DNA of 64,000 bases from Trichobilharzia szidati (lineage: Eukaryota; Platyhelminthes; Trematoda; Strigeidida; Schistosomatidae), in NCBI GenBank assembly GCA_944472155.2, contig OX235277.1, forward strand, positions 12,658,804 to 12,722,803, read 5' to 3'. The stretch's first letter is position 1. Every line of letters starts with the position of its first letter. This document shows, one piece after another, positions 1 to 64,000 of the stretch. A model generated the notes under the pieces. The model saw nothing but the letters and a program-made list of their open reading frames with translations. It made no database searches and had not been told where the DNA came from. Position numbers and translations under genes: made by a program.

Positions 1-544
1 GTCAATATCTAAAGGAGTTACAGCGATTGATACATCTTAACCTCACAGATCCCTAGGATTTTCGCTTTCGTATTTCAACTGACAAGTTAATGGGTTCAGA
101 GAATTATCGATTCCCACAGAATACAGTATGTTATTTATGTACCTTTTGGCAACAAACGTGTACTTAATAATAATCTAAAATCCATATAAGAATATTAATC
201 GATTTAAATGGAGAAAACAACAACCAGCCGCGTTTGATGTTAATTCATGAGGTAGTTGTCACAATCCGCAAAAGTGACTTTAATTTATATAAATACAGTC
301 GTATGCTGGAAATGTGTGAAGAACATAACAGACTTAACCATAGTGTTTCTCCCGACCTTAAGGACATTTCTGAATCAAACATTTATGCGGCACTCACTAT
401 GCTGTCTAAGCTTTGTTCAAAGTTTTCACAAATCTATCTGTTTCAATTATGTTAAGATTCTGTGATGATGAAATTGAGGAAATTTGCTCCAGACTCAGTG
501 GAATAATTGTCGAGTTACGAAGACAACCAGTTGGAAGCAATGCA

Positions 545-1110
545 GACAACTCGCTAAAACGATCCATCTACAAAAAGCCCATATGTAACGGATAGTTAAT
601 TAACCTTCAAAGTTGTGTGCCTCTAAGCACAAAGGGAAACCTAATATAACCTCTTTCCTCGAGGATCCGGGAGATTTACATTGAAGAGTCTGTCGATGAA
701 GTATGACAAAGTCTCCGAGGGACCTTGATAGAAAATTGATTCCCACCCAGATTCATGGACGAAAATCTAAAACCAAGGAAAACACCTGAAATGGTCCAAG
801 TCGCCCGCAAAAAGATGCTGATATTGAACTTCGAATTTCAAAGTGATACCTAAGCAGAAATTCTCCGTAAACAGCTTTCGAAATCTCTCAGTAAAACATA
901 CTTCGCCACCAGCGTACGAATAATATTCACCTGCAAGAAACTACTTACACAACACATGAAAGACAAGCTGTCACAGTTGGCCACTTCAACATGAATATAC
1001 AAGTTTACTTGCTCCTGTGTAGCTGAGTATATTGGCCGTACCATGCGTCCGCTTGTAAAACGCGCGTGAGACACTATCCAGCATGGTAAGCAGAGGGAGA
1101 ACGCAAAGGT
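545..1110 (+). pseudogene. Decayed Penelope-like element, RT thumb to GIY-YIG region
   Basis: Conceptual translation in shifting frames shows the order expected for the 3' half of a Penelope-like retroelement. A 'SIYKKP..NG' stretch near 565-595 matches the PLE 'YRKPTWNGQY' region, and a stretch with the pattern SDT..EILRKQL lies near 840-880. A 'YKFTCSC' plus 'EYIGRT' motif near 1000-1050 is the start of the GIY-YIG endonuclease. Several stops and frameshifts interrupt it, so it is non-functional. It stops about 300 bp before copy A of the segmental duplication. Family membership rests on motif order only. Bases 1-540 show no recognisable gene. Confidence 0.55.
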
Positions 1111-1911
1111 GTATTCAGTTCGATAACAGAACATCTGGTGAATTCTGGACATCAGCCTCATTTGAAAAGTCCTTCGAAGACAAATACAAGATCCGATCCA
1201 ACCTACCAAAAGGAGAGAAATCAAGAAATCTAGGAATACCTGAAGCACTGGTTATCCAAATACTTATTTCTAATCTATGTGTCGAAAAGAAAAACGTTCA
1301 TGCGTTGTTCCTACTTGGCCATCATGAAAAGTCATTCTCATCAATAATGATTATCCTATTACCTTTCTTGTCCAGCCTCCATGCTTATTTGTTATATTTA
1401 CCTTTTTAATGCCTATCTGCATTATTATTGGATTTGCTTGCTGTTTTTATTTTTATATGTCCTAACCTCCTAACCATTTCGTTAATACAACGTCCTTAAT
1501 CCGCAATTATACAAACTGACTTTTTTCTCGTAATTATAATCCCATTTTGTTTTTCAACCCGATCTTCCTGATTATTGCACATTTGAATTTTTAATCTGAT
1601 CTCTTATCGGAAATAATTCTGGAACTTTCTCACACACGTGTAATATAAATACACGAATGAACAGCCTAGTTGATGACTTCGTCGAAAAAAATTTTCATTG
1701 CTGTAACTGTCTTTTCAATAATTTTACTGTTTCTTTAATTAACGTTTATAAGTAGTTATTATTGTAATTGGTGTGGTGAATACGCCTAGAATCATGCCAT
1801 GACTACACTTTGTTTATTACTATTTTATAAGACCATTACAGTAAACAACTCAACGGAAACTTGTCAATTCCCTGCAAACTTCTACATCCGACATCATCAG
1901 AGGTGGATAAT

Positions 1912-2946
1912 ATTAGTAAATGGTGATTTACTTTATTCCAAAAACAGTACTTGCATTAGAGAATGCAATTTTCAGCATTAATCACAATATCTGACATCTA
2001 CTTTCCTCAAATTGTAAATAAAAACTAGTCACACAGAAAATTTTCCACATATACAATAGGGTTAATATCAAAAAGAAAACATGCAGCATATAAAATGGAA
2101 ATAATAATAATGATAGCAGCTAAGGTAATGATAATAAAACAAGTGGAAATTGCCGTGGGCTTGTTTCACACATTATTGTCTATGCGGTATACAAATCCTT
2201 GCATGATTAAAAATATTGAATATAATGTTCTCTTTACATGATATGGTGAGGGAAAAAGCAAAGATTACAGCAGTCATAGAGATAAGTTGGTGGTTCTGGT
2301 TATGAAAGTAAAAACAAAAGAATCAACAGGACCATAAATATAATAGAAATAATAAAAGTAAAACTTGAAGTTATATAAAGATGGATGGAGGAGATTGTTT
2401 ATTTACCAGATGAAAAAAAGTTAGTCAATTCTTGCCTGACGCTATTTTCATCACATAAAATACGTGTCAAGTATGGTATCATAGAATTTTTATACTTAGA
2501 CGTGCAAGCATACATGTTTCTGAAGTTACTTCTTGTTCTACCTGAGGAGATGCAAGGTGAAAGCTGAGGGTGAAGTGGATGCTGCAAGTCAGACAAAATC
2601 CCTTTAGTAAATTTACTGCACGAAGTCAAATGCCTTTCGACAACGACGTTAACTATGTAGTCCACCGGGACACCACTCATCCTACAGACAGTCTTCAGCA
2701 TTCTACGAATTGTGACGAAGTCCTTTTTAAGCAAACCAGGAAAGAATAAGGGTGAACAATAAAGAAGAATAGGTAGGATGAAAGAGTTTATGAACTGTAA
2801 GAGGAGGGGTTGAGTTATATTTGAGTGCCTCAACTTCCTAATGTAAAATGTCAGGCAGACTATTTTACTGGAGATCGCCTAGACATGGGAAGACCAGGAG
2901 AGATCAGAAGAAAGAATAAGTGCAAGAGTTTGTTTCTAGATGACGT
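1912..2946 (-). mobile_element. CR1-like non-LTR retrotransposon, 3' fragment
   Basis: The minus strand contains a 144-codon open frame (2833 to 2399). It is clearly related to the C-terminal end of the CR1-like reverse transcriptase at 50367-51959: both share 'ITQPLLLQFINS', 'LPILLYCSPLFFPGLLKKD' and a 'SD..HPL' segment. On the minus strand the 3' non-coding part continues to about 1912, where 'CTTTATTCCA' matches the reverse complement of the 3' end of the + strand CR1 near 52520. The 5' part (endonuclease and RT core) is missing, as is usual for 5'-truncated non-LTR insertions. It is shared with duplication copy B, so it predates the duplication. Confidence 0.8.
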
Positions 2947-3951
2947 ATGATCTATTTGTCTACGTTCAGATTTGTGCAGTTTACTTTCTTGATCAAGTGG
3001 CACACTGATTTAGAGCACTTAATCAGAATACCTAATTTGTTTGTTTGTTTAATGTTCTCCGTGGGATCTTTTAATCAACATAATTGGTTTCAAAGTGAAT
3101 CTGTTCTTTGGAATGTGAATTTTATTCTTGCAATGGAGCATGAAAAAGAGGAGAAGTTCCATTTTCTGGACCTAGGTATCCAACGAGATATAGACGGCAA
3201 AATCATAAAATATATATTCAGAAAAGAGACCTGGATGGCAGTTTACCTTAACTTCAAAAGTTTCTGCCCTATAAGTTACAAAAAAGGATTGGTGAGAACA
3301 TTATTTGATCGTGTAAGGAAGCTGTGTTCAGAAGAAAAGATTGAGGAAGAGCTATCCATTGTGGAGAAATGCCTACGCAACAACGGTTACCCACAAAAGT
3401 TCATTGACAAGTATGGGAGACGTCATGCTGAAAAAGTGAAAATCAGCACAGTAGAGAAAAAGCCTATCTTTCTGCAGCTGGCATTCAAAGGTGATGATAC
3501 TGCCAGTAGAATAAGATGCAGACTGAACGCTGCCCTGAAAAGAACATATCCAGCCGACAAGCTTGTATGTGTTTATCAAACAACTAGTTGTTTGAGACAA
3601 TCAAAAGTGGACAAATACCCACCTCATGTTACCTCCAACTGTGTCTACCAATTTACATGTACGTGCCAAAGCACATACATCGGAAGAACAGCGAGAAGGG
3701 TTATTGTCCGCATTTCTGAACACATACCAAAGAACCTGAGAATAAAAGGTCCGCAAGTATTAAACAGTGCGATCGCGCGTCATCTATTAGACACTGGTCA
3801 TAATGTAGACAACTTGAAGTCATTCAAAATAATCAACAAGCAAAAGAAACCTAACTTGCTACGCTTTGCTGAAGTAATTGCTATCAGACGACTGAAACCA
3901 AATCTATGTACGCAGAAAGAGACAGTGGTGAATCTTGCACTGCCTCGGTGA
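2947..3951 (+). CDS. Penelope-like element, truncated RT C-terminus plus GIY-YIG endonuclease
   Basis: This open frame of 334 codons is the best preserved PLE reading frame in the window. Element similarity starts near 3031, where copy A stops matching copy B; the first ~28 residues come from flanking DNA. In order it shows 'FHFLDLGIQRD' (RT, after the catalytic motif), 'YIFRKETW' and 'YKKGLVRTLF' (RT thumb), then 'CVYQFTC' and 'TYIGRTARR' (residues about 231-252), the GIY-YIG nuclease signature, then 'ARHLLDTGH' and a C-terminal 'EVIAIRRLKPNLC' stretch. PLE proteins copy their RNA into target DNA using RT and this nuclease. The catalytic RT motifs A-C are absent, so this copy cannot be autonomous. 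An AT dinucleotide run follows the stop at 3955-3971. Confidence 0.75.
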   Translation: MIYLSTFRFVQFTFLIKWHTDLEHLIRIPNLFVCLMFSVGSFNQHNWFQSESVLWNVNFILAMEHEKEEKFHFLDLGIQRDIDGKIIKYIFRKETWMAVYLNFKSFCPISYKKGLVRTLFDRVRKLCSEEKIEEELSIVEKCLRNNGYPQKFIDKYGRRHAEKVKISTVEKKPIFLQLAFKGDDTASRIRCRLNAALKRTYPADKLVCVYQTTSCLRQSKVDKYPPHVTSNCVYQFTCTCQSTYIGRTARRVIVRISEHIPKNLRIKGPQVLNSAIARHLLDTGHNVDNLKSFKIINKQKKPNLLRFAEVIAIRRLKPNLCTQKETVVNLALPR

Positions 3952-4295
3952 CAAATATATATATATATATACAACAGCTTGTTTTTGTTTCCAAACCTTA
4001 TTGCCCAATTATTCTATAAATATTTATAAATTGTCAAATATTGATCACAGTTCACTTGAATTATTCTATAAATGGTCAGTGTTTGTAACTCTTAATTAGT
4101 TAAATCATTCCGGACTAATGCTACTTTTACTTCCTACCAATAACTCCTTGTGATCTTGGAAAATTATGTTCAAATCTTTAATGTAATGTAATTCATATTT
4201 TTCATCGTTCAGGTTGTAACCAGTTGAAAAGAATCCTCAAAATAATAAAAGATGAGCTCATATTATCTTGGTACAATTGTTGTTCTTGCTTTGTT
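3031..4295 (+). mobile_element. 5'-truncated Penelope-like insertion in duplication copy A
   Basis: The two duplication copies match up to 'GAGCACTTAATC.GAAT' (about 3030 and 54195) and match again from 'TAGCATCAACATAACAATAA' (about 4312 and 54576). Between these points copy A has a PLE coding end plus about 340 bp of 3' sequence. Copy B has about 375 bp of unrelated sequence instead. The exact 3' end and target duplication cannot be fixed by eye. Confidence 0.6.
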
Positions 4296-4734
4296 CAAGA
4301 TTATCGTTCAATAGCATCAACATAACAATAAACTGAATGTCGGAAAAATTAGAAAAGATAATAAAACTTCTTCATGAATTCATAGTCTCTACTGAAGGCC
4401 AGCCAGGGCAGTAAAAGTGGCCGGACTTGCTTCTTTTGCTTTTGAATAATCATAAATGTCAATAGGATAGCAGTTGGAAACAGGAAGCATTAATAATATT
4501 CCATAATGATTTTTATTTATTTTATAATTTTAGAAATAACTAATAAAAGAATCCGAATCGACTGCAATGCATTACGAAACTTGTTTTTTAGGAGTGCTCT
4601 CTGTCCCCAGCTAGCGGAAGTATAGGGCTGCTTTTTAGATAAGTTGCCAAAGCAGCTTCGAGGAAACGATTCCACATGTTTAAGAAATTGAGAGGAAAAA
4701 TGAAGTACACTTTTTATCACAACAGCAGGATTTT

Positions 4735-4940
4735 ATCATGAGCTAACATCCTTTAGAGAATCAGTGGAAAACCTGAGAGTACTAGGCTGCTGTTTCATCC
4801 TGGTTTGACACTCTTCATCAGAACAGATATACTAGGTGTTCGAATTTGGGAGCTTACGGTGAGAAGGTGAGCTCGTAGACCATTACGCCACTAAGACTCA
4901 ATCCAATTGCCGATTCGCGATATAGCACTATCACTAGCCA
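4735..4940 (-). repeat. Degenerate Smα-type hammerhead SINE
   Basis: On the minus strand this shows a decayed tRNA-like head (B-box remnant near 4835-4850) followed by CTGATGA (reverse complement at 4815-4821), a GAAA element and an AGTACT stem segment. These are the parts of the schistosome Smα hammerhead domain in the same order as in the better copies at 34111-34644. The GTC cleavage triplet is lost and stem II is poor, so the ribozyme is presumably inactive. The homologous copy is at 55010-55345. Confidence 0.6.
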
Positions 4941-6398
4941 ATGTCTTCGGTGAAATGCCTTAGGTTTGTCGACGCCAAAATCTCAACCATGAATTTACAA
5001 TTAAATCACAGTGGAATTATTCTAGAAGGAGAAGTAATATCGAAACGCCAAGTGACGTTACTACGGAAATATGAAGTCAAATGTCTTCTACTCTTAAATT
5101 GAACGTATTTTATAATTGAAGTGCATTTCATTTAATAACTAAGAATAGTACAAATCTGCTTGAGAAGACATTCAATATTTCATCGTTATACATACAATTT
5201 CAACCAAAAGGCTTTGAATCGATGTTTATGTGAATAGGAATTGAGAATTAATCAGGCGTTAAGTAACTTAGTACGAATACTGTTTTCTTCACAAAAATGT
5301 AACAGTACAAATTTAAAAACGATTTCGTGTTGACATTTTGTTAACACGAAGTAAATAATTGTGAAATAAACATTTTAGGAGATGGTGAGTAATTTGGAAC
5401 AAACAATGTACTCTTGATTGATTTTATGAATGACATTCAGCAGAATAATGTGTATTTCTCGAAGGAGAGAAAAAAGAGATATTATAATGGATTAGTTAAT
5501 GCTTCTGCTGAGCAATTTTGCTTCTATGCTCCTGATGATATGTACTCACACATTCCGCAAATTTATTATCACCGCGTCAGCTGATGTGCGAAATCGCGAT
5601 TGCACAGCTTTTGATTAGGAAATCATCAGAAAGATGTTTTGTTCACTTTATTTGAATTCTTTATTTTAACCGTGGCTGAATACAACACTTAAATACTTGC
5701 TAAGGTAACCTTCATTAGCAGTCGAGTGAGCTAAGGCTGCATTGAGAGTAAGGGGCAGAGTTCTCTGTCTATTCAAGCTCCATATAACCAGTTTGCTGTT
5801 TACGCTGAATTTATCCTATCCTTCATTCTGTAGTTTCTTGAGTTAGCACCTTTCAAATGTTTTCTATAGCATTTTGAAAGTTTAACCGTCATTTCCCTGC
5901 ATTTTAATATTCCTGTTCAACAAAAAGGGAGCATTTCGACTAAATACTAAAATGACTCATTAGTACGCTACATAATTCGTACGCAATTTTTCGAATATAA
6001 CTGCATATTTCTTTACTTACTTAAGTAGTAAGTTATGTGTAACTGTGCTGCACTCTGATTCAGCTAAAACTACCATCCATTTTCAATTCGCAACCAAAGA
6101 AAGTCTTGTATACTTTTTAATGTATAATGACACTATAATATAATATCGCATTATCAGTAATGTGGAGACAGATAAGTGACCAGCTGTTAATAGATTATCT
6201 GGTTGGTAGATGCCATCCACGTAAGTGGTCAATCAGATGTAAACCGGCGTTAACTACATGACCTAGTTAATTCCCATAAGTTCGTATTCAGGTTTGTAGA
6301 TGTCAGCATTAAAGCACTTCTTCCAACGCTTATAGCATATGAAATGTAATACTTCGCGAAATAGTGCGATTGAATATCAATTAATAGATGAACAGTTA

Positions 6399-8555
6399 TT
6401 TTAGGAGACTAACTGAGATAGCGTGGCATTAACGACTTTCCTAATTGAAGGTGAAATGAAACTATCAACGGTACCTGGATTCCAAATTCATCTCACATTA
6501 ATTTCAACGCAACAATATTTTGAAGGTGTAAAATGGAATGTTTCCCCACACCTTTAATTCACTTAACATTATGGTTAGTAATACTAGCCACCACTCATCT
6601 GGTTGATGACAGCTTGTAATGCAAATTTTGCCTCACGTTTTGTCCAATTTGAAACTCTTCATCAGTATATACATGTTTAAATAGTCAACTCAACCAGCGT
6701 TGGTTTTGTTTTTAGCCTGCAGAAACAAATTATACCACACGACATTTTGCTACCCTACCCATATCTGCGAAATCAACGGCTTATCTCACCATTAGGCCTT
6801 AAATGATTCTACGCAAATGATCTGATGCTTTCTAACACACCAGTGTATTGAAATATAAAAGGCTTTACTATTTGCATGAAACAGGCAATTAACAGACAGC
6901 ATAAATGTTTGAATATAAACTAAATAACATGATACAGATAGAGGATTAATTGACACTGGTAATTTATCTTATCTTTATTACGCTAGGCAAGATTAGCCCG
7001 AATGGATCATCTAATTGCAGTAATCATGGAAGTTGGGGCTAAAGGTAGTCAGAGAAAAGGAATTATGGATGCGAGATGCATAATCATTGACATATAAATG
7101 CACATTCAAACATGTGTATTCATGTGTTTATTCATTTCTTACTTGTTTTGTTTGTTTATTTTTAACTTTTTCATAAATTTAATTAAACAGATTTCTGAGG
7201 TGGCGTTTATTTCACATTTGAAAATATTGTCCATTTTCTGGCTGCCTTGAAAAAGAATGTGTTAGGTAGGAACCTAGTTTACTGGTTAACTAACCTGCCT
7301 TAAAACCAGTGAAGGAGCGAAGCCTGCCTATGGGGATCCCTCTGTGAAACACAGGGTAGAACGGAATGAATCAGTATTGTAGAAGCCTTTGTCGAAGTCA
7401 GTCAACCGTTGGATCTTCTCTCGATGAATGAGAAAATAAGAATGACGATGAGCAATTTTTTTATGCTTTTTCTCGAAGTTGAGAAGGCTGTTTTGTTTAT
7501 GAAAAGATATGATATAGAAGTCCTTTGAATCCGTGAGAGCTGATGGAATAGAAGAAGAATGATCAAATTTTCGACTGGAGAATCCGTATTCTAATTCGGT
7601 CAGTTAGGTTGCAACCAAGAACACAGTGAGGTAGTGACTATCATGTTGTTAACAACAGCGTTGAAGTCTCTTATGCAGCAAGTCAAAACAGACGTTCATT
7701 ACTCTGACATCAATGTGTGAACCTGCACTCATGATGAGGAACAGCACTGACAATAAGTCAACCATTGCTCGTTCAATGACCAAAACTGTATGCACCTCAC
7801 ATGAAGCACTTTCAACGGGCTAAATCAGACTTTCATTAACAAATTACTCATTCGATGCATATCGAAGATCTGATGGCTTATAAAGAAGGATCAGCAACAA
7901 AGAACTCCTGAGAAAAACCAATCAGAATTTCATCGTCCAAAAAATATGCTGAAGCGAATGGACATAGATTGAACTTATGCTGACGAGATGGTGGAATGAA
8001 ATTATGAACAGACACCACGAGTGCAACGTTTCTGAGAAAGGACAAGTCAGGCATGAGTGCAATACTGACATGCAGCAGGTTGAGTGAAGAGAAAATGAAT
8101 TTCGAGATACTTCCAAATTATAGATCCCACTGCAGGCTAGCAGAGTTATGGTGCCTGCTCCTTTTCCAATTGTAACGAGAGTACTGATAGAGAAAATTAG
8201 GTTAATATAAATTTGAAATTTTACTAATTCATGAACAAATTCAGTGGAAGTGGTTGGTTAGGGAGATACTTCAAGAAATCAAAACATGTGAACATTTGCT
8301 GACTAAGATGCGATTAGCCGTTATGTCACAAAAAATTTAGGCAGCAGGAGACAAAGCCTGTGAACCAGCCAACTTCCTGGGACAGAATTCACTCACGCAT
8401 GTTTTCTAAATTTGCCAATTAATGATATGGCACCACACTGAAGCTATGGGTGCACTGAGTTTCGAATTCACTTTTGCATGCTGTACGCCACTGGTCATGA
8501 CTTCCCCATACAGCTGCAGGACATTCATCCATTAGCCGACAATGAGATGAAGACT
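6399..8555. other. No gene recognised
   Basis: No open frame longer than about 65 codons has any recognisable motif. The stretch 8485-8525 resembles the upstream part of the hammerhead SINE on the minus strand ('CACTGGTCATGACTTC'), but is too short to call. Confidence 0.5.
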
Positions 8556-8752
8556 GTGGGTCGGTGGCACAGTGGTTAGGACTCTCGCCGACCATGCACA
8601 TGGTCCGGGGTTCGATCCCCTGCCGGCGCACACCCAATATCTATGGTCGGCCTGAATTTGGGCTACCGATATCCATGCTGAAAATTCCACACTTGTACTG
8701 AAAATGCGGTGTGGAATCAAGCTGTAAATCAAAATCAAAATCAAATAAATAA
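8556..8752 (+). repeat. tRNA-derived SINE
   Basis: The first ~75 bp look like a tRNA gene, with an A-box (TGGCACAGTGG) and a B-box (GGTTCGATCCC). A ~90-bp body shared with three other copies follows, then a 3' tail of AAATC-type repeats ending near 8752. This is the standard layout of a pol III-transcribed SINE mobilised by a non-LTR retrotransposon. Related copies on the minus strand lie at 24971-25169, 44759-44955 and 56665-56859. This copy has the best A and B boxes. There is no hammerhead core, so the family is distinct from the Smα-like one. Confidence 0.8.
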
Positions 8753-9129
8753 CTGAGATATGGTTTCTAACGATCTCTTAATAGCATTGGAGCATGACGA
8801 AATCTGCAGTTATTTTATTCATTCCTTCAATCTTCATTACGGTCGAAGATATTTATCGGCATGATGTTATACATGTGGTGTACATCATCAGTGGGTTCTG
8901 CTGTTTGTTGAAGAGCAGGTTATGCTGAAGTGAACGAAGAAGTGGCAAAATCAACTTCCCAATTCACGATCTAAAATAAATCACAAATTAGGCAAGTTGA
9001 TCTCTGCATCAATTTTTTGCAATCTCGCTTTTATAGAAAATTTGAATAAAACTATTTTATTACAATAGAGGAGGATGGATATTTCAACAACAAATTTAAT
9101 TCTACACAGAATAAAGTGAATCATCAATC

Positions 9130-9369
9130 ATGAGACACATTGAGACAGAAAAAACTTATCAACCGATAAAAAAGAAACCTAAAACACAAAGGGTCAAAGT
9201 TCAAGTCAAAGAAACAATGAGTACCGATACTAGTAACCTAGAAGGTGTGAAAACACACGAAAACAACCAATCACGTGCAAGGTCGCCAGGAAAGATGATT
9301 AATAAACTCGTGGAGAAATCTAAAAGCTCACTTCAGCAGATTGAAGTATGCGCTGAAGATGTCGCCTAG
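9130..9369 (+). CDS. Unrecognised lysine-rich open frame
   Basis: A 79-codon ATG-started frame, rich in Lys, Gln and Glu, with no signal peptide, membrane segment or motif I recognise. It lies between a SINE and the left edge of tandem unit 1 and is not repeated beside units 2-4. It could be an exon, or a chance open frame in AT-rich DNA. No splice context favours either reading. Confidence 0.15.
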   Translation: MRHIETEKTYQPIKKKPKTQRVKVQVKETMSTDTSNLEGVKTHENNQSRARSPGKMINKLVEKSKSSLQQIEVCAEDVA

Positions 9370-12366
9370 TAGGGTGATGAAGGCTTCGCAAATAAACTAT
9401 CCAGCTCAGAGAATACAACCACATCAAAATCATCCACCTGAGCTACAAATCTTCTCTATCTTATCTCAGAATGAGACATTATTCATTGGGTCAGTTTTAC
9501 GAGGATAGTACTATTCCCTTGTTTTGAGAACGAGTGAATTCAGCTCCCAATGTTACTGGAATACAATGAGAGATATCCACACAGTGAAATCACATAAAAT
9601 CTGCAAACATTATCGAGAACATAATTTTGAATGTCGTTACTAGAGGCATTTGAGAGGCATTGAGAGATCCTGGTAGTGAAAGTACACGGACGAGCAAGTG
9701 AACACACAACCAAATAGGTGAAAGGGGAAACTTCTTGAAAACTTCAAAGATGATATTGAGTCGCTCAAGTCCATGATTGTTGTCAACAGAAAAAAAAGGA
9801 AAGTAGGATGCTCACAATTGCCGAGGTTTGTGGGATTGAGACAAATAAATTCAGTATGTGTAAGTCAAACTGAAAAGTGACCAATGAGGGTAAGTGGTTC
9901 TGAGTGGACTCAATCGAAAGCAAGGCACTTCTGCATTGTTACATAGTTCACAATAGTCGATTCAGAAAGAGAAAATGCACAGGGCTACATTCGAAATCGA
10001 CTGTGTTCACTCCTATATAGTACAAGATGAATGTGCTTACGACATCCGGCTAAAGACTGAGAGCTGGGTGTCGACAAGATGTGATTCAGGATGCGCGTGA
10101 GTCTGTATATGGCACAAGAAATGAACAGTGAACGATGTTCATAAGAAACTGGAAGGTGACAAAAGCGAATAACTGATTCATCGTATCTCTTGACACGAAG
10201 CCACTGAAAATTGAAACGCACTGTGTAGATCACAATTCCGTATCAAGCAATATTCGACATTATTAGATTATCATTTGTGAAGACGTATAACGGTGATGAG
10301 CTTCAGCTGGGATCACAGATGCATAGGGCTGAGATTTCGAAATCGGAATAAACAGTGAACGGACGAGACAAAATCTCCCACAGACATACAGTGAAATCAT
10401 CATCTGGAGCATTTCTATCAGTCGTTCCATCAGGGTCCTAAGTTTATGTGCTCCAGAGTACCTACGAGTTTGCGAGAAAAAAGTCGATGAAGCGAATTAA
10501 ACGAATACGATATCGAAATACCTGGGTTAGCCAAAGAACAATGTTCACGCGGCGAAATCCAACTGTCATTTATTGACTGATGAATAAAATATCTGAAGTC
10601 CATAGTTGACGAATGATTAAAACCCCAGTGATACAATGAATAGCTCAACAATGACAGAATTCCCTGTGTGCGATCACAGTTTTCGGTGTTGTTAATAACT
10701 TGGTCGGCGCTAAATCAACAAATTCATAAACACCGTACACAGCATAGATTGCATCTCTGACAATCCGTCATTAAGGCCTCCATTCCTCACTTACCTTGTT
10801 GACTAATAAAGGTGTATAAACACATAACTCACATTGCCTGATTTCCTATTAATTCAAATTTATTGATGGTTGTGAGTATGGCCACATGTACATGTTATGA
10901 TCATTGCTAAGTGGATTTTATTAGTTGTCTTGCTGATAACTATTACTGTTTGACTATTGTGTGCATACAGATGTTGAAGATGATGAGTAAGATATTGAAG
11001 AGTGTGTCCTTGATCAGTGATTACTCTTTTCAATGTTGAATCGCCTCATTTCAGAGATTGTGAGGAATGACTGTGTTTTGTGTCCTGGGCTATGCAGAGC
11101 AATCACTCGTAATTGAATCTTCTTCTACATAATTTTCCAGTGGCAGACTGATATATTAACCCAACTTTAAAATAATTTGAAAGGTATCGTAGACTTCAAA
11201 TTCTTTAGAGTGCTATCTAATAGACACATCAGGATTTCTGCACTCATCTGAAATGTGATTCAGGGTCAATATTCCGGGCTCGAATATGCTTTAAATTCAA
11301 AATTCACTTTAATATGAGACAGGAATTAACCTCATTTATCCGAGAAACACTACTATGTGCGAATTGTAGGATTGTATCTCAAATCGATTCTCAACAAAGA
11401 GACCTGCATGAATGTGAGAGTGACAGTTTAAATGGGTTCAACCGTACATGTCACCAACAGAGTAGATGAATTCTCTGGACTTCAGTCACTTCACAGAGAT
11501 GGTTAAATGAATCCGTTTCAAACGTGCCATTTGACTGTTCTTTTGCGAATGACGTCACTACCTGGGAATCACTATCACACGCGAAATAGTATTTGAGATT
11601 GTCGACAAGTCTGTCGACATAATTATTGTGGTGCCTAATATCATGTTGAAATGTATCCCTCGACTACGCCGATAAAGTATTACAATCAGGCGTTTACAGT
11701 ACGCTGTGCGTGGTAATCTGAAATTCTAACACAGGTGTGAATTCTCAATTACGAAAAGTTTGTACTCAATTTGAAGTTTTACATACAGCAAGTCATGTCG
11801 ATCTCACTTCGTCAATGCCCAACTGGTTCCTCTCTCCTCTTCATTTTCGATCAATGTTCCACATGTAACATGGAAATCCAATTATTCATAATTCTGTTAC
11901 AATATTCGTTTACGTGTCACAACGAGTTCTATATATTTTGTTAATATTTCCAGCGAGATTATCGCAAGGGCGTCTACCCTATTTTAGTCACATTCATTCG
12001 AATACAAAATGAGAATGAAAATAACAATTCGAACAGTCAGTATGATCATGTGCACTGAAGAAGTAGAATTTATATGTGTGTGCAAACAACTATTGGAATA
12101 GAATTATAATAACTGACTTGATCTATTCCACAATGCACACACTGCAACAACATATGGACACCATGTATAACCAAAATGTTACATTCAATTACGATAAATT
12201 GCGTGACGAATATTGGTGTTCTGCTCAATGATCTCACTACAATGACTACGTCTCCACTAATCCCTGTGCACAACGAAATGCCCACTTATGTTGCAGTGTG
12301 AACAATTTTCATACGTGTGTGATCAAAATGGCATAGATATGTCCACCATTTGGATACAGTTGGAAA

Positions 12367-12373
12367 TATATAA
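12367..12373 (+). promoter_or_regulatory. TATA box of cysteine-rich gene 1
   Basis: TATATAA lies exactly 46 bp upstream of the start codon. The same motif at the same spacing is present in units 2, 3 and 4, within a conserved block that includes 'CCACCATTTGGATACAGT'. A start site about 30 bp downstream would give a leader of only ~15 nt. Confidence 0.6.
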
Positions 12374-12412
12374 TGGCTTTCCTTTTTACACTGTGGCCAT
12401 AATAATCTGACT

Positions 12413-12488
12413 ATGCACACTTCTACGTTGCTCACGATATTGGTATTGTCAGTTCTGATGATGGGCGACCAGGTTGTACAGGCTTCAG
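12413..12488 (+). CDS. Cysteine-rich secreted protein 1, exon 1 (signal peptide)
   Basis: Starts at an ATG and runs 25 codons plus one base to a consensus donor (CAG|GTATGT), so it ends in phase 1. It codes a typical signal peptide: a short Thr-rich N-region, a Leu/Val/Ile core (about residues 6-17) and a polar end finishing in Ala-Ser that fits a signal peptidase site. The exon is 76 nt in all four units, with few changes. It joins in phase with the Cys exon at 17225, for an 87-residue precursor if no further exon lies between. The product should be secreted. Its target is unknown. Confidence 0.7.
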
Positions 12489-14946
12489 GTATGTTTTCTT
12501 GTGATGTGCATTATACTGTGATTATAGTAGATTTGTATTCATTAGGCTTGCTGGGTATTATTTGAAATTTGGAAGTTGCCTTATGTACTGTTCAGCTATT
12601 CTGAATGTCGGATGATCAAATTTGTGTAGTAATGTCGTTGATGTTGGGCGTTCACGAGTGTAGACTTCAACTACACTGTGTTTATAACTTCCATGAGAAT
12701 TGTGTTTGTGAGCATGAGAGTCATGTTTACATCAGATGAATTCCATAGCAGCGGTATATGAAGAAGATTGATATTCCTAATAATGGGAAAGCATTGTGAT
12801 TGTTTTCGGTAGATCCGTGTCTCCATTGTTTAGCATAGATGTGACATAGATGTGGTTTCTGCACTGGGTAATATCTACAATATGTCGTCACTGGTCTGTT
12901 GCTCATGTGTAACTGTACACTCAATGAACCCTGTTTATTGCTTGATGTACATTGTCGTGCTCTGTATCTTGTCTGGCATGTAGCCTAGTTGATAACTGAA
13001 CAGCATCTCAATTGATGACAATGTCAGTGAAGTTGCGTTCAGTAAATCATGGCTAATTATTATTCATTTGTGTTCACTGGATTAGTTCCTAATTGAATGT
13101 TATGCACACTATAGATCAATTGTCAAGACACGAACAAGTCAAATATTCTTTGTAAAAATGATATGAGTAAAATCTCAGCGAAGTTGAAAAGACCGACTTC
13201 ACCCTTTATTTGGAAACAGGTGCGAACTTATTCAGGGACATTAACATAACGGAGGTTTATGTATAAAAAGGATATCTCATGTCTTAAAAAACTTTGTCTC
13301 TATATATGAGTCATGAAGCACGCATCCACATGAACAAAAAAATTTTATTACGGATCATCGAAATTTGACCACGGACATTCAAATTTTGGTCAACTTTAGT
13401 TATACACTTTGAACAGTCTTTACTTTTGATCAGATTATGTTCGACTGAATTTCCATGGTCTTAGAAAGCTGAGTGTGAAAATATATGTGCATGTGCAGAA
13501 AACATTATTGTCTTTATGATTGTTTTTGTGAAACAGTTGTAAAACATTTCTTAATCTCTCCATCAGAAGATATAGGCAATCAGTAATTTATACCAAGTAT
13601 GAATAATTAGTGATAGATATCCATTGTAATTTATTAATCAGGATTTACAATGCATCAGCTGACATGACACCTGCACGCCTGTTCAAACTGTTGAGATTCA
13701 CTCATGTATGTAGGGCTTCTGCTGTCAGTCTTTCTTTATACGATCCAAAACACTTTCGTAGAACCATCGTCCTAAAAAAGTCGATATGGGAACCTGTTTC
13801 CATTGAACGCAGTGCGACCACTGATCTGTTTTCTAGTTTCTTTAGGTCTGCAGAGATCTTCGAGACCACTTTGATACATCTTTAATACTCTTCTATTCTC
13901 ATATTTACCTGACTGGGTGTTTCTCGTTCATATACGGCGATGCACTCAAGGACACACCCCTGTCAATAACCCAATTATCACCAACAGATTTCTGTCCAAC
14001 CTTTTATTCACATTTTGAATAACTCTCTATGAAGGATTTAGGATTATTACTTGATTCCATCAGAACTTTCAAGTTCATCTAATTAGGTGTAATGGAAATT
14101 TAAGAAGTCGACTGAAAGAATAAAGGGGCATCGCAGACATCTTGCATAGTGTCCCTCATTTTCATTGACATTTGTTTTCCTCCAAAGATACCAACTTCTC
14201 AGCCTCTGGTGGAATTTGTAGGAACTCGGTGTCAAAGCCATGTTGTGAGGGTTTTGTGTGTAAACGATTTGCGACACGGAATGGTGGATATCTTACATCT
14301 TGAGAATTGCGATCATCGTGCCTCTTCGATGAAGTGTGTTGCATTCGGACATGTGCCCGCCATGTTCGCGAACCTAATATACGCTGATTTCAGTGAATGC
14401 GTCGCGTTGTCATATATATTTTTGCAAGTAGTGGTTAGAAAAACAGGCTGGCGAATTGACTGGTCAGGAAATTAGTATTCACAACTGCGTGTGCATCACC
14501 GGTAATTTCAAAATCGGCAACAGCGTACTCCAAAAACGTGAAGAATTTTGCCAACTGATTAAGTTGAGATAAATCACTTTTCACTGTCTCTCATGTTCCC
14601 TCATAACCATCTGATATTGTTACACCTCATCACACGAATCGAAGTGATTTATGTCTAATGCGGTGTGGTTTGTATTCGTTATCTTATATTCAAATATTTA
14701 GGCATTAACTCAGTTCACCAGACTCCGGAGGCGTCAACTGTATGCGTAGGAGGAACTTCTGATACTGGTCGGAAAGTGGCCAACAACTACTCTGGGTCGA
14801 ACTGTGTTTCACCAATACCACTACAGCGACAACTATAGTACTATTGTCACAAGATTGACGCGTTCTGCAACAGAATACATTCGGATGAATAACTAGTGGA
14901 TATTGCTGTGTTAGAACAGCACCTCAACTATTTACAATTCAGTGCT

Positions 14947-16342
14947 TCCATATTAGTTTGTTCATTAGGTATATCACACAGTGAAACAGTATTATTTACT
15001 GGATGACGTTTACATCAAAATTTATCGTTCATAATCATATCAATTGTGATCACACGACTTTGACATTTGAGTTTTATAGTTTTCTTTGTTCTCTCCTATT
15101 TGTCGTTTGAGTAGTAGAATTTTCCAGATATCGGGGACAGGTGATGAATCATTCCTATTACATGTATTTGTAGTTGATTCGATAAACAAAGCTTCTGTTA
15201 TCAATCTCTTTCTATACCCTGTGACATTAGATTTTACAACTGTCATCCTATCCCATCCTATGGTATGGTTGTGTGTAACTGCATGTAGTGAGTGCTATAG
15301 CTGAACTATTCTCTAGATTTCTTATTTTATTCGGGTCAACCAATCTAGATTTTGCTAGGTTTTTATGTTCGGCTAGTCTGACTACTCCTGTTCTACTTGT
15401 TTGACCTATGTATTTGACCTGACAATCATTGCAGGCAGGGTATGAGATAAACTAAATTGTTTTGTTTTAAGGGCTCTACTGGATCCTTAAACCGACAAAG
15501 CTTGTTTCTAATTGAGTTTGTGTGTTTGAATGTCATTTTTATTCCTGCCTTGTTAAGAATTCTGCGTAAGGCTTCTGAGGTTCCTTCCTTGTATGGAATT
15601 ACTACTGATGATTTAGATTTCTTACTATTGGTGTCATTATAATTATTATTATCATTATTATTGTTATTATCACTACCACTACTGTCATTATTTATTTCAT
15701 TTTTACATTTCCTTACATATTTCTTGACTAATTTATCCGGGTAATTATAAAGTTTCAAAGCTTCTTTTAATGCGTATCTATTCCTGTTTTAGATTTTCTT
15801 TGGTACTACTTGGTTTTTGTCCTCTGTCATTTAAACACTTCACCAATCCTATTTTTACTGACATAGGATGGGACGATCGGAAGTCTAGCAAAATCAGCAT
15901 TGGTTGACCCGAATAAAATAAGAAATCTAGAGAATAGTTCAGCTATAACACTCACTACATGCAGTTACACACAACCATACAATAGGATGAGATAGGATGA
16001 CAATTGTAAAATCTAATGTCACCGGGTATAGAAAGAGATTGATAACAGAAGCTTTGTTTATCGAATCAACTACAAATACATGTAATAGGAATGATTCATC
16101 ACCTGTCCCAGATATCTGGAAAATTCTACTACCTCAACGACGACAAATTGGAGAAAACAAAGAAAACTATAAACTCAAGTGTCAAAGTCGTGTGATTATA
16201 ATTGATATGATTATGAACAGTAAAAAATTTTGTTCGAAACGTCATCCAGTAAATAATACTGTTTCGCTGTGTGATATACCTGATAAACAAACTAATATGC
16301 AATTAACTACTACCACAGTGCTCAAATTTTACACATATATTA
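14947..16342. mobile_element. Inverted Penelope-like composite in the intron of gene 1
   Basis: The insertion is flanked by a 13-bp duplication, ACAATTCAGTGCT, at 14934-14946 and 16343-16355. Unit 2 carries a diverged empty site near 26678. Inside, a minus-strand PLE 3' end (about 14950-15345) and a plus-strand copy (about 15890-16293) form ~400-bp inverted arms around a ~545-bp middle with further minus-strand PLE coding sequence. The right arm carries an extra ~47-bp tail. PLE insertions are known to take such inverted, partly repeated forms. Confidence 0.8.
15040..15758 (-). pseudogene. Penelope-like element, GIY-YIG endonuclease end
   Basis: Read on the minus strand, two adjacent frames give an Asn-rich linker (near 15640-15690, from an ATT-type repeat), then 'VVIPYKEGTSEALRRIL', then 'VYLIPC', then after a frameshift 'CQVKYIGQTSRTG' (the GIY-YIG nuclease motif) and 'RLAEHK'. 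The C-terminal block contains 'YRKRLITEALFIES' and 'CNRNDSSPVPDIW'. This order is typical of the nuclease end of a PLE. It is a different subfamily from the elements at 2947 and 58160. A frameshift near 15440 and a stop near 15250 make it a pseudogene. The same C-terminal block is repeated on the + strand at about 15997-16200. Confidence 0.75.
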
Positions 16343-17224
16343 ACAATTCAGTGCTGTCCATCACTTTTCTAATGTTCATCTCTCCACCATTTTCACATTA
16401 ATAATGATAAAGATATTTCAGGTCATGACTTCAGAAACTCGTATGCGTTCTGTAGTGTTCACAGTGGTCTCATGACTGTAGACTAGTCCTTCTCATAGCC
16501 AACTAATCACAAATCAGTGAAGCTCGTCGCCTTCTCCTATAAACGTTGTGGTACATACGTGACAGTTTGTAATTTCTACACTTCTGTCATCTGAGTGAAC
16601 ACTCTTCGTGTGTCAATCACACTGTTTCATCCTTGTACACTTGATGGATATTTGAATCAGGAAAATAGATCCGTTGAAATGTATGCTAACTGATGTGCAT
16701 ATGTCTGCGTTATTCCACTGCGCGAAAGGAAACAGGGGACGAAGTTTGTGAAATTTGTGTAGAAATAGGTAAATAAGTCGGTTTCAACACAGGACACACT
16801 GGTCACTGAACGCAATGGAGATAATCATTGGCATTCCTGCGAATAATAGTGATCAGTAGATATTCACATGTTTATAGGAAGTTTGACAAGGTTTGCAGGA
16901 TATGCCTCTGTTGCTTTGAATAAACCCTCTGCATCTCTGTCATTTCAATTTATGCTAGTTGATAACATAATTGTGCGTGAATGGATGGCAGATTTCTGCC
17001 AACTATGAATTGAACCTGATCTCTGACTACAATTCACTTGAGTCAAACTGACGTCGCCTACAAATCGGGAGGAGAAGTGGTGTTGAGGTAGTAGTGTGGA
17101 TGTTTCATCTCGCAATAATTTATCGATTAATTCATTCTTGATAATTTCACGTTAACTTTCAAAGCTTACTCTGTCATTCTTTTCCATGTAATAACAATAT
17201 CTTTGCATTTTTTTTCATTGAAAG

Positions 17225-17412
17225 GAGAGGACTGTGTGTGTAAGAATTTTGAAACTGACACTCTTCATGCTAGGGAGTGTTGTTCTTCATCTGATTGTCG
17301 ACATCGCAATTCATCCGGGCTTCAATTTTGTTGTAAACGATCAGGTGAATTCTGTAGGGCAAATGAAGATTGCTGTGGAAATTTTTGTCATTATTTTGAA
17401 TGTTACAGATGA
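17225..17412 (+). CDS. Cysteine-rich secreted protein 1, exon 2 (12-Cys domain)
   Basis: The acceptor (TTGAAAG|GA) leaves a phase-1 start that matches exon 1. The frame runs 61 codons to TGA. Cysteines follow C-x-C-x12-CC-x4-C-x10-CC-x6-C-x5-CC-x3-C-x4-C. The last six (C-x6-C-x5-CC-x3-C-x4-C) match the spacing of inhibitor cystine knots. The N-terminal half adds six more, so the fold could also be a colipase/Dickkopf-like or novel one. The protein is small, basic and presumably extracellular. I do not recognise a named family, and a function cannot be read from the sequence. AATAAA lies 57 bp after the stop. Confidence 0.7.
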
Positions 17413-17468
17413 TGTGTTAAATGAAAACTGAATTGTGAAATTTGTTTGTGGGTGTCGGGATAATGAGA

Positions 17469-17474
17469 AATAAA
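17469..17474 (+). terminator. Polyadenylation signal of gene 1
   Basis: AATAAA in a conserved 3' block. The same hexamer follows the Cys exon in unit 2 (27839-27844) and unit 3 (44183-44188). Confidence 0.6.
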
Positions 17475-18734
17475 TCGCTTTTGACAAATTCCTTGTTTTC
17501 TGATTACAAATTCACAGCTTCATTCGACATTTCACGAATTCAGTGTAATCGCCAGTCTCACGTGATCTCTGAAATCAGCTAGCCAGTTGTAAATGTGTTA
17601 ACAGAAATTTGCTGATCGAGTGGTTTCAGTGAATAATGAATGACATGATGTAGTTAATTTCACTGGAAGTTACACTGTCAATCTACACAGCATATGGTTA
17701 ACATAATCGCGGTTGAATACATTCCTTCACTGGCTTAAAATAGGTGGCATCGAGTATTTCCTGTGGTGTGCATACAAAGCCGTATTCAGCGACCAGTAGT
17801 CGATCTTTGGTTGATAAATGCGATCGAAGATAAACGAAGACAATTCTAGAATTCATAAATGCTGTGCATTCTTTCCTACATTCCGTCTATCGAAATGATT
17901 GAGTAACGTAGGAAAGAAATCTCGTGTAATACAGATGGATATTTGATGCATGAAACAACAACCACATTCAGTCTACATGCATCGGGAATATGAGCATTTT
18001 GAGTGTGAATTAACCTGTTCGATGAGAGATGTACATTGTAATTTGTGGGCTACCACGCAAAACTTAACCTCAGCTTTAGGAATTACAGGAATATGCATGC
18101 ATGTGTCTTTACCTTAAAATTAGGACAATAGATGTAGCAGTCGACGAGACACGAATTCGAGTAATAAACGGCGCCTACCGACTGATGACATTTATTGGTT
18201 TCTACCTGCATTCATCAGGTTGAATGTTTATTCTGCTTATTCGTCACTGGTTCAATTTACCAGATTAATTGTATCTGTAGACTGTTACTTCGAAATCCAA
18301 TATTCACTGTGTCAGATATATAGAGATAATGTTTCCGAAGAGACAATTGCATTGACACTGCCTTTCAGGGCTACAAAATGAGAAGAGCATGATTAGGAAG
18401 CAAAGCCATTAAACATTTCATAGACTCTGATTGCAACGATCATGTTGGTTCACGGTAGATGACTATTCATTTTGCCAAATGATTCCTCATTCTCGAGTGT
18501 TCAGTAATCAGTTATTGAATACAGGAAAGAATTCTTTCACACTTGACAATGTTTTCTTTCCTATTGAAACATTCCTGATACACTGAGGATATATTTCTCC
18601 ATGAGATATTTGGTCATAGTCACTGAGAGCGAAAACGACGACAAAATCATGGAGGTGGGGTTGGTAGCCTCATAAATGACACTCTCAATTTCACCGGACT
18701 CATACATGCTGAGCGAGATGAAGTCAGCCGATAT

Positions 18735-18965
18735 TATAAAAAGCTTCCGTCTATGCCTTAGTTGAATACAGCCTTAAATGTTCTGTCTCTGATTTACATA
18801 AATATAAAGATAAAGATAAATATATACTGGGTTGCAGGAACTTGGCTGGTTTCATTTTATGTCACAAATGGATGCCTAGTAGAATCCCACTGGAGAATCA
18901 AGGAGTAAGAGAATGCTGTTTCATTCAGTTACTAAGATTTTCTCCAGCACACTCCCGTGATATCA
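18735..18965 (-). repeat. Dispersed repeat related to the hammerhead SINE
   Basis: Matches 36655-36885 over most of its length ('AAGCTTCCGTCT', 'GAATACAGCCTTAAATGTTC', 'ACTGGAGAATCAA'). On the minus strand a CTGGAGA and a GAAACAGC lie at the spacing of the hammerhead core seen in the other copy, so it looks like a diverged Smα-type element whose core has decayed. Confidence 0.55.
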
Positions 18966-20764
18966 GTCGAAGTCGAAATCTTAACCTCTACGTAACTAAG
19001 CAAGTCCGTTGATTGTTCAACTACAGTGACGGAATCCAAAGGCCTGTGATGTTTTACTTGTGTCAGACAGGGGCATATAACAGTTTTGCTAATAGATGTT
19101 CTTTGCCGAATGCCTGTCCTCACTTATGACAATCTGATTATGACTAATCAGGAGAAAATCAATCCCACACACACCAGGTCTGCCTGTTTGGATGTTAAGA
19201 CAAATACTCGTCAAAATCTTGAGCTTTTGATGTCTCTGCATGCCGCAAATTTCCAGAAGTTAAGATCACACGAGACACTGGGTTCCCACCTAGTGTTCGA
19301 ATAGCCAAAGAGCTTGCTTCGTTACCCGAGGATTTGGAATTCTATCTCAAATGATGTCAGTGGTGGATACTGTCAAAGAGTCCCAGGATAGGCTGCATAC
19401 TAGTGCTGTAATAAGTACAAGTCGTGTGCAGAATTCGAATGACGTAAGTAAATTGTCTAAGTATTTCGTTTTCGTATATTATCATTTGTGAGTATTGCTA
19501 AGCTCATTTAATTAAGATTACTACAATCACTTCCTTTATATTCTATTAGATAGAATTTCTTCAAACATTTATACGTTTTAATAAGGTTATAAGCTGCAGT
19601 CCTTTTATTTCTGACTCCTGTATATTTGCTCTCACTGAAAGTCTAGGTATCAAGCAGGATGTTATTTCAGTAGCATTTCCTTAATACCAGCCAATGACAG
19701 ATACCATATAAAAGGAAAATGGAACACAAGTGATGACAGTCACAATGACATCTAAAGAAAAGAAGTCACTTATATACTGGCATCTGTGTCTCAGCTTTCT
19801 TTGTTATCCACAAAGTCATATCGATATCGCACTTGAATACCTGTCGGCTACAACTGAATATTCCTATAGGAAACAATGACAGTTTAATCGCTATATCTTC
19901 AATTAAGCTGTGATTGCCAATATGTATTCAAAAATTATATTTTTCCATACTTGGTTCTCAAATGCACTCCTTTGTTCATGGTACTGAACAGCTTCTGCTT
20001 TCGTCCACTATCTCTGTAGTGGTTCATATTCTCACTCAGAATATTCCTCTCCTCTGAGAGCTTAAGATTCAACATGACTGAAAGTTGGGTGAATTTTTCA
20101 CGGGTACATCAACAGAATGACTGACACAACCTGTAATACATGGTGATGGGTCAAAGTTTTTTCTCAATGGGTGTGGAAATTCACACGATGATAGACCTCA
20201 GTGATGTTGAGGCATATAGAGAATATATTGACTTAGTCAAAGGTCTAACCAGGACGATGTGCTAAACATTTTCTGAAGAAATGGTTACTTTGTGAAATAC
20301 AAACATAACTGAGATTTCCAACCGGCATTATCAATCTACTTTTCGTGCGTTCTTTTGTTTTAATAGTCGAACAATATCCATAGAAGCGTGATTTAAAGCA
20401 AGCTAAGCTGGAATTCACCAAGTAAACCTTTAATGGACATCCTGGCTGATAATCTTGGTAACTGACTTGCGATATAGGTGGTATAATTAAATCGAATTGT
20501 GTCTCCTGTTATGGATTCGCATAAGTGGAACTACTTAAGGATACATAAGCAAAGTACACTTGACAGGATATCTGGTCTTATGAGAAGATTTTGATTTTAA
20601 GCAAGATTGAATAACAACAACAATCAGAAAAATCAGAAGAAGATCTCGGAATACAATTATCACATCACCATCTTTTACTTGATTTCTCGACTTATTGTTT
20701 GTTCATCAGTTCTGATTAATTTCGCTAAGTCAATCAGGGTGGCTGTTATACTATAGCTGCTACT
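18966..20764. other. Spacer between units 1 and 2, no gene recognised
   Basis: Only short frames without motifs. No repeat shared with other parts of the window was noticed. Confidence 0.5.
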
Positions 20765-21030
20765 ATGGTGCTATCCATTTCACAAGAGAATAAGAGATAA
20801 AATCAGAATTCCAGTTTTTTTGGATTTTCTTCTAGAAAGGAGATCTGACAGTTCTCTTTGAAGATTGATCTACAGGAAACCAATATGCAGTAGCAAATAC
20901 ACGAATTTTCATATTTAGGTACCTTTCATAGGAAAGAGAAAACGTATCAACTGCTTCTCCTCAAGAATAATGGGAGAATGCGCCTGTAGTACAACTGATG
21001 GTGAACTAGAGAGACTCAGACAGGTCCTCG
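20765..21030 (+). pseudogene. Penelope-like RT fragment at the left end of unit 2
   Basis: Near-match to the PLE at 58555-58800 (shared 'GTGCTATCCATTTCA', 'CTACAGGAAACCAATATG' and 'TGATGGTGAACT'), then a jump to the unit-4 equivalent of 59050. It codes the RT region just after the catalytic motif, interrupted by stops. Its presence at the same place beside units 2 and 4 shows it was carried along in the tandem duplication. Confidence 0.7.
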
Positions 21031-21460
21031 TGAAATGATCTAAGTGACTAGACGAGACAACATCTCTCACAACCATCACCTGAACTCTTTCTTTTCACGC
21101 TCGCATGTCCGGAATATCTATGATTGCGGGTAAATTTGTCTCTGATAGCGAGTAATAGGAATTAGATATTATTCATAGGCTCAGTCTCACGAGGAAAGTA
21201 TTATTCACATGTGTTGAGAACGAGAGAATTCAGCTCCTTATGGTACTACAATACAATGACAGACATCTACACAGTGAAATCACATAAAAAGTGCAAAACA
21301 TAACGAGAACATCATTTTTGAATGTCGATAGTAGAGGCAGTTGAGTAGACAAGGTATTGAGAGATCCTGGTAGCGAAAGTACACGGACAAGCAAATGAAG
21401 ACACATCCAAATGGATGAATAAGGAAATATCTTCAAGACTTCGAAGATGATATGGATTCT

Positions 21461-21945
21461 TTTACGAGTTGATCGCGGACTGATATCAGCTAGAGAACCA
21501 TTGAAAACCAAGGAGTACTGGACAGCTGCTGTTTCATCCTAGTTTGGGAATCATCGGCAGTACGCACCCACTGGGATTCGAACCCAGGACCTTCCGGTTA
21601 CAAGGCAAGCTCGTATACCATTCAGCCACTGGGACCCGATTCAATGGCTCATGAATTCTAACTTCTACCAATTCGTGATTTTAGCGCCACCCCAACTATT
21701 GTCGTTGGTGGAAATCCATCCACTCGTGACTTCTAATTGGACCTCACTGGTCACGACTTCTCACTAGAACTGCAGGAAGCTCCAACCTGTAGCAAGTCAC
21801 TAGCGAGCATCAGAATAATTATCTATAGTTTGGTTTGTAAGGATTAGTTATGTTTTACGAGTTGATCACGGACTGATATCAGCTAGAGAACCATTGAAAA
21901 CCAAGGAGTACTGGACAGCTGCTGTTTCATCCTAGTTTGGGAATC
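21461..21945 (-). mobile_element. Smα-type hammerhead retroposon with direct terminal repeats
   Basis: Flanked by an 11-bp target duplication (ATATGGATTCT at 21450-21460 and 21946-21956). Units 1 and 4 have the uninterrupted site. The ends are direct repeats of about 92 bp (21461-21554 and 21854-21945) with one clear difference, giving a period of 393 bp and thus ~1.2 tandem units. On the minus strand each repeat carries the hammerhead end and the body. A tRNA-like head with a B-box lies at about 21570-21645. Elements of this kind are transcribed by pol III and retroposed by a helper. Confidence 0.8.
21515..21563 (-). ncRNA. Hammerhead ribozyme motif (type I), probably weakened
   Basis: On the minus strand: stem I GTACTG pairing with CAGTAC, core CCGATGA, stem II TCC/GGA around CAAACTA, GAAA, short stem III CAG/CTG, and the GTC cleavage triplet. 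The invariant U of CUGA is C here and the pair closing stem II is mismatched, so activity is doubtful. Family: schistosome Smα hammerheads. Confidence 0.65.
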
Positions 21946-24360
21946 ATATGGATTCTGTCAAGTCCATGAGTGCTGTCAACAGAAAAAAAAGGGAAGGAAG
22001 ATGCCTAAAATTGCTGAGGTTCGTGGGATTGACACGAATAAATTCACTAAGTGTAAGTCGGTGTGAAAAGTGACCAATAAGGTTAAGTTATTCTGAGTGG
22101 ACTCAATCGAAAGCGAGGCACTTCAGCATTGCTACATAGTTTACAATAATCGATTCGTGAAGAGGACATGCACAGGGCTCCATTCGATATCCACTGATTT
22201 TACACTCCTATGTAGTCCAAAATGAATATGGGTACGACATCCGGCTGAAGAGTGACAACTTGGTGTCGGCAACATGTGAATCAGGATATGCGTGAGTCCG
22301 TATATGGCACCAGAAATGAACAGTGAATGATGTTCATAAGAGACTGGAAAGTGACTTAAGCGAAAAATTGATTCATCATATCTCTTAACACGAAGCCACT
22401 GAAAATACGAACGCACTGTGTAGATCACATTCCGTATCAAACAATATTCGACATTATTAGATTATCATTTGTGAAGACGTATAACAGTGATGAGCTTCAG
22501 CTGGGATCGCAAACGCATAGGGCTGGGATTTCGAAATCGGAATAAACATTGAGCAGACGAGATAAAATCTCTCACAGACATACAGTGAAATCATCATCTG
22601 GAGCAGTTCTGTCAATCGTTACGTCAGGATCATACGTTTATGTGCTCCAGAGTATCTACGAGTGTGCGAGAAAAAATTCGAAGAAGCGAATTGAAGGAAT
22701 ACGAAATCGAAATACCTGGGGTAGTCAAAAAACAATGCTCACGTGGCAAAATCCAACCGTCATTTATCGACTGATGAATAAACTATCTGAAGTCCAAAGT
22801 TGACGAATGATTAAAACCCCAGTGATGCAATGAATAGCTCAACAATGACAGAATTCTCTGTGTGCGATCACAGTTTTCGGTGTTGTTAATAACTTGGTCG
22901 GCGCTAAATCAACAAATTCCTAAATACCGTACACAGCATAGATTGCATTTCTGAACATCCATCATTAGGGCGTCCATTCCTCACATACCTTGTTGACTAC
23001 TAAAGGTGTATAAACACATTACTCACATTGCCTGATTTCCTATTCATTCAAATTTAATGACGGTTGTGAGTATTGCCACTTGCACATGTTATGACCATTG
23101 CTATGTGGATTTTATTAGTTGTCTTGCAGATAACAATCACTGTTTGACTATTGTGCGCATACAGCTATCGAAGTTGATAAGGAAGATATTGAAGGGGCTA
23201 TTCCTTGATCAGTGATTACTCTTTACAATTCTGAATCAGCTCCATTCACAGATTGTGAGGAATGACTGTGTTTTGTGTCCTGGGCTATGCAGAGCAATCA
23301 CTCGTAATTGAATCTTCTTCCACATAATTTTCCAATGGCAGACTGATATTAACCCAACTTTAAAATGATTTGAAAGCTTTCGTAGACTTCGAATTCTTTA
23401 GAGTGCTGTATAATAGAAACGTCAGGATACAAACGTAAATGCAATCAACAGGGTAGATGCATTATCTGGACTTCAGTCACTTCACAGTGATCGTTCAATG
23501 AATCCGTTTCAAACGTGCCATTTGACTGTTCTATTGCGAATGACGTCACTACTTGGGAATCACTATCATACGCGAAATAGTATTTGAGAATGTCGACAAG
23601 TCTGTCGATATCATTATTGTGGTGCCTAATATCATGTTGAAATGTATCCCTCGACTACGCTGATGATGTAATTCAATCACGCGTTTACAGTACGCTGTGC
23701 GTTGTAATCTGAAACTCGACCACAGATGTGAATTCTAATTACGGAAAGTTTGTTTTAATTTGACGTGTTACATGCAGCAGTTCATGTTTATCTCACTTCG
23801 TCAACGCCTAACTGGTTCCTCTCTCCTCTTCACATTTGATCAATTTTCCACATGTAACATGGAAACCAAATCATTCATAATTCTGTTACATAATTCGTTT
23901 ACATTTAACAACGAGTTCTATAAAATTTTGTTATTATTTCTAGCTAGATTATGCACAAGGCGTCTACTTAATGTTAGTCACTTTTATCCGAATACAAAAT
24001 GAGAATGAAAATAACAATTCGAACAGTCAGTATGATCATGTCAAGTGAATAAGTAGAACTTATGTGTATGTGCAAATAACTATTGTAATGGAATTATTAT
24101 AAATGACTGGGTCTATTTGACAATGAACACAATACAACTACTCACGGACATTGTGTATAAACTAAATGTTACATTCAATTACAATAAATTACGTGACGAA
24201 TACTCGTGTTCTTCTCATTGATCTCACTATACTGACTACGTTTCCACTAATCCCTGTGCTTAGGGAAATACTCACTTATGTTCCAGTGTGAACAATCTTC
24301 ATTCGTGTGTGAACACAATGGCATATAGATATATGTCCACCATTTGGATACAGTGGGAAA

Positions 24361-24366
24361 TATATA
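24361..24366 (+). promoter_or_regulatory. TATA box of cysteine-rich gene 2
   Basis: TATATAA begins 46 bp before the ATG, as in the other units. Confidence 0.6.
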
Positions 24367-24406
24367 ATGGCTTTCCCCTTTACACTGTGGCAATAATAAT
24401 CCGAAT

Positions 24407-24482
24407 ATGCACACTTCTACGTTGCTCAAGATATTGGTATTGTCAGTTCTGATGATGGGCGACCAGGTTGTACGGGCTTCAG
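24407..24482 (+). CDS. Cysteine-rich secreted protein 2, exon 1 (signal peptide)
   Basis: 76 nt, phase-1 end, donor CAG|GTATGT. It differs from gene 1 by one Thr-to-Lys change before the hydrophobic core and a Gln-to-Arg change near the cleavage site. The exon is intact, but the downstream Cys exon has an early in-frame stop, so the gene may no longer make a full product. Confidence 0.6.
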
Positions 24483-24970
24483 GTATGTTTTCTTGTGATG
24501 TGCATTTTATTGTGATTATAGTAGATTTATATTCATAAGTCGGTTGGGTATTATTTGATATTCGGTAGATTCCTTTTATACTGTTCAGCTTTTCTGAATG
24601 TCGGTTTATATACTTTGTTTAGTAATGTCGTTGATGTAGAGGCGTACACGAGTGTACACTTCAACTTCACTCGGTTGATAACTTGCATGATAATTGTGTT
24701 TGTGAGCATGAGATGCTTCGTCAATTTCGGAGTGTCATGTTTACATTAGGTGAATTCGATAGCAGGGATATTTGTAGAATATTGGTATTCTTAAGAATGG
24801 GAGAGCATTGTGATTGTTTTTGGTAGATCCTTGTATTCATTGCTTAGCATAGATGTGACATTGATGTTGTTTCTGCACTGGGAGGCATCAACATGCATAA
24901 TAAACAAAATAGTATCAGCTGTAACCACAATTTGACCTCAGACATTCACATGTTGGTCAACCTCAGTTAG

Positions 24971-25169
24971 TTTTTTATTTAATTTTTTATATTGATTACA
25001 GCTTGATTCCACACTGTATTTTGAGTACAAGTATGGAATTTTCAGCATTGATATCGGTAGCCCAAATTTACAGGCCGACCATAGATATCGGGTGTGCGCC
25101 GGCAGGGAATCGAACCTCGGACCTTGTGCATGGTCGGCGAGAATCCTAGCAACTGTGACACCGACGCAC
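24971..25169 (-). repeat. tRNA-derived SINE in the intron of gene 2
   Basis: Same family as 8556-8752, reversed: a T-rich tail at the left, the shared body, and a tRNA-like head whose A and B boxes lie near 25100-25165. Units 1, 3 and 4 are empty at this point ('CAGTTATACACTTT'), so it inserted after the units separated. Confidence 0.8.
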
Positions 25170-27600
25170 ACTTTAAACAGAGTGTACTATTCATCAGATT
25201 ACGTTCAACTGAATGTTGATGATCGTAGATAACTAAATATGAAAGGATTTGTGCATATGCAGTATACAATGACGTGTTTATGAGTGTTTTTGTTAAGCAG
25301 TTGTAAACCATTGGTTAGCTTCTCCATCAGAATATATAGACAATCAGGAATTTATATCAAGTATGAATAATTAGTGATAGACATCCATTGTAATTTATTA
25401 ATCAGGATTTACCATGCATCAGCTAACATCACACCTGCACGCCTGTTCAAACTGTTGAGATTCACTCATGTATGTGGAGCTTCTGCTGTCAGTGTTTCTT
25501 TCATTAGTGATGAACATGAGTTGCTCGTTCCACATGGAAGCACTCTAATAGCGTTACTCCTCAAGATCTCCCTTCATCTCATTCTATGTTTCTTGGTGGT
25601 AAGAAATCACCGCTGACAATAACCCAATTCGTGCAAAAAGATTTCTATCCATCCTTTTATTCACATTTTGAATATCTGTCTATGAAGGATTTAGGATTAT
25701 TACTTGATTCCATCAGAACGTTCAAGTTCATCTAATTAGGTGTAATGGAAATTTAAGAAGTCGACTGAAAGAATAAACCTACCTGTCAAACATCCTGCAG
25801 ATTGTCTCTGGCTTTCATTGGAGTTTTTTTCCCCCCAAAGATTCCAACTTCTCAGCCTCTGGTGGAATTTGTAAGAACTCAGTATCAAAGCCATGTTGTG
25901 AGGGTTTTGTGTGTAAACGATTTGCGACACGGAATGGTGGATATCTTACATCTTGAGAATTGCGATCATCGTGCCTCTTCGATGAAGTGTGTTGCATTCG
26001 GACATGCGCTCACCATGTTGGCGAACCTAATATACCCGTATTTCAGCGGATGCTTTGCGTAGTCATATGTGTTATTGCTAACAGTTTTTAGAACAACAGG
26101 CTTGCAAATTGACTAGTCAGGAAATTGGTTTTCAAAACTGTATGTGAATCACCGGTGGTTTCAAAATCTGCGACAGCGTATTTCATTGACATGTAGAATT
26201 TAGCCAACAGATTAAGTTGAGATGAATCACTTTTTAAAAGTCTTTCATGTTTGCTCATAACCATCTGATATTTTCATCCCACATCACGCGAATCGAAGAA
26301 AATCACTCAATACACATGCTGGTCATCCGTGCTAAACTATTTAGCCACTTGTTTGCCTGTTGATATTAGTTAGGTGTTTCTGAGTGAAATATGACAGAGA
26401 CGGTGTGGTTTGTGTTCGTTATCTCATATTCAAATCATGATGCACGAATTGATTGCGCCAGACTCCGATGGTGAATACTCTATGCGAAGCAGGAATTGCT
26501 GATATTAGTCGGAAATTGGCAAACAACTTCCCTGAGTCGAATTGTGTTTCATTAATACCAAAACACAATTCTAATTATAGTTCAATTGTCACAAGATTGA
26601 CACGTTCACTAACAGAATACATTCGGATATATAAAAAGTGGAAATAGCTGTGTTAGAAAAGCATCTCAACTTTTCACTATTGAGTTGTGTTCATCACCAT
26701 TTTAATGTTCATCTCTCCACCATAGTCACATTGTTAATGATTATCACTGGTAGATCAATGTTTCAGCTCATGACTTCAGGTAATCGTAGGTGTTGTGTAG
26801 TGTTTTCTGTGGTCTCTTTCATTCTGAAGTTCGTTGTTTGAAGTAGAAGAACTGCTACCATTTCACTGAAGATTCTTCCTTCTCATAACCTACTGATCAC
26901 AAATCAGTGTAGCTCGTCGCCTTCTCCTGAACCGTTGTGGTGCATACGTGACATTTTATAATTTCTAAACTTCTGTCATCTGAGTGAACACTTTTCGTGT
27001 GTCAATCACACTGTTTCCTTGTTGTAGGCATGATGGATATTTGAATCAGAAGGATAGATTTGTTGAAACGTATGCTCACTGATGTGCATACGTCTGCGTT
27101 ATTACACTGCGTGAAAGAAAACACAGATCAAAATTTGTGAAATTTGTGTACTAATAAGTAAATAAGTCGGTTTCAACGCAGGACACACTGGTCATTGAAC
27201 ACAATGGAGATAATCGTTAGCATTCGTATGAATAGCAGTGATCAGTAGATATTCAGATGTGTATAGGTTTGCAGGACATGACTCGGTTGCCTTGAATAAA
27301 CTCTCTGCATCTCTGTCATTTCAATGTATGCTAGTTAATAACACTTTTGTGCGTGAGTGGATGTCAGATTTCTGTCAACTATGAACTAAATCTGATCTCT
27401 GACTACATTTCACGTGGGTCAAACTGACGTCGCCTACAAATCAGGAGGAGAAGTGGTGTTGAGGTAGTAATGTGAATGATTTATCTCGCAATAATTTATT
27501 GAATAATTCATTCTTGACCATTTAATATTAATTTTCATTGCAAACTGCGGCTTTCGTTTTCATGAAATACTAATATCTTTTTATTTGTTTTCCTTGAAAG

Positions 27601-27788
27601 GAGATAACTGTGAGTAAAGGGATTACGATATTGGCTGTAATATATTTGGGAAGTGTTGTTCGCATTCTGAATGTCGATATCGCTTTTCATCAGGTAAAAC
27701 ATATTGTTGTAAACCACGTGGTCATATATGTAAAGAACATGAAGAGTGCTGTGAAAATAGATGTCGAAAATCTCGATGTGGTAACTGA
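27601..27788 (+). pseudogene. Cysteine-rich secreted protein 2, exon 2, with in-frame TAA
   Basis: The exon has exactly the 188-nt length and acceptor of the other copies, with no indel. In the phase set by exon 1, codon 5 after the junction is TAA (27615-27617), where the other copies code the second Cys of the C-x-C pair. All remaining cysteines keep their spacing up to a TGA at 27786, and an extra Cys has appeared seven residues after the stop. The body is otherwise undamaged, so the nonsense change is recent, or an alternative splice avoids it (GTGAGTAA overlaps the site and resembles a donor). AATAAA at 27839-27844 is intact. Confidence 0.6.
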
Positions 27789-28890
27789 GAATGAAAACTG
27801 AAATGTGAAATTTGTTTGTGGGTGTCAGGATAATGAGAAATAAAGCACTTTTGACAAATGCCTTGGTTTCTGATCACAAATTAACAGCTTCGTCCGACAT
27901 TTCACGAATTCAGTGTAATCGTCAGTCTCACGTGATCTCTGAAATCAGCTAGCCAGTTGTAAATGTGTTAACAGAAGTTTGCTGATCAAGTGGTCTCAAT
28001 CAACAATGAATAACCTGATGTAGTTGATTTCACTGGAAGTTACACTGTCAATCTACACAGCGTATGATTAACATGTTCGCGGTTGAATACATTCCTTCAC
28101 TGGCTTAAAATAGGTGTCATCGAGTATTTCCTGTGGTGTGCATACAAACTCGTATTCAGCGACCAGTAGTCGATTCTTGTGTTGATAAATGCGATCGAAG
28201 ATAAACGAAGGCAATTCTAGAATTCATAAATATACTGAGCGATAATTATAGTGTATTCCTGCCTACATTCCGTCTATCGAAATGATTTCGTAACGTAGGA
28301 AGGATATCTCGGATATTACAGATGGATATTTGATGCATGAAACAACCACATTCAGTCTACATGCATCACGAATATGAGCATTTTGAGTGTGATTTAGCCT
28401 GTGCGATGAGAGATGTGCATTGTAATTTGTGGACTATCACGCAAAACCTAACCTCAGCTTTAGGAATTACAGGAATACGCATGCATGTGTCTGTACCCGA
28501 AAATTAGGACAATAGATGTAGAAGTCAACGAGATACCGATAGATGACAAAATAGTGGTTTCTAACTGCACCCATCAGGTTGAATGTGTATTCTGCTGATT
28601 CGCCACTGGTTCACTGTATCAGATAAATTGTATCTGTAGACTGTTACTTCGGAATCCAGTATTCACTGTGTAAGTTATCTAGGTAAATATGTTCTGAAGA
28701 GACATTTGCATTGACACTGCCTTTCAGGGTTACAAAATGGGAAGAGCATGAGTAGGAAGCAAGCCATTAAACATTTCATAGACTCTGATTTCATCAACCA
28801 TGTCCGTCAACAGTAGGTGACTATTTATTTTTGCCAAATGATTCTTCATTCTCGAGTGTTCAGTCATCAGTTATTGAAGCCAGGGAGCTG

Positions 28891-31800
28891 GTGGTGTACA
28901 TCAGGATAGAATTCATTCATAAGATGACCTATCTGATAAGAATAAGCCATAAAGAACCTTGACTACCAACAAAACAATAAACTAACACCACAATCATAGT
29001 AGAAGGAATTGAAGATGGATTGGATGAATGCATACGAGACAACTGAATAACTTCGTCCGATCAGGCCATGAAATGGATATCGATAAGTCGATCGTGGGTC
29101 AGACTGTTCTTTGCAGGTGCTCGTGTGAAGAGGAAATGAAAGGTGATTTTCATTATTTTGACCAGCTAAATAAGTTTTCAAATGACGAAATAGCGATGTG
29201 CTTTTGGAATCCCCTTATGTAGTCGTAACATAACGAAAGAATAAAAAGCACAACAATGTCTACCCAGTTTTCCACCTTGAATTTTACTTAAAAAGATGCT
29301 GAAATATTCCTTAACAAAAACAATTTGAATTACATACAGAATTTGGTAATATGTTACGTCTTAGACTGTCAGTTATACTGAGTTATAACATAAGTAATGA
29401 TATTTTATTCGTCAAACGTAGGTTATTCTCATTTCTATAAAATACTTCATTCCTAGTAATGCTAGGAAGTCAAAGAACATTTTCCAAAGTCGAAATTAGC
29501 AATGTACGAACAAACCTGATCTCATTTTTGGATAATCAGATGAGTATTAGTCTCATTATTTATCAGTTTATGCCATCATGTCGGCACTGATAGGCTTAAA
29601 TTTCGTCTGCTTTTTTTACCGACGCCATTACCGAATCAACGGTATGCTTATCTGAGTTGTAGTCATCTGATTACGTCAATGACCAACAGTGCTACATCGA
29701 TGTGTGCACGTATATGCACGTTGTTTCAAGATCGTTTTGCCAGAGTTCATATGTTTTTAGTTTATAAAATAACAAGCGAATTGTATTAGAATGTTCAGTA
29801 GCTATAAATACTTGTCTGATTAGAAAACTGGGTCATCTGAATCTACATTCGGCACAGTTCATCAAAATTTTCTCTAATTCTTTTGGTTTCAACCATCTCT
29901 ATATTTCCTAGTTCGCTAAGTGTACTCACGCAGATTTTCAGTCTGCGTTGGTATTTATTGAGGACGAGAGGAAAATATCATAAGAGATTAGTCTATATAC
30001 AGATTGAACAGTATTGCTTCATAATATATAAAACAGACTGACGTCAGTGGATGAAGGCGAAATATTATGCATTTAATTAATCTGAGAATTCTGTAAATTG
30101 TGTTAGGATTTTGTCCAAAATAAGGCTGTCACTTTTACTCATTTTGCTTATTTAACTATCCATTTTTCCTGTTGATATTTTTGTCTGTGGCGTTTGTGTT
30201 TGTTGAACATTGAACTTCAACTAACCAGACTGATTTTAAACGCAGAATTTATCTTTTAGTGCTGTTTAGTTGATTTTTGAATTGTCAAAGAATGTCAGGT
30301 TGATGTCAGACATCAGGAAGATTTATCAACTGATTTGACTGACATTTGGTCTTACTGACAGATTTGAAGTTATTCGTTCAACTGCTCACACTGTGGTTCC
30401 AACAAGAAGAACCAGACAAAGGTGACCAAAATTCTGAAGTTCGAAAGTCACTTATGCTTAGCAAATGTGCATCACACTTTTGAAATGAGGTTTTCCCATT
30501 TTCATAGAGATAAATATCGTGTGACCACAAAATGTAAGCATCACAGCTTTTCTGTAGTGGCGTGATTCACTTTGTTTGATATATGCATCAGTGTGAAAGG
30601 TCGAGTGGTTAAGAAAGGTGTCTCTCAGCTTCCTTAATGTGGGGTTTCTGTATGTGATGTTATTAAGACACTTATCAACTTGATCTCCAAATGTTAATAG
30701 CTGCTGTGTAATTATTTGCCTACACATTCAGCAGTGTTGAAGTTCCTTGTAATTAATGGTAATTAAATATTCAAAAGAATTAATGTTAAACTGTCTGCTT
30801 AAGAAACGAATGGATATCGAAAGAACACGCATCCCAATCCATTAGAGATGTTTTACAAATAGCTCTATGTTACTATACGCACAGAGGCACCTGTTGGCAT
30901 GGACTTCTTGACATCGGTTCAACATCATTCAGCAGCAAAGTTTGTGTCGCAAGATGCTGACATTATTGAATTTCACATCCCTTTTTGTAGAAGTAAGTGA
31001 AGACTATGTATAAGGAGTTTTGACAGTAGATGTTGCTGTCTATTTATTCTTTTCGTGTTTGTCCTAGACCACTGAACATTGTTATTTCAAAATCCCGTAA
31101 AGCTGAATTAGTTTTGTTATTCCTTCATGACAAAAACTAATAGACACTTAATCTATCTCAAACCTGTTAAGTGGGAACAAATTCGAAAGTATGTTTTCTA
31201 TTAAATGCCAACTACTATTTGGTCTTTTCTGAAAATGGCTTGTTCAACTTCAAAAGTTGAATCTATATCAAATTATGGAAATTAGTTGTTAGACGGTTGA
31301 GTTTTTCAAATGAAAATAACTGTAAACTGAGGAATGACGGGGTTCTGCCTTCCTCACACCAGCTTTCAAAAAGAAAATTGGGTCAAGTTAAATTTTGTAA
31401 AAGCAACAATAGTTGCTCAGCATAAACGGCATGCAGAAGATTGAAGAAACATTCACAAGTGTAGGTGGGAAGAAAGATCACATAAAATATTTATCTAGAA
31501 TACAACTCACTTCCCAGGTTTAATGACTTGTATTTTTTAAAGAAAAGGCTGATTCTCTGAGTATTTTGTTCACTTTCTTCCAATAGACGCATGGCGAAGA
31601 CGAAACCAAAAGAAATTTAGGAATAAATCAACAGGACAGTTTTCTAGTCGAGTATTTATAACATAAATACCCCGAATGTACAGCAGTTATCAACTGTTAT
31701 TTTGTTCAGAATTTTTCTGGAACACAAGACTTTTAGTATTTTAGGCTAAACCATTCTACTACTAACATAAATCGGTTGCAGATATTACTCACTATTATGA

Positions 31801-33450
31801 GTAGATGAATATCATACACACCCGTGGACATCAGTTGCTATTAGGACTGAGAGTTATGTGAAAGATCAGCCATCTGAAATTGGTCATCCAAATCAACTTG
31901 GTTACTAATGATAAATCAATTCTGTTTAATTTTGGTTGAATAATTGTGATTTCAAAAAAGAGAAAAACAGAGACACTAGACCGCTATCTATGCATTTTAT
32001 AGAAAGTTGATTTACCTTAACAGGAGAATGTTCAGACTAAAAATGTCTGAAATGGCATTTAATTCCACTGACTTTCCGAAAGGACACTCAATACTCCTCT
32101 CCGGATTAGGACAACTTATAATCACAGGATTATTCATTACTAGACCTGTTATAGGATAACAAACGAATGAAAAAGGTGTTGTGTGGTCAATGAACTCACT
32201 ACATGAGATAAATTTCATTTCAACACTTATCACATGAATTCTGTGAACGTAAGAGTACTCTGATTACTTTCTCATTCCTCATTCAACTAGTTCTCTGTTG
32301 ACTATTATAATTTTTCATTCCTTAGCGAATTTCAGTCTCAAGATTTGAATTCGAAAGTGTTTTATTTCCGACTACCCACACAACAACATTCATCCACTTC
32401 CAACTATTTCAACTTCCTTCTTATTGCTTCAATTTCACTCTGTATACCATTTTGTAATAACATTCCTTCAGGCAACAGTATCTTGTAAAAATTCTAAAAT
32501 GTTCTTATTAATTCAGATAAACATAACACATATCATTTCCTTTGTCTTTGAGTACAACTTTGCTTTACTTCCTTCAAAATCTGCGAAAACAGAAATCATT
32601 TATTGTGAGACTGAGTGTTCTCGGTTATTTGATTTTTTTTCACAAACGCCAATTGAAAAACTATGTGAACTTTTAACCACAAAATTAGGCAGTTATGACA
32701 ATCAGAGTATTACGCGCATATTCAGCAACTGGCCAGATGTCATACACGGTTCCTTTAGGTTTTTTCTCAACAAGTCGTTTGAAATGCGTCTACTTTATTA
32801 TGATGTTAAATGATATCACTTATTTAGATAGGACGGCGGTCGGATACTACGGAGTGAATTCGGTGACATCAAGTTAAAAGACGTAGATGGGCATAAAATA
32901 TCTCTTCTCGCAACATCACTTCGAATGTTTACAGTCATAGAATGTTCTGGAAGTTGAGACGTTTGTATCAGCTGGAAACAAGGCACATGAAATAAAATGT
33001 CAAGGAAATAATCAATCGCGTAACTTAAAAACATCAACAATAATGAGTATCACTCAGGAGTGATTACCACTGAAACTACAAGCACTTGAATAAAGGAGTA
33101 TCGTTCAAAATAGAAAGTGATCCAGAATGTATAAAAAAGTAAAGTCAGGAGTTTCAAACTTCAACCAGTAGGAACAATCGACAGTATGGATAATTCCCTG
33201 ATCTATTAGAACACTATGCAGGTATACAGCTTTGGAATGAGATTATGCAAAGATGACTCTTCAACTGATCAGTGTCGTATTAGTTTATAACACGTCGGAG
33301 TTTATTTCCCTCTAAATGATGTCAGTCATTTTGATTCTGTTAGAGCAAACTGGTTGAGATCCCTTAGTACAAAAACAAAGAGCTTTTTTCTGATTTTTGA
33401 CTTATTTTAATTAATAAGTAGATAACAAATCCACTTGATTGATGGACAAG
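28891..33450. other. No gene recognised, intron-like
   Basis: Mostly AT-rich sequence without shared repeats. Open frames at 28963-29222, 30458-30727 and 32012-32233 lack motifs. A 32484-32813 frame follows a fair acceptor (CCTTCAG near 32473) and starts with 'ATVSCKN', reminiscent of an Ig B strand, but is too uncertain to call. Confidence 0.4.
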
Positions 33451-33570
33451 TTAATCCAAAGGGAGTTCTAATCGTGACCAATGCACAGTCACGAAATAGT
33501 GGAAACTATCAATGTGCAATTCTAGACGGTGTTGACAAGTTAAACAGGCGTAGATACCTGATAGTTGAAG
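33451..33570 (+). CDS. Candidate exon, C-terminal half of an Ig domain
   Basis: The frame gives 'LIVTNAQSRNSGNYQCAI', the D-to-F strand signature of an immunoglobulin domain (L-x-I-x-N ... SG-x-Y-x-C), followed by a G-strand-like 'RRYLIVE'. The donor is strong (GAAG|GTGAGT, phase 1). The chosen acceptor is ACAAG|TT, phase 1, because an in-frame TAA lies 24 bp upstream. Ig halves split across exons are common in adhesion and receptor genes. The rest of the gene must lie in neighbouring exons on the + strand (34659, 35390, 35652, 38465). Confidence 0.55.
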
Positions 33571-34164
33571 GTGAGTTAGCTTATGTCACAAAATGAAAGA
33601 ATCTTTCACTTACAAATAGATTTATTTTTATGTTATACAGTAAGTACTACGATAGGACATAAAGTTATATCTGAAAATTAGTCTTGTTTGGGATACGTCT
33701 ATTCATCTGTCAACATTGGTTGACTTGGGATGATCCCTACCATTCGGAATGCTGCGAATGTAATTGCTGTCTATAGCACGACAGAGAACCACTTGAAAGC
33801 GAATATCTGAAGTAATGAAATATTTCAGTCAATGGCTAGACTGAACATCGTTCGCACACAGTAATAAAGATGGACTGATAGAGGTATACAGTGTTGTCGT
33901 TTCTTGTCAAGCTGACTTCTTAAAATTATCCAAAGGTACTCTCATCATATCAGCATTCAAATTACGGGTTAAGGGATTCTTTGAAGAAAAAATTAATAGA
34001 TTAATAAAACGAAATCATAAAGTGTGTCACTTTCGCCATCATATAAGACAAGTATGATAATGTCCTACATTTTAAAGTATTGGTTTGGTAGGGATTTTGT
34101 TTAATTGCATGGAGGATTTCATCAGGAGCTGACATCAGTTAGAGAACCACTGGAAAACCTGGGA

Positions 34165-34210
34165 GTGCTGGACAGCTCTTTCGTCCTAGTTTGAGACTCT
34201 TCAGCAGTAC
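34165..34210 (-). ncRNA. Hammerhead ribozyme motif, left arm
   Basis: Minus strand: stem I with one mismatch, core CTGAAGA, stem II GTCT/GGAC, GAAA, short stem III, GTC triplet. The core differs from CUGAUGA only at the seventh position of the standard numbering (N7), which tolerates any base. The base after GAAA is G instead of C, so the pair below the cleavage triplet is a G-G mismatch. Confidence 0.6.
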
Positions 34211-34544
34211 GCGCCCACCGGGATTCGAACCCAGGACCTTCTGCTTACAAGGCGAGCTCATAGACCATTGAGCCACTGGGACCCATCCAATGGTCTTTGA
34301 ATTCTAACTTCTGCCAATTCACGACATAGCGTGACCATTTCTAGTGGGAAGCCGTGACCGGTAGTGTACAGCAGGTTGAAGATGAGACAGTAACTTATCT
34401 AAGAAGACATTGCGAAATGGTCGCGCTATTTCGTGAATTGGCAGAAGTTAAAATTCAAGGACCATTGGATGGGTCCCAGTGGCTCAATGGTCTACGAGCT
34501 CGCCTTGTAACCAGAAGGTCCTGGGTTCGAATCCCGGTGGGCGC

Positions 34545-34590
34545 GTACTGCTGAAGAGTCCCAAACCAGGACGAAAGAGCTGTCCAGTAC
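34545..34590 (+). ncRNA. Hammerhead ribozyme motif, right arm
   Basis: Stem I GTACTG (34545-34550) pairs perfectly with CAGTAC (34585-34590). Core CTGAAGA (34551-34557), stem II GTCC/GGAC around CAAACCA, GAAA at 34573-34576, GTC at 34582-34584 with predicted cleavage after 34584. The same G-G mismatch next to the triplet as in the left arm may lower activity. Confidence 0.7.
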
Positions 34591-34658
34591 TCCCAGGTTT
34601 TCCAGTGGTTCTCTAACTGATGTCAGCTCATGATGAAATCCTCCATCCTACATTTTAG

Positions 34659-34779
34659 ACGAATTTTACGTATCTTCCCATTTGGGATGCTATGAAGGCA
34701 TTAAACAAATTTTCCTACAATCGGATGCAATGTTTAGCTCAGTCTGATGGTGGAATCACTAATACAGATCGATTCAAAG
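34659..34779 (+). CDS. Candidate exon, Ig-like F-strand region
   Basis: Acceptor TTTTAG|ACG, then 40 codons plus one base to a weak donor (AAAG|GTTTAT), phase 1, the same end phase as the exon at 33451. The translation contains 'YNRMQCLAQSDGG', similar to the Y-x-C-x-A-x-x-x-x-G signature around the second Ig cysteine. The acceptor lies only 14 bp after the palindrome, so the natural polypyrimidine tract may have been displaced. Without conservation data this stays a candidate. Confidence 0.35.
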
Positions 34780-35389
34780 GTTTATGGCACACTGGTACCA
34801 CATATTTTAACACACTAAATGGAGAGCTACAAAAGCTAACTAAATCAACAATCAAAATATTTTTTCTTGTGTCTACGATATTTTCCTAATTGGCATCACT
34901 TTGTGGTTAATAACAAAAAGCGATGTGTTTTTTAATTTGACATCCTCTTTTAGTTCCACAGGCGAATTCTAGCTAAATAACAAGACGTTGAACTACCTAC
35001 TTCCATATGATCAGTAAACAAACTTGTGGATTGTATAGAAGGATAGAAATCTGCTGGATTATATTAAATATTTACTTCAATGTGTGTCAGTAGTTCGGTG
35101 ATAGGATGATCGCTAACCGTATATATGTAAATATATATATATATATATGTGTAAGACTGAACGTAAATATTCCTGTTAATATAGCAAGAAACTGCTTAAA
35201 ACAAAGTGGAATGGTAGTAGGAGGTGTGTTTATTTCACGCACTTTTCAGTCAGTGTTACATATTTGGAAAAGTGTCACTTCGTCTAGCAGACCTCCTCAT
35301 CATTTTGCTACCACTAGGTAGTCACGTTTTTCGTGTTATTGTCTATCCGATTTCTTATTTAGTTGTTCTACTAGTAAGAATCAATGCAG

Positions 35390-35519
35390 TTGTCTATGTT
35401 CGAATCAATGTATCCGTTCGTTTATCATGCAAAGCGATTTCTAATCCAACACCGTTAAACGTCTCCTCGTACAGGAAGTCAAAACAAAGATCTTCAGTTT
35501 TTCTGAAGTCAAGCAAACC
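35390..35519 (+). CDS. Candidate exon, N-terminal half of an Ig domain
   Basis: After an acceptor ATGCAG|TT (phase 1) the frame reads 'VSVRLSCKAISNPTPLN', a good match to the B-C strand region of I-set Ig domains (V-x-L-x-C-x-A-x-x-x-P-x-P). It fits between the 33451/34659 exons and the complementary half at 35652. No good donor is seen before an in-frame TGA near 35530, so the exon end is arbitrary and the domain may be decaying. Confidence 0.45.
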
Positions 35520-35651
35520 ATCCGAAAAATGATCTATAAGTAATTCTTTACTTCTGAACTGTTTAATTCAACTGCGGAGCATTCACCTCATAATGTGGAT
35601 AATTGTACTCTTGATGCTGATCGGACAAAATGATCAAGTCCACTACTTTAG

Positions 35652-35726
35652 ATCAACACTGTGACTATAGATGATGCTGGTATCTATGGATATGCTGCTC
35701 AAAATGATATTCATATAAGAGTTTTG
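35652..35726 (+). CDS. Candidate exon, C-terminal half of an Ig domain lacking its Cys
   Basis: Acceptor ACTTTAG|ATC, then 'TIDDAGIYGYAAQND', the E-F strand signature D-x-G-x-Y-x-C-x-A-x-N with Tyr in place of the conserved Cys. With the B-strand Cys present in the exon at 35390, the usual disulfide could not form. No clear donor is seen, so the end is approximate. Either a pseudo-domain or one that has lost its disulfide, as some muscle-type Ig domains do. Confidence 0.45.
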
Positions 35727-36654
35727 GACATCAGCTCTTATTGAAGAGAAAGTGAATTACAATTATTCGTCTATTGTGAGTTATGTTATTCCGATAGAAA
35801 TCTGATGGTTGTTAGGTGTATATTTTACTGAATTATGTTTCTGGGCTATTTTCAAATGTTCAGTGTTTGAAACTGCTCAAACTGTTTATAGAAATTAAGG
35901 AATGTTTTATTTTCCAGTCGTGGTTTCCTTTAGAACTGAGTGCCCTCTCTCGAAACAAAGAAATCTCCATCCTCTTCACTATTTCTACTTACTTTAGTCT
36001 TTGAAGTCATGTCTTAACTGCATAAAATGAATTTTTACTGTATTCAACTATGACTTCGAATTCGTACTACTACAAATGTTATTCCTCTTATCAGATACTT
36101 GAAAGCAATTCGCAGGAAGCCATAGACCTAGTTAAGGTGTTTGTTGGCAATCATCAGCAAGTTGTACTTGAAACGTTGCAGTAACTCATGACCGTTCGGG
36201 GACTGGAGTACTAGCCAGCATGAAACCTAGATCCAAGGCTCTCTGCCGAATTCCCTCAACTACCTTATATTATGAATTCTCAGTATACCTTGATGACGAG
36301 CAACCTAGCATAGTGATTAAATTGGAAACTTGACTGATAGAATTTTGTCTGTACCAAACAAAGGACTAGGCACATGACACCAATTAAAGTGAAAATTCTT
36401 TCATTCTGTCTACTGCATCTTGTAGCTCATTTAAGAAAAATAAATTGCGTATTTAAACGTCTAGACTTGACCACATTATATAATGATACGGCTCAACGGA
36501 ATCATATAACCCTTAACTAAATTATGCAAATCTGAGAATATAAAAAATAGAGAAGTCCCACAGGGTTTTGCAGACACACAGTGCTAAGTGTTGCGTAACA
36601 CAATCTGCTCATGAAGAAAATAGTCTTCTGACTAAGGACGATTCTTTTTTTAAC

Positions 36655-36885
36655 ATTATAAAAAAGCTTCCGTCTTTGCTAAAATTGAATACAGCCTTAA
36701 ATGTTCTGTCTCTGATTTAATTTAATGCCGAGAACCTTTTATATATACATACTGGGCTGCAGAGACTTAGCTGGTTTCATTTTGGGTCACGAATCGAAGA
36801 ATTTCACTGGAGAATCAAAGAGTAATGTTATGCTGTTTCCTTCAATTCCCTAACTCTTCATCAGCACACAACCCTGAAATCATCC
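36655..36885 (-). repeat. Dispersed repeat related to the hammerhead SINE
   Basis: Second copy of the 18735-18965 repeat. The minus strand has CTGATGA, a 16-bp spacer and GGAAACAGC, a recognisable but decayed hammerhead order. The cleavage triplet is not evident. Confidence 0.55.
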
Positions 36886-38464
36886 GAAATGATCACAGTG
36901 ACATATACACATACCCATACGCGCAAATGAAAATCGGCTTTATTTACTCTTTACATCATTTCCGTGGTAAAACTTCATTTTGACCATTAATCACAACTGT
37001 CTCACATTCCATTACTCACTGTCAGTCGTTTATTATTCATTATCTCTATGGAGAATAAAATCCTCTAAGATGTTTATCTAACATGAAGAATACCTATTGT
37101 TGTGTTTATGCATTTTACCATCAAATTTAGATATTTTCGCTCATCCGTTATTCGTTTGATAGAAAGTTATTCATCATTATTGTTATTCTTATTCCATTGT
37201 GTACCGAGTGCAGTGTAGCGCTACTGAAGCTCATTGTAATTTGACTCTGTACACTGCAGTATCTCAAACTAGTTCAGTGACTGCACAATCGGTTTTCACC
37301 TCCTCTTCACATTATCTTTCCTATTCCATCCTCTTACTGCTACTCAAGTTCAGGTCTAATGCCTGGTCAGAGATGTTACTTCATGGTCTTCTCAATGTGT
37401 GGATGATAGTTTCTTGGTTGATTCAGTGGCAGAGTTTTCTATGGCTAATCCTCACTGACCAGCCGTCTGATCTAATTTCAGCTTAATGGAGGATTGTCTT
37501 GGTTTCCTGATTCTAGCTCTGATGTGATCATCCACATCACCTGTGATTTGATAGATGCCCTTTCAGCTAAGTGAAAGTGGTAAATGTCTGTGAATGTATC
37601 TCGTCGATGAGTACTGATGATTGGTATAATGAAGTCATTCAAAGGTTTGTTAATTATAAAAGTGTAACTGTAATTTATATAGTGAGAAATGGCTTGAAAT
37701 GAAGTAAAATCTTAGTTGCAGCAGTACTCGAACTAGTGGCCTCAGAATAACTATTCCGAAGGACTACAAGCTGAGCTGTAAAATTCAGCTGCTTACCTAG
37801 GTGGTTACCAGGTCTCATTCTCAACTGCCGCGTGAAATAATGACACATTTCTGCCCATTTATTAATAGAATAGCTTACCTGTTAGATATTTTTTTGTAAG
37901 TGATATTCATTTTGAACACTAAGTTAGAGAGGTTATTAACTGCTGACGAAGTTCCTCGGATTAGCTGACAGTTATCAGTGTAATTGATGACGAAGGAAGA
38001 TGAAATGCTTATTAGAGTGGCTATATTCTAACGCAGTCTGTGCAAATCTAACTGAAGATAGTTTCTTTTGATTAAGAGGTTTCTTCTTAATTGCCTAATG
38101 AAAATCTCAAATATACATGAACATCGTAAACTGTGGACTGAAACTAATCACGGTTAAGAAGAAGAAATAGTTGTTCCTGAATTCCACAAGGACGTAGCTA
38201 GAGGAGTTCCTCACCTTAGATTACCCACAGGTATGAAACAGACTTATGCTGGCTACATCATTTGATATTAACTTCTAGCTGACCAATTATGACTGCTCAA
38301 GTGGAAGATAAGCTATATACAAGTGTTACGTCCACGTTGTCCTATGAGGAGAGTCATGTTGAGTAAGCAACTAGACAGCTTAATAACTGCATCTCCCAAA
38401 AATGGTTCGGAAAAGGCGAAATAAAATCTTTAAGCATCTCTTTATTGCCTCATTTGATCGACAG
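36886..38464. other. No gene recognised
   Basis: The 95-codon frame at 37199-37486 has no motif and no good splice context. Confidence 0.4.
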
Positions 38465-38643
38465 CGTTCACCAAGCAGGCAGAAGAAGTGCTTTCAAGTT
38501 ACTCTACCGTGTTCCATAGAAACTTTCGAACAGAATTTGGAAGTGCCTTTAACACAGATGAAGATGTGGTATTTCGAAGAGGGAAATCCTGTTCTTGGTA
38601 TACGAAAGGAGTTGATTCTTTGTTTGTCTCTCCAGTGGTCAAG
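38465..38643 (+). CDS. Candidate exon, coding-like, possibly of the same Ig gene
   Basis: Acceptor ATCGACAG|CG, open through 'NTDEDVVFRRGKSCSWYTKG' to a donor CAAG|GTAAAT. Composition looks coding. The stretch with Cys and Trp-Tyr followed by Lys-Gly resembles an Ig B-C strand region, but weakly. It lies downstream of the Ig candidate exons on the same strand. Confidence 0.35.
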
Positions 38644-39130
38644 GTAAATTCCAATTCAAAACTTCTCATCCTTATAATATTTACAGAATTGTTCACGTAC
38701 TTATATTACGCTCACTATTCTTATTGACACGCATTATTTTTCTTGTACTTTTGTTTAATTACCTGATTTTTCCTACAAAACCATGTCCTTCAGAGTAATG
38801 GCAGTATACGATGCAAATGAAAACGATCTCGTTGGCTTATTTCCAGTTGTGAATAAAGAAATGACAGTAACACTTTTTAGTTAAAACGCCTTGACAATAC
38901 AACACGATGCGGGCACATAAAACACATTTAAGTGAAATATCCAAACTTCATATGAACAGACTAATAAACCTACTTACAAACAATCAGCATATCAAAATTA
39001 ACTTTGAATTAGTGTGCAAATTTTAGTTCCAATTAAACTGGTCATATACGTTTATTTTTTTATTCCTTGCTATCTCACTGGAAAATGAGTCTTAAAGCTC
39101 AGAAGGTACAGTTACTGTGGTGTTCTATCA

Positions 39131-40044
39131 TCACGTAATCACATAAGCGAATAAAGAAATCCAGTCACCAGGGCAAGGAAAGCGTCTGATAGAGATTGCT
39201 TCCGCAAACTTCAGGAGAATGAAAATCCTTTGCGTATTGATAATTTTAAAGGATTTCTCGATTTCCACCCCATGACCCATATCAATCAAGGAGATGTGTG
39301 GTAAAGGCATTGATGTAAGTGCGTGTTCCCGTGAGAAGTTATTTTTTCGGCACATGTTCGGAAAATTGGAGGTATGCCCTTATTTCTGTTCCCCCAATGT
39401 AACTGCTCCCGCAGATACATGCGAAAATTTGTATACACAGTTGGAGTTAACATGAGAAGGGTATCCATCGACTTTAGACTGCACCAAAGAGCATGTTGTT
39501 TGATGGACGGGAACCAAATTATATGCAGGATAGGCTCTGGCTAGTGACGTTCTCACTCTACTTGAGACCACTTCTGCGATGTTTTCAATTTGAAAATCTA
39601 ATTGGATGAAGACAGGCTTTTATCCAACTGTGATTTGTTTGGTGTTTGAGCCTTCACATCTTCCAAATTTGTTAATGAGTCTTTTAGGATAACCGTAGTT
39701 CTTCAGCACCTTTTCGAGAATCGTGAATTCTTCCTCCAGTTTCTCTGTAGAGCACATTTTTCTCGCTCTATAGTACAGAGTCTTTACTAAAGCTCGTTTG
39801 CAGCTATTTGGACAAAACTATTAAGATGTACGTATTGTCCATTCCATGTCAACTTTCGGTAAATCAACCTAAAGAGGGTACTATCTTCAAGGCGTTGCAT
39901 GGCAATGTCAAGGAAATAGAACTTTCCATCATTTTCATTTTTCATAGTATATACAACATTTGTATGTGCGTTGTTGAATAGTCTGAGTAGGTAGGAGGCA
40001 GGACTTCCGTTGTTGCATACTACAAATGTGTCATTGAATGTTTT
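39131..40044 (-). pseudogene. Penelope-like element, decayed, reverse orientation
   Basis: On the minus strand the pieces run in PLE order: 'TFNDTFVVCNN' (remains of the catalytic Y-x-D-D region), 'NENDGKFYFLDIAMQ', 'LIYRKLTWNGQYVHL' (40104-39787), then 'YPAYNLVPVHQTT' and 'NSNCVYKF' (39571-39380), then 'KSFKIIN' and 'LLKFAEAISIRR' (39355-39131). Frameshifts separate the three pieces. It is truncated at the RT catalytic motif, precisely where tandem unit 3 begins (40045), so it marks the broken left edge of that unit. Confidence 0.75.
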
Positions 40045-41221
40045 CGTAGACTTCAAATTCTTTAGAATGCTATCTAATAGAAACGTCAGCATTTCTGCAA
40101 TCATCTGAAGTGTGATTCAAGATTAATATTTCGGGCTCGAATACGTTTAAATAGAAACTTCACTTACATATGAGACAGGAATCAACCTCATCCATCCGAG
40201 AAACGCTTCTACGGTCAAATTGTGTGATTGTGCCTCGAATCGATTCTCAACTAAGAGACCTGCATGGATGTGACAGTGACAATTTAACTGTATTCAACCA
40301 TAAATGCCAGCAACAGGATAGATGCATTCTGTGGATACCAGTCACTTCACAGATGGGGTTCATTGAATCTGTTTCCAACGTGGCACATGACTGTTCTATT
40401 GCGAAGGACGTCACTACTTGGGAATCACTATCACACGCGAAATAGTATTAGAGACTGTCAACCAGTCTGTCGATATTATTATTTTGCTGCCTAATATCTT
40501 GTTGAAACGTATCCCTCGACTACGCTGATGATGTATTTCAATCAGGCGTTTACAGTACGCTGTGCGTGGTAATCTGAAACTCGACCACATGTGTGAATTC
40601 TAAATAAGGAAAGTTTGTTTTTAATTTGACGTGTTACATACAGCAAGTTATGTCGATCTCACTTCGTCAAATCCCAGCTGGTTCCCCTCTCCTCTTCATT
40701 TTCGATCGATGTTCCACATGTAACATGGAAATCAAATTATTCATAATTCTGCTACATTATTCGTTTACGTGTAACATGAGTTCTATATGTTTTTGTTAGT
40801 ATTTTCGGCGAGATTATGCAGAGAGCGTCCACTTAATGTTAGTCACTTTTATTCGAATACAAAATGAGAATGAAAATAACAATTCGAACAGTCAGTATGA
40901 TCATGTGCAGTGAAGAAGTAGAACTTATGTGTGTGTGCAAACAACTATTGGAATAGAATTATAATAAATGACTTGGTCTATTCCAAAATGCACACAATAC
41001 AACTACTCACGGACACTGTGTATATCCTCAATATTATATTGAATTACAAAGAATTACGTGACAAATACTCATGTTCTTCTCATTGATCTCACTACAATGA
41101 CTACGTCTCCACTAATCCCTGTGCACAACGAAATGCCCACTTATGTTGCAGTGTGAACAATCTTCATACGTGTGTGATCAAAATGGCATAGATATGTCCA
41201 CCATTTGGATACAGTGGGAAA

Positions 41222-41228
41222 TATATAA
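41222..41228 (+). promoter_or_regulatory. TATA box of cysteine-rich gene 3
   Basis: TATATAA, 46 bp upstream of the ATG. Confidence 0.6.
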
Positions 41229-41267
41229 TCGCTTTCCACTTAAAACTGTGGCAATAAGAATCCGACT

Positions 41268-41343
41268 ATGCACACTTCTACGTTGCTCACGATATTGGTA
41301 TTGTCAGTTGTGATGATGGGTGACCAGGTTGTATTGGCTTCAG
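41268..41343 (+). CDS. Cysteine-rich secreted protein 3, exon 1 (signal peptide)
   Basis: 76 nt, donor CAG|GTAAGC, phase 1. The signal peptide differs from gene 1 by Leu-to-Val in the core and Gln-to-Leu near the cleavage site. The intron to the next exon is the shortest of the three complete copies (2601 bp) because of an internal deletion. Exon 2 is at 43945. Confidence 0.7.
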
Positions 41344-43944
41344 GTAAGCGTTTTTGTGATGTGCATTATTTTGTGATTATAGTAGACTTGTATTCATTAG
41401 GCTGGCTGAGTATTACTTGAAATTTGGTTGATGCCTAATTCACTGTTCAACTATTCTGAATGTCGGATGGTCCACTTTGTGTAGTAATGTCGTTCATGTA
41501 CAGGAGTTCACGAAGGTAGACTTCAACTTCACTCTGTTGATAACTTGCATGATAATTGTGTTTGTGAGCATGAGATGCTTCGTCAATTTCGGAGTGTCAT
41601 GTCTACATTAGATGAATTCGATAGCAAGGATAGGTGTGAAATACTGATATTCTTAAGAATGGGAAAGCATGGTGATAGTTTTCCTTAGATCCGTGTCTCC
41701 AATCTGTATCGAAGCTGTGTCTCAGATGTTGTTTCTGCATCAGTTATTATCTACACTATTTGGTTACTGGTCTGTTGCTCATGTGTAACTGTACACACAA
41801 TGAACCGTGTTAATTGCATGATGTACATCGTCGTGCTCTGTATCTTTTCTGGCATTTAGCCTAGTTGATAACTGAACAGCTTCTCAATTGATGACAATGT
41901 CAGCGAAGTTAGGTTTAGAATATTATGGCTCATTATTATTCATTTGTGTTCACTAGATTAGTTCTCATTTGAATGGAATGCACAGTATAGATCAATTGTC
42001 AAGACACGAACAAGTCAAATATTCTCGTAAAATTATATGTCATAGATCTTAGCGAAATTGAAATGACCGACTGCAAAGTTTCGTTGAGGAAACAGGTCCG
42101 AACTTCTTCAGGGAAATCAATTGAAATTAACACAAGAGAGGTTCATGTATTAAAGGATATCTCATGTCTTTGAAAACTTTGTCTTTCCGTTCGAGTCATG
42201 AAACAGGCATCAACATGTATAATAAACAAAATTGTATGAGGTGTGATCGAAATTTGACTTCAGACTTTCAAATGTTGGTCAACTTCAGTTATACACTTTG
42301 AACAGTCTGTACTTTTCATCAGATTACGTTCGACTGAATGTCGATGGTCGTAGATACCTGAATGTGAAAATATATGTGCATATGCAGATTACAGTAGTGC
42401 GGTTATGATTGGTTTTGTTTAACAGTTTTAAAACATTTGTGAGCCTCTCCATCAGAAGATGTAGACAATCCGTAATGTATACCAAGTATGAATTATTAGT
42501 GACAGATATCCATTTTAATTTTATTAATCAGTATTTACCATGCATCAGCTAACATGACATCTTCACGCCAGTTCAAACTGTTGAGATTCACTCATGTATG
42601 TAGGACTTCTGCTGTCAGCCTTTCTTTATACGACCCTAAACATTTTCGCGGAACCTTAGTCTTATCAAAGCCGATTTTGTGTCTCGTTTATATGGAATGC
42701 AGTGTGACTGTTTACTAGTTTCTTTAGGTCTGCAGATATTTTTGAACCACTTTTAGACGTCATTTATGCTCTTTCACTATTATATTTTGCTGGCTGGGTG
42801 TTTCTCCTACATATACGGCGACGCTGTCAAGGTCTCACCACTGCGAATAACCCCATTCTCACCAACAGATTTCTATCCATCCTTTACTTCACGTTTTGAA
42901 TATCTCTCAATGAAAGACTAAGGAAAATTACTTGATTCCATCAGAAGTTCCAAGTTTATCTCTTTAGGTGTAATGGAAGAAAAAGAAGTCGACTAAAAAA
43001 ACAAAAGCGCCTCTAAGATATCTTGCATAGTGTCTCAGATTTTCATAAGAATTTGTTTTCCTTCAAATATTCCGACTTCGCATCTTTTGGTCGAATTTGT
43101 AAGAACTCAGTATCAAAGCCATGTTGTGGTTTTTTTTGTTTGAACAGTTTGCGCAACGGAATGGAAGATGTCTTACATCTTGATAATTGCGATCATGACT
43201 GTAGACTGCGTCTTCTCATAATCAACTAATCACAAATCAGTGGAGCTCGTCGACTTCTCCCCAACCTTTGTGGTACATCCGTGTCATTTTGTAATTTCCA
43301 CGCTTACGCCATCTGAGTGAACACTCTTCGTGTGTCAATCACACTGTTTCATCGTTGTACACATGATGGATAGTCAATTCAGAAGGATAGATCTGTTGAA
43401 ATGTATGCTCACTGATGTGCACATGTCTGCATTATTCCAAAGCATGATATGAAACAGTGAACGAAATTTGAAAAATTTGTGTACTAATAAATTAAATTCA
43501 GTTTCAATGCACGACACACTAGTCATTGAACAAAATGGAGATAATTGTTGGCATTCCGATGAATAACAGTGATCAGTAGATATTCAGATGTTTATAGGAA
43601 GTTTGACAAGGTTTGCGGGATATGCCTCGGTTGCCTTGAATAAACTCTCTGCATCTCTGTCATTTCAATGTTTGCTAGTTGATAACATCATTGTGCGAGA
43701 ATGGATGGCGGATTTCTGCCAACTATGAAGTGAACCTGATCTCTGACTACAACTTACTAGAGTCAAACTGACGTCGCTTACAAATTGGGACGAAAAGTGG
43801 CGTTAAGGTAGTAATGTGAATGTTTTATCTCGCAATAATTTATCGATTAATTCATTCTTGACAATTTCATGTTAAATTTCGAAGCTTACTCTGTCATTCT
43901 TTTACATGAAATACCAATATCTTTGTATTTGTTTTCTTTCAAAG

Positions 43945-44132
43945 GTAATTCTTGTGAGTGTTGGAATGACGATTTGGCTAGTTCCAAGATTGAAAAGTGT
44001 TGCAACCCTTCGCGATGTCGACGTCGCAAATCAACAGGTATTCAATTCTGTTGTCAACGAAGGCATGGACTTTGTGAGGTGAATGAAGACTGCTGTGAAA
44101 ATAATTGTCGAAATTCTCATTGTGGTAACTAA
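43945..44132 (+). CDS. Cysteine-rich secreted protein 3, exon 2 (12-Cys domain)
   Basis: 188 nt, acceptor TTCAAAG|GT, phase 1, stop TAA. All 12 cysteines sit at exactly the spacing of gene 1 (C-x-C-x12-CC-x4-C-x10-CC-x6-C-x5-CC-x3-C-x4-C), but by my count only about 13 of the 48 other aligned residues agree. Shared non-Cys positions cluster in 'QFCC' and 'NEDCC'. The domain is more basic in its middle (a run of Arg and Lys around residues 23-26). Predicted secreted; function unknown. AATAAA at 44183-44188. This and gene 1 are the two intact complete copies in the window. Confidence 0.75.
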
Positions 44133-44758
44133 AAATGAAAACTGAAATGAGAAATTCGTTTGTGGGTGTCGAAATAATGGGAAATAAATCACTTTTGACA
44201 AATTCCTTGTTTTCTATTATCATATTCACAGCTTCATTCGACATTTCACGAATTCAGGGTAATTGACAATCTCACGTGACCTCTAAAATCAGCAAGCCAG
44301 TTGTAAATGTGTTAACAGAAATTTGCTGATCAAGTGGCCTCAGTGAATACTGACTTGATGTAGTTAATTTCACTGGAAGTTACACTGTCAATCTACACAG
44401 CGTATGATTAACATGTTCGCGGTTGAATACATTCCTTCACTGGCTTAAAATAGGTGGCATCGAGTATTTCCTGTGGTATGCATACAAAGCCGTATTCAGC
44501 GACCAGTAGTCGATGCTTGTGTTGATAAATGCGATCGAAGATAAACGAAGGCAATTCTAATATTATTAAATATAGTGAGTGGTCAGTAAAGCGTATTCCT
44601 GCCTACACTCCGTCTATCGAAATGATTGCGTAACGTAGGAAGGATATGTCCGATATTACAGATGGATGTTTGATGCATGAAACAACCACATTCAGCCTAG
44701 ATGCATCACGCATTGGAGCATTCAGAGTGTGAGGTTCTCTGTGTGCCAAGATAGATGT

Positions 44759-44955
44759 TTTATTTATTTTATTTTTTTGATTTTAGCTTGATACCACACC
44801 GCATTTGCCGAACAATTATGGAATTTATAACATGGATATCAGTAGCCCAAATTTTGCAGGCTGACCATAGATATCGGGTGAGTATCGGCATGGAATCGAA
44901 CCTCGTACCATGTACATGGTCGAAGACAGTCCTAAGCACTATGTCACCGACGAAC
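44759..44955 (-). repeat. tRNA-derived SINE 3' of gene 3
   Basis: Same family as 8556-8752, reversed and more diverged: the B-box remnant 'GGAATCGAACC' is near 44890. Unit 1 is uninterrupted here ('GAGATGTACATTGTAATTTG'). Confidence 0.75.
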
Positions 44956-45572
44956 TGTAATTTGTGGACTACAACATTAAAGTTAATTTCACTTTTGTGA
45001 AATACAGGAATATGCACGCATGAATTTCTGTACCTGGAAATTAGGACAATATATGTAGACGTCGACGAGACATGTATTCGAGTAATTAAACGCGCCTACC
45101 GGTAGATGAAAATATAGTGGTTTCTAACTGCATCCATCAGGTTGAATGTGTATTCTGCTGATTCACCACTGGTTCACTGTACCATTCAAATTGTATCTGT
45201 AGACTGTTACTTCAGAATCCAGTATTCACTGTGTATGTTAATTAGGGAAAATTGTTCTGAAGAGACGGTTGCATTGACACTGCCATTCAGGGTTACGAAA
45301 TGAGAAGAGCATGAGTAGGAAGCAAGGCCATTAAACATTTCATAGACTCTGATTGCAACGACCATGTTCGTACACAGTAGATGACTATTCACTTTTGACA
45401 AATGATTTCTCATTCTCGAGTGTTCAGTCATCAGTTATTGAAATCAGGAAAGAATTCATTCTCACTTGACAATGTTTCCTTTGCTATTGAAAAATTACGA
45501 ATACACTGAGGATATATTTCTTCATGAAATGTATTTTCATGGTCACTGAGAGTGAAAACGACGACAAAATCA

Positions 45573-46556
45573 ACTTCAAATTTGGGAGAGAGGCAGATAG
45601 GTGAATGAACTGACGTCTTTTGAATCCATCCTGCTGAGCGTGACTTTGGAATTTTGTTGTTGATTAAGCAACTTCAAACCCTTTTTGTGTTTTTTGTGTG
45701 TTTTTTAGAAGTTTTGTGTTGACCAAACCGTCCTCTGACTTGTAGATTTTCTCTTGTATGATATTTGGCATAAATCAACCGTCATGTACGTCCGAACCAC
45801 GGCTAGTATATATAAAGCATAGCAGAATGAATCAAATTAGTTTTCGTTGCCAATATGCCAAATATTTACACTGAACTCCATTTTATTTATTGAAGTAGAT
45901 GTGGATTTTTCCCTACTTCTGTTTAATTGTTGTCGTTAATTTTCTGTTTTTTTCACATCCAGGCGAAATGAAATGATACTTGTAGTCACCATGTGATGTT
46001 GTGATTTCGTAAACACAGCAAAATACCAAATATTCTTCCCTTGACATAAACGTTGTGTAAACATTCTCATTGGACAGTGAATACATATCGTTGAAGTAAC
46101 AAGTATTTCAGCAAAGATTCTCTTCTGGACCAATAACAGGTGAACATATTGATACACTTGGAGTTTGACAACATTTCCTTAATAGTATTGATGCACCAGT
46201 GGACATCTAGGGTAAGTTATTGATGTAGTGGCAGTGAAAAGTGTTCAATCTGATGACCTCATCAAAGCGTTTGTAGAAACATCTTACTCGCAATGTGACT
46301 CATTCACCCACGTGCTTCTTTAATAGAATTTACTAACAGCTTCAACAGAGTGTAACGGATATTCATTTTTTGACAGTTTCACTGATATTCTATATAGAAC
46401 TTTGTATAGAAGTTATACATTTCATGTGTCAAACAAATCAGAGGAAGTTAAAGAAGGAAGATATTCAGAAGATATCCATCCAGTGAGCAGAAATGTGCCA
46501 GAGAGGGAGAAGGACTAGTAACATGTTAAATCAGGAGGTTATAATGGATACTGAAG
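45573..46556. other. No gene recognised
   Basis: Only short frames without motifs. A T/G-rich run lies near 45670-45720. Confidence 0.4.
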
Positions 46557-47435
46557 ATTAATAATAATAATAATAATCACTTTATTCCACAACAATAACA
46601 ATTTACAGCATGGAATTTTCAGCGTTTCTTTTACATATTGCAATGGTTTAGCTCTGTTTATAATTATATAAATGTATGAAATGTTAAAAATATTGATAGT
46701 TAATAGGAAAAGTAAAAAAACCCCAATAAAATACACCATTTCTAGGTCATAGTGAATAATAAATAAATAATATAACAAATCACACATGCAATAATATGCA
46801 TCATTACATTTTATAGTTTAGTTAATGATTTAAAAGTTGTAAAAGTTCTTTTCTGATATTCGTCTCTTCACACAATACTCGTGCCAAATATGGTACGGTC
46901 GAATTTTTATATTTTGTAGTACGAGCATAAATGTTTATGAAATTTCTTCTGGTCTTACCCGAAGAGATACAAGGAAACAAATGTGAATAAAGAGGATGTT
47001 CACTATCAGACAAGATAACTTTAGCTAACTGTTTACAAGAATTCATATGCCTATTGACAACAGTGTCGGTTAGTTGAGTCAAAGGGATAGCACTGACCCT
47101 ACTTACAGCCCTCAATGTTCTTCGTAGTATTATATGGTCTTTTTTGAGTAGCCCAGGGAAGAATAATGGAGAACAATAAAGAATGATGGGCAAAACACAT
47201 GATTTAATAAATTGTATGAGAAGAGATTGGGTTATACCTGAGTGCCTCAACTTCTTTATGTAATAAGTCAGACGGAAAACTTTCGTAGAAACTATAAGAA
47301 TGTGAGACGACCAGCAAAGGTTTGAAGAGAAACTGATGCCAAGATAAGAAACACTTGACTTACTCTCTATCATGGTACCGTCAATATTACAACAATCATG
47401 AGATTGGATCAATTACAAGATGACTATGAGCCTAC
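46557..47435 (-). mobile_element. CR1-like retrotransposon, 3' fragment with ATT tail
   Basis: The minus-strand frame 47412-46822 (196 codons) matches the C-terminal third of the RT at 50367-51959: 'VSYLGISFSSNLCWSSH', 'IKKLRHSGITQ', 'CSPLFFPGLLKKD' and 'SDSEHPLYS'. It is open to a natural-looking stop. The 3' end carries a short ATT microsatellite (46557-46578), as CR1-clade elements often do instead of poly(A). The catalytic domain is missing, so it is a 5'-truncated insertion. Confidence 0.8.
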
Positions 47436-49184
47436 GCCATTAACAACAGTTTCGATTCATATCAATAAAAAGCCTCAGCAAATGATCCTTCTCATGCAAA
47501 AGATCTCAGCGAGATAGTCTACACTTGGCTACCTGATTGGCTTAAAAAGATTATTAGAAACGTCTCTAACATTTGTGAAAATGCAATTTTGAACATAAGA
47601 GAATTTTCTCCTATGAAATCTTTGTAATATGCGCGAATGGAATTTATTGATTCAACATAATATTCAAAGTTCAGTAGTGAGGAACAGTCCACTGCCCTTT
47701 CGAACACTCCACAACAGAGTCTATTCAATCCCGTCAGCCTTTAACCTATATCTCTCATTAAACTACTAAGATTTCTGCTGGCTTCTGTATTAACATATTG
47801 GCAGTCAGACAGGTAGCCACTTGGATATCATGAGTTTTACACATTCACATGCCATAGTATGACATAAATCCAATCTATCCAGCTCGAAACTCCTATTACA
47901 CGAGACACCATCAGTTATTCTTCTTAAATACCAAAATTTTATTTGCAGCTTTAATCATTCTTCGTTTTGTTAAGTCATCCTTTCTAAATGCCTCCCTCCA
48001 TTTTCTTTTCTTATGAGGTTTATTCAAACGGGTGAATTTCCTTCTCGTCAGTGAGCTGCTAATAATGATAATGAGACTTTTCTTTATCTATAGTCACTGT
48101 TCAGTATTCAGTAGTTCTGGTGACATTTGTTTCAAACAAACGAATGTATTTCATTGAAGCATTTCCATTCATTTTACTTTTAGATAATTTCTGTTCACGT
48201 CAAGTACGTTTAAGTCTGTCTGATTCAGTGATTCATGTACAGAATTCACGACTGTATCTATGTCTGATCCAGTTAGTATTTTGTTGCCTTTATAACTGTC
48301 TATCGACTTTTCTCATTATTAAGCAAGTAATTATTGTTTGTGAATAAACACTTGTCGATCACTCACTCCACGCTATTATATTTTGATTGATGGCCTTACG
48401 GAGAGAACATTGGGTTTCCCTTATTGCCAGCCTTGCTACTGGCTAAGAGACGTTTATAAGGATGACTTCATCCACGTTTTCTAAATTTTTACATTAAGGA
48501 GCACAAGGCGTCTTCGGTAGGATGTATCAACAGCTCCATCGGAAAAAAGAAGCAGGATCCTCACGGCCAGTCTGTTGACAACTTCACCATTGGAATGGCT
48601 AATCGACTATAACTGCCACCAACAAGTGGTGTATTTTCATAAACATGAACTGTTGATGTATTCTCCAAACAGTTAGCCTCTTTGATAAGCCTAAACAAGC
48701 TATTCAAAATGCAGATGATACAATGTGGTATTATTTTTCTCCTCTGTACGATGTGTTGAGAAGGCTTCAGCGGCCAGCTTCCTACATTCCTTCAAGTCAC
48801 ACAAGTAATAACCCAGATATGGACAATAACTATGGATAATCAAAGATTATTTATTATGAATCTATCCGTAAACCAGGTGATTAAAACAAACATACCAAGC
48901 ATGAATCACCATCGAAATGGATTTAACATAATTGGCTTGTGTATATGATGACACATTCCTACCAAAACTAAGCCTATTTACATAATTAGTTGAAATGTAA
49001 GCACACATGAGTGAATATAATCAAAGTAGATTAGTTTCTGTTGTAAGCATGTAGGCAACTAAATCTGATTGATGCATGCGTAGAATGTTTGTGACAATAT
49101 AATTCCAAATTACTTAGAATTATTCAAACAATAATATATCGAGTGATAAATTCTGTAATTGGTTTGTAATATTTAGTTTTGCTT
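47436..49184. other. No gene recognised
   Basis: Open frames at 47519-47728 and 48120-48347 have no motif or repeat match in the window. Confidence 0.4.
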
Positions 49185-49470
49185 TTACGAGTTGACCATG
49201 GATTGACATCAGTAAACGAACCACTAAAAACAAGCAGGGCGTAGTGGACAGCTGTTTCATCGTCGTCTTTTGGGAATCATCGGCAGTACTCACCTGCCTG
49301 GTATGAACAAAGGACCTTCCGGTTAAAAGGCCAGCTTGCACACCATTCATCCACTGGGTCTCGATTCAATGGCTCATGAATTCTAACTTCTACCAATTCG
49401 TGATTTAGCGCAACCGCCAAACCTATCCTCACACCTGACCTGATGGACCTCAGTGATCACTTCTTCTCAC
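49185..49470 (-). repeat. Smα-type hammerhead SINE, single unit
   Basis: Same body, tRNA-like head and upstream part as the 21461-21945 element ('TTTTACGAGTTGA', 'GGACCTTCCGGTT', 'AACTTCTACCAATTCGTGATTTAGCGC'), but without the second terminal repeat. The hammerhead lies at 49241-49289 on the minus strand: core CCGATGA, GAAA, CAGCTG stem III and GTC. The A and B boxes are mutated. Confidence 0.75.
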
Positions 49471-49755
49471 TAGAACTTCAGTGATAGAGAATTGCTGAGT
49501 TTCAATATACGTTGCAGTCACAATGCACTGCTCATAATCATATCGATGCATCTACGACGTCATAACCTCTTGTACATACCTTCGAAAATTCAAATTTACA
49601 CATTCATAGAATGAGGCTGAATTGAGCAAGGATATATATGTATGAATTTTCAGTTAATTCCACATAGAGTGCTTAATACTAATACGTGTAGTTATACCTC
49701 GAAATTATACCAATCATGCTGAAATGTTCAATAATAAGAATTATAATTTCAGAGG

Positions 49756-50255
49756 NNNNNNNNNNNNNNNNNNNNNNNNNNNNNNNNNNNNNNNNNNNNN
49801 NNNNNNNNNNNNNNNNNNNNNNNNNNNNNNNNNNNNNNNNNNNNNNNNNNNNNNNNNNNNNNNNNNNNNNNNNNNNNNNNNNNNNNNNNNNNNNNNNNNN
49901 NNNNNNNNNNNNNNNNNNNNNNNNNNNNNNNNNNNNNNNNNNNNNNNNNNNNNNNNNNNNNNNNNNNNNNNNNNNNNNNNNNNNNNNNNNNNNNNNNNNN
50001 NNNNNNNNNNNNNNNNNNNNNNNNNNNNNNNNNNNNNNNNNNNNNNNNNNNNNNNNNNNNNNNNNNNNNNNNNNNNNNNNNNNNNNNNNNNNNNNNNNNN
50101 NNNNNNNNNNNNNNNNNNNNNNNNNNNNNNNNNNNNNNNNNNNNNNNNNNNNNNNNNNNNNNNNNNNNNNNNNNNNNNNNNNNNNNNNNNNNNNNNNNNN
50201 NNNNNNNNNNNNNNNNNNNNNNNNNNNNNNNNNNNNNNNNNNNNNNNNNNNNNNN
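49756..50255. other. Assembly gap (500 N)
   Basis: Exactly 500 undetermined bases, a placeholder length. It hides the 5' part of the CR1 element that starts immediately after it. Confidence 0.95.
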
Positions 50256-52553
50256 CAAATTTTGTCTTGACACCTGTTGTCCCAGAGAAACGCTCTTCAT
50301 CAGATTTGACGGTTTCTCCTCCCCTCAACTTAAAACGCTTCGCAGAAAAAAGAAAAGCAATATAAAATGAAGGATAATGCTGGTTTGAAAAGAATTAACA
50401 TCCTAATAAAGTCCGAAATGCACAGATTGAATTCAATTTACAACCAAAGGTTCATATCCTGTAAAAATGCGTCTAACATATGGAAACTTTTCAAAGAAAT
50501 TACTGGTGTTAAGCAGATGACCAGTATTCCTTATTCCCTTGATGTTTCAGAACTAAACAAGTCCTTCACACATTTTCCCACAAATGCCAAACTTTCTAGT
50601 GTTACAAGTATTAATGAAACCTGCTTCCCTGGGTTTACTACAAATGATATTCTAAAATGTCTCCAGTCTATGAACCCTTCTTGTAGCCTGGGTTCAGATG
50701 GTTTGCTTGGTGTTATTCTTGAAAATTGTGCAGATATCCTGTGTTATCCTCTCATGGACATATTTAATGAATCTTTTTCCAAAAATGTCGTGCCAGCCGC
50801 TTGGAAGGACGTTAAAATTGTACCTATTCCTAAGTCGTCTACTGCGACATGTTTTAAATTTAGACCCAGTGCTATTACTTCCCCTTTTCTAAAAGCCATG
50901 GAAAAGTTGCTCTTACTTAATCTTCAACCTTCAGTTAAAGCATTTAACGATCCCAAACAATTCGCCTACAAACATAGTAGAAGTACTTTGGACGCAGCTG
51001 CAGTCCTGTATCATAACATTGTCTCCAGCTTAGACAAGGGGGCTAAATTTGTTCGCTGCACCTTTCTAGATTATATATCTGCTTTCGACTCAGTACCTAG
51101 GGACATTTTGCTAAACAAGCTTGCTGAAACTCAAACTGACTGTTGGGTTGTCAAATGGCTCCATTCTTATTTCTCAGAAAGAAAGCAATACACTGTATGT
51201 CAGGGAAAGTCGTCCACTTCATTGCTTACTGAGGCTGGTGTCCCTCAAGGCGCTGTCCTTTCTCCTTTTTTGTTTTCTTTCTTCTTGCATGATTTGCCTC
51301 ACTCCGATGAAATGAACTTTGTTAAGTATGCCGATGATCTAACTGTTTCAATGTCTGTTAACTCTCAACTTGACTGTATTAAGATTTACAACTTTCTACC
51401 AGAAATTAGCAAATGGTCTTCGTCTAACGGCCTTAAACTTAATCCTTCCAAATGTCAGACTGTAAATTTCACTAACCAATGTAAACGAAAGTTAAATGAA
51501 GCCGTTGGTTCTTATATCCCTTTCAAAATCGATGATTCTGATATAGAAACCAAGTTTGAAGTTAAATATCTTGGATTAGTTCTCTCTTCTGACCTATCCT
51601 GGTCCTCTCATGTCTTTGCGATTTCCAAAAGAATATTTCGTTTGACTTTTTACATTAAGAAGTTAAGGCACTCAGGCATAACTCAACCACTCCTCTTACA
51701 GTTTATCAACTCGTGTATTTTACCTATTCTTCTTTACTGTTCACCATTATTCTTTCCTGGATTGCTTAAAAAGGACTATTTCATACTTCGTAGAACTCTG
51801 AAGACTGTCAGTAGGACGAGTGGTGGTATCCTATTGAGCCATATCGTTGGCGTTGTGACCGATAGGCATTTGATGTCATGTAACAAATCCGCTAGGGGAA
51901 TTTTGTCAGACTCTGAGCACCCACTCTCAGCAGCTCCAACCTTGTGTCTCCTCAGGTAAAACAAGAAGTCTTTTCAGAAGACTTAATGCACGTACGTCTA
52001 AGTATAAAAATTCCACTATACCATATTTGGCACATACTTTAAGTGATGAAAATAGTGTCAGACATGAACTAACTAACCTTCTTTGCACTACTGAATAAAC
52101 CATTTCCTTCACCCTTAAAGCATTGTATTTCTTATATTTATAATCCTCTCATTTTTTTCGTTTTGTTTATTTTTTTCATAAGTGTGGTCATAATTTTAAG
52201 CTGTATTATGACTGTTAACTTTGTATTTCACCTCACTATACTATATCAACAGAACATTAGACTCAATAATCTATAACATACTAAAGTTTCCAAACTGAAT
52301 CGGCAGTACTGTTTTAAGCAAACTCACTGTTATTATTATTATTACTATATTTATTATTCTCAATTCGTGCTTCGAATATTTTTGACTTTATGTCGTAAAT
52401 GTGGACAAATTCCTCCGATTAGTTTTGTTTTAATTTTTAATGTTATATACATTTTGAGTAAATCAGATGCAATATTGTGACAAATACTGAGAATTCCATT
52501 CTGTATTATAAGTACTGTTTTGGAATAATGTAGATTATTATTATCATTATTAT
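50256..52553 (+). mobile_element. CR1-like non-LTR retrotransposon (SR1/Perere type)
   Basis: Starts inside the assembly gap and ends with an ATT-rich tail near 52530-52553. Right after it the duplication copy B begins. Contains the RT frame described separately. Before its start, 50260-50365 in another frame reads 'PPLNLKRFAEKRKAI', the usual sequence between endonuclease and RT in CR1/Jockey elements, so a frameshift lies near 50360. Confidence 0.85.
50367..51959 (+). CDS. CR1-like reverse transcriptase, partial, with frameshifts at both ends
   Basis: 530 codons covering the RT domain. Visible motifs: 'GSDGLLGVIL' (RT block 1), motif A with 'LDYISAFD' (Asp at residues 235 and 241), 'GVPQGAVLSPFLF' (block B', PQG at 293-295), catalytic 'YADD' at 321-324, 'GLKLNPSKC' (block D) and 'YLGLVLSSDLSWSSH' (block E). 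The catalytic residues are all present. The frame ends early: after 'SDSEHPL' a one-base shift leads to TAA at 51957. The other frame continues with the normal C-terminus ('SSGKTR', 'YKNSTIPYLAH') to TAA at 52096-52098. Role: copies element RNA at the target site. This copy is broken but young-looking. Confidence 0.85.
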   Translation: MKDNAGLKRINILIKSEMHRLNSIYNQRFISCKNASNIWKLFKEITGVKQMTSIPYSLDVSELNKSFTHFPTNAKLSSVTSINETCFPGFTTNDILKCLQSMNPSCSLGSDGLLGVILENCADILCYPLMDIFNESFSKNVVPAAWKDVKIVPIPKSSTATCFKFRPSAITSPFLKAMEKLLLLNLQPSVKAFNDPKQFAYKHSRSTLDAAAVLYHNIVSSLDKGAKFVRCTFLDYISAFDSVPRDILLNKLAETQTDCWVVKWLHSYFSERKQYTVCQGKSSTSLLTEAGVPQGAVLSPFLFSFFLHDLPHSDEMNFVKYADDLTVSMSVNSQLDCIKIYNFLPEISKWSSSNGLKLNPSKCQTVNFTNQCKRKLNEAVGSYIPFKIDDSDIETKFEVKYLGLVLSSDLSWSSHVFAISKRIFRLTFYIKKLRHSGITQPLLLQFINSCILPILLYCSPLFFPGLLKKDYFILRRTLKTVSRTSGGILLSHIVGVVTDRHLMSCNKSARGILSDSEHPLSAAPTLCLLR

Positions 52554-53082
52554 TTGTTATATTTACCTTTTTACTACCTATCTGCATTATTATTGGATTT
52601 GGCTACTGTTTTTATTTTTATATGTCCCAACCTCGTACACAATTCGTTAATACAACGTCCTGAATCCGCAATTATACAAACTGACTTTTTTCTCGTAATT
52701 ATAATCCCATTTTGTTTTTCAACCCGATCTTCCTGATTATTGCACATTTGAATTTTTAGTCTGACCTCTGACCGGAAATAATTCTGGAACTTTCTCCCAA
52801 ATGCAATATTAATACACGAATGAACAGCCTAGTTCATGACTTCGTCGAAAAAGATTTTCTTTGCTGTAACTGTCTCTTTGATAATTTTACTGTTTCTTTA
52901 ATTAACGTTTATAAGCAGTTATTATTGTAATTGGTGTGGTGAATACGCCCAGAATCATGCCATGACTACACTTTGTTTATTACAATTTTATAAGACCATT
53001 ACAGTAAACAACTCAACAAAAACTTGTCAGCTGGAATTTCCCTGCAAACTTCTACATCCGACATCTTCAGAGGTGGATAATA

Positions 53083-54112
53083 TTAATAATAGTGATTTAC
53101 TTTATTCCAAAAACAGTACTTGTATTACAGAATGGAATTTTCAGCATTAATCACAATATCGCATCTAATTTCTTCAATTTATAAATAAAATTATTCACAC
53201 AGAAAATTTTTCTACATTTACAATAGGGGTTATATCAAAAAAAAGATATGCGGCATATAAAATGGAAATAATACTAATGATAGCAGCTAATGTAATGATA
53301 ATAATACAAGTGGAAATTGCCGTGGGCTTGTTTCACACACTAGTATCGATGCGGTATACAAATCCTTGCATGATTAAAAATATTGAATATAATGTTCTCT
53401 TTACATGATATGGTGAGGGGAAAAACAAAGATTACAGCAGTCATAGAGATAAGTTGGTGTTTGCAGTTATGAAAGTAAAAACAAAGAATCAACAGGACCA
53501 TAAATATAATAGAAATAATAAAAGTACAACATGAAGGTATATAAAGATGGATGGAGGAGATTGTTTATTTACTAGATGAAAAAAGGTTAGTCATTTCTTA
53601 CCTGACGCTATTTTCGTCACATAAAATACGTGCCAAGTATGGTATCATAGAATTTTGATACTTAGACGTGCGAGCATACAGTTTTCTGAAGTTACTTCTT
53701 GTTCTACCTGAGGAGATGCAAGGTGAAAGCTGAGGGTAAAGTGAATGCTCCAAGTCAGACAAAATCCCTTTAGCAAATTTACTGCACGAAGTCAAATGGC
53801 TATCGACAACGACGTTAACTATGTAGTCCACTGGGACACCACTCATCTTACTGACAGTATTCAGCATTCTACGATTTGTGACAAAGTCATTTTTAAGCAA
53901 ACCAGGAAAGAATGAGGGTGAACAATAAAGAAGAATAGGTAGGATGCAGGAGTTTATGAACTGTAAGAGGAGGGGTTGAGTTAAACCCGAGTGCCTTAAC
54001 TTCCTAATGTAAAATGTCAGTCGGAATATTTTACTGGAGATCGCTGTGACATGGGAAGACCAGGAGAGATCAGAAGAGAGAATAAGTGCAAGAGTTTGTT
54101 TTTAGATGACGT
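53083..54112 (-). mobile_element. CR1-like retrotransposon 3' fragment, duplicate of 1912-2946
   Basis: The minus-strand frame 53900-53598 repeats the C-terminal CR1 sequence ('VDYIVNVVVDSHLTSC', 'SSGRTRSNF'). Upstream of it the frame is broken relative to copy A, and the 3' end near 53090 again shows 'CTTTATTCCA'. Both ends coincide with those of the copy-A fragment. Confidence 0.8.
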
Positions 54113-55009
54113 ATGATCTATTTGTCTACGTTCAGATTTGTGCACTTTACTTTCTTGATCAAGTGGCACACTGATTTAGAGCACTTAATCGGAATGATAA
54201 ATTTTATCGTTCTGAAATCTGATATGCATCTATGGTGAACCGTAATTTGAAGTAGCAGTGAGTTACTTAAATTGATGGTCGTTGAACATGTGTGATCAAT
54301 AAACCTCAATCGAATCACGACTGAAGAGCTGCAATCATCATCACCTCTGAGTCGACAGTCCTGCATAAAACTATCGTTTTTCTTAAAGCAGGTTACACTG
54401 ATAGTCATTTTTGTAATTTCTGAATGGATATGTAACAAAGAATGCTCTTTTCGATAACTTCATCATCAGGTTCTGAAGTTATATATACACTATGGTGAAT
54501 GAATGAATTAGTGGTAGTAACAGAAATAATTTTGGTTAAATAACCGCGAATCAATTATATCAACAGATTACAGTTCACTAGCATCAACATAACAATAAAC
54601 TGAAGGTCAGAAAAATTAGGAACGATGATAATACCACTTCATGAATTCATAGTCGCTACTGAAGGCCAGCCAGGGCAGTAGTAGTGGCTGGACTTGCTTC
54701 TTTTGCTTTTGAGTAATCATAAATATCAACAGGATAGCAGTTGGAAACACGAAGGATAAAGAATATTATATAATGATTTCTATTTATTTTATAATTTTAG
54801 AAATAACTAATAAAAGAATCCAAATTGACTGCAATTAATTACGAAATTTGTTTTTTAGGAGTGCTCTCTGTCCCCAGCTAGCGGAGATATTAGGCTGCTT
54901 TTTAGATAAGTTGCCAAAGCAGCTTCAAGGAAACTATTCCACATGTTTAAGAAATTGGGGGGGGAAATCGAGTACACTTTTTATTCCAGCAGCATGATTT
55001 TTTCATGAG

Positions 55010-55345
55010 TTAACATAGTTTAGAGAACCATTGGAAAACCGTAGAGTACTAGGATGCCCTTTCATCTTGGTTTGACACTCTTCATCAGAACAGATATACG
55101 AGGGGTTCGAATTTGGGAGCTTACAGTCAGAGGGTGAGCTCGTAGACCATTACGACACTAAGACCCAATCCATTTGCTGATTCCCGATATGTGAAAAAGA
55201 GAAGACATTCAGCGAAGAGACTCTTTTCGGCGAATTCTCAATCTTTTTTTTCACATGATTCTTTTTCACATGACTCAATGGGGATTTTCAATCTACTCAA
55301 AGATTCCCGATATAACGCTACCACTAGCCAATGTCTTAGGTGAGT
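55010..55345 (-). repeat. Degenerate Smα-type hammerhead SINE, split by an insertion
   Basis: Duplicate of 4735-4940. CTGATGA (reverse complement at 55082-55088) and GAAA remain, but the cleavage triplet is absent. The upstream part is interrupted by the 111-bp insertion at 55191-55301. Confidence 0.6.
55191..55301. mobile_element. Small insertion with 12-bp target duplication
   Basis: Flanked by GATTCCCGATAT at 55179-55190 and 55302-55313. Copy A has a single GATTCGCGATAT here. The insert begins GTGAAAAAGAG and contains CTTTTTCAC and a T8 run, giving an internal inverted segment. No A/B box or coding frame. Family not recognised. Confidence 0.7.
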
Positions 55346-55911
55346 TGCTTTAGGTTTGTCGACGCCAAAATCTCAGCGATGAATTTACAATTAGCTCACA
55401 TTGGAATTATTCTAGGAGGAGAAGCAATATTGAAACGCCAAAGTGATGTTACTACGGAAATAAGAAGGTGAATGTCTTCTACTCGTAAATAGAACGTATT
55501 TTATAATTGAAGTGCATTTCACTTAATAACTGAGAATAGTACAATTCTGCTTTAGAAAACATTTAATATTTCATCGTTATACATAAAATTTCAACAGAAG
55601 GCTTCGACTCGATGTTTATGTGAATAGGAAGTAAGAAATATTCAGGCGTTAGGTAACATAGTACGAATACTGTTTTCTTGACAAAAATGAAACAGTACAA
55701 CTTTATTTAAAAACGATTTCGTGTTGACACTTTGTTTACACGAAGTAAATAATTGTAAATATTAAACATCTTAGGAGATGGCAAGTAATTTTTAACAATC
55801 AATGTACTCTTGATTGATTTTTTGAATGACATTCAACAAAATGCTGTGTACTTCTCGAAGGAGGCAAAGAAGAGTTAACATAATGGATAAGTTAATGCTT
55901 CAGCTCAGGTG

Positions 55912-56276
55912 GAACTGGGATGAGATCACTAACCCTATGCCTAACCTTCTAACTTTTTCTTGGCTGACAACCCGATAGTTAAACTATAAACTAGGCGAGA
56001 TTGACAAACCTACGTCGGAACAAATAAGCATTAAAAGTACATTATGTAAGCAGAAGAGTTGGTCGATACAGTCACAGAAACCATTCACACAAAACACCAG
56101 CAGTTGTAACAACAATCTGCCTAAAGTGCTTAACTGCAGAGAAAGAATCAAACTTTCTCTCCATGCTTCGCTCTTTATTTCAATTTATTTTTGTACCTAT
56201 AACCTTCTAATCTATCTTTATTAAAAACTTTTTCACTTATGATAGTGAAGAATTTTCATGTTAATCAATTTATCTT
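55912..56276. mobile_element. About 365-bp insertion private to copy B
   Basis: Copy A runs from 'GCTTCTGCTGAGC' almost directly into 'GCTCCTGATGATAT' (5500-5540). Copy B has ~365 bp between the same points. No coding frame, tRNA boxes or clear terminal repeats. Boundaries are approximate. It could equally be a deletion in copy A. Confidence 0.5.
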
Positions 56277-56664
56277 CTTTGCTCCTGATGATATATATTC
56301 ACACATTCAAAAAATGTATTATCACCGCGTCAGCTGGTGTGCGAAATCGCGATTGCACAGTTTCTGATTAGGAAATCATCGGAAAGATGTTTTGTTCACT
56401 TTATTTGAATTCTTTATTTTAACCATGGCTGAATACAACACCTAAATACTTGCTAAGATAACTTTAATTAGCAGTCGAGTGAGCTAAGGCTGCATAGCGA
56501 GTAAGCGGCAGAGTTCTCTATCTATTTAAGGATCATAAAACGAGTTGTAGTTAACGCTGAATCCATTCTATCCTTTATTCTGTAGTTTCTTGAATTAGCA
56601 CCGTTCAAATGCTTTTTATTGCATTTTCAAATTTTTAATCTTCCTGCACAACAAAAAGGGAGTG

Positions 56665-56859
56665 TTTATTTATTTTTATTTTTATTACAGCTTGATTCCA
56701 CACCGCATTTTCAGTACAAGTATGGAATTTTCAGCATGGATATCGGTAGCCCAAATTTTGCATGCCGACTATAGATATCGAGTGTGCGCCGGCATGTTAT
56801 CGAACCCCGGACCAAGTGCATGGTCGGCGAGAGTCCTAACCATTGTGCCACCGACGCAC
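56665..56859 (-). repeat. tRNA-derived SINE private to copy B
   Basis: Same family as 8556-8752, reversed, with a T-rich tail at the left and a tRNA-like head at the right (B-box as ATCGAACCCCGG near 56800). Copy A is empty at 5930-5936, so the insertion came after the duplication. Confidence 0.85.
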
Positions 56860-57323
56860 TTTCGACTGAATACTAAAATGACTCATTAGTACGCTACATA
56901 CTTTGTGAGCAATGTTTCGAATATAACTGCATATTTCTTTACTAACTTAAGTAGTAAGTTCTGTGTAACTGTGCTGCACTTTGATTCAGGTACAACTACT
57001 ATCCATTTTCAATTCGCAACCAAAGAAAATCTTGTATACTTTCTTATGTATAATGACACTATAAGTTATTGTCGCACTATCAGTAATGTGGAGACAGATA
57101 AATGACTAGCTGTAAATAGATTATCTGGTTGGAAGATGCCATCCACGTACTGGGTCAATCATATATGAACCGGCTTTACCTACATGTCTTAGGTGATTCC
57201 CATAAGTTCATATTCAGGTTTGTGAATGTCAGCATCAAAGCACTTCTTTCTTCGCTCATAGCATATGAAATGTAATACTTCGCGAAATAGTGCAATTGAA
57301 TATCAACTCATAGATAAACAGTA

Positions 57324-58159
57324 ATTGGCTCACTACAAAACTTGTCATTCGCACACTCTACCATGGATAATATCGAAGATCTTGACTGATAAAATACCAA
57401 AATATTTATTTCTCGTTGATTCTTTGTGTTCTCCTTGGAATGCCATATTTCAATCACTGCGAATGCGAGTACATCTAGATTAAAACAACAACAAAAAATG
57501 AGAAAGTACGCATCTCGGATTCCACTGATCATCACCATAAACCGGGATGAAAAGGCATTGACCCCGAAATTTATTTCAGTTATTATCAACTTGATCTCAA
57601 GATCTCATTGTCACCGATAAAGTTTCTATCTACAGGGTGAATTTTCTGAAAAAATATCAACCTCGAGTTAAACATTTCGAGAAGATATGTGAAAAGATAA
57701 AATGGACATAGAAATGTCAAAAAATAAAAATCAATTTCCTCTACAGCAGACATCCAGTAGATTATTTCAACTGAGAAATAATTTGAACTGTTGCAAAAGA
57801 TTCATAGCAATTTCATTGAATAGGATACGCAGAGTCGTTCCTGCCACTGTCACTTTGCTACCTCACTCTGATAAAACTAGTAAGTGACCTGAGTTGTCAT
57901 CTCATCCAGAATCAAATCGATTTTCTGACTTGTTGTACACAACTTGTGTAGTCGGATTTGATGGAAATGAAAACTGCTTGAACTGTCAACTTTTCACATA
58001 TATACACACATATATGTATAATCCAATCGTTGTCATCCGACTGGAATTCTCATGTCTCACCTAAATTCATAAATAACATGTTCCATCAAAAACAATCTCA
58101 GTTAGCTTAGTGTCTCAAATTCATTTGAATTCGTTGATTCAATAAGTGATGCTTGTGTA
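57324..58159. other. No gene recognised
   Basis: Frames at 57308-57589 (-), 57426-57620 and 57702-57887 (+) lack motifs. Confidence 0.4.
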
Positions 58160-59040
58160 TCCAGGGAGAAAAATGATATCCATGGATGTTACGTCCCTGT
58201 TTACCAATGTTCCTCTCACTGAAACCATTTGGTTGTTATGCAAATTCATCGGGGATAATTATGCAGACGTGTGTGTTACGAGACACTAACTGAAGGAACT
58301 ACTATTGAGATGCACTTTGAATGTTCAATTCAAGTTCAACAACACGCTTTATAGATAAAGAGATGTAGTGAAAATGGGGACATTATTCAGTTCTTTACTT
58401 GCAGACTGCTTCTTGACAAGTTTTGAGAATAGTATGTTATGGCCTGCTGTTCACAGTTTTCATTCGTACCAAAGATACATGGAAGATACTTTCATCATAT
58501 GTGACGACAATACCGACATCGAATTGATAACTGAGGAGTTCAACAAGTACTACAGTGCTATCCATTTCATAACAGAATCAGAGGTGAAATCGGAATTCCA
58601 TTTTTCAGATTTTCTTTTAAAAAGGACATCTGAGGGTTCTCTTTGAAGAACAATCTACAGGAAACCAATATGGAAAAGTGAATACACGAATTTTCACATT
58701 TATGTCCCTTGTAAAAGAAAGAGAAAACTTATCAACTCCTTTTCTTCAAGAATGATTGGAGTATGTACCTGTACTACAATTGATGGTGAACTGTAGTGAC
58801 TCACACGGGTCTTCTCGGAAAATGAGTGTCCTCCAAGTATTGATCGAGGAGAAGTGGAAATAAAGCGAAAACACGAAAGAAACCATACGGTGCTGCGGAA
58901 ACTGCTATTCATGAAGTTTGAATTTGAACGTGATACTGCAGCTGAGATTCTGTAAAATAGCCCAATGAGATCACTGTGAAAAGACTTATTTACCGCTAAA
59001 CGAAGGATCAGTATTACTGCCAATACTTCCCTTTGCGGAG
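58160..59040 (+). pseudogene. Penelope-like element, RT domain fragment
   Basis: Starts with 'MDVTSLFTNVPL' (58183 on), the PLE RT motif A with its Asp. It continues with 'FSSLLADCFLTSFE' (block B) and, at about 58475-58490, 'RYMEDTFII' where functional elements have Y-x-D-D-T, so the first catalytic Asp is Glu. Then come 'FHFSDFLLKR' and 'TIYRKPIW'. Stops near 58290, 58355 and 58645 interrupt it. The right part is duplicated next to unit 2 (20765-21030), so this insertion is older than at least one unit duplication. No GIY-YIG end is seen. Confidence 0.75.
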
Positions 59041-62030
59041 ATTTGTGCAGTTAAAATGATCTAAGTGACTGGACGAGACAACATCTCTCAAAACGATCCG
59101 CTGACCTCTTTCTCTTCGAGTTGGCGCGTGCGAAATATCTATGATTGTGAATAAATATGTCTCAGATAGCGAGTAATAGGAATTAGATATTATTCATTGG
59201 CTCAGTTTTACGAGGATAGTATTATTCACTTGTTTTGAAAACAAGTGAATTCAGCTCCCAATGTCACTTTAATGCAATGAGAGATATCCACACAGTGAAA
59301 TCACATAAATACTGCAAACCATAACGAGAACATCGTTACTAGAGGCCGTTAAGTAGGTAAGGTACTGAGAGATCCTGTTAGTGAAAGTACACTGACAAGC
59401 AAGTGAACACACAACCAAATAGGTGAATATGGTAAATACTTGAAGACTTCGAAGATGATATTGATTCTGTCAAGTCCATGAGTGTTGTCAACATAAAGGG
59501 GGAAGAATAACGCCTAAAATTGCTGAGGTTTGTGGGATTGAGACGAATTAATTCACTCACTGTAAGTCGGTGTGAAAAGTGACCAATAACGTTAAGTGAT
59601 TCTGAGTGGACTCAATCGAAAGCAAGGCACTTCCGCATTGTTACATAATTTACAAAAGTCGATTCGAGAAAAGAAAATGCACAGGGCTTCATTTGAAATC
59701 CACTATTTTCACTCCTATGTAGTACAGCATGAATATGATTTCGACATCCGGCTGACAGCTGGGTGTGGACAAGATGTGAATCAGGATGCGCGTGAGTCTG
59801 TATATGGCACAAGAAATGAAGAGTGAATGATTTTCATAAGAAACTTGAACGTGACAAAAGCGAAAAATTGATTTATCGTATCTCTTGACACGAAGCCACT
59901 GAAAATTCGAACGAAGTGTGTAGATCACAATTCCGTATCAACCAATATTCGACATTATTAGATTATCATTTGTGAAGACGTATAACAGTGATGAGCTTCA
60001 GCTGGGATCGCAAATGCATAGGGCTGAGATTTCGAAATCGTAATAAACAGTGACGAGACGAGACAAAATGTCTCACAGACATACAGTGAAACAGTCATCT
60101 GGAGCAGTTCTATCAGTCGTTACATCAGGATCATAAGTTAAGTTTTAGCAGAGTATCAACGAGTTTGCGTGAAAATGGTTGAAGTAGCGAATTAAACGAA
60201 TACGAAATCAAAAAACCTGAGGAAGCAAGAAAACAATGCTCAAGCGACAAAATCTATGTGTCATCTATCGACTACCGAATAAACACTCTGAATCCACTAG
60301 TTGCTAAATGATTCAAAGAAAAATGCTGTAATGAATTGCTCAAGACTGACAAATTTCTTTGCATGCAATCAAATTCTCACGTATTATTTTAAAGCCGGCA
60401 GGCATTACATTAGCAAATTCATAAATACTATACACGACATAGATTGCATCTCTGAACATCCATCCTGAAGGCGTCCATTCCTCATATCACTTGTTGACTA
60501 ATACAGGTGTACAAACTAATCGTTCACATTTTTTCGTGAGTATTGACATATGCACAAGTTATGATCATTGCTAAGTGGATTTTGTTAGTTATCTTGCAGA
60601 TTACAATTACTGTTTGACTATTGTGCGCATACAGCTATCGAAGGTGATGAGGAAGATATTGAAGAGTGTTTTCCTTGATCAGTGATTACTCTTTACAATT
60701 CTGAATCGCCTCCTTTCAGAGATTGTGAGGAATGACTGTGTTGTGTGTTCCAGTCTATGCAGAGCAATCACTCGTACTTGAATCTTCTTCTACATAATCT
60801 TCCAATGGCAGACTGATATATTAACCAAACTTTAAAATGATTTGAAAGGTTTCGTAGACTTCAAATTCTTAAGAATGCTGTCTAATAGAAACGTCAGGAT
60901 TTCTACACTCATCTGAAATGTGATTCAGCGTCAATATTTCGTGCTCGACTATGCTGTAAATACAAACTTTACTTTAGTATGAGAGAGGAATTAACATCAT
61001 CCATCAAAGAAACGCTCCTATGTGCGAATCGTGAGATTGTGTCTCAAATTGATTCTCAACTAAGAGACCTGCATGGATAAGACAGCGCCAGTTTAACTTT
61101 GTTCAAACGTAAATGCAATCAACAGGGTAGATGCATTCTCCGGATTTCAGTCACTTCACAGTGGTGGTTCAATGAATCTGTTTCCAACGTGGCAAATGAC
61201 TGTTCTATTGCAAATGACGTCACCACTTGGGAATCAATATCACACGCGAAATAGTATTTGAGAATGTCGACCAGTGTGTCGATATAATTATTGTGGTGCC
61301 TAATATCATGTTGAAATTTATCCCTCGACTACGCTGATAATGTATTTCAATCAGGCGTTTACAGAACCTTGTGCGTGGTAATCTAAAATTCGAACACAGG
61401 GGTAAATTCTAAAATACGGAAAGTTTGTATTCAATTTGAAGTGTTACATACAGCAAGTCATGTCGATCTCACTTCGTCAACGCCCAACTGGTTCCTCTCT
61501 CCTCTTCATTTTCGATCAATGTTCCACATGTAACATGGAAACCAAATTATTCATTATTCTGTTACATTTTTCGTTTACGTGTAACAACGAGTTCTATATA
61601 TTTTGTTATTATTTCCAGCGAGATTATGCACAGGGCGTCCACTTAATGTAAGTAACATTTATCCGAATACAAAATGAGAATGAAAATAACAATTCGAACA
61701 GTCAGTATGATCATGTGCAGTGAAGAAGTAGAACTTATAGGTGTATGTAAACCACAATTGTAATAGAATTATAATAAGTGACTTGGTCTATCCACAATGC
61801 ACACAATACAACTACTCACGGACACCATGTATAACCTCAATGTTACATTCAATTACAATAAATTACGTGACGAATACTCGTGTTCTTCTCATTGATCTCA
61901 CTACACTGACTACGTTTCCACTAATCCCTGTGAATAACAAAATGTTCACTCATGTTCCAGTGTGAACAATGTTCATACGTGTGTGATCACAATGGCATAG
62001 ATATGTCCACCATTTGGATACAGTGGGAAA

Positions 62031-62037
62031 TATATAA
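62031..62037 (+). promoter_or_regulatory. TATA box of cysteine-rich gene 4
   Basis: TATATAA, 46 bp upstream of the ATG. Confidence 0.6.
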
Positions 62038-62076
62038 TGGCTTTCCCCTTCACACTATGGCAATAATAATCAGACT

Positions 62077-62152
62077 ATGAACACTTCTACGTTGCTCACG
62101 ATATTGGTATTGTCAATTGTGGTAATGGGCGACCAGGTTGTACGGGCTTCAG
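62077..62152 (+). CDS. Cysteine-rich secreted protein 4, exon 1 (signal peptide)
   Basis: 76 nt, donor CAG|GTATGT, phase 1. Differs from gene 1 at several positions (second residue Asn instead of His, changes in the hydrophobic core and near the cleavage site) yet keeps length and hydrophobic profile. The Cys exon should lie about 1 kb beyond the window, so whether this copy is intact cannot be judged. Confidence 0.65.
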
Positions 62153-64000
62153 GTATGTTTTCTTGTGATGTGCAATATACTGTGATTATAGTAGATTTGT
62201 GTTCATTAGGTCGGTTGGGTATTATTCGATATTTGGTAGATGACTAATTTACTGTTAAGCTATTGTGAATGTCGGTTAAGTAGTAATGTCGTTGATGTAG
62301 AGGGGCTCATGAGGGTAGACTTCAACTTCTCTCTGTTGATAACTTGCATGAGAATTGTGTTTGTGAGCATGAGATGCTTCGTCAATTTCGGAGAGTGATG
62401 TTTACATTAGATGAATCCGATAGCAGAGATATGTGTGAAATATTGATACTCATAAGAATGAGAAAGCATTGGGATTGTTTCCAATCTATAGCAAAGCTGT
62501 GACATAGATGTGGGTTGTGCACCAGTTGATATTTACACTTTCAGATGTTGGTCTATTTTAGTTGTACACTTTCAACAGAGTGTTCTTTTCATCAGATTAC
62601 GTTCAACTGAATGTTGATGATCGTAGATAACTGAATATGAAAATATATGTGCATATGCAGTATACAATGACTTGTTTATGAGTGTTTTGTTAAACAGTTG
62701 TAAAACATTTCTTAGTCTCTCCATCAGAAGATATAGACAATCAGGAATTTATATCAAGTATGAATAATTAGCGATAGACATCCATTGTAATTTATTAGTC
62801 AGGATTTAGCATGCATCAGCTAACATCACACCTGCACGCCTGTTCAAATTGTTGAGATTCACTCATGAATGTGGAGCTTCTGCTGGCAGTCTTTCTTTCG
62901 TCAGTGATGAACATGAGTTGTTGGTTCCACATGGAAGCACTCCAATAGCGTTGCTCCTCAAGATTCGCTTTATCTAATCCTTTGTTTCTTGGCGGTAAGA
63001 AATCACCGCTGTCAATAACACAATTGTAGCCAAAAGATTTCTATCCATCCTTTTATTCACATTTTGAATATCTATCTATGAGGGATTTAGGATTATTACT
63101 TGATTCCATCAGAACTTTCAAGTTCATCTAATTAGGTGTAATGGAAATTTAAGAAGTCGACTGAAAGAATAAAACTGCCTGTCAAACATTTTGCAGATTG
63201 TCTCTGGTTTTCATTGGAGTTTTTTTCCCCAAAGATTCCAACTTCTCAGCCTCTGGTGAAATTTGTAAGAACTCAGTATCAAAGCCATGTTGTGAGGGTT
63301 TTGTGTGTAAACGATTTGCGACACGGAATGGTGGATATCTTACATCTTGAGAATAGCGATCATCGTGCCTCTTCCATGGAGACTGTTGCACTCGGACATG
63401 CGCTCACTATGTTCGCGAACCTAATATACCCTTATTTCAGCGAGTGCTTCACGTTGTCATATATGTTATTGCTAACAGTTTTCAGAACAACAGACTTGCA
63501 AACTGACTAGTCAGGAAATTGGTTTTCAAAACTGTATGTGAATCACCGGTGGTTTCAAATCCGGCGATAGCGCATTTCATTAACATGTAGAATTTCGCCA
63601 ACTGATTAAGTTGAGATAAATCACTTTTTACCTGTCTTTCATGTTTACTCATAACCATCTGATAATTTTATCCCTCATCACACAAATTGAAGAGAATTAC
63701 CCAACCCACATGATTGTCATCCGAGCGAATCTATTCAGCCACTTGTTTGCGTGTTGATATTAGTTAGGTGATTGTAAGTGAAATGTGCCTCATGCAGTGT
63801 GATTTGTGTTTGTTATCTCATATTCAAAGGATGATGCACGAATTGTGAACGCCAGAATCCGATGGCGTCAACTGTATGCGGAGCATAAAATACTGATATA
63901 AGTCTGAAAGTGATAAACAACTACCCTGAGTCGAATTGTGTTTCATTAGTACCAACACAATGCCTATTATAGTCCAATTGTCACAAGATTGACATGTTCA

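Follow-up and report, generated by a model that had tools for sequence, protein, structure and literature searches.

The mature exon of a family of secreted 12-Cys proteins appears to fall into discrete old classes. As judged from sequence comparison, this exon, with up to ~100 bp of upstream intron, is genealogically deeper than the DNA on both sides at a distance of a few hundred bases. The exon appears hypervariable without a dN/dS well above 1. We consider it probable that the old exon classes persist as islands, while the surrounding DNA has been partly homogenised by recombination. The 64,000-nt stretch analysed here (the window) belongs to a very large tandem array. Its genes have two exons and encode secreted, double-knottin-like proteins with 12 Cys; the genome contains at least 126 matches to the mature exon.

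Gene units and protein family

Four repeat units on the plus strand were delimited in the window: A (9469..18649), B (about 21033-28960), C (about 40034-45572) and D (about 58548-64000, cut at the window end). In the two-exon gene model, exon 1 (76 nt) carries the signal peptide and exon 2 (188 nt) the mature domain. Exon 1 lies at 12413..12488 in unit A (25-residue signal peptide), 24407..24482 in unit B, 41268..41343 in unit C and 62077..62152 in unit D, each time with a phase-1 GT donor. The intron of unit A (12489..17224), whose last ~100 bp are family-wide inside a class-specific island, is followed by exon 2 of copy 1 (17225..17412), which encodes a 61-residue 12-Cys mature domain plus stop and belongs to class 10. 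Exon 2 of copy 2 (27601..27788) is broken by an in-frame stop at the second Cys codon, and that of copy 3 (43945..44132) encodes a 12-Cys mature domain of class 7. Exon 2 of unit D (L071, class 3) was found 1.2 kb beyond the window end (C7:12724048). The 3′ flank of copy 1 (17413..17971) has an AATAAA near 17470 and is alike in units of different class. A minus-strand ORF 3′ of the gene was ruled out as a second gene, as it contains stops in 12 of 55 matches.

The predicted protein resembles a double knottin. Its C-terminal block has the ICK six-Cys spacing C..C..CC..C..C in 13 of 13 sequences (one each from 13 of the 14 classes), while the N-terminal block departs from it. The C-terminal spacing, C-x6-C-x5-CC-x3-C-x4-C, is that of the single ICK toxins omega-atracotoxin-Hv1a and delta-conotoxin TxVIA; these were the best PDB profile matches, with non-significant E values of 0.11 and 0.22. 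Comparison by hhalign of the family profile with the C6 relative L072 gave a probability of 88 and an E of 3.1e-6 for that one pair, and L072 itself scores above the cut-offs of PF11703 (E 3.9e-9) and Toxin_12 (22.2 bits vs. 21). PF11703 was not matched by copies 1 and 3 (E ≤ 10) or by three other class members (E ≤ 1). On these profiles we regard the window family as a distant relative of UPF0506, not as a member. In its passage on the family, PMC8400842 describes UPF0506 as a knottin fold generally found in Schistosoma, with the function not defined there. UPF0506 is abundant in the genome (832 candidates genome-wide), and none of the 150 that were scored has a place on C7 or C8. By eye, both families have two tandem Cys blocks; unlike in UPF0506, the first block of the window family is without the mid-loop Cys and has an extra Cys two residues earlier. 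An AlphaFold2 model made from two sequences had a mean pLDDT of 51.1 and a pTM of 0.35, values too low for use. Protein database searches with the window family or the UPF0506 relative gave no match, which says little since the database seems to be without such a group. Family resemblance and the signal peptide, taken alone, would be consistent with a host-directed knottin role.

Divergence of the mature exon in the window

According to the original prediction, exon 2 diverges faster than the non-coding DNA around it, and the alignment agrees. In exon 2, copies 1 and 3 disagree at 76 of 188 positions (0.404); their intron at 17070-17189 and their 3′ flank at 17430-17549 both differ at 0.108, close to the nine in ten matching positions estimated by eye. 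The two proteins have 25 of 61 residues in common, 12 of them Cys, so that, as claimed, the Cys are kept and little else. Over the three copies, 98 columns of the exon are variable vs. a maximum of 51 in 877 188-column windows that do not overlap it. A blind two-breakpoint segmentation of copies 1 and 3 returned 17226-17411 (2dlnL 83.1), i.e., the exon within 1 bp. The divergent block begins at 17142, about 80 bp inside the intron, for copies 1 and 2, and ends at 17362 for copies 2 and 3. A conserved end of the intron (last ~120 bp) is thus a feature of copies 1 and 3 (0.108) but not of the family, in which members of different classes diverge by 0.22-0.32 over the intron stretch from 25 to 100 bp before the exon. 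The signal exon, originally described as nearly identical, has 9 of 76 columns variable over four units (0.118 vs. a mean of 0.214 in 102 neighbouring 76-bp windows); it is conserved above average, but not extreme, the minimum among these windows being 0.079. Of 113 genome-wide candidates for a 101-bp stretch around the signal exon, 40 were scored, and these are 95-100% identical, on C7 and C8; the signal exons of six retrieved loci reach only 88-97%. A mosaic structure of the four units is supported by 35 runs vs. 61.9 expected (none of 5000 shuffles as low) and by longest identical runs above the 95% shuffle limit in all six unit pairs.

A dN/dS well above 1 in exon 2, named beforehand as support for diversifying selection, was not obtained. 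NG86 gave 1.75, 0.69 and 0.89 for the window pairs, because synonymous divergence is also high: exon dS is 0.32-0.78, far over the flank divergence (path lengths 0.13-0.16). Pathway counting in NG86 is insufficient as the source of the high dS, as 4-fold sites of unchanged codons are divergent too (0.245-0.257 between classes at K 0.08-0.14, 95 copies). For exon 1, where 25 codons in four copies are too few to show the predicted dN/dS below 1, dN was 0.036-0.106 and dS 0-0.118. A mixture of codon classes in which no omega exceeds 1 was rejected for the window copies, overwhelmingly when the flank rate was imposed (2dlnL 140) and still when the synonymous rate was left free (P = 0.010 by parametric bootstrap with 200 replicates). 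For the three copies alone, selection with the flank synonymous rate fits only moderately worse (s=1 rejected, P = 0.015). Among four rate models simulated, selection with s=1 was favoured, with one marginal excess (P = 0.048), that of T/C differences which are silent but lie in changed codons. This preference stems from the window data alone. A simulation with s=5, a quarter of the codons fixed and the rest at omega 1 was rejected (26.3 silent changes expected in conserved codons vs. 11 seen, P = 0.005).

Exon classes and flanks across the family

We analysed 95 exons of the at least 126 matches, window copy 3 being included and copy 2 left out. From 105 exon-like matches we removed the UPF0506-like L072 and L073, five partial, one duplicate, two stop-truncated and one overlong, and added copy 3. 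For comparison of flank segments, a further 24 exons from 14 double-exon or overlapping loci were removed, leaving 71 (n = 54 for the long-flank part). Exactly 12 Cys were present in 83 of 98 extracted exons. The Cys codons mostly retain the same synonymous codon across the family; the 9th is TGC in 85 of 95 exons, and the other 11 are mostly TGT. A chosen cut gave 14 classes, defined by amino-acid similarity, so part of any within/between-class contrast arises by construction. One exon, L040, looks like a chimera of two classes.

Within classes, exon and flanks diverge at similar rates. Among pairs whose flank K is below 0.16, pS/K was 1.05 (0.86-1.25) and pN/pS 0.64 (0.52-0.79) within classes (374 pairs), vs. 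2.14 (1.95-2.32) and 1.09 (1.02-1.18) between classes (1321 pairs), although selecting low-K pairs inflates the pS/K ratios; over all same-class pairs pS/K was 0.80. The 1:1 clock is only approximate, because pS exceeds K in the 10 closest within-class pairs (0.039 vs. 0.015) and falls below it over all 567 (0.115 vs. 0.143). At the 71 single-exon loci, median exon pS was 0.274 between and 0.078 within classes. The corresponding medians were 0.112 and 0.090 for the first 200 bp of 3′ flank, 0.11-0.14 and 0.09-0.11 for the intron 200-600 bp upstream, 0.22 and 0.10 at 50-100 bp, 0.32 and 0.08 at 25-50 bp, and 0.16 and 0.04 for the last 25 bp of intron. Between-class pS stays at 0.23-0.29 across mean flank K of 0.08-0.35. 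As this value is independent of flank divergence and the divergence extends to the non-coding intron within the island, the exon block appears to have an older genealogy than the DNA farther out, and the exon/flank contrast would come mainly from unequal genealogical age, if mutation rate is taken as equal along the unit.

Genealogies of exon and flanks are decoupled, but only partially. Pairwise distances correlate at 0.42-0.75 among thirds of the exon, at -0.05 to 0.19 between exon and flank segments (0.07-0.45 for the adjoining 50 bp of intron) and at -0.09 between upstream and downstream flanks. The correlation of downstream flank with exon is only 0.16, yet above 500 permutations. On trees of 55 loci, the exon requires 9 class changes, the minimum possible, while 12, 19 and 25 were counted for 0-100 bp upstream, 100-600 bp upstream and the 3′ flank (shuffled mean 36); with 19 and 25 changes vs. 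a shuffled minimum of 30, the flank trees retain class signal.

The variant that survives best next to this explanation, though on balance an unlikely one, is that gene shells already present received the mature exon with ~100 bp of intron as one copied piece. The edges of the islands are centred on the exon (medians -51 bp and -1 bp, for 149 of 150 random between-class pairs). Flank K is above 0.20 in 145 pairs of the same class (from 59 exons), and the exon pS of the 130 within-class pairs at K 0.2-0.3 is 0.139. On the other hand, exon and flank medians are similar within classes, the edges are widely spread, with 10-90% ranges of -128 to +291 bp on the left and -117 to +188 bp on the right, and high K comes partly from poorly alignable flanks, double-exon loci among them. 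As to direction, the data are compatible with both homogenised flanks and exon cassettes copied in.

Ongoing diversifying selection on point mutations, with exon age and mutation rate equal to those of the flanks and only amino-acid change accelerated, is a doubtful cause of the contrast. The rejection of omega ≤ 1 in the window at either rate setting and the simulations with s=1, which match most window statistics, speak for it, and so do the deep between-class branches, on which non-Cys omega was 1.64, 1.58 and 1.41 under three branch labellings (P 0.0016, 0.0038 and 0.086 vs. 1), the last with classes based on third positions. With all codons, omega on these branches (1.27, 1.24 and 1.11) was in no case significantly different from 1 (P 0.12, 0.16 and 0.59). 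Against it are the window dN/dS of 0.69-1.75, the values for recent copies family-wide (about 0.6-0.9; recent branches 0.58-0.87), between-class silent sites 2-3 times as divergent as low-K flanks, and the divergent intron 25-100 bp upstream. The excess of non-Cys amino-acid change on old branches suggests that diversifying selection probably acted when the exon classes arose; the selection that was originally predicted is therefore retained as a probable ingredient at class origin, not as the main cause of the contrast.

Exon-targeted hypermutation of the kind suggested for conotoxins, with an error-prone polymerase or a mutator at work, would raise synonymous as well as non-synonymous change. 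In between-class pairs pS and pN are indeed both high, the 10 closest within-class pairs have pS above K, and the same Ds pattern led the authors of PMC3862624, in its part on conotoxin exons, to propose error-prone polymerases. We nevertheless regard this process as very improbable, since in the remaining within-class pairs exon pS is not above the flanks (medians 0.078 vs. 0.09-0.11) and Cys positions mostly keep their synonymous codon. Regulatory or splicing constraint that slows the flanks, so that exon 2 merely seems fast, is hardly credible either: between classes, no flank segment is less divergent than the first 50 bp 3′ of the stop (median 0.08), but within-class flanks diverge about like exon synonymous sites and the 200-600 bp segments are alike on both sides. 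The similar within-class rate of exon and flank argues against both processes and for unequal genealogical depth.

Known systems and a possible germline repertoire

In conotoxin superfamilies, as described in parts of PMC3862624, PMC10561478 and PMC3823881, signal exon and introns are likewise conserved while the Cys-framework mature exon is divergent; site-specific conservation of Cys codons is also common to both. The window family has this pattern except in the last ~100 bp of intron family-wide, and its dN/dS between mature exons is not well above 1. In Table 5 of PMC3862624, conotoxin Ds is 0-0.13 in exon 1 and climbs, along with Dn, to 0.34-0.68 in exon 3; section 22 of that paper ascribes the high Ds of mature exons to error-prone polymerases; where PMC10561478 treats this divergence beside conserved introns, the cause is described as largely unknown. 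Unlike conotoxins, the window family has no separate propeptide exon that we could see, and, unlike in the conotoxin proposal, its within-class comparison has no clear excess of exon rate, so there is no need to invoke targeted mutation. The best conotoxin match, to Conotoxin_I2 in one of three other class members tried, was below cut-off (E 0.018, 15.6 bits vs. 27). In ASSET of snake venom genes, for which the relevant part of PMC2711939 calls the mechanism unknown, exon segments differ strongly, introns are >85% similar and Cys are kept, as here; unlike the ASSET described there, the unit in the window family is a whole exon, to which up to ~100 bp of intron belong, and the array has at least 126 matches. 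Among the papers listed in literature searches, no title or abstract opening described a flatworm knottin array or such exon/flank decoupling.

For the islands of old classes that we favour, unequal crossing-over and gene conversion would keep signal exons, introns and 3′ flanks uniform across units, and divergent exon blocks might escape conversion through poor pairing and/or selection for a varied repertoire. New classes would originate with accelerated amino-acid change and, once established, be under mild purifying selection and spread through unit duplication. At 11 retrieved loci, 227-359 bp separate two mature exons of different class, and no signal exon was found in this interval; one signal exon could thus serve alternative terminal exons.

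The array, with its many matches and two layers of relatedness, allows candidate causes to be compared, and the within/between-class test is transferable to conotoxins and snake toxins. In recombining arrays, an exon that diverges faster than its introns is by itself no test of positive selection. Tentatively, the family may be a germline repertoire, in which a small number of ancient cassettes, each a mature exon with ~100 bp of intron, would move among interchangeable gene shells that recombination has homogenised and that share one near-invariant signal exon. If so, diversity would be stored as discrete cassettes, not generated through mutating one exon.

Exon 2 divergence within the window

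The 1.114-Gb genome (907 contigs) carries the tandem unit four times in the window (units A-D; contig C7:12658804-12722803). In every unit, exon 1 is 76 nt long, encodes a signal peptide and ends with a phase-1 GT donor. Exon 2 of units A, B, and C (copy 1, 17225-17412; copy 2, 27601-27788; copy 3, 43945-44132) comprises 188 nt; it has an AG acceptor and encodes 61 mature-domain residues, 12 of these positions being Cys, followed by a stop. Copy 2 is interrupted at the second Cys codon by an in-frame stop, and the mature exon of unit D (L071) lies just beyond the window end. The exon types of the four adjacent units all differ (copy 1, class 10; copy 3, class 7; unit D, class 3; copy 2, class-6-like by eye). 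The window also contains a reverse-transcriptase ORF (50334-51959, 541 aa; PF00078, E 1e-34) adjoining a gap of N, and, at 34109-34646, a 233-bp inverted repeat (96%) that encloses two hammerhead ribozymes of type I (34165-34210, minus strand; 34545-34590, plus strand).

As originally noted, exon 2 is more divergent than its surroundings between copies 1 and 3: 40.4% of exon sites differ vs. 10.8% in both the intron (17070-17189) and the 3′ flank (17430-17549). For this pair, annotation-blind segmentation placed the divergent block at 17226-17411, both edges falling no more than one base from the exon boundaries; for copies 1/2 the block reaches into the intron, starting near 17142, and for copies 2/3 its end is at 17362. 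Per 188-column window, the exon holds 98 variable columns vs. a maximum of 51 outside it (877 windows).

The attribution of this divergence to diversifying selection was upheld in part. NG86 estimates for exon 2 in the three window pairs gave dN/dS of 1.75, 0.69, and 0.89 (dN 0.56, 0.54, and 0.45; dS 0.32, 0.78, and 0.51). Over 3109 sites in the flanks, path lengths between these pairs were 0.13-0.16, from branch lengths of 0.062, 0.073, and 0.083. In a codon mixture with the synonymous rate free, the best exon rate in a grid search was 2.5 times the flank rate; omega ≤1 everywhere was rejected (P = 0.010), as were equal rates (P = 0.015; 200 parametric replicates each). As both omega ≤1 and equal rates were rejected, the window data taken alone indicate both selection and an older exon.

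The family across the genome

A six-frame search of the genome with the exon gave at least 134 matches at E ≤10 and at least 126 at E ≤0.00103, the latter including at least 110 on C7 (9.89-13.05 Mb) and at least 16 on contig C8 (18.56-18.79 Mb); a stop was present in 4 of 126. The C7 array switches strand, with minus-strand matches at 9.89-11.93 Mb and plus-strand matches at 12.29-13.05 Mb. In the opposite-strand half, at a distance of 1.1 Mb, copy 1 has a near-twin whose protein is 98% identical and contains one internal stop. Signal exons are highly similar: a 101-bp stretch containing this exon gave 113 candidates genome-wide, the 40 scored being 95-100% identical, and identity was 88-97% at six fetched loci containing it. 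From 90 fetched loci we extracted 98 mature exons, all with an AG acceptor and 83 with exactly 12 Cys. The 95 analysed (copy 3 included, copy 2 excluded) fall into 14 discrete classes at 75% amino-acid single linkage, four being single exons.

Eleven loci (L003, L004, L005, L006, L008, L009, L010, L014, L020, L025, and L040) carry two mature exons 227-359 bp apart, and both exons of a pair have an acceptor and a stop. Class 1 precedes class 0 or 12; the spacing is 227-258 bp at 10 of these loci, and at the eleventh, where the first exon is broken, it is 359 bp. AATAAA occurs 36-38 bp past the first stop in 10 of 11, and at 166 bp in L010, where the first exon is cut short. No signal exon was found in the fetched sequence of these loci. 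The paired exons suggest putative alternative terminal exons. At a twelfth locus, L047, the exons are 1712 bp apart.

The C-terminal Cys block shows ICK spacing; the best matches of its profile were single-knot toxins, not significant (E 0.11-0.22). A relative on contig C6 (L072) passes PF11703 UPF0506 and Toxin_12 and aligns to the window-family profile. PMC8400842 describes UPF0506 as a knottin fold, generally from Schistosoma, with undefined function. By eye, the window family differs from UPF0506 in its first block, where the mid-loop Cys is missing and an additional Cys stands two residues upstream. PF11703 gave 832 first-look candidates in the genome, all 150 scored lying above the curated cut-off, and was found in none of 14 control genomes. 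Large arrays matching PF11703 lie on C6 (5.6 and 36.7-75.2 Mb), C3 (104 and 140 Mb), C1 (112.7 and 194.7 Mb), C5, and C2; together with the range of the UPF0506 family, they suggest that the genome is that of a parasitic flatworm. Some copies are head-to-head, with 52-56 bp between matched stretches, e.g., C6:60383115-60383315 (minus) and 60383368-60383565 (plus).

Age of the exon blocks and selection on them

Exon blocks and flanks diverge unequally, and the flanks are mosaic. Across the 95 exons, exon distances correlated weakly with upstream (r = 0.19, inside the 500-permutation range) and downstream flank distances (r = 0.16, above 500 permutations), and more strongly with the 50 bp of intron next to the exon; upstream and downstream flanks were uncorrelated (r = -0.09). 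In trees built from 55 loci, the number of class-label changes was 9 for the exon (the minimum), 12 for the adjacent 100 bp, 19 for the upstream and 25 for the downstream 500 bp, vs. a mean of 36 (lowest 30) for shuffled labels. The flanks thus retain some class signal, far below that of the exon, as block duplication would give. Sites supporting each of the three ways to group units A-D are clustered along the unit (35 runs vs. 61.9 expected), the pattern expected from recombination or conversion. Exon halves were discordant in 2 of 95 exons; in L040_2454 the N-half is nearest class 0 (90%) and the C-half nearest class 3 (95%).

Within classes (567 pairs; pN/pS 0.66 overall), exon pS was 0.039 at a flank divergence K of 0.015 (10 pairs), 0.050 at 0.045, 0.086 at 0.076, 0.108 at 0.104, and 0.135 at 0.137, and flat at higher K (0.147 at 0.179, 0.139 at 0.250, 0.130 at 0.316). 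Between classes (3898 pairs), pS was 0.23-0.29 and pN 0.27-0.31 across mean K of 0.08-0.35. For conotoxins, in which Ds is also raised in the mature exon, PMC3862624 proposes error-prone polymerases; a comparable exon-specific mutation rate in the window family is argued against by its within-class clock.

As conditioning on K can bias such pS/K ratios, unconditional medians over 71 single-exon loci are to be preferred. Between vs. within classes, these were 0.274 vs. 0.078 for exon pS, 0.112 vs. 0.090 for the 3′ flank at 0-200 bp, and, at 200-600 bp, 0.12-0.13 vs. 0.096-0.114 downstream and 0.11-0.14 vs. 0.09-0.11 upstream. They climb to 0.17-0.20 vs. 0.16-0.18 at 600-800 bp and to 0.29 vs. 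0.20 at 800-1000 bp upstream; farther out, which on the downstream side means from 800 bp, the medians reach 0.42-0.60 and the alignments are uninterpretable. In the intron upstream of the exon, medians were 0.16 vs. 0.04 (last 25 bp), 0.32 vs. 0.08 (25-50 bp), and 0.22 vs. 0.10 (50-100 bp). Among random between-class pairs (149 of 150), the island edges varied widely, with medians of -51 and -1 bp. Since selection on coding sequence does not explain the intron divergence, the best reading of the island is a block with an older genealogy that extends from, on average, about 50-100 bp inside the intron to near the stop codon.

Two-ratio models, all fitted on a single FastTree topology and ignoring recombination within the exon, gave omega of 0.58 within and 1.27 between classes for all codons, a between-class value of 1 not being rejected (P = 0.12); for non-Cys codons, omega was 0.72 and 1.64 (P = 0.0016). 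Because classes had been cut on amino acids, branches were relabelled in two ways. Labels by node depth gave 0.59 and 1.24 for all codons (P = 0.16) and 0.74 and 1.58 for non-Cys codons (P = 0.0038); labels from third-position classes gave 0.69 and 1.11 for all codons (P = 0.59) and 0.87 and 1.41 for non-Cys codons (P = 0.086). dN/dS is below 1 among recent copies; in our reading, amino-acid change sped up at class origin, with mild constraint afterwards. The ninth Cys is TGC in 85 of 95 copies, and TGT predominates at the remaining 11 Cys positions. Between classes, the third positions of Cys codons differ at a frequency of 0.061, half the value for other conserved T/C-ending two-fold codons (0.118; 95 copies).

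A possible mechanism

Low intron divergence is likewise known from snake PLA2 genes. In outline, the pattern resembles that of conotoxins and of ASSET, the exon-divergence phenomenon of snake venom genes (PMC2711939). Gene conversion or unequal crossing-over would homogenise the units, and divergent exon blocks would resist conversion. The proteins may be secreted into the host, and selection may favour a varied repertoire.
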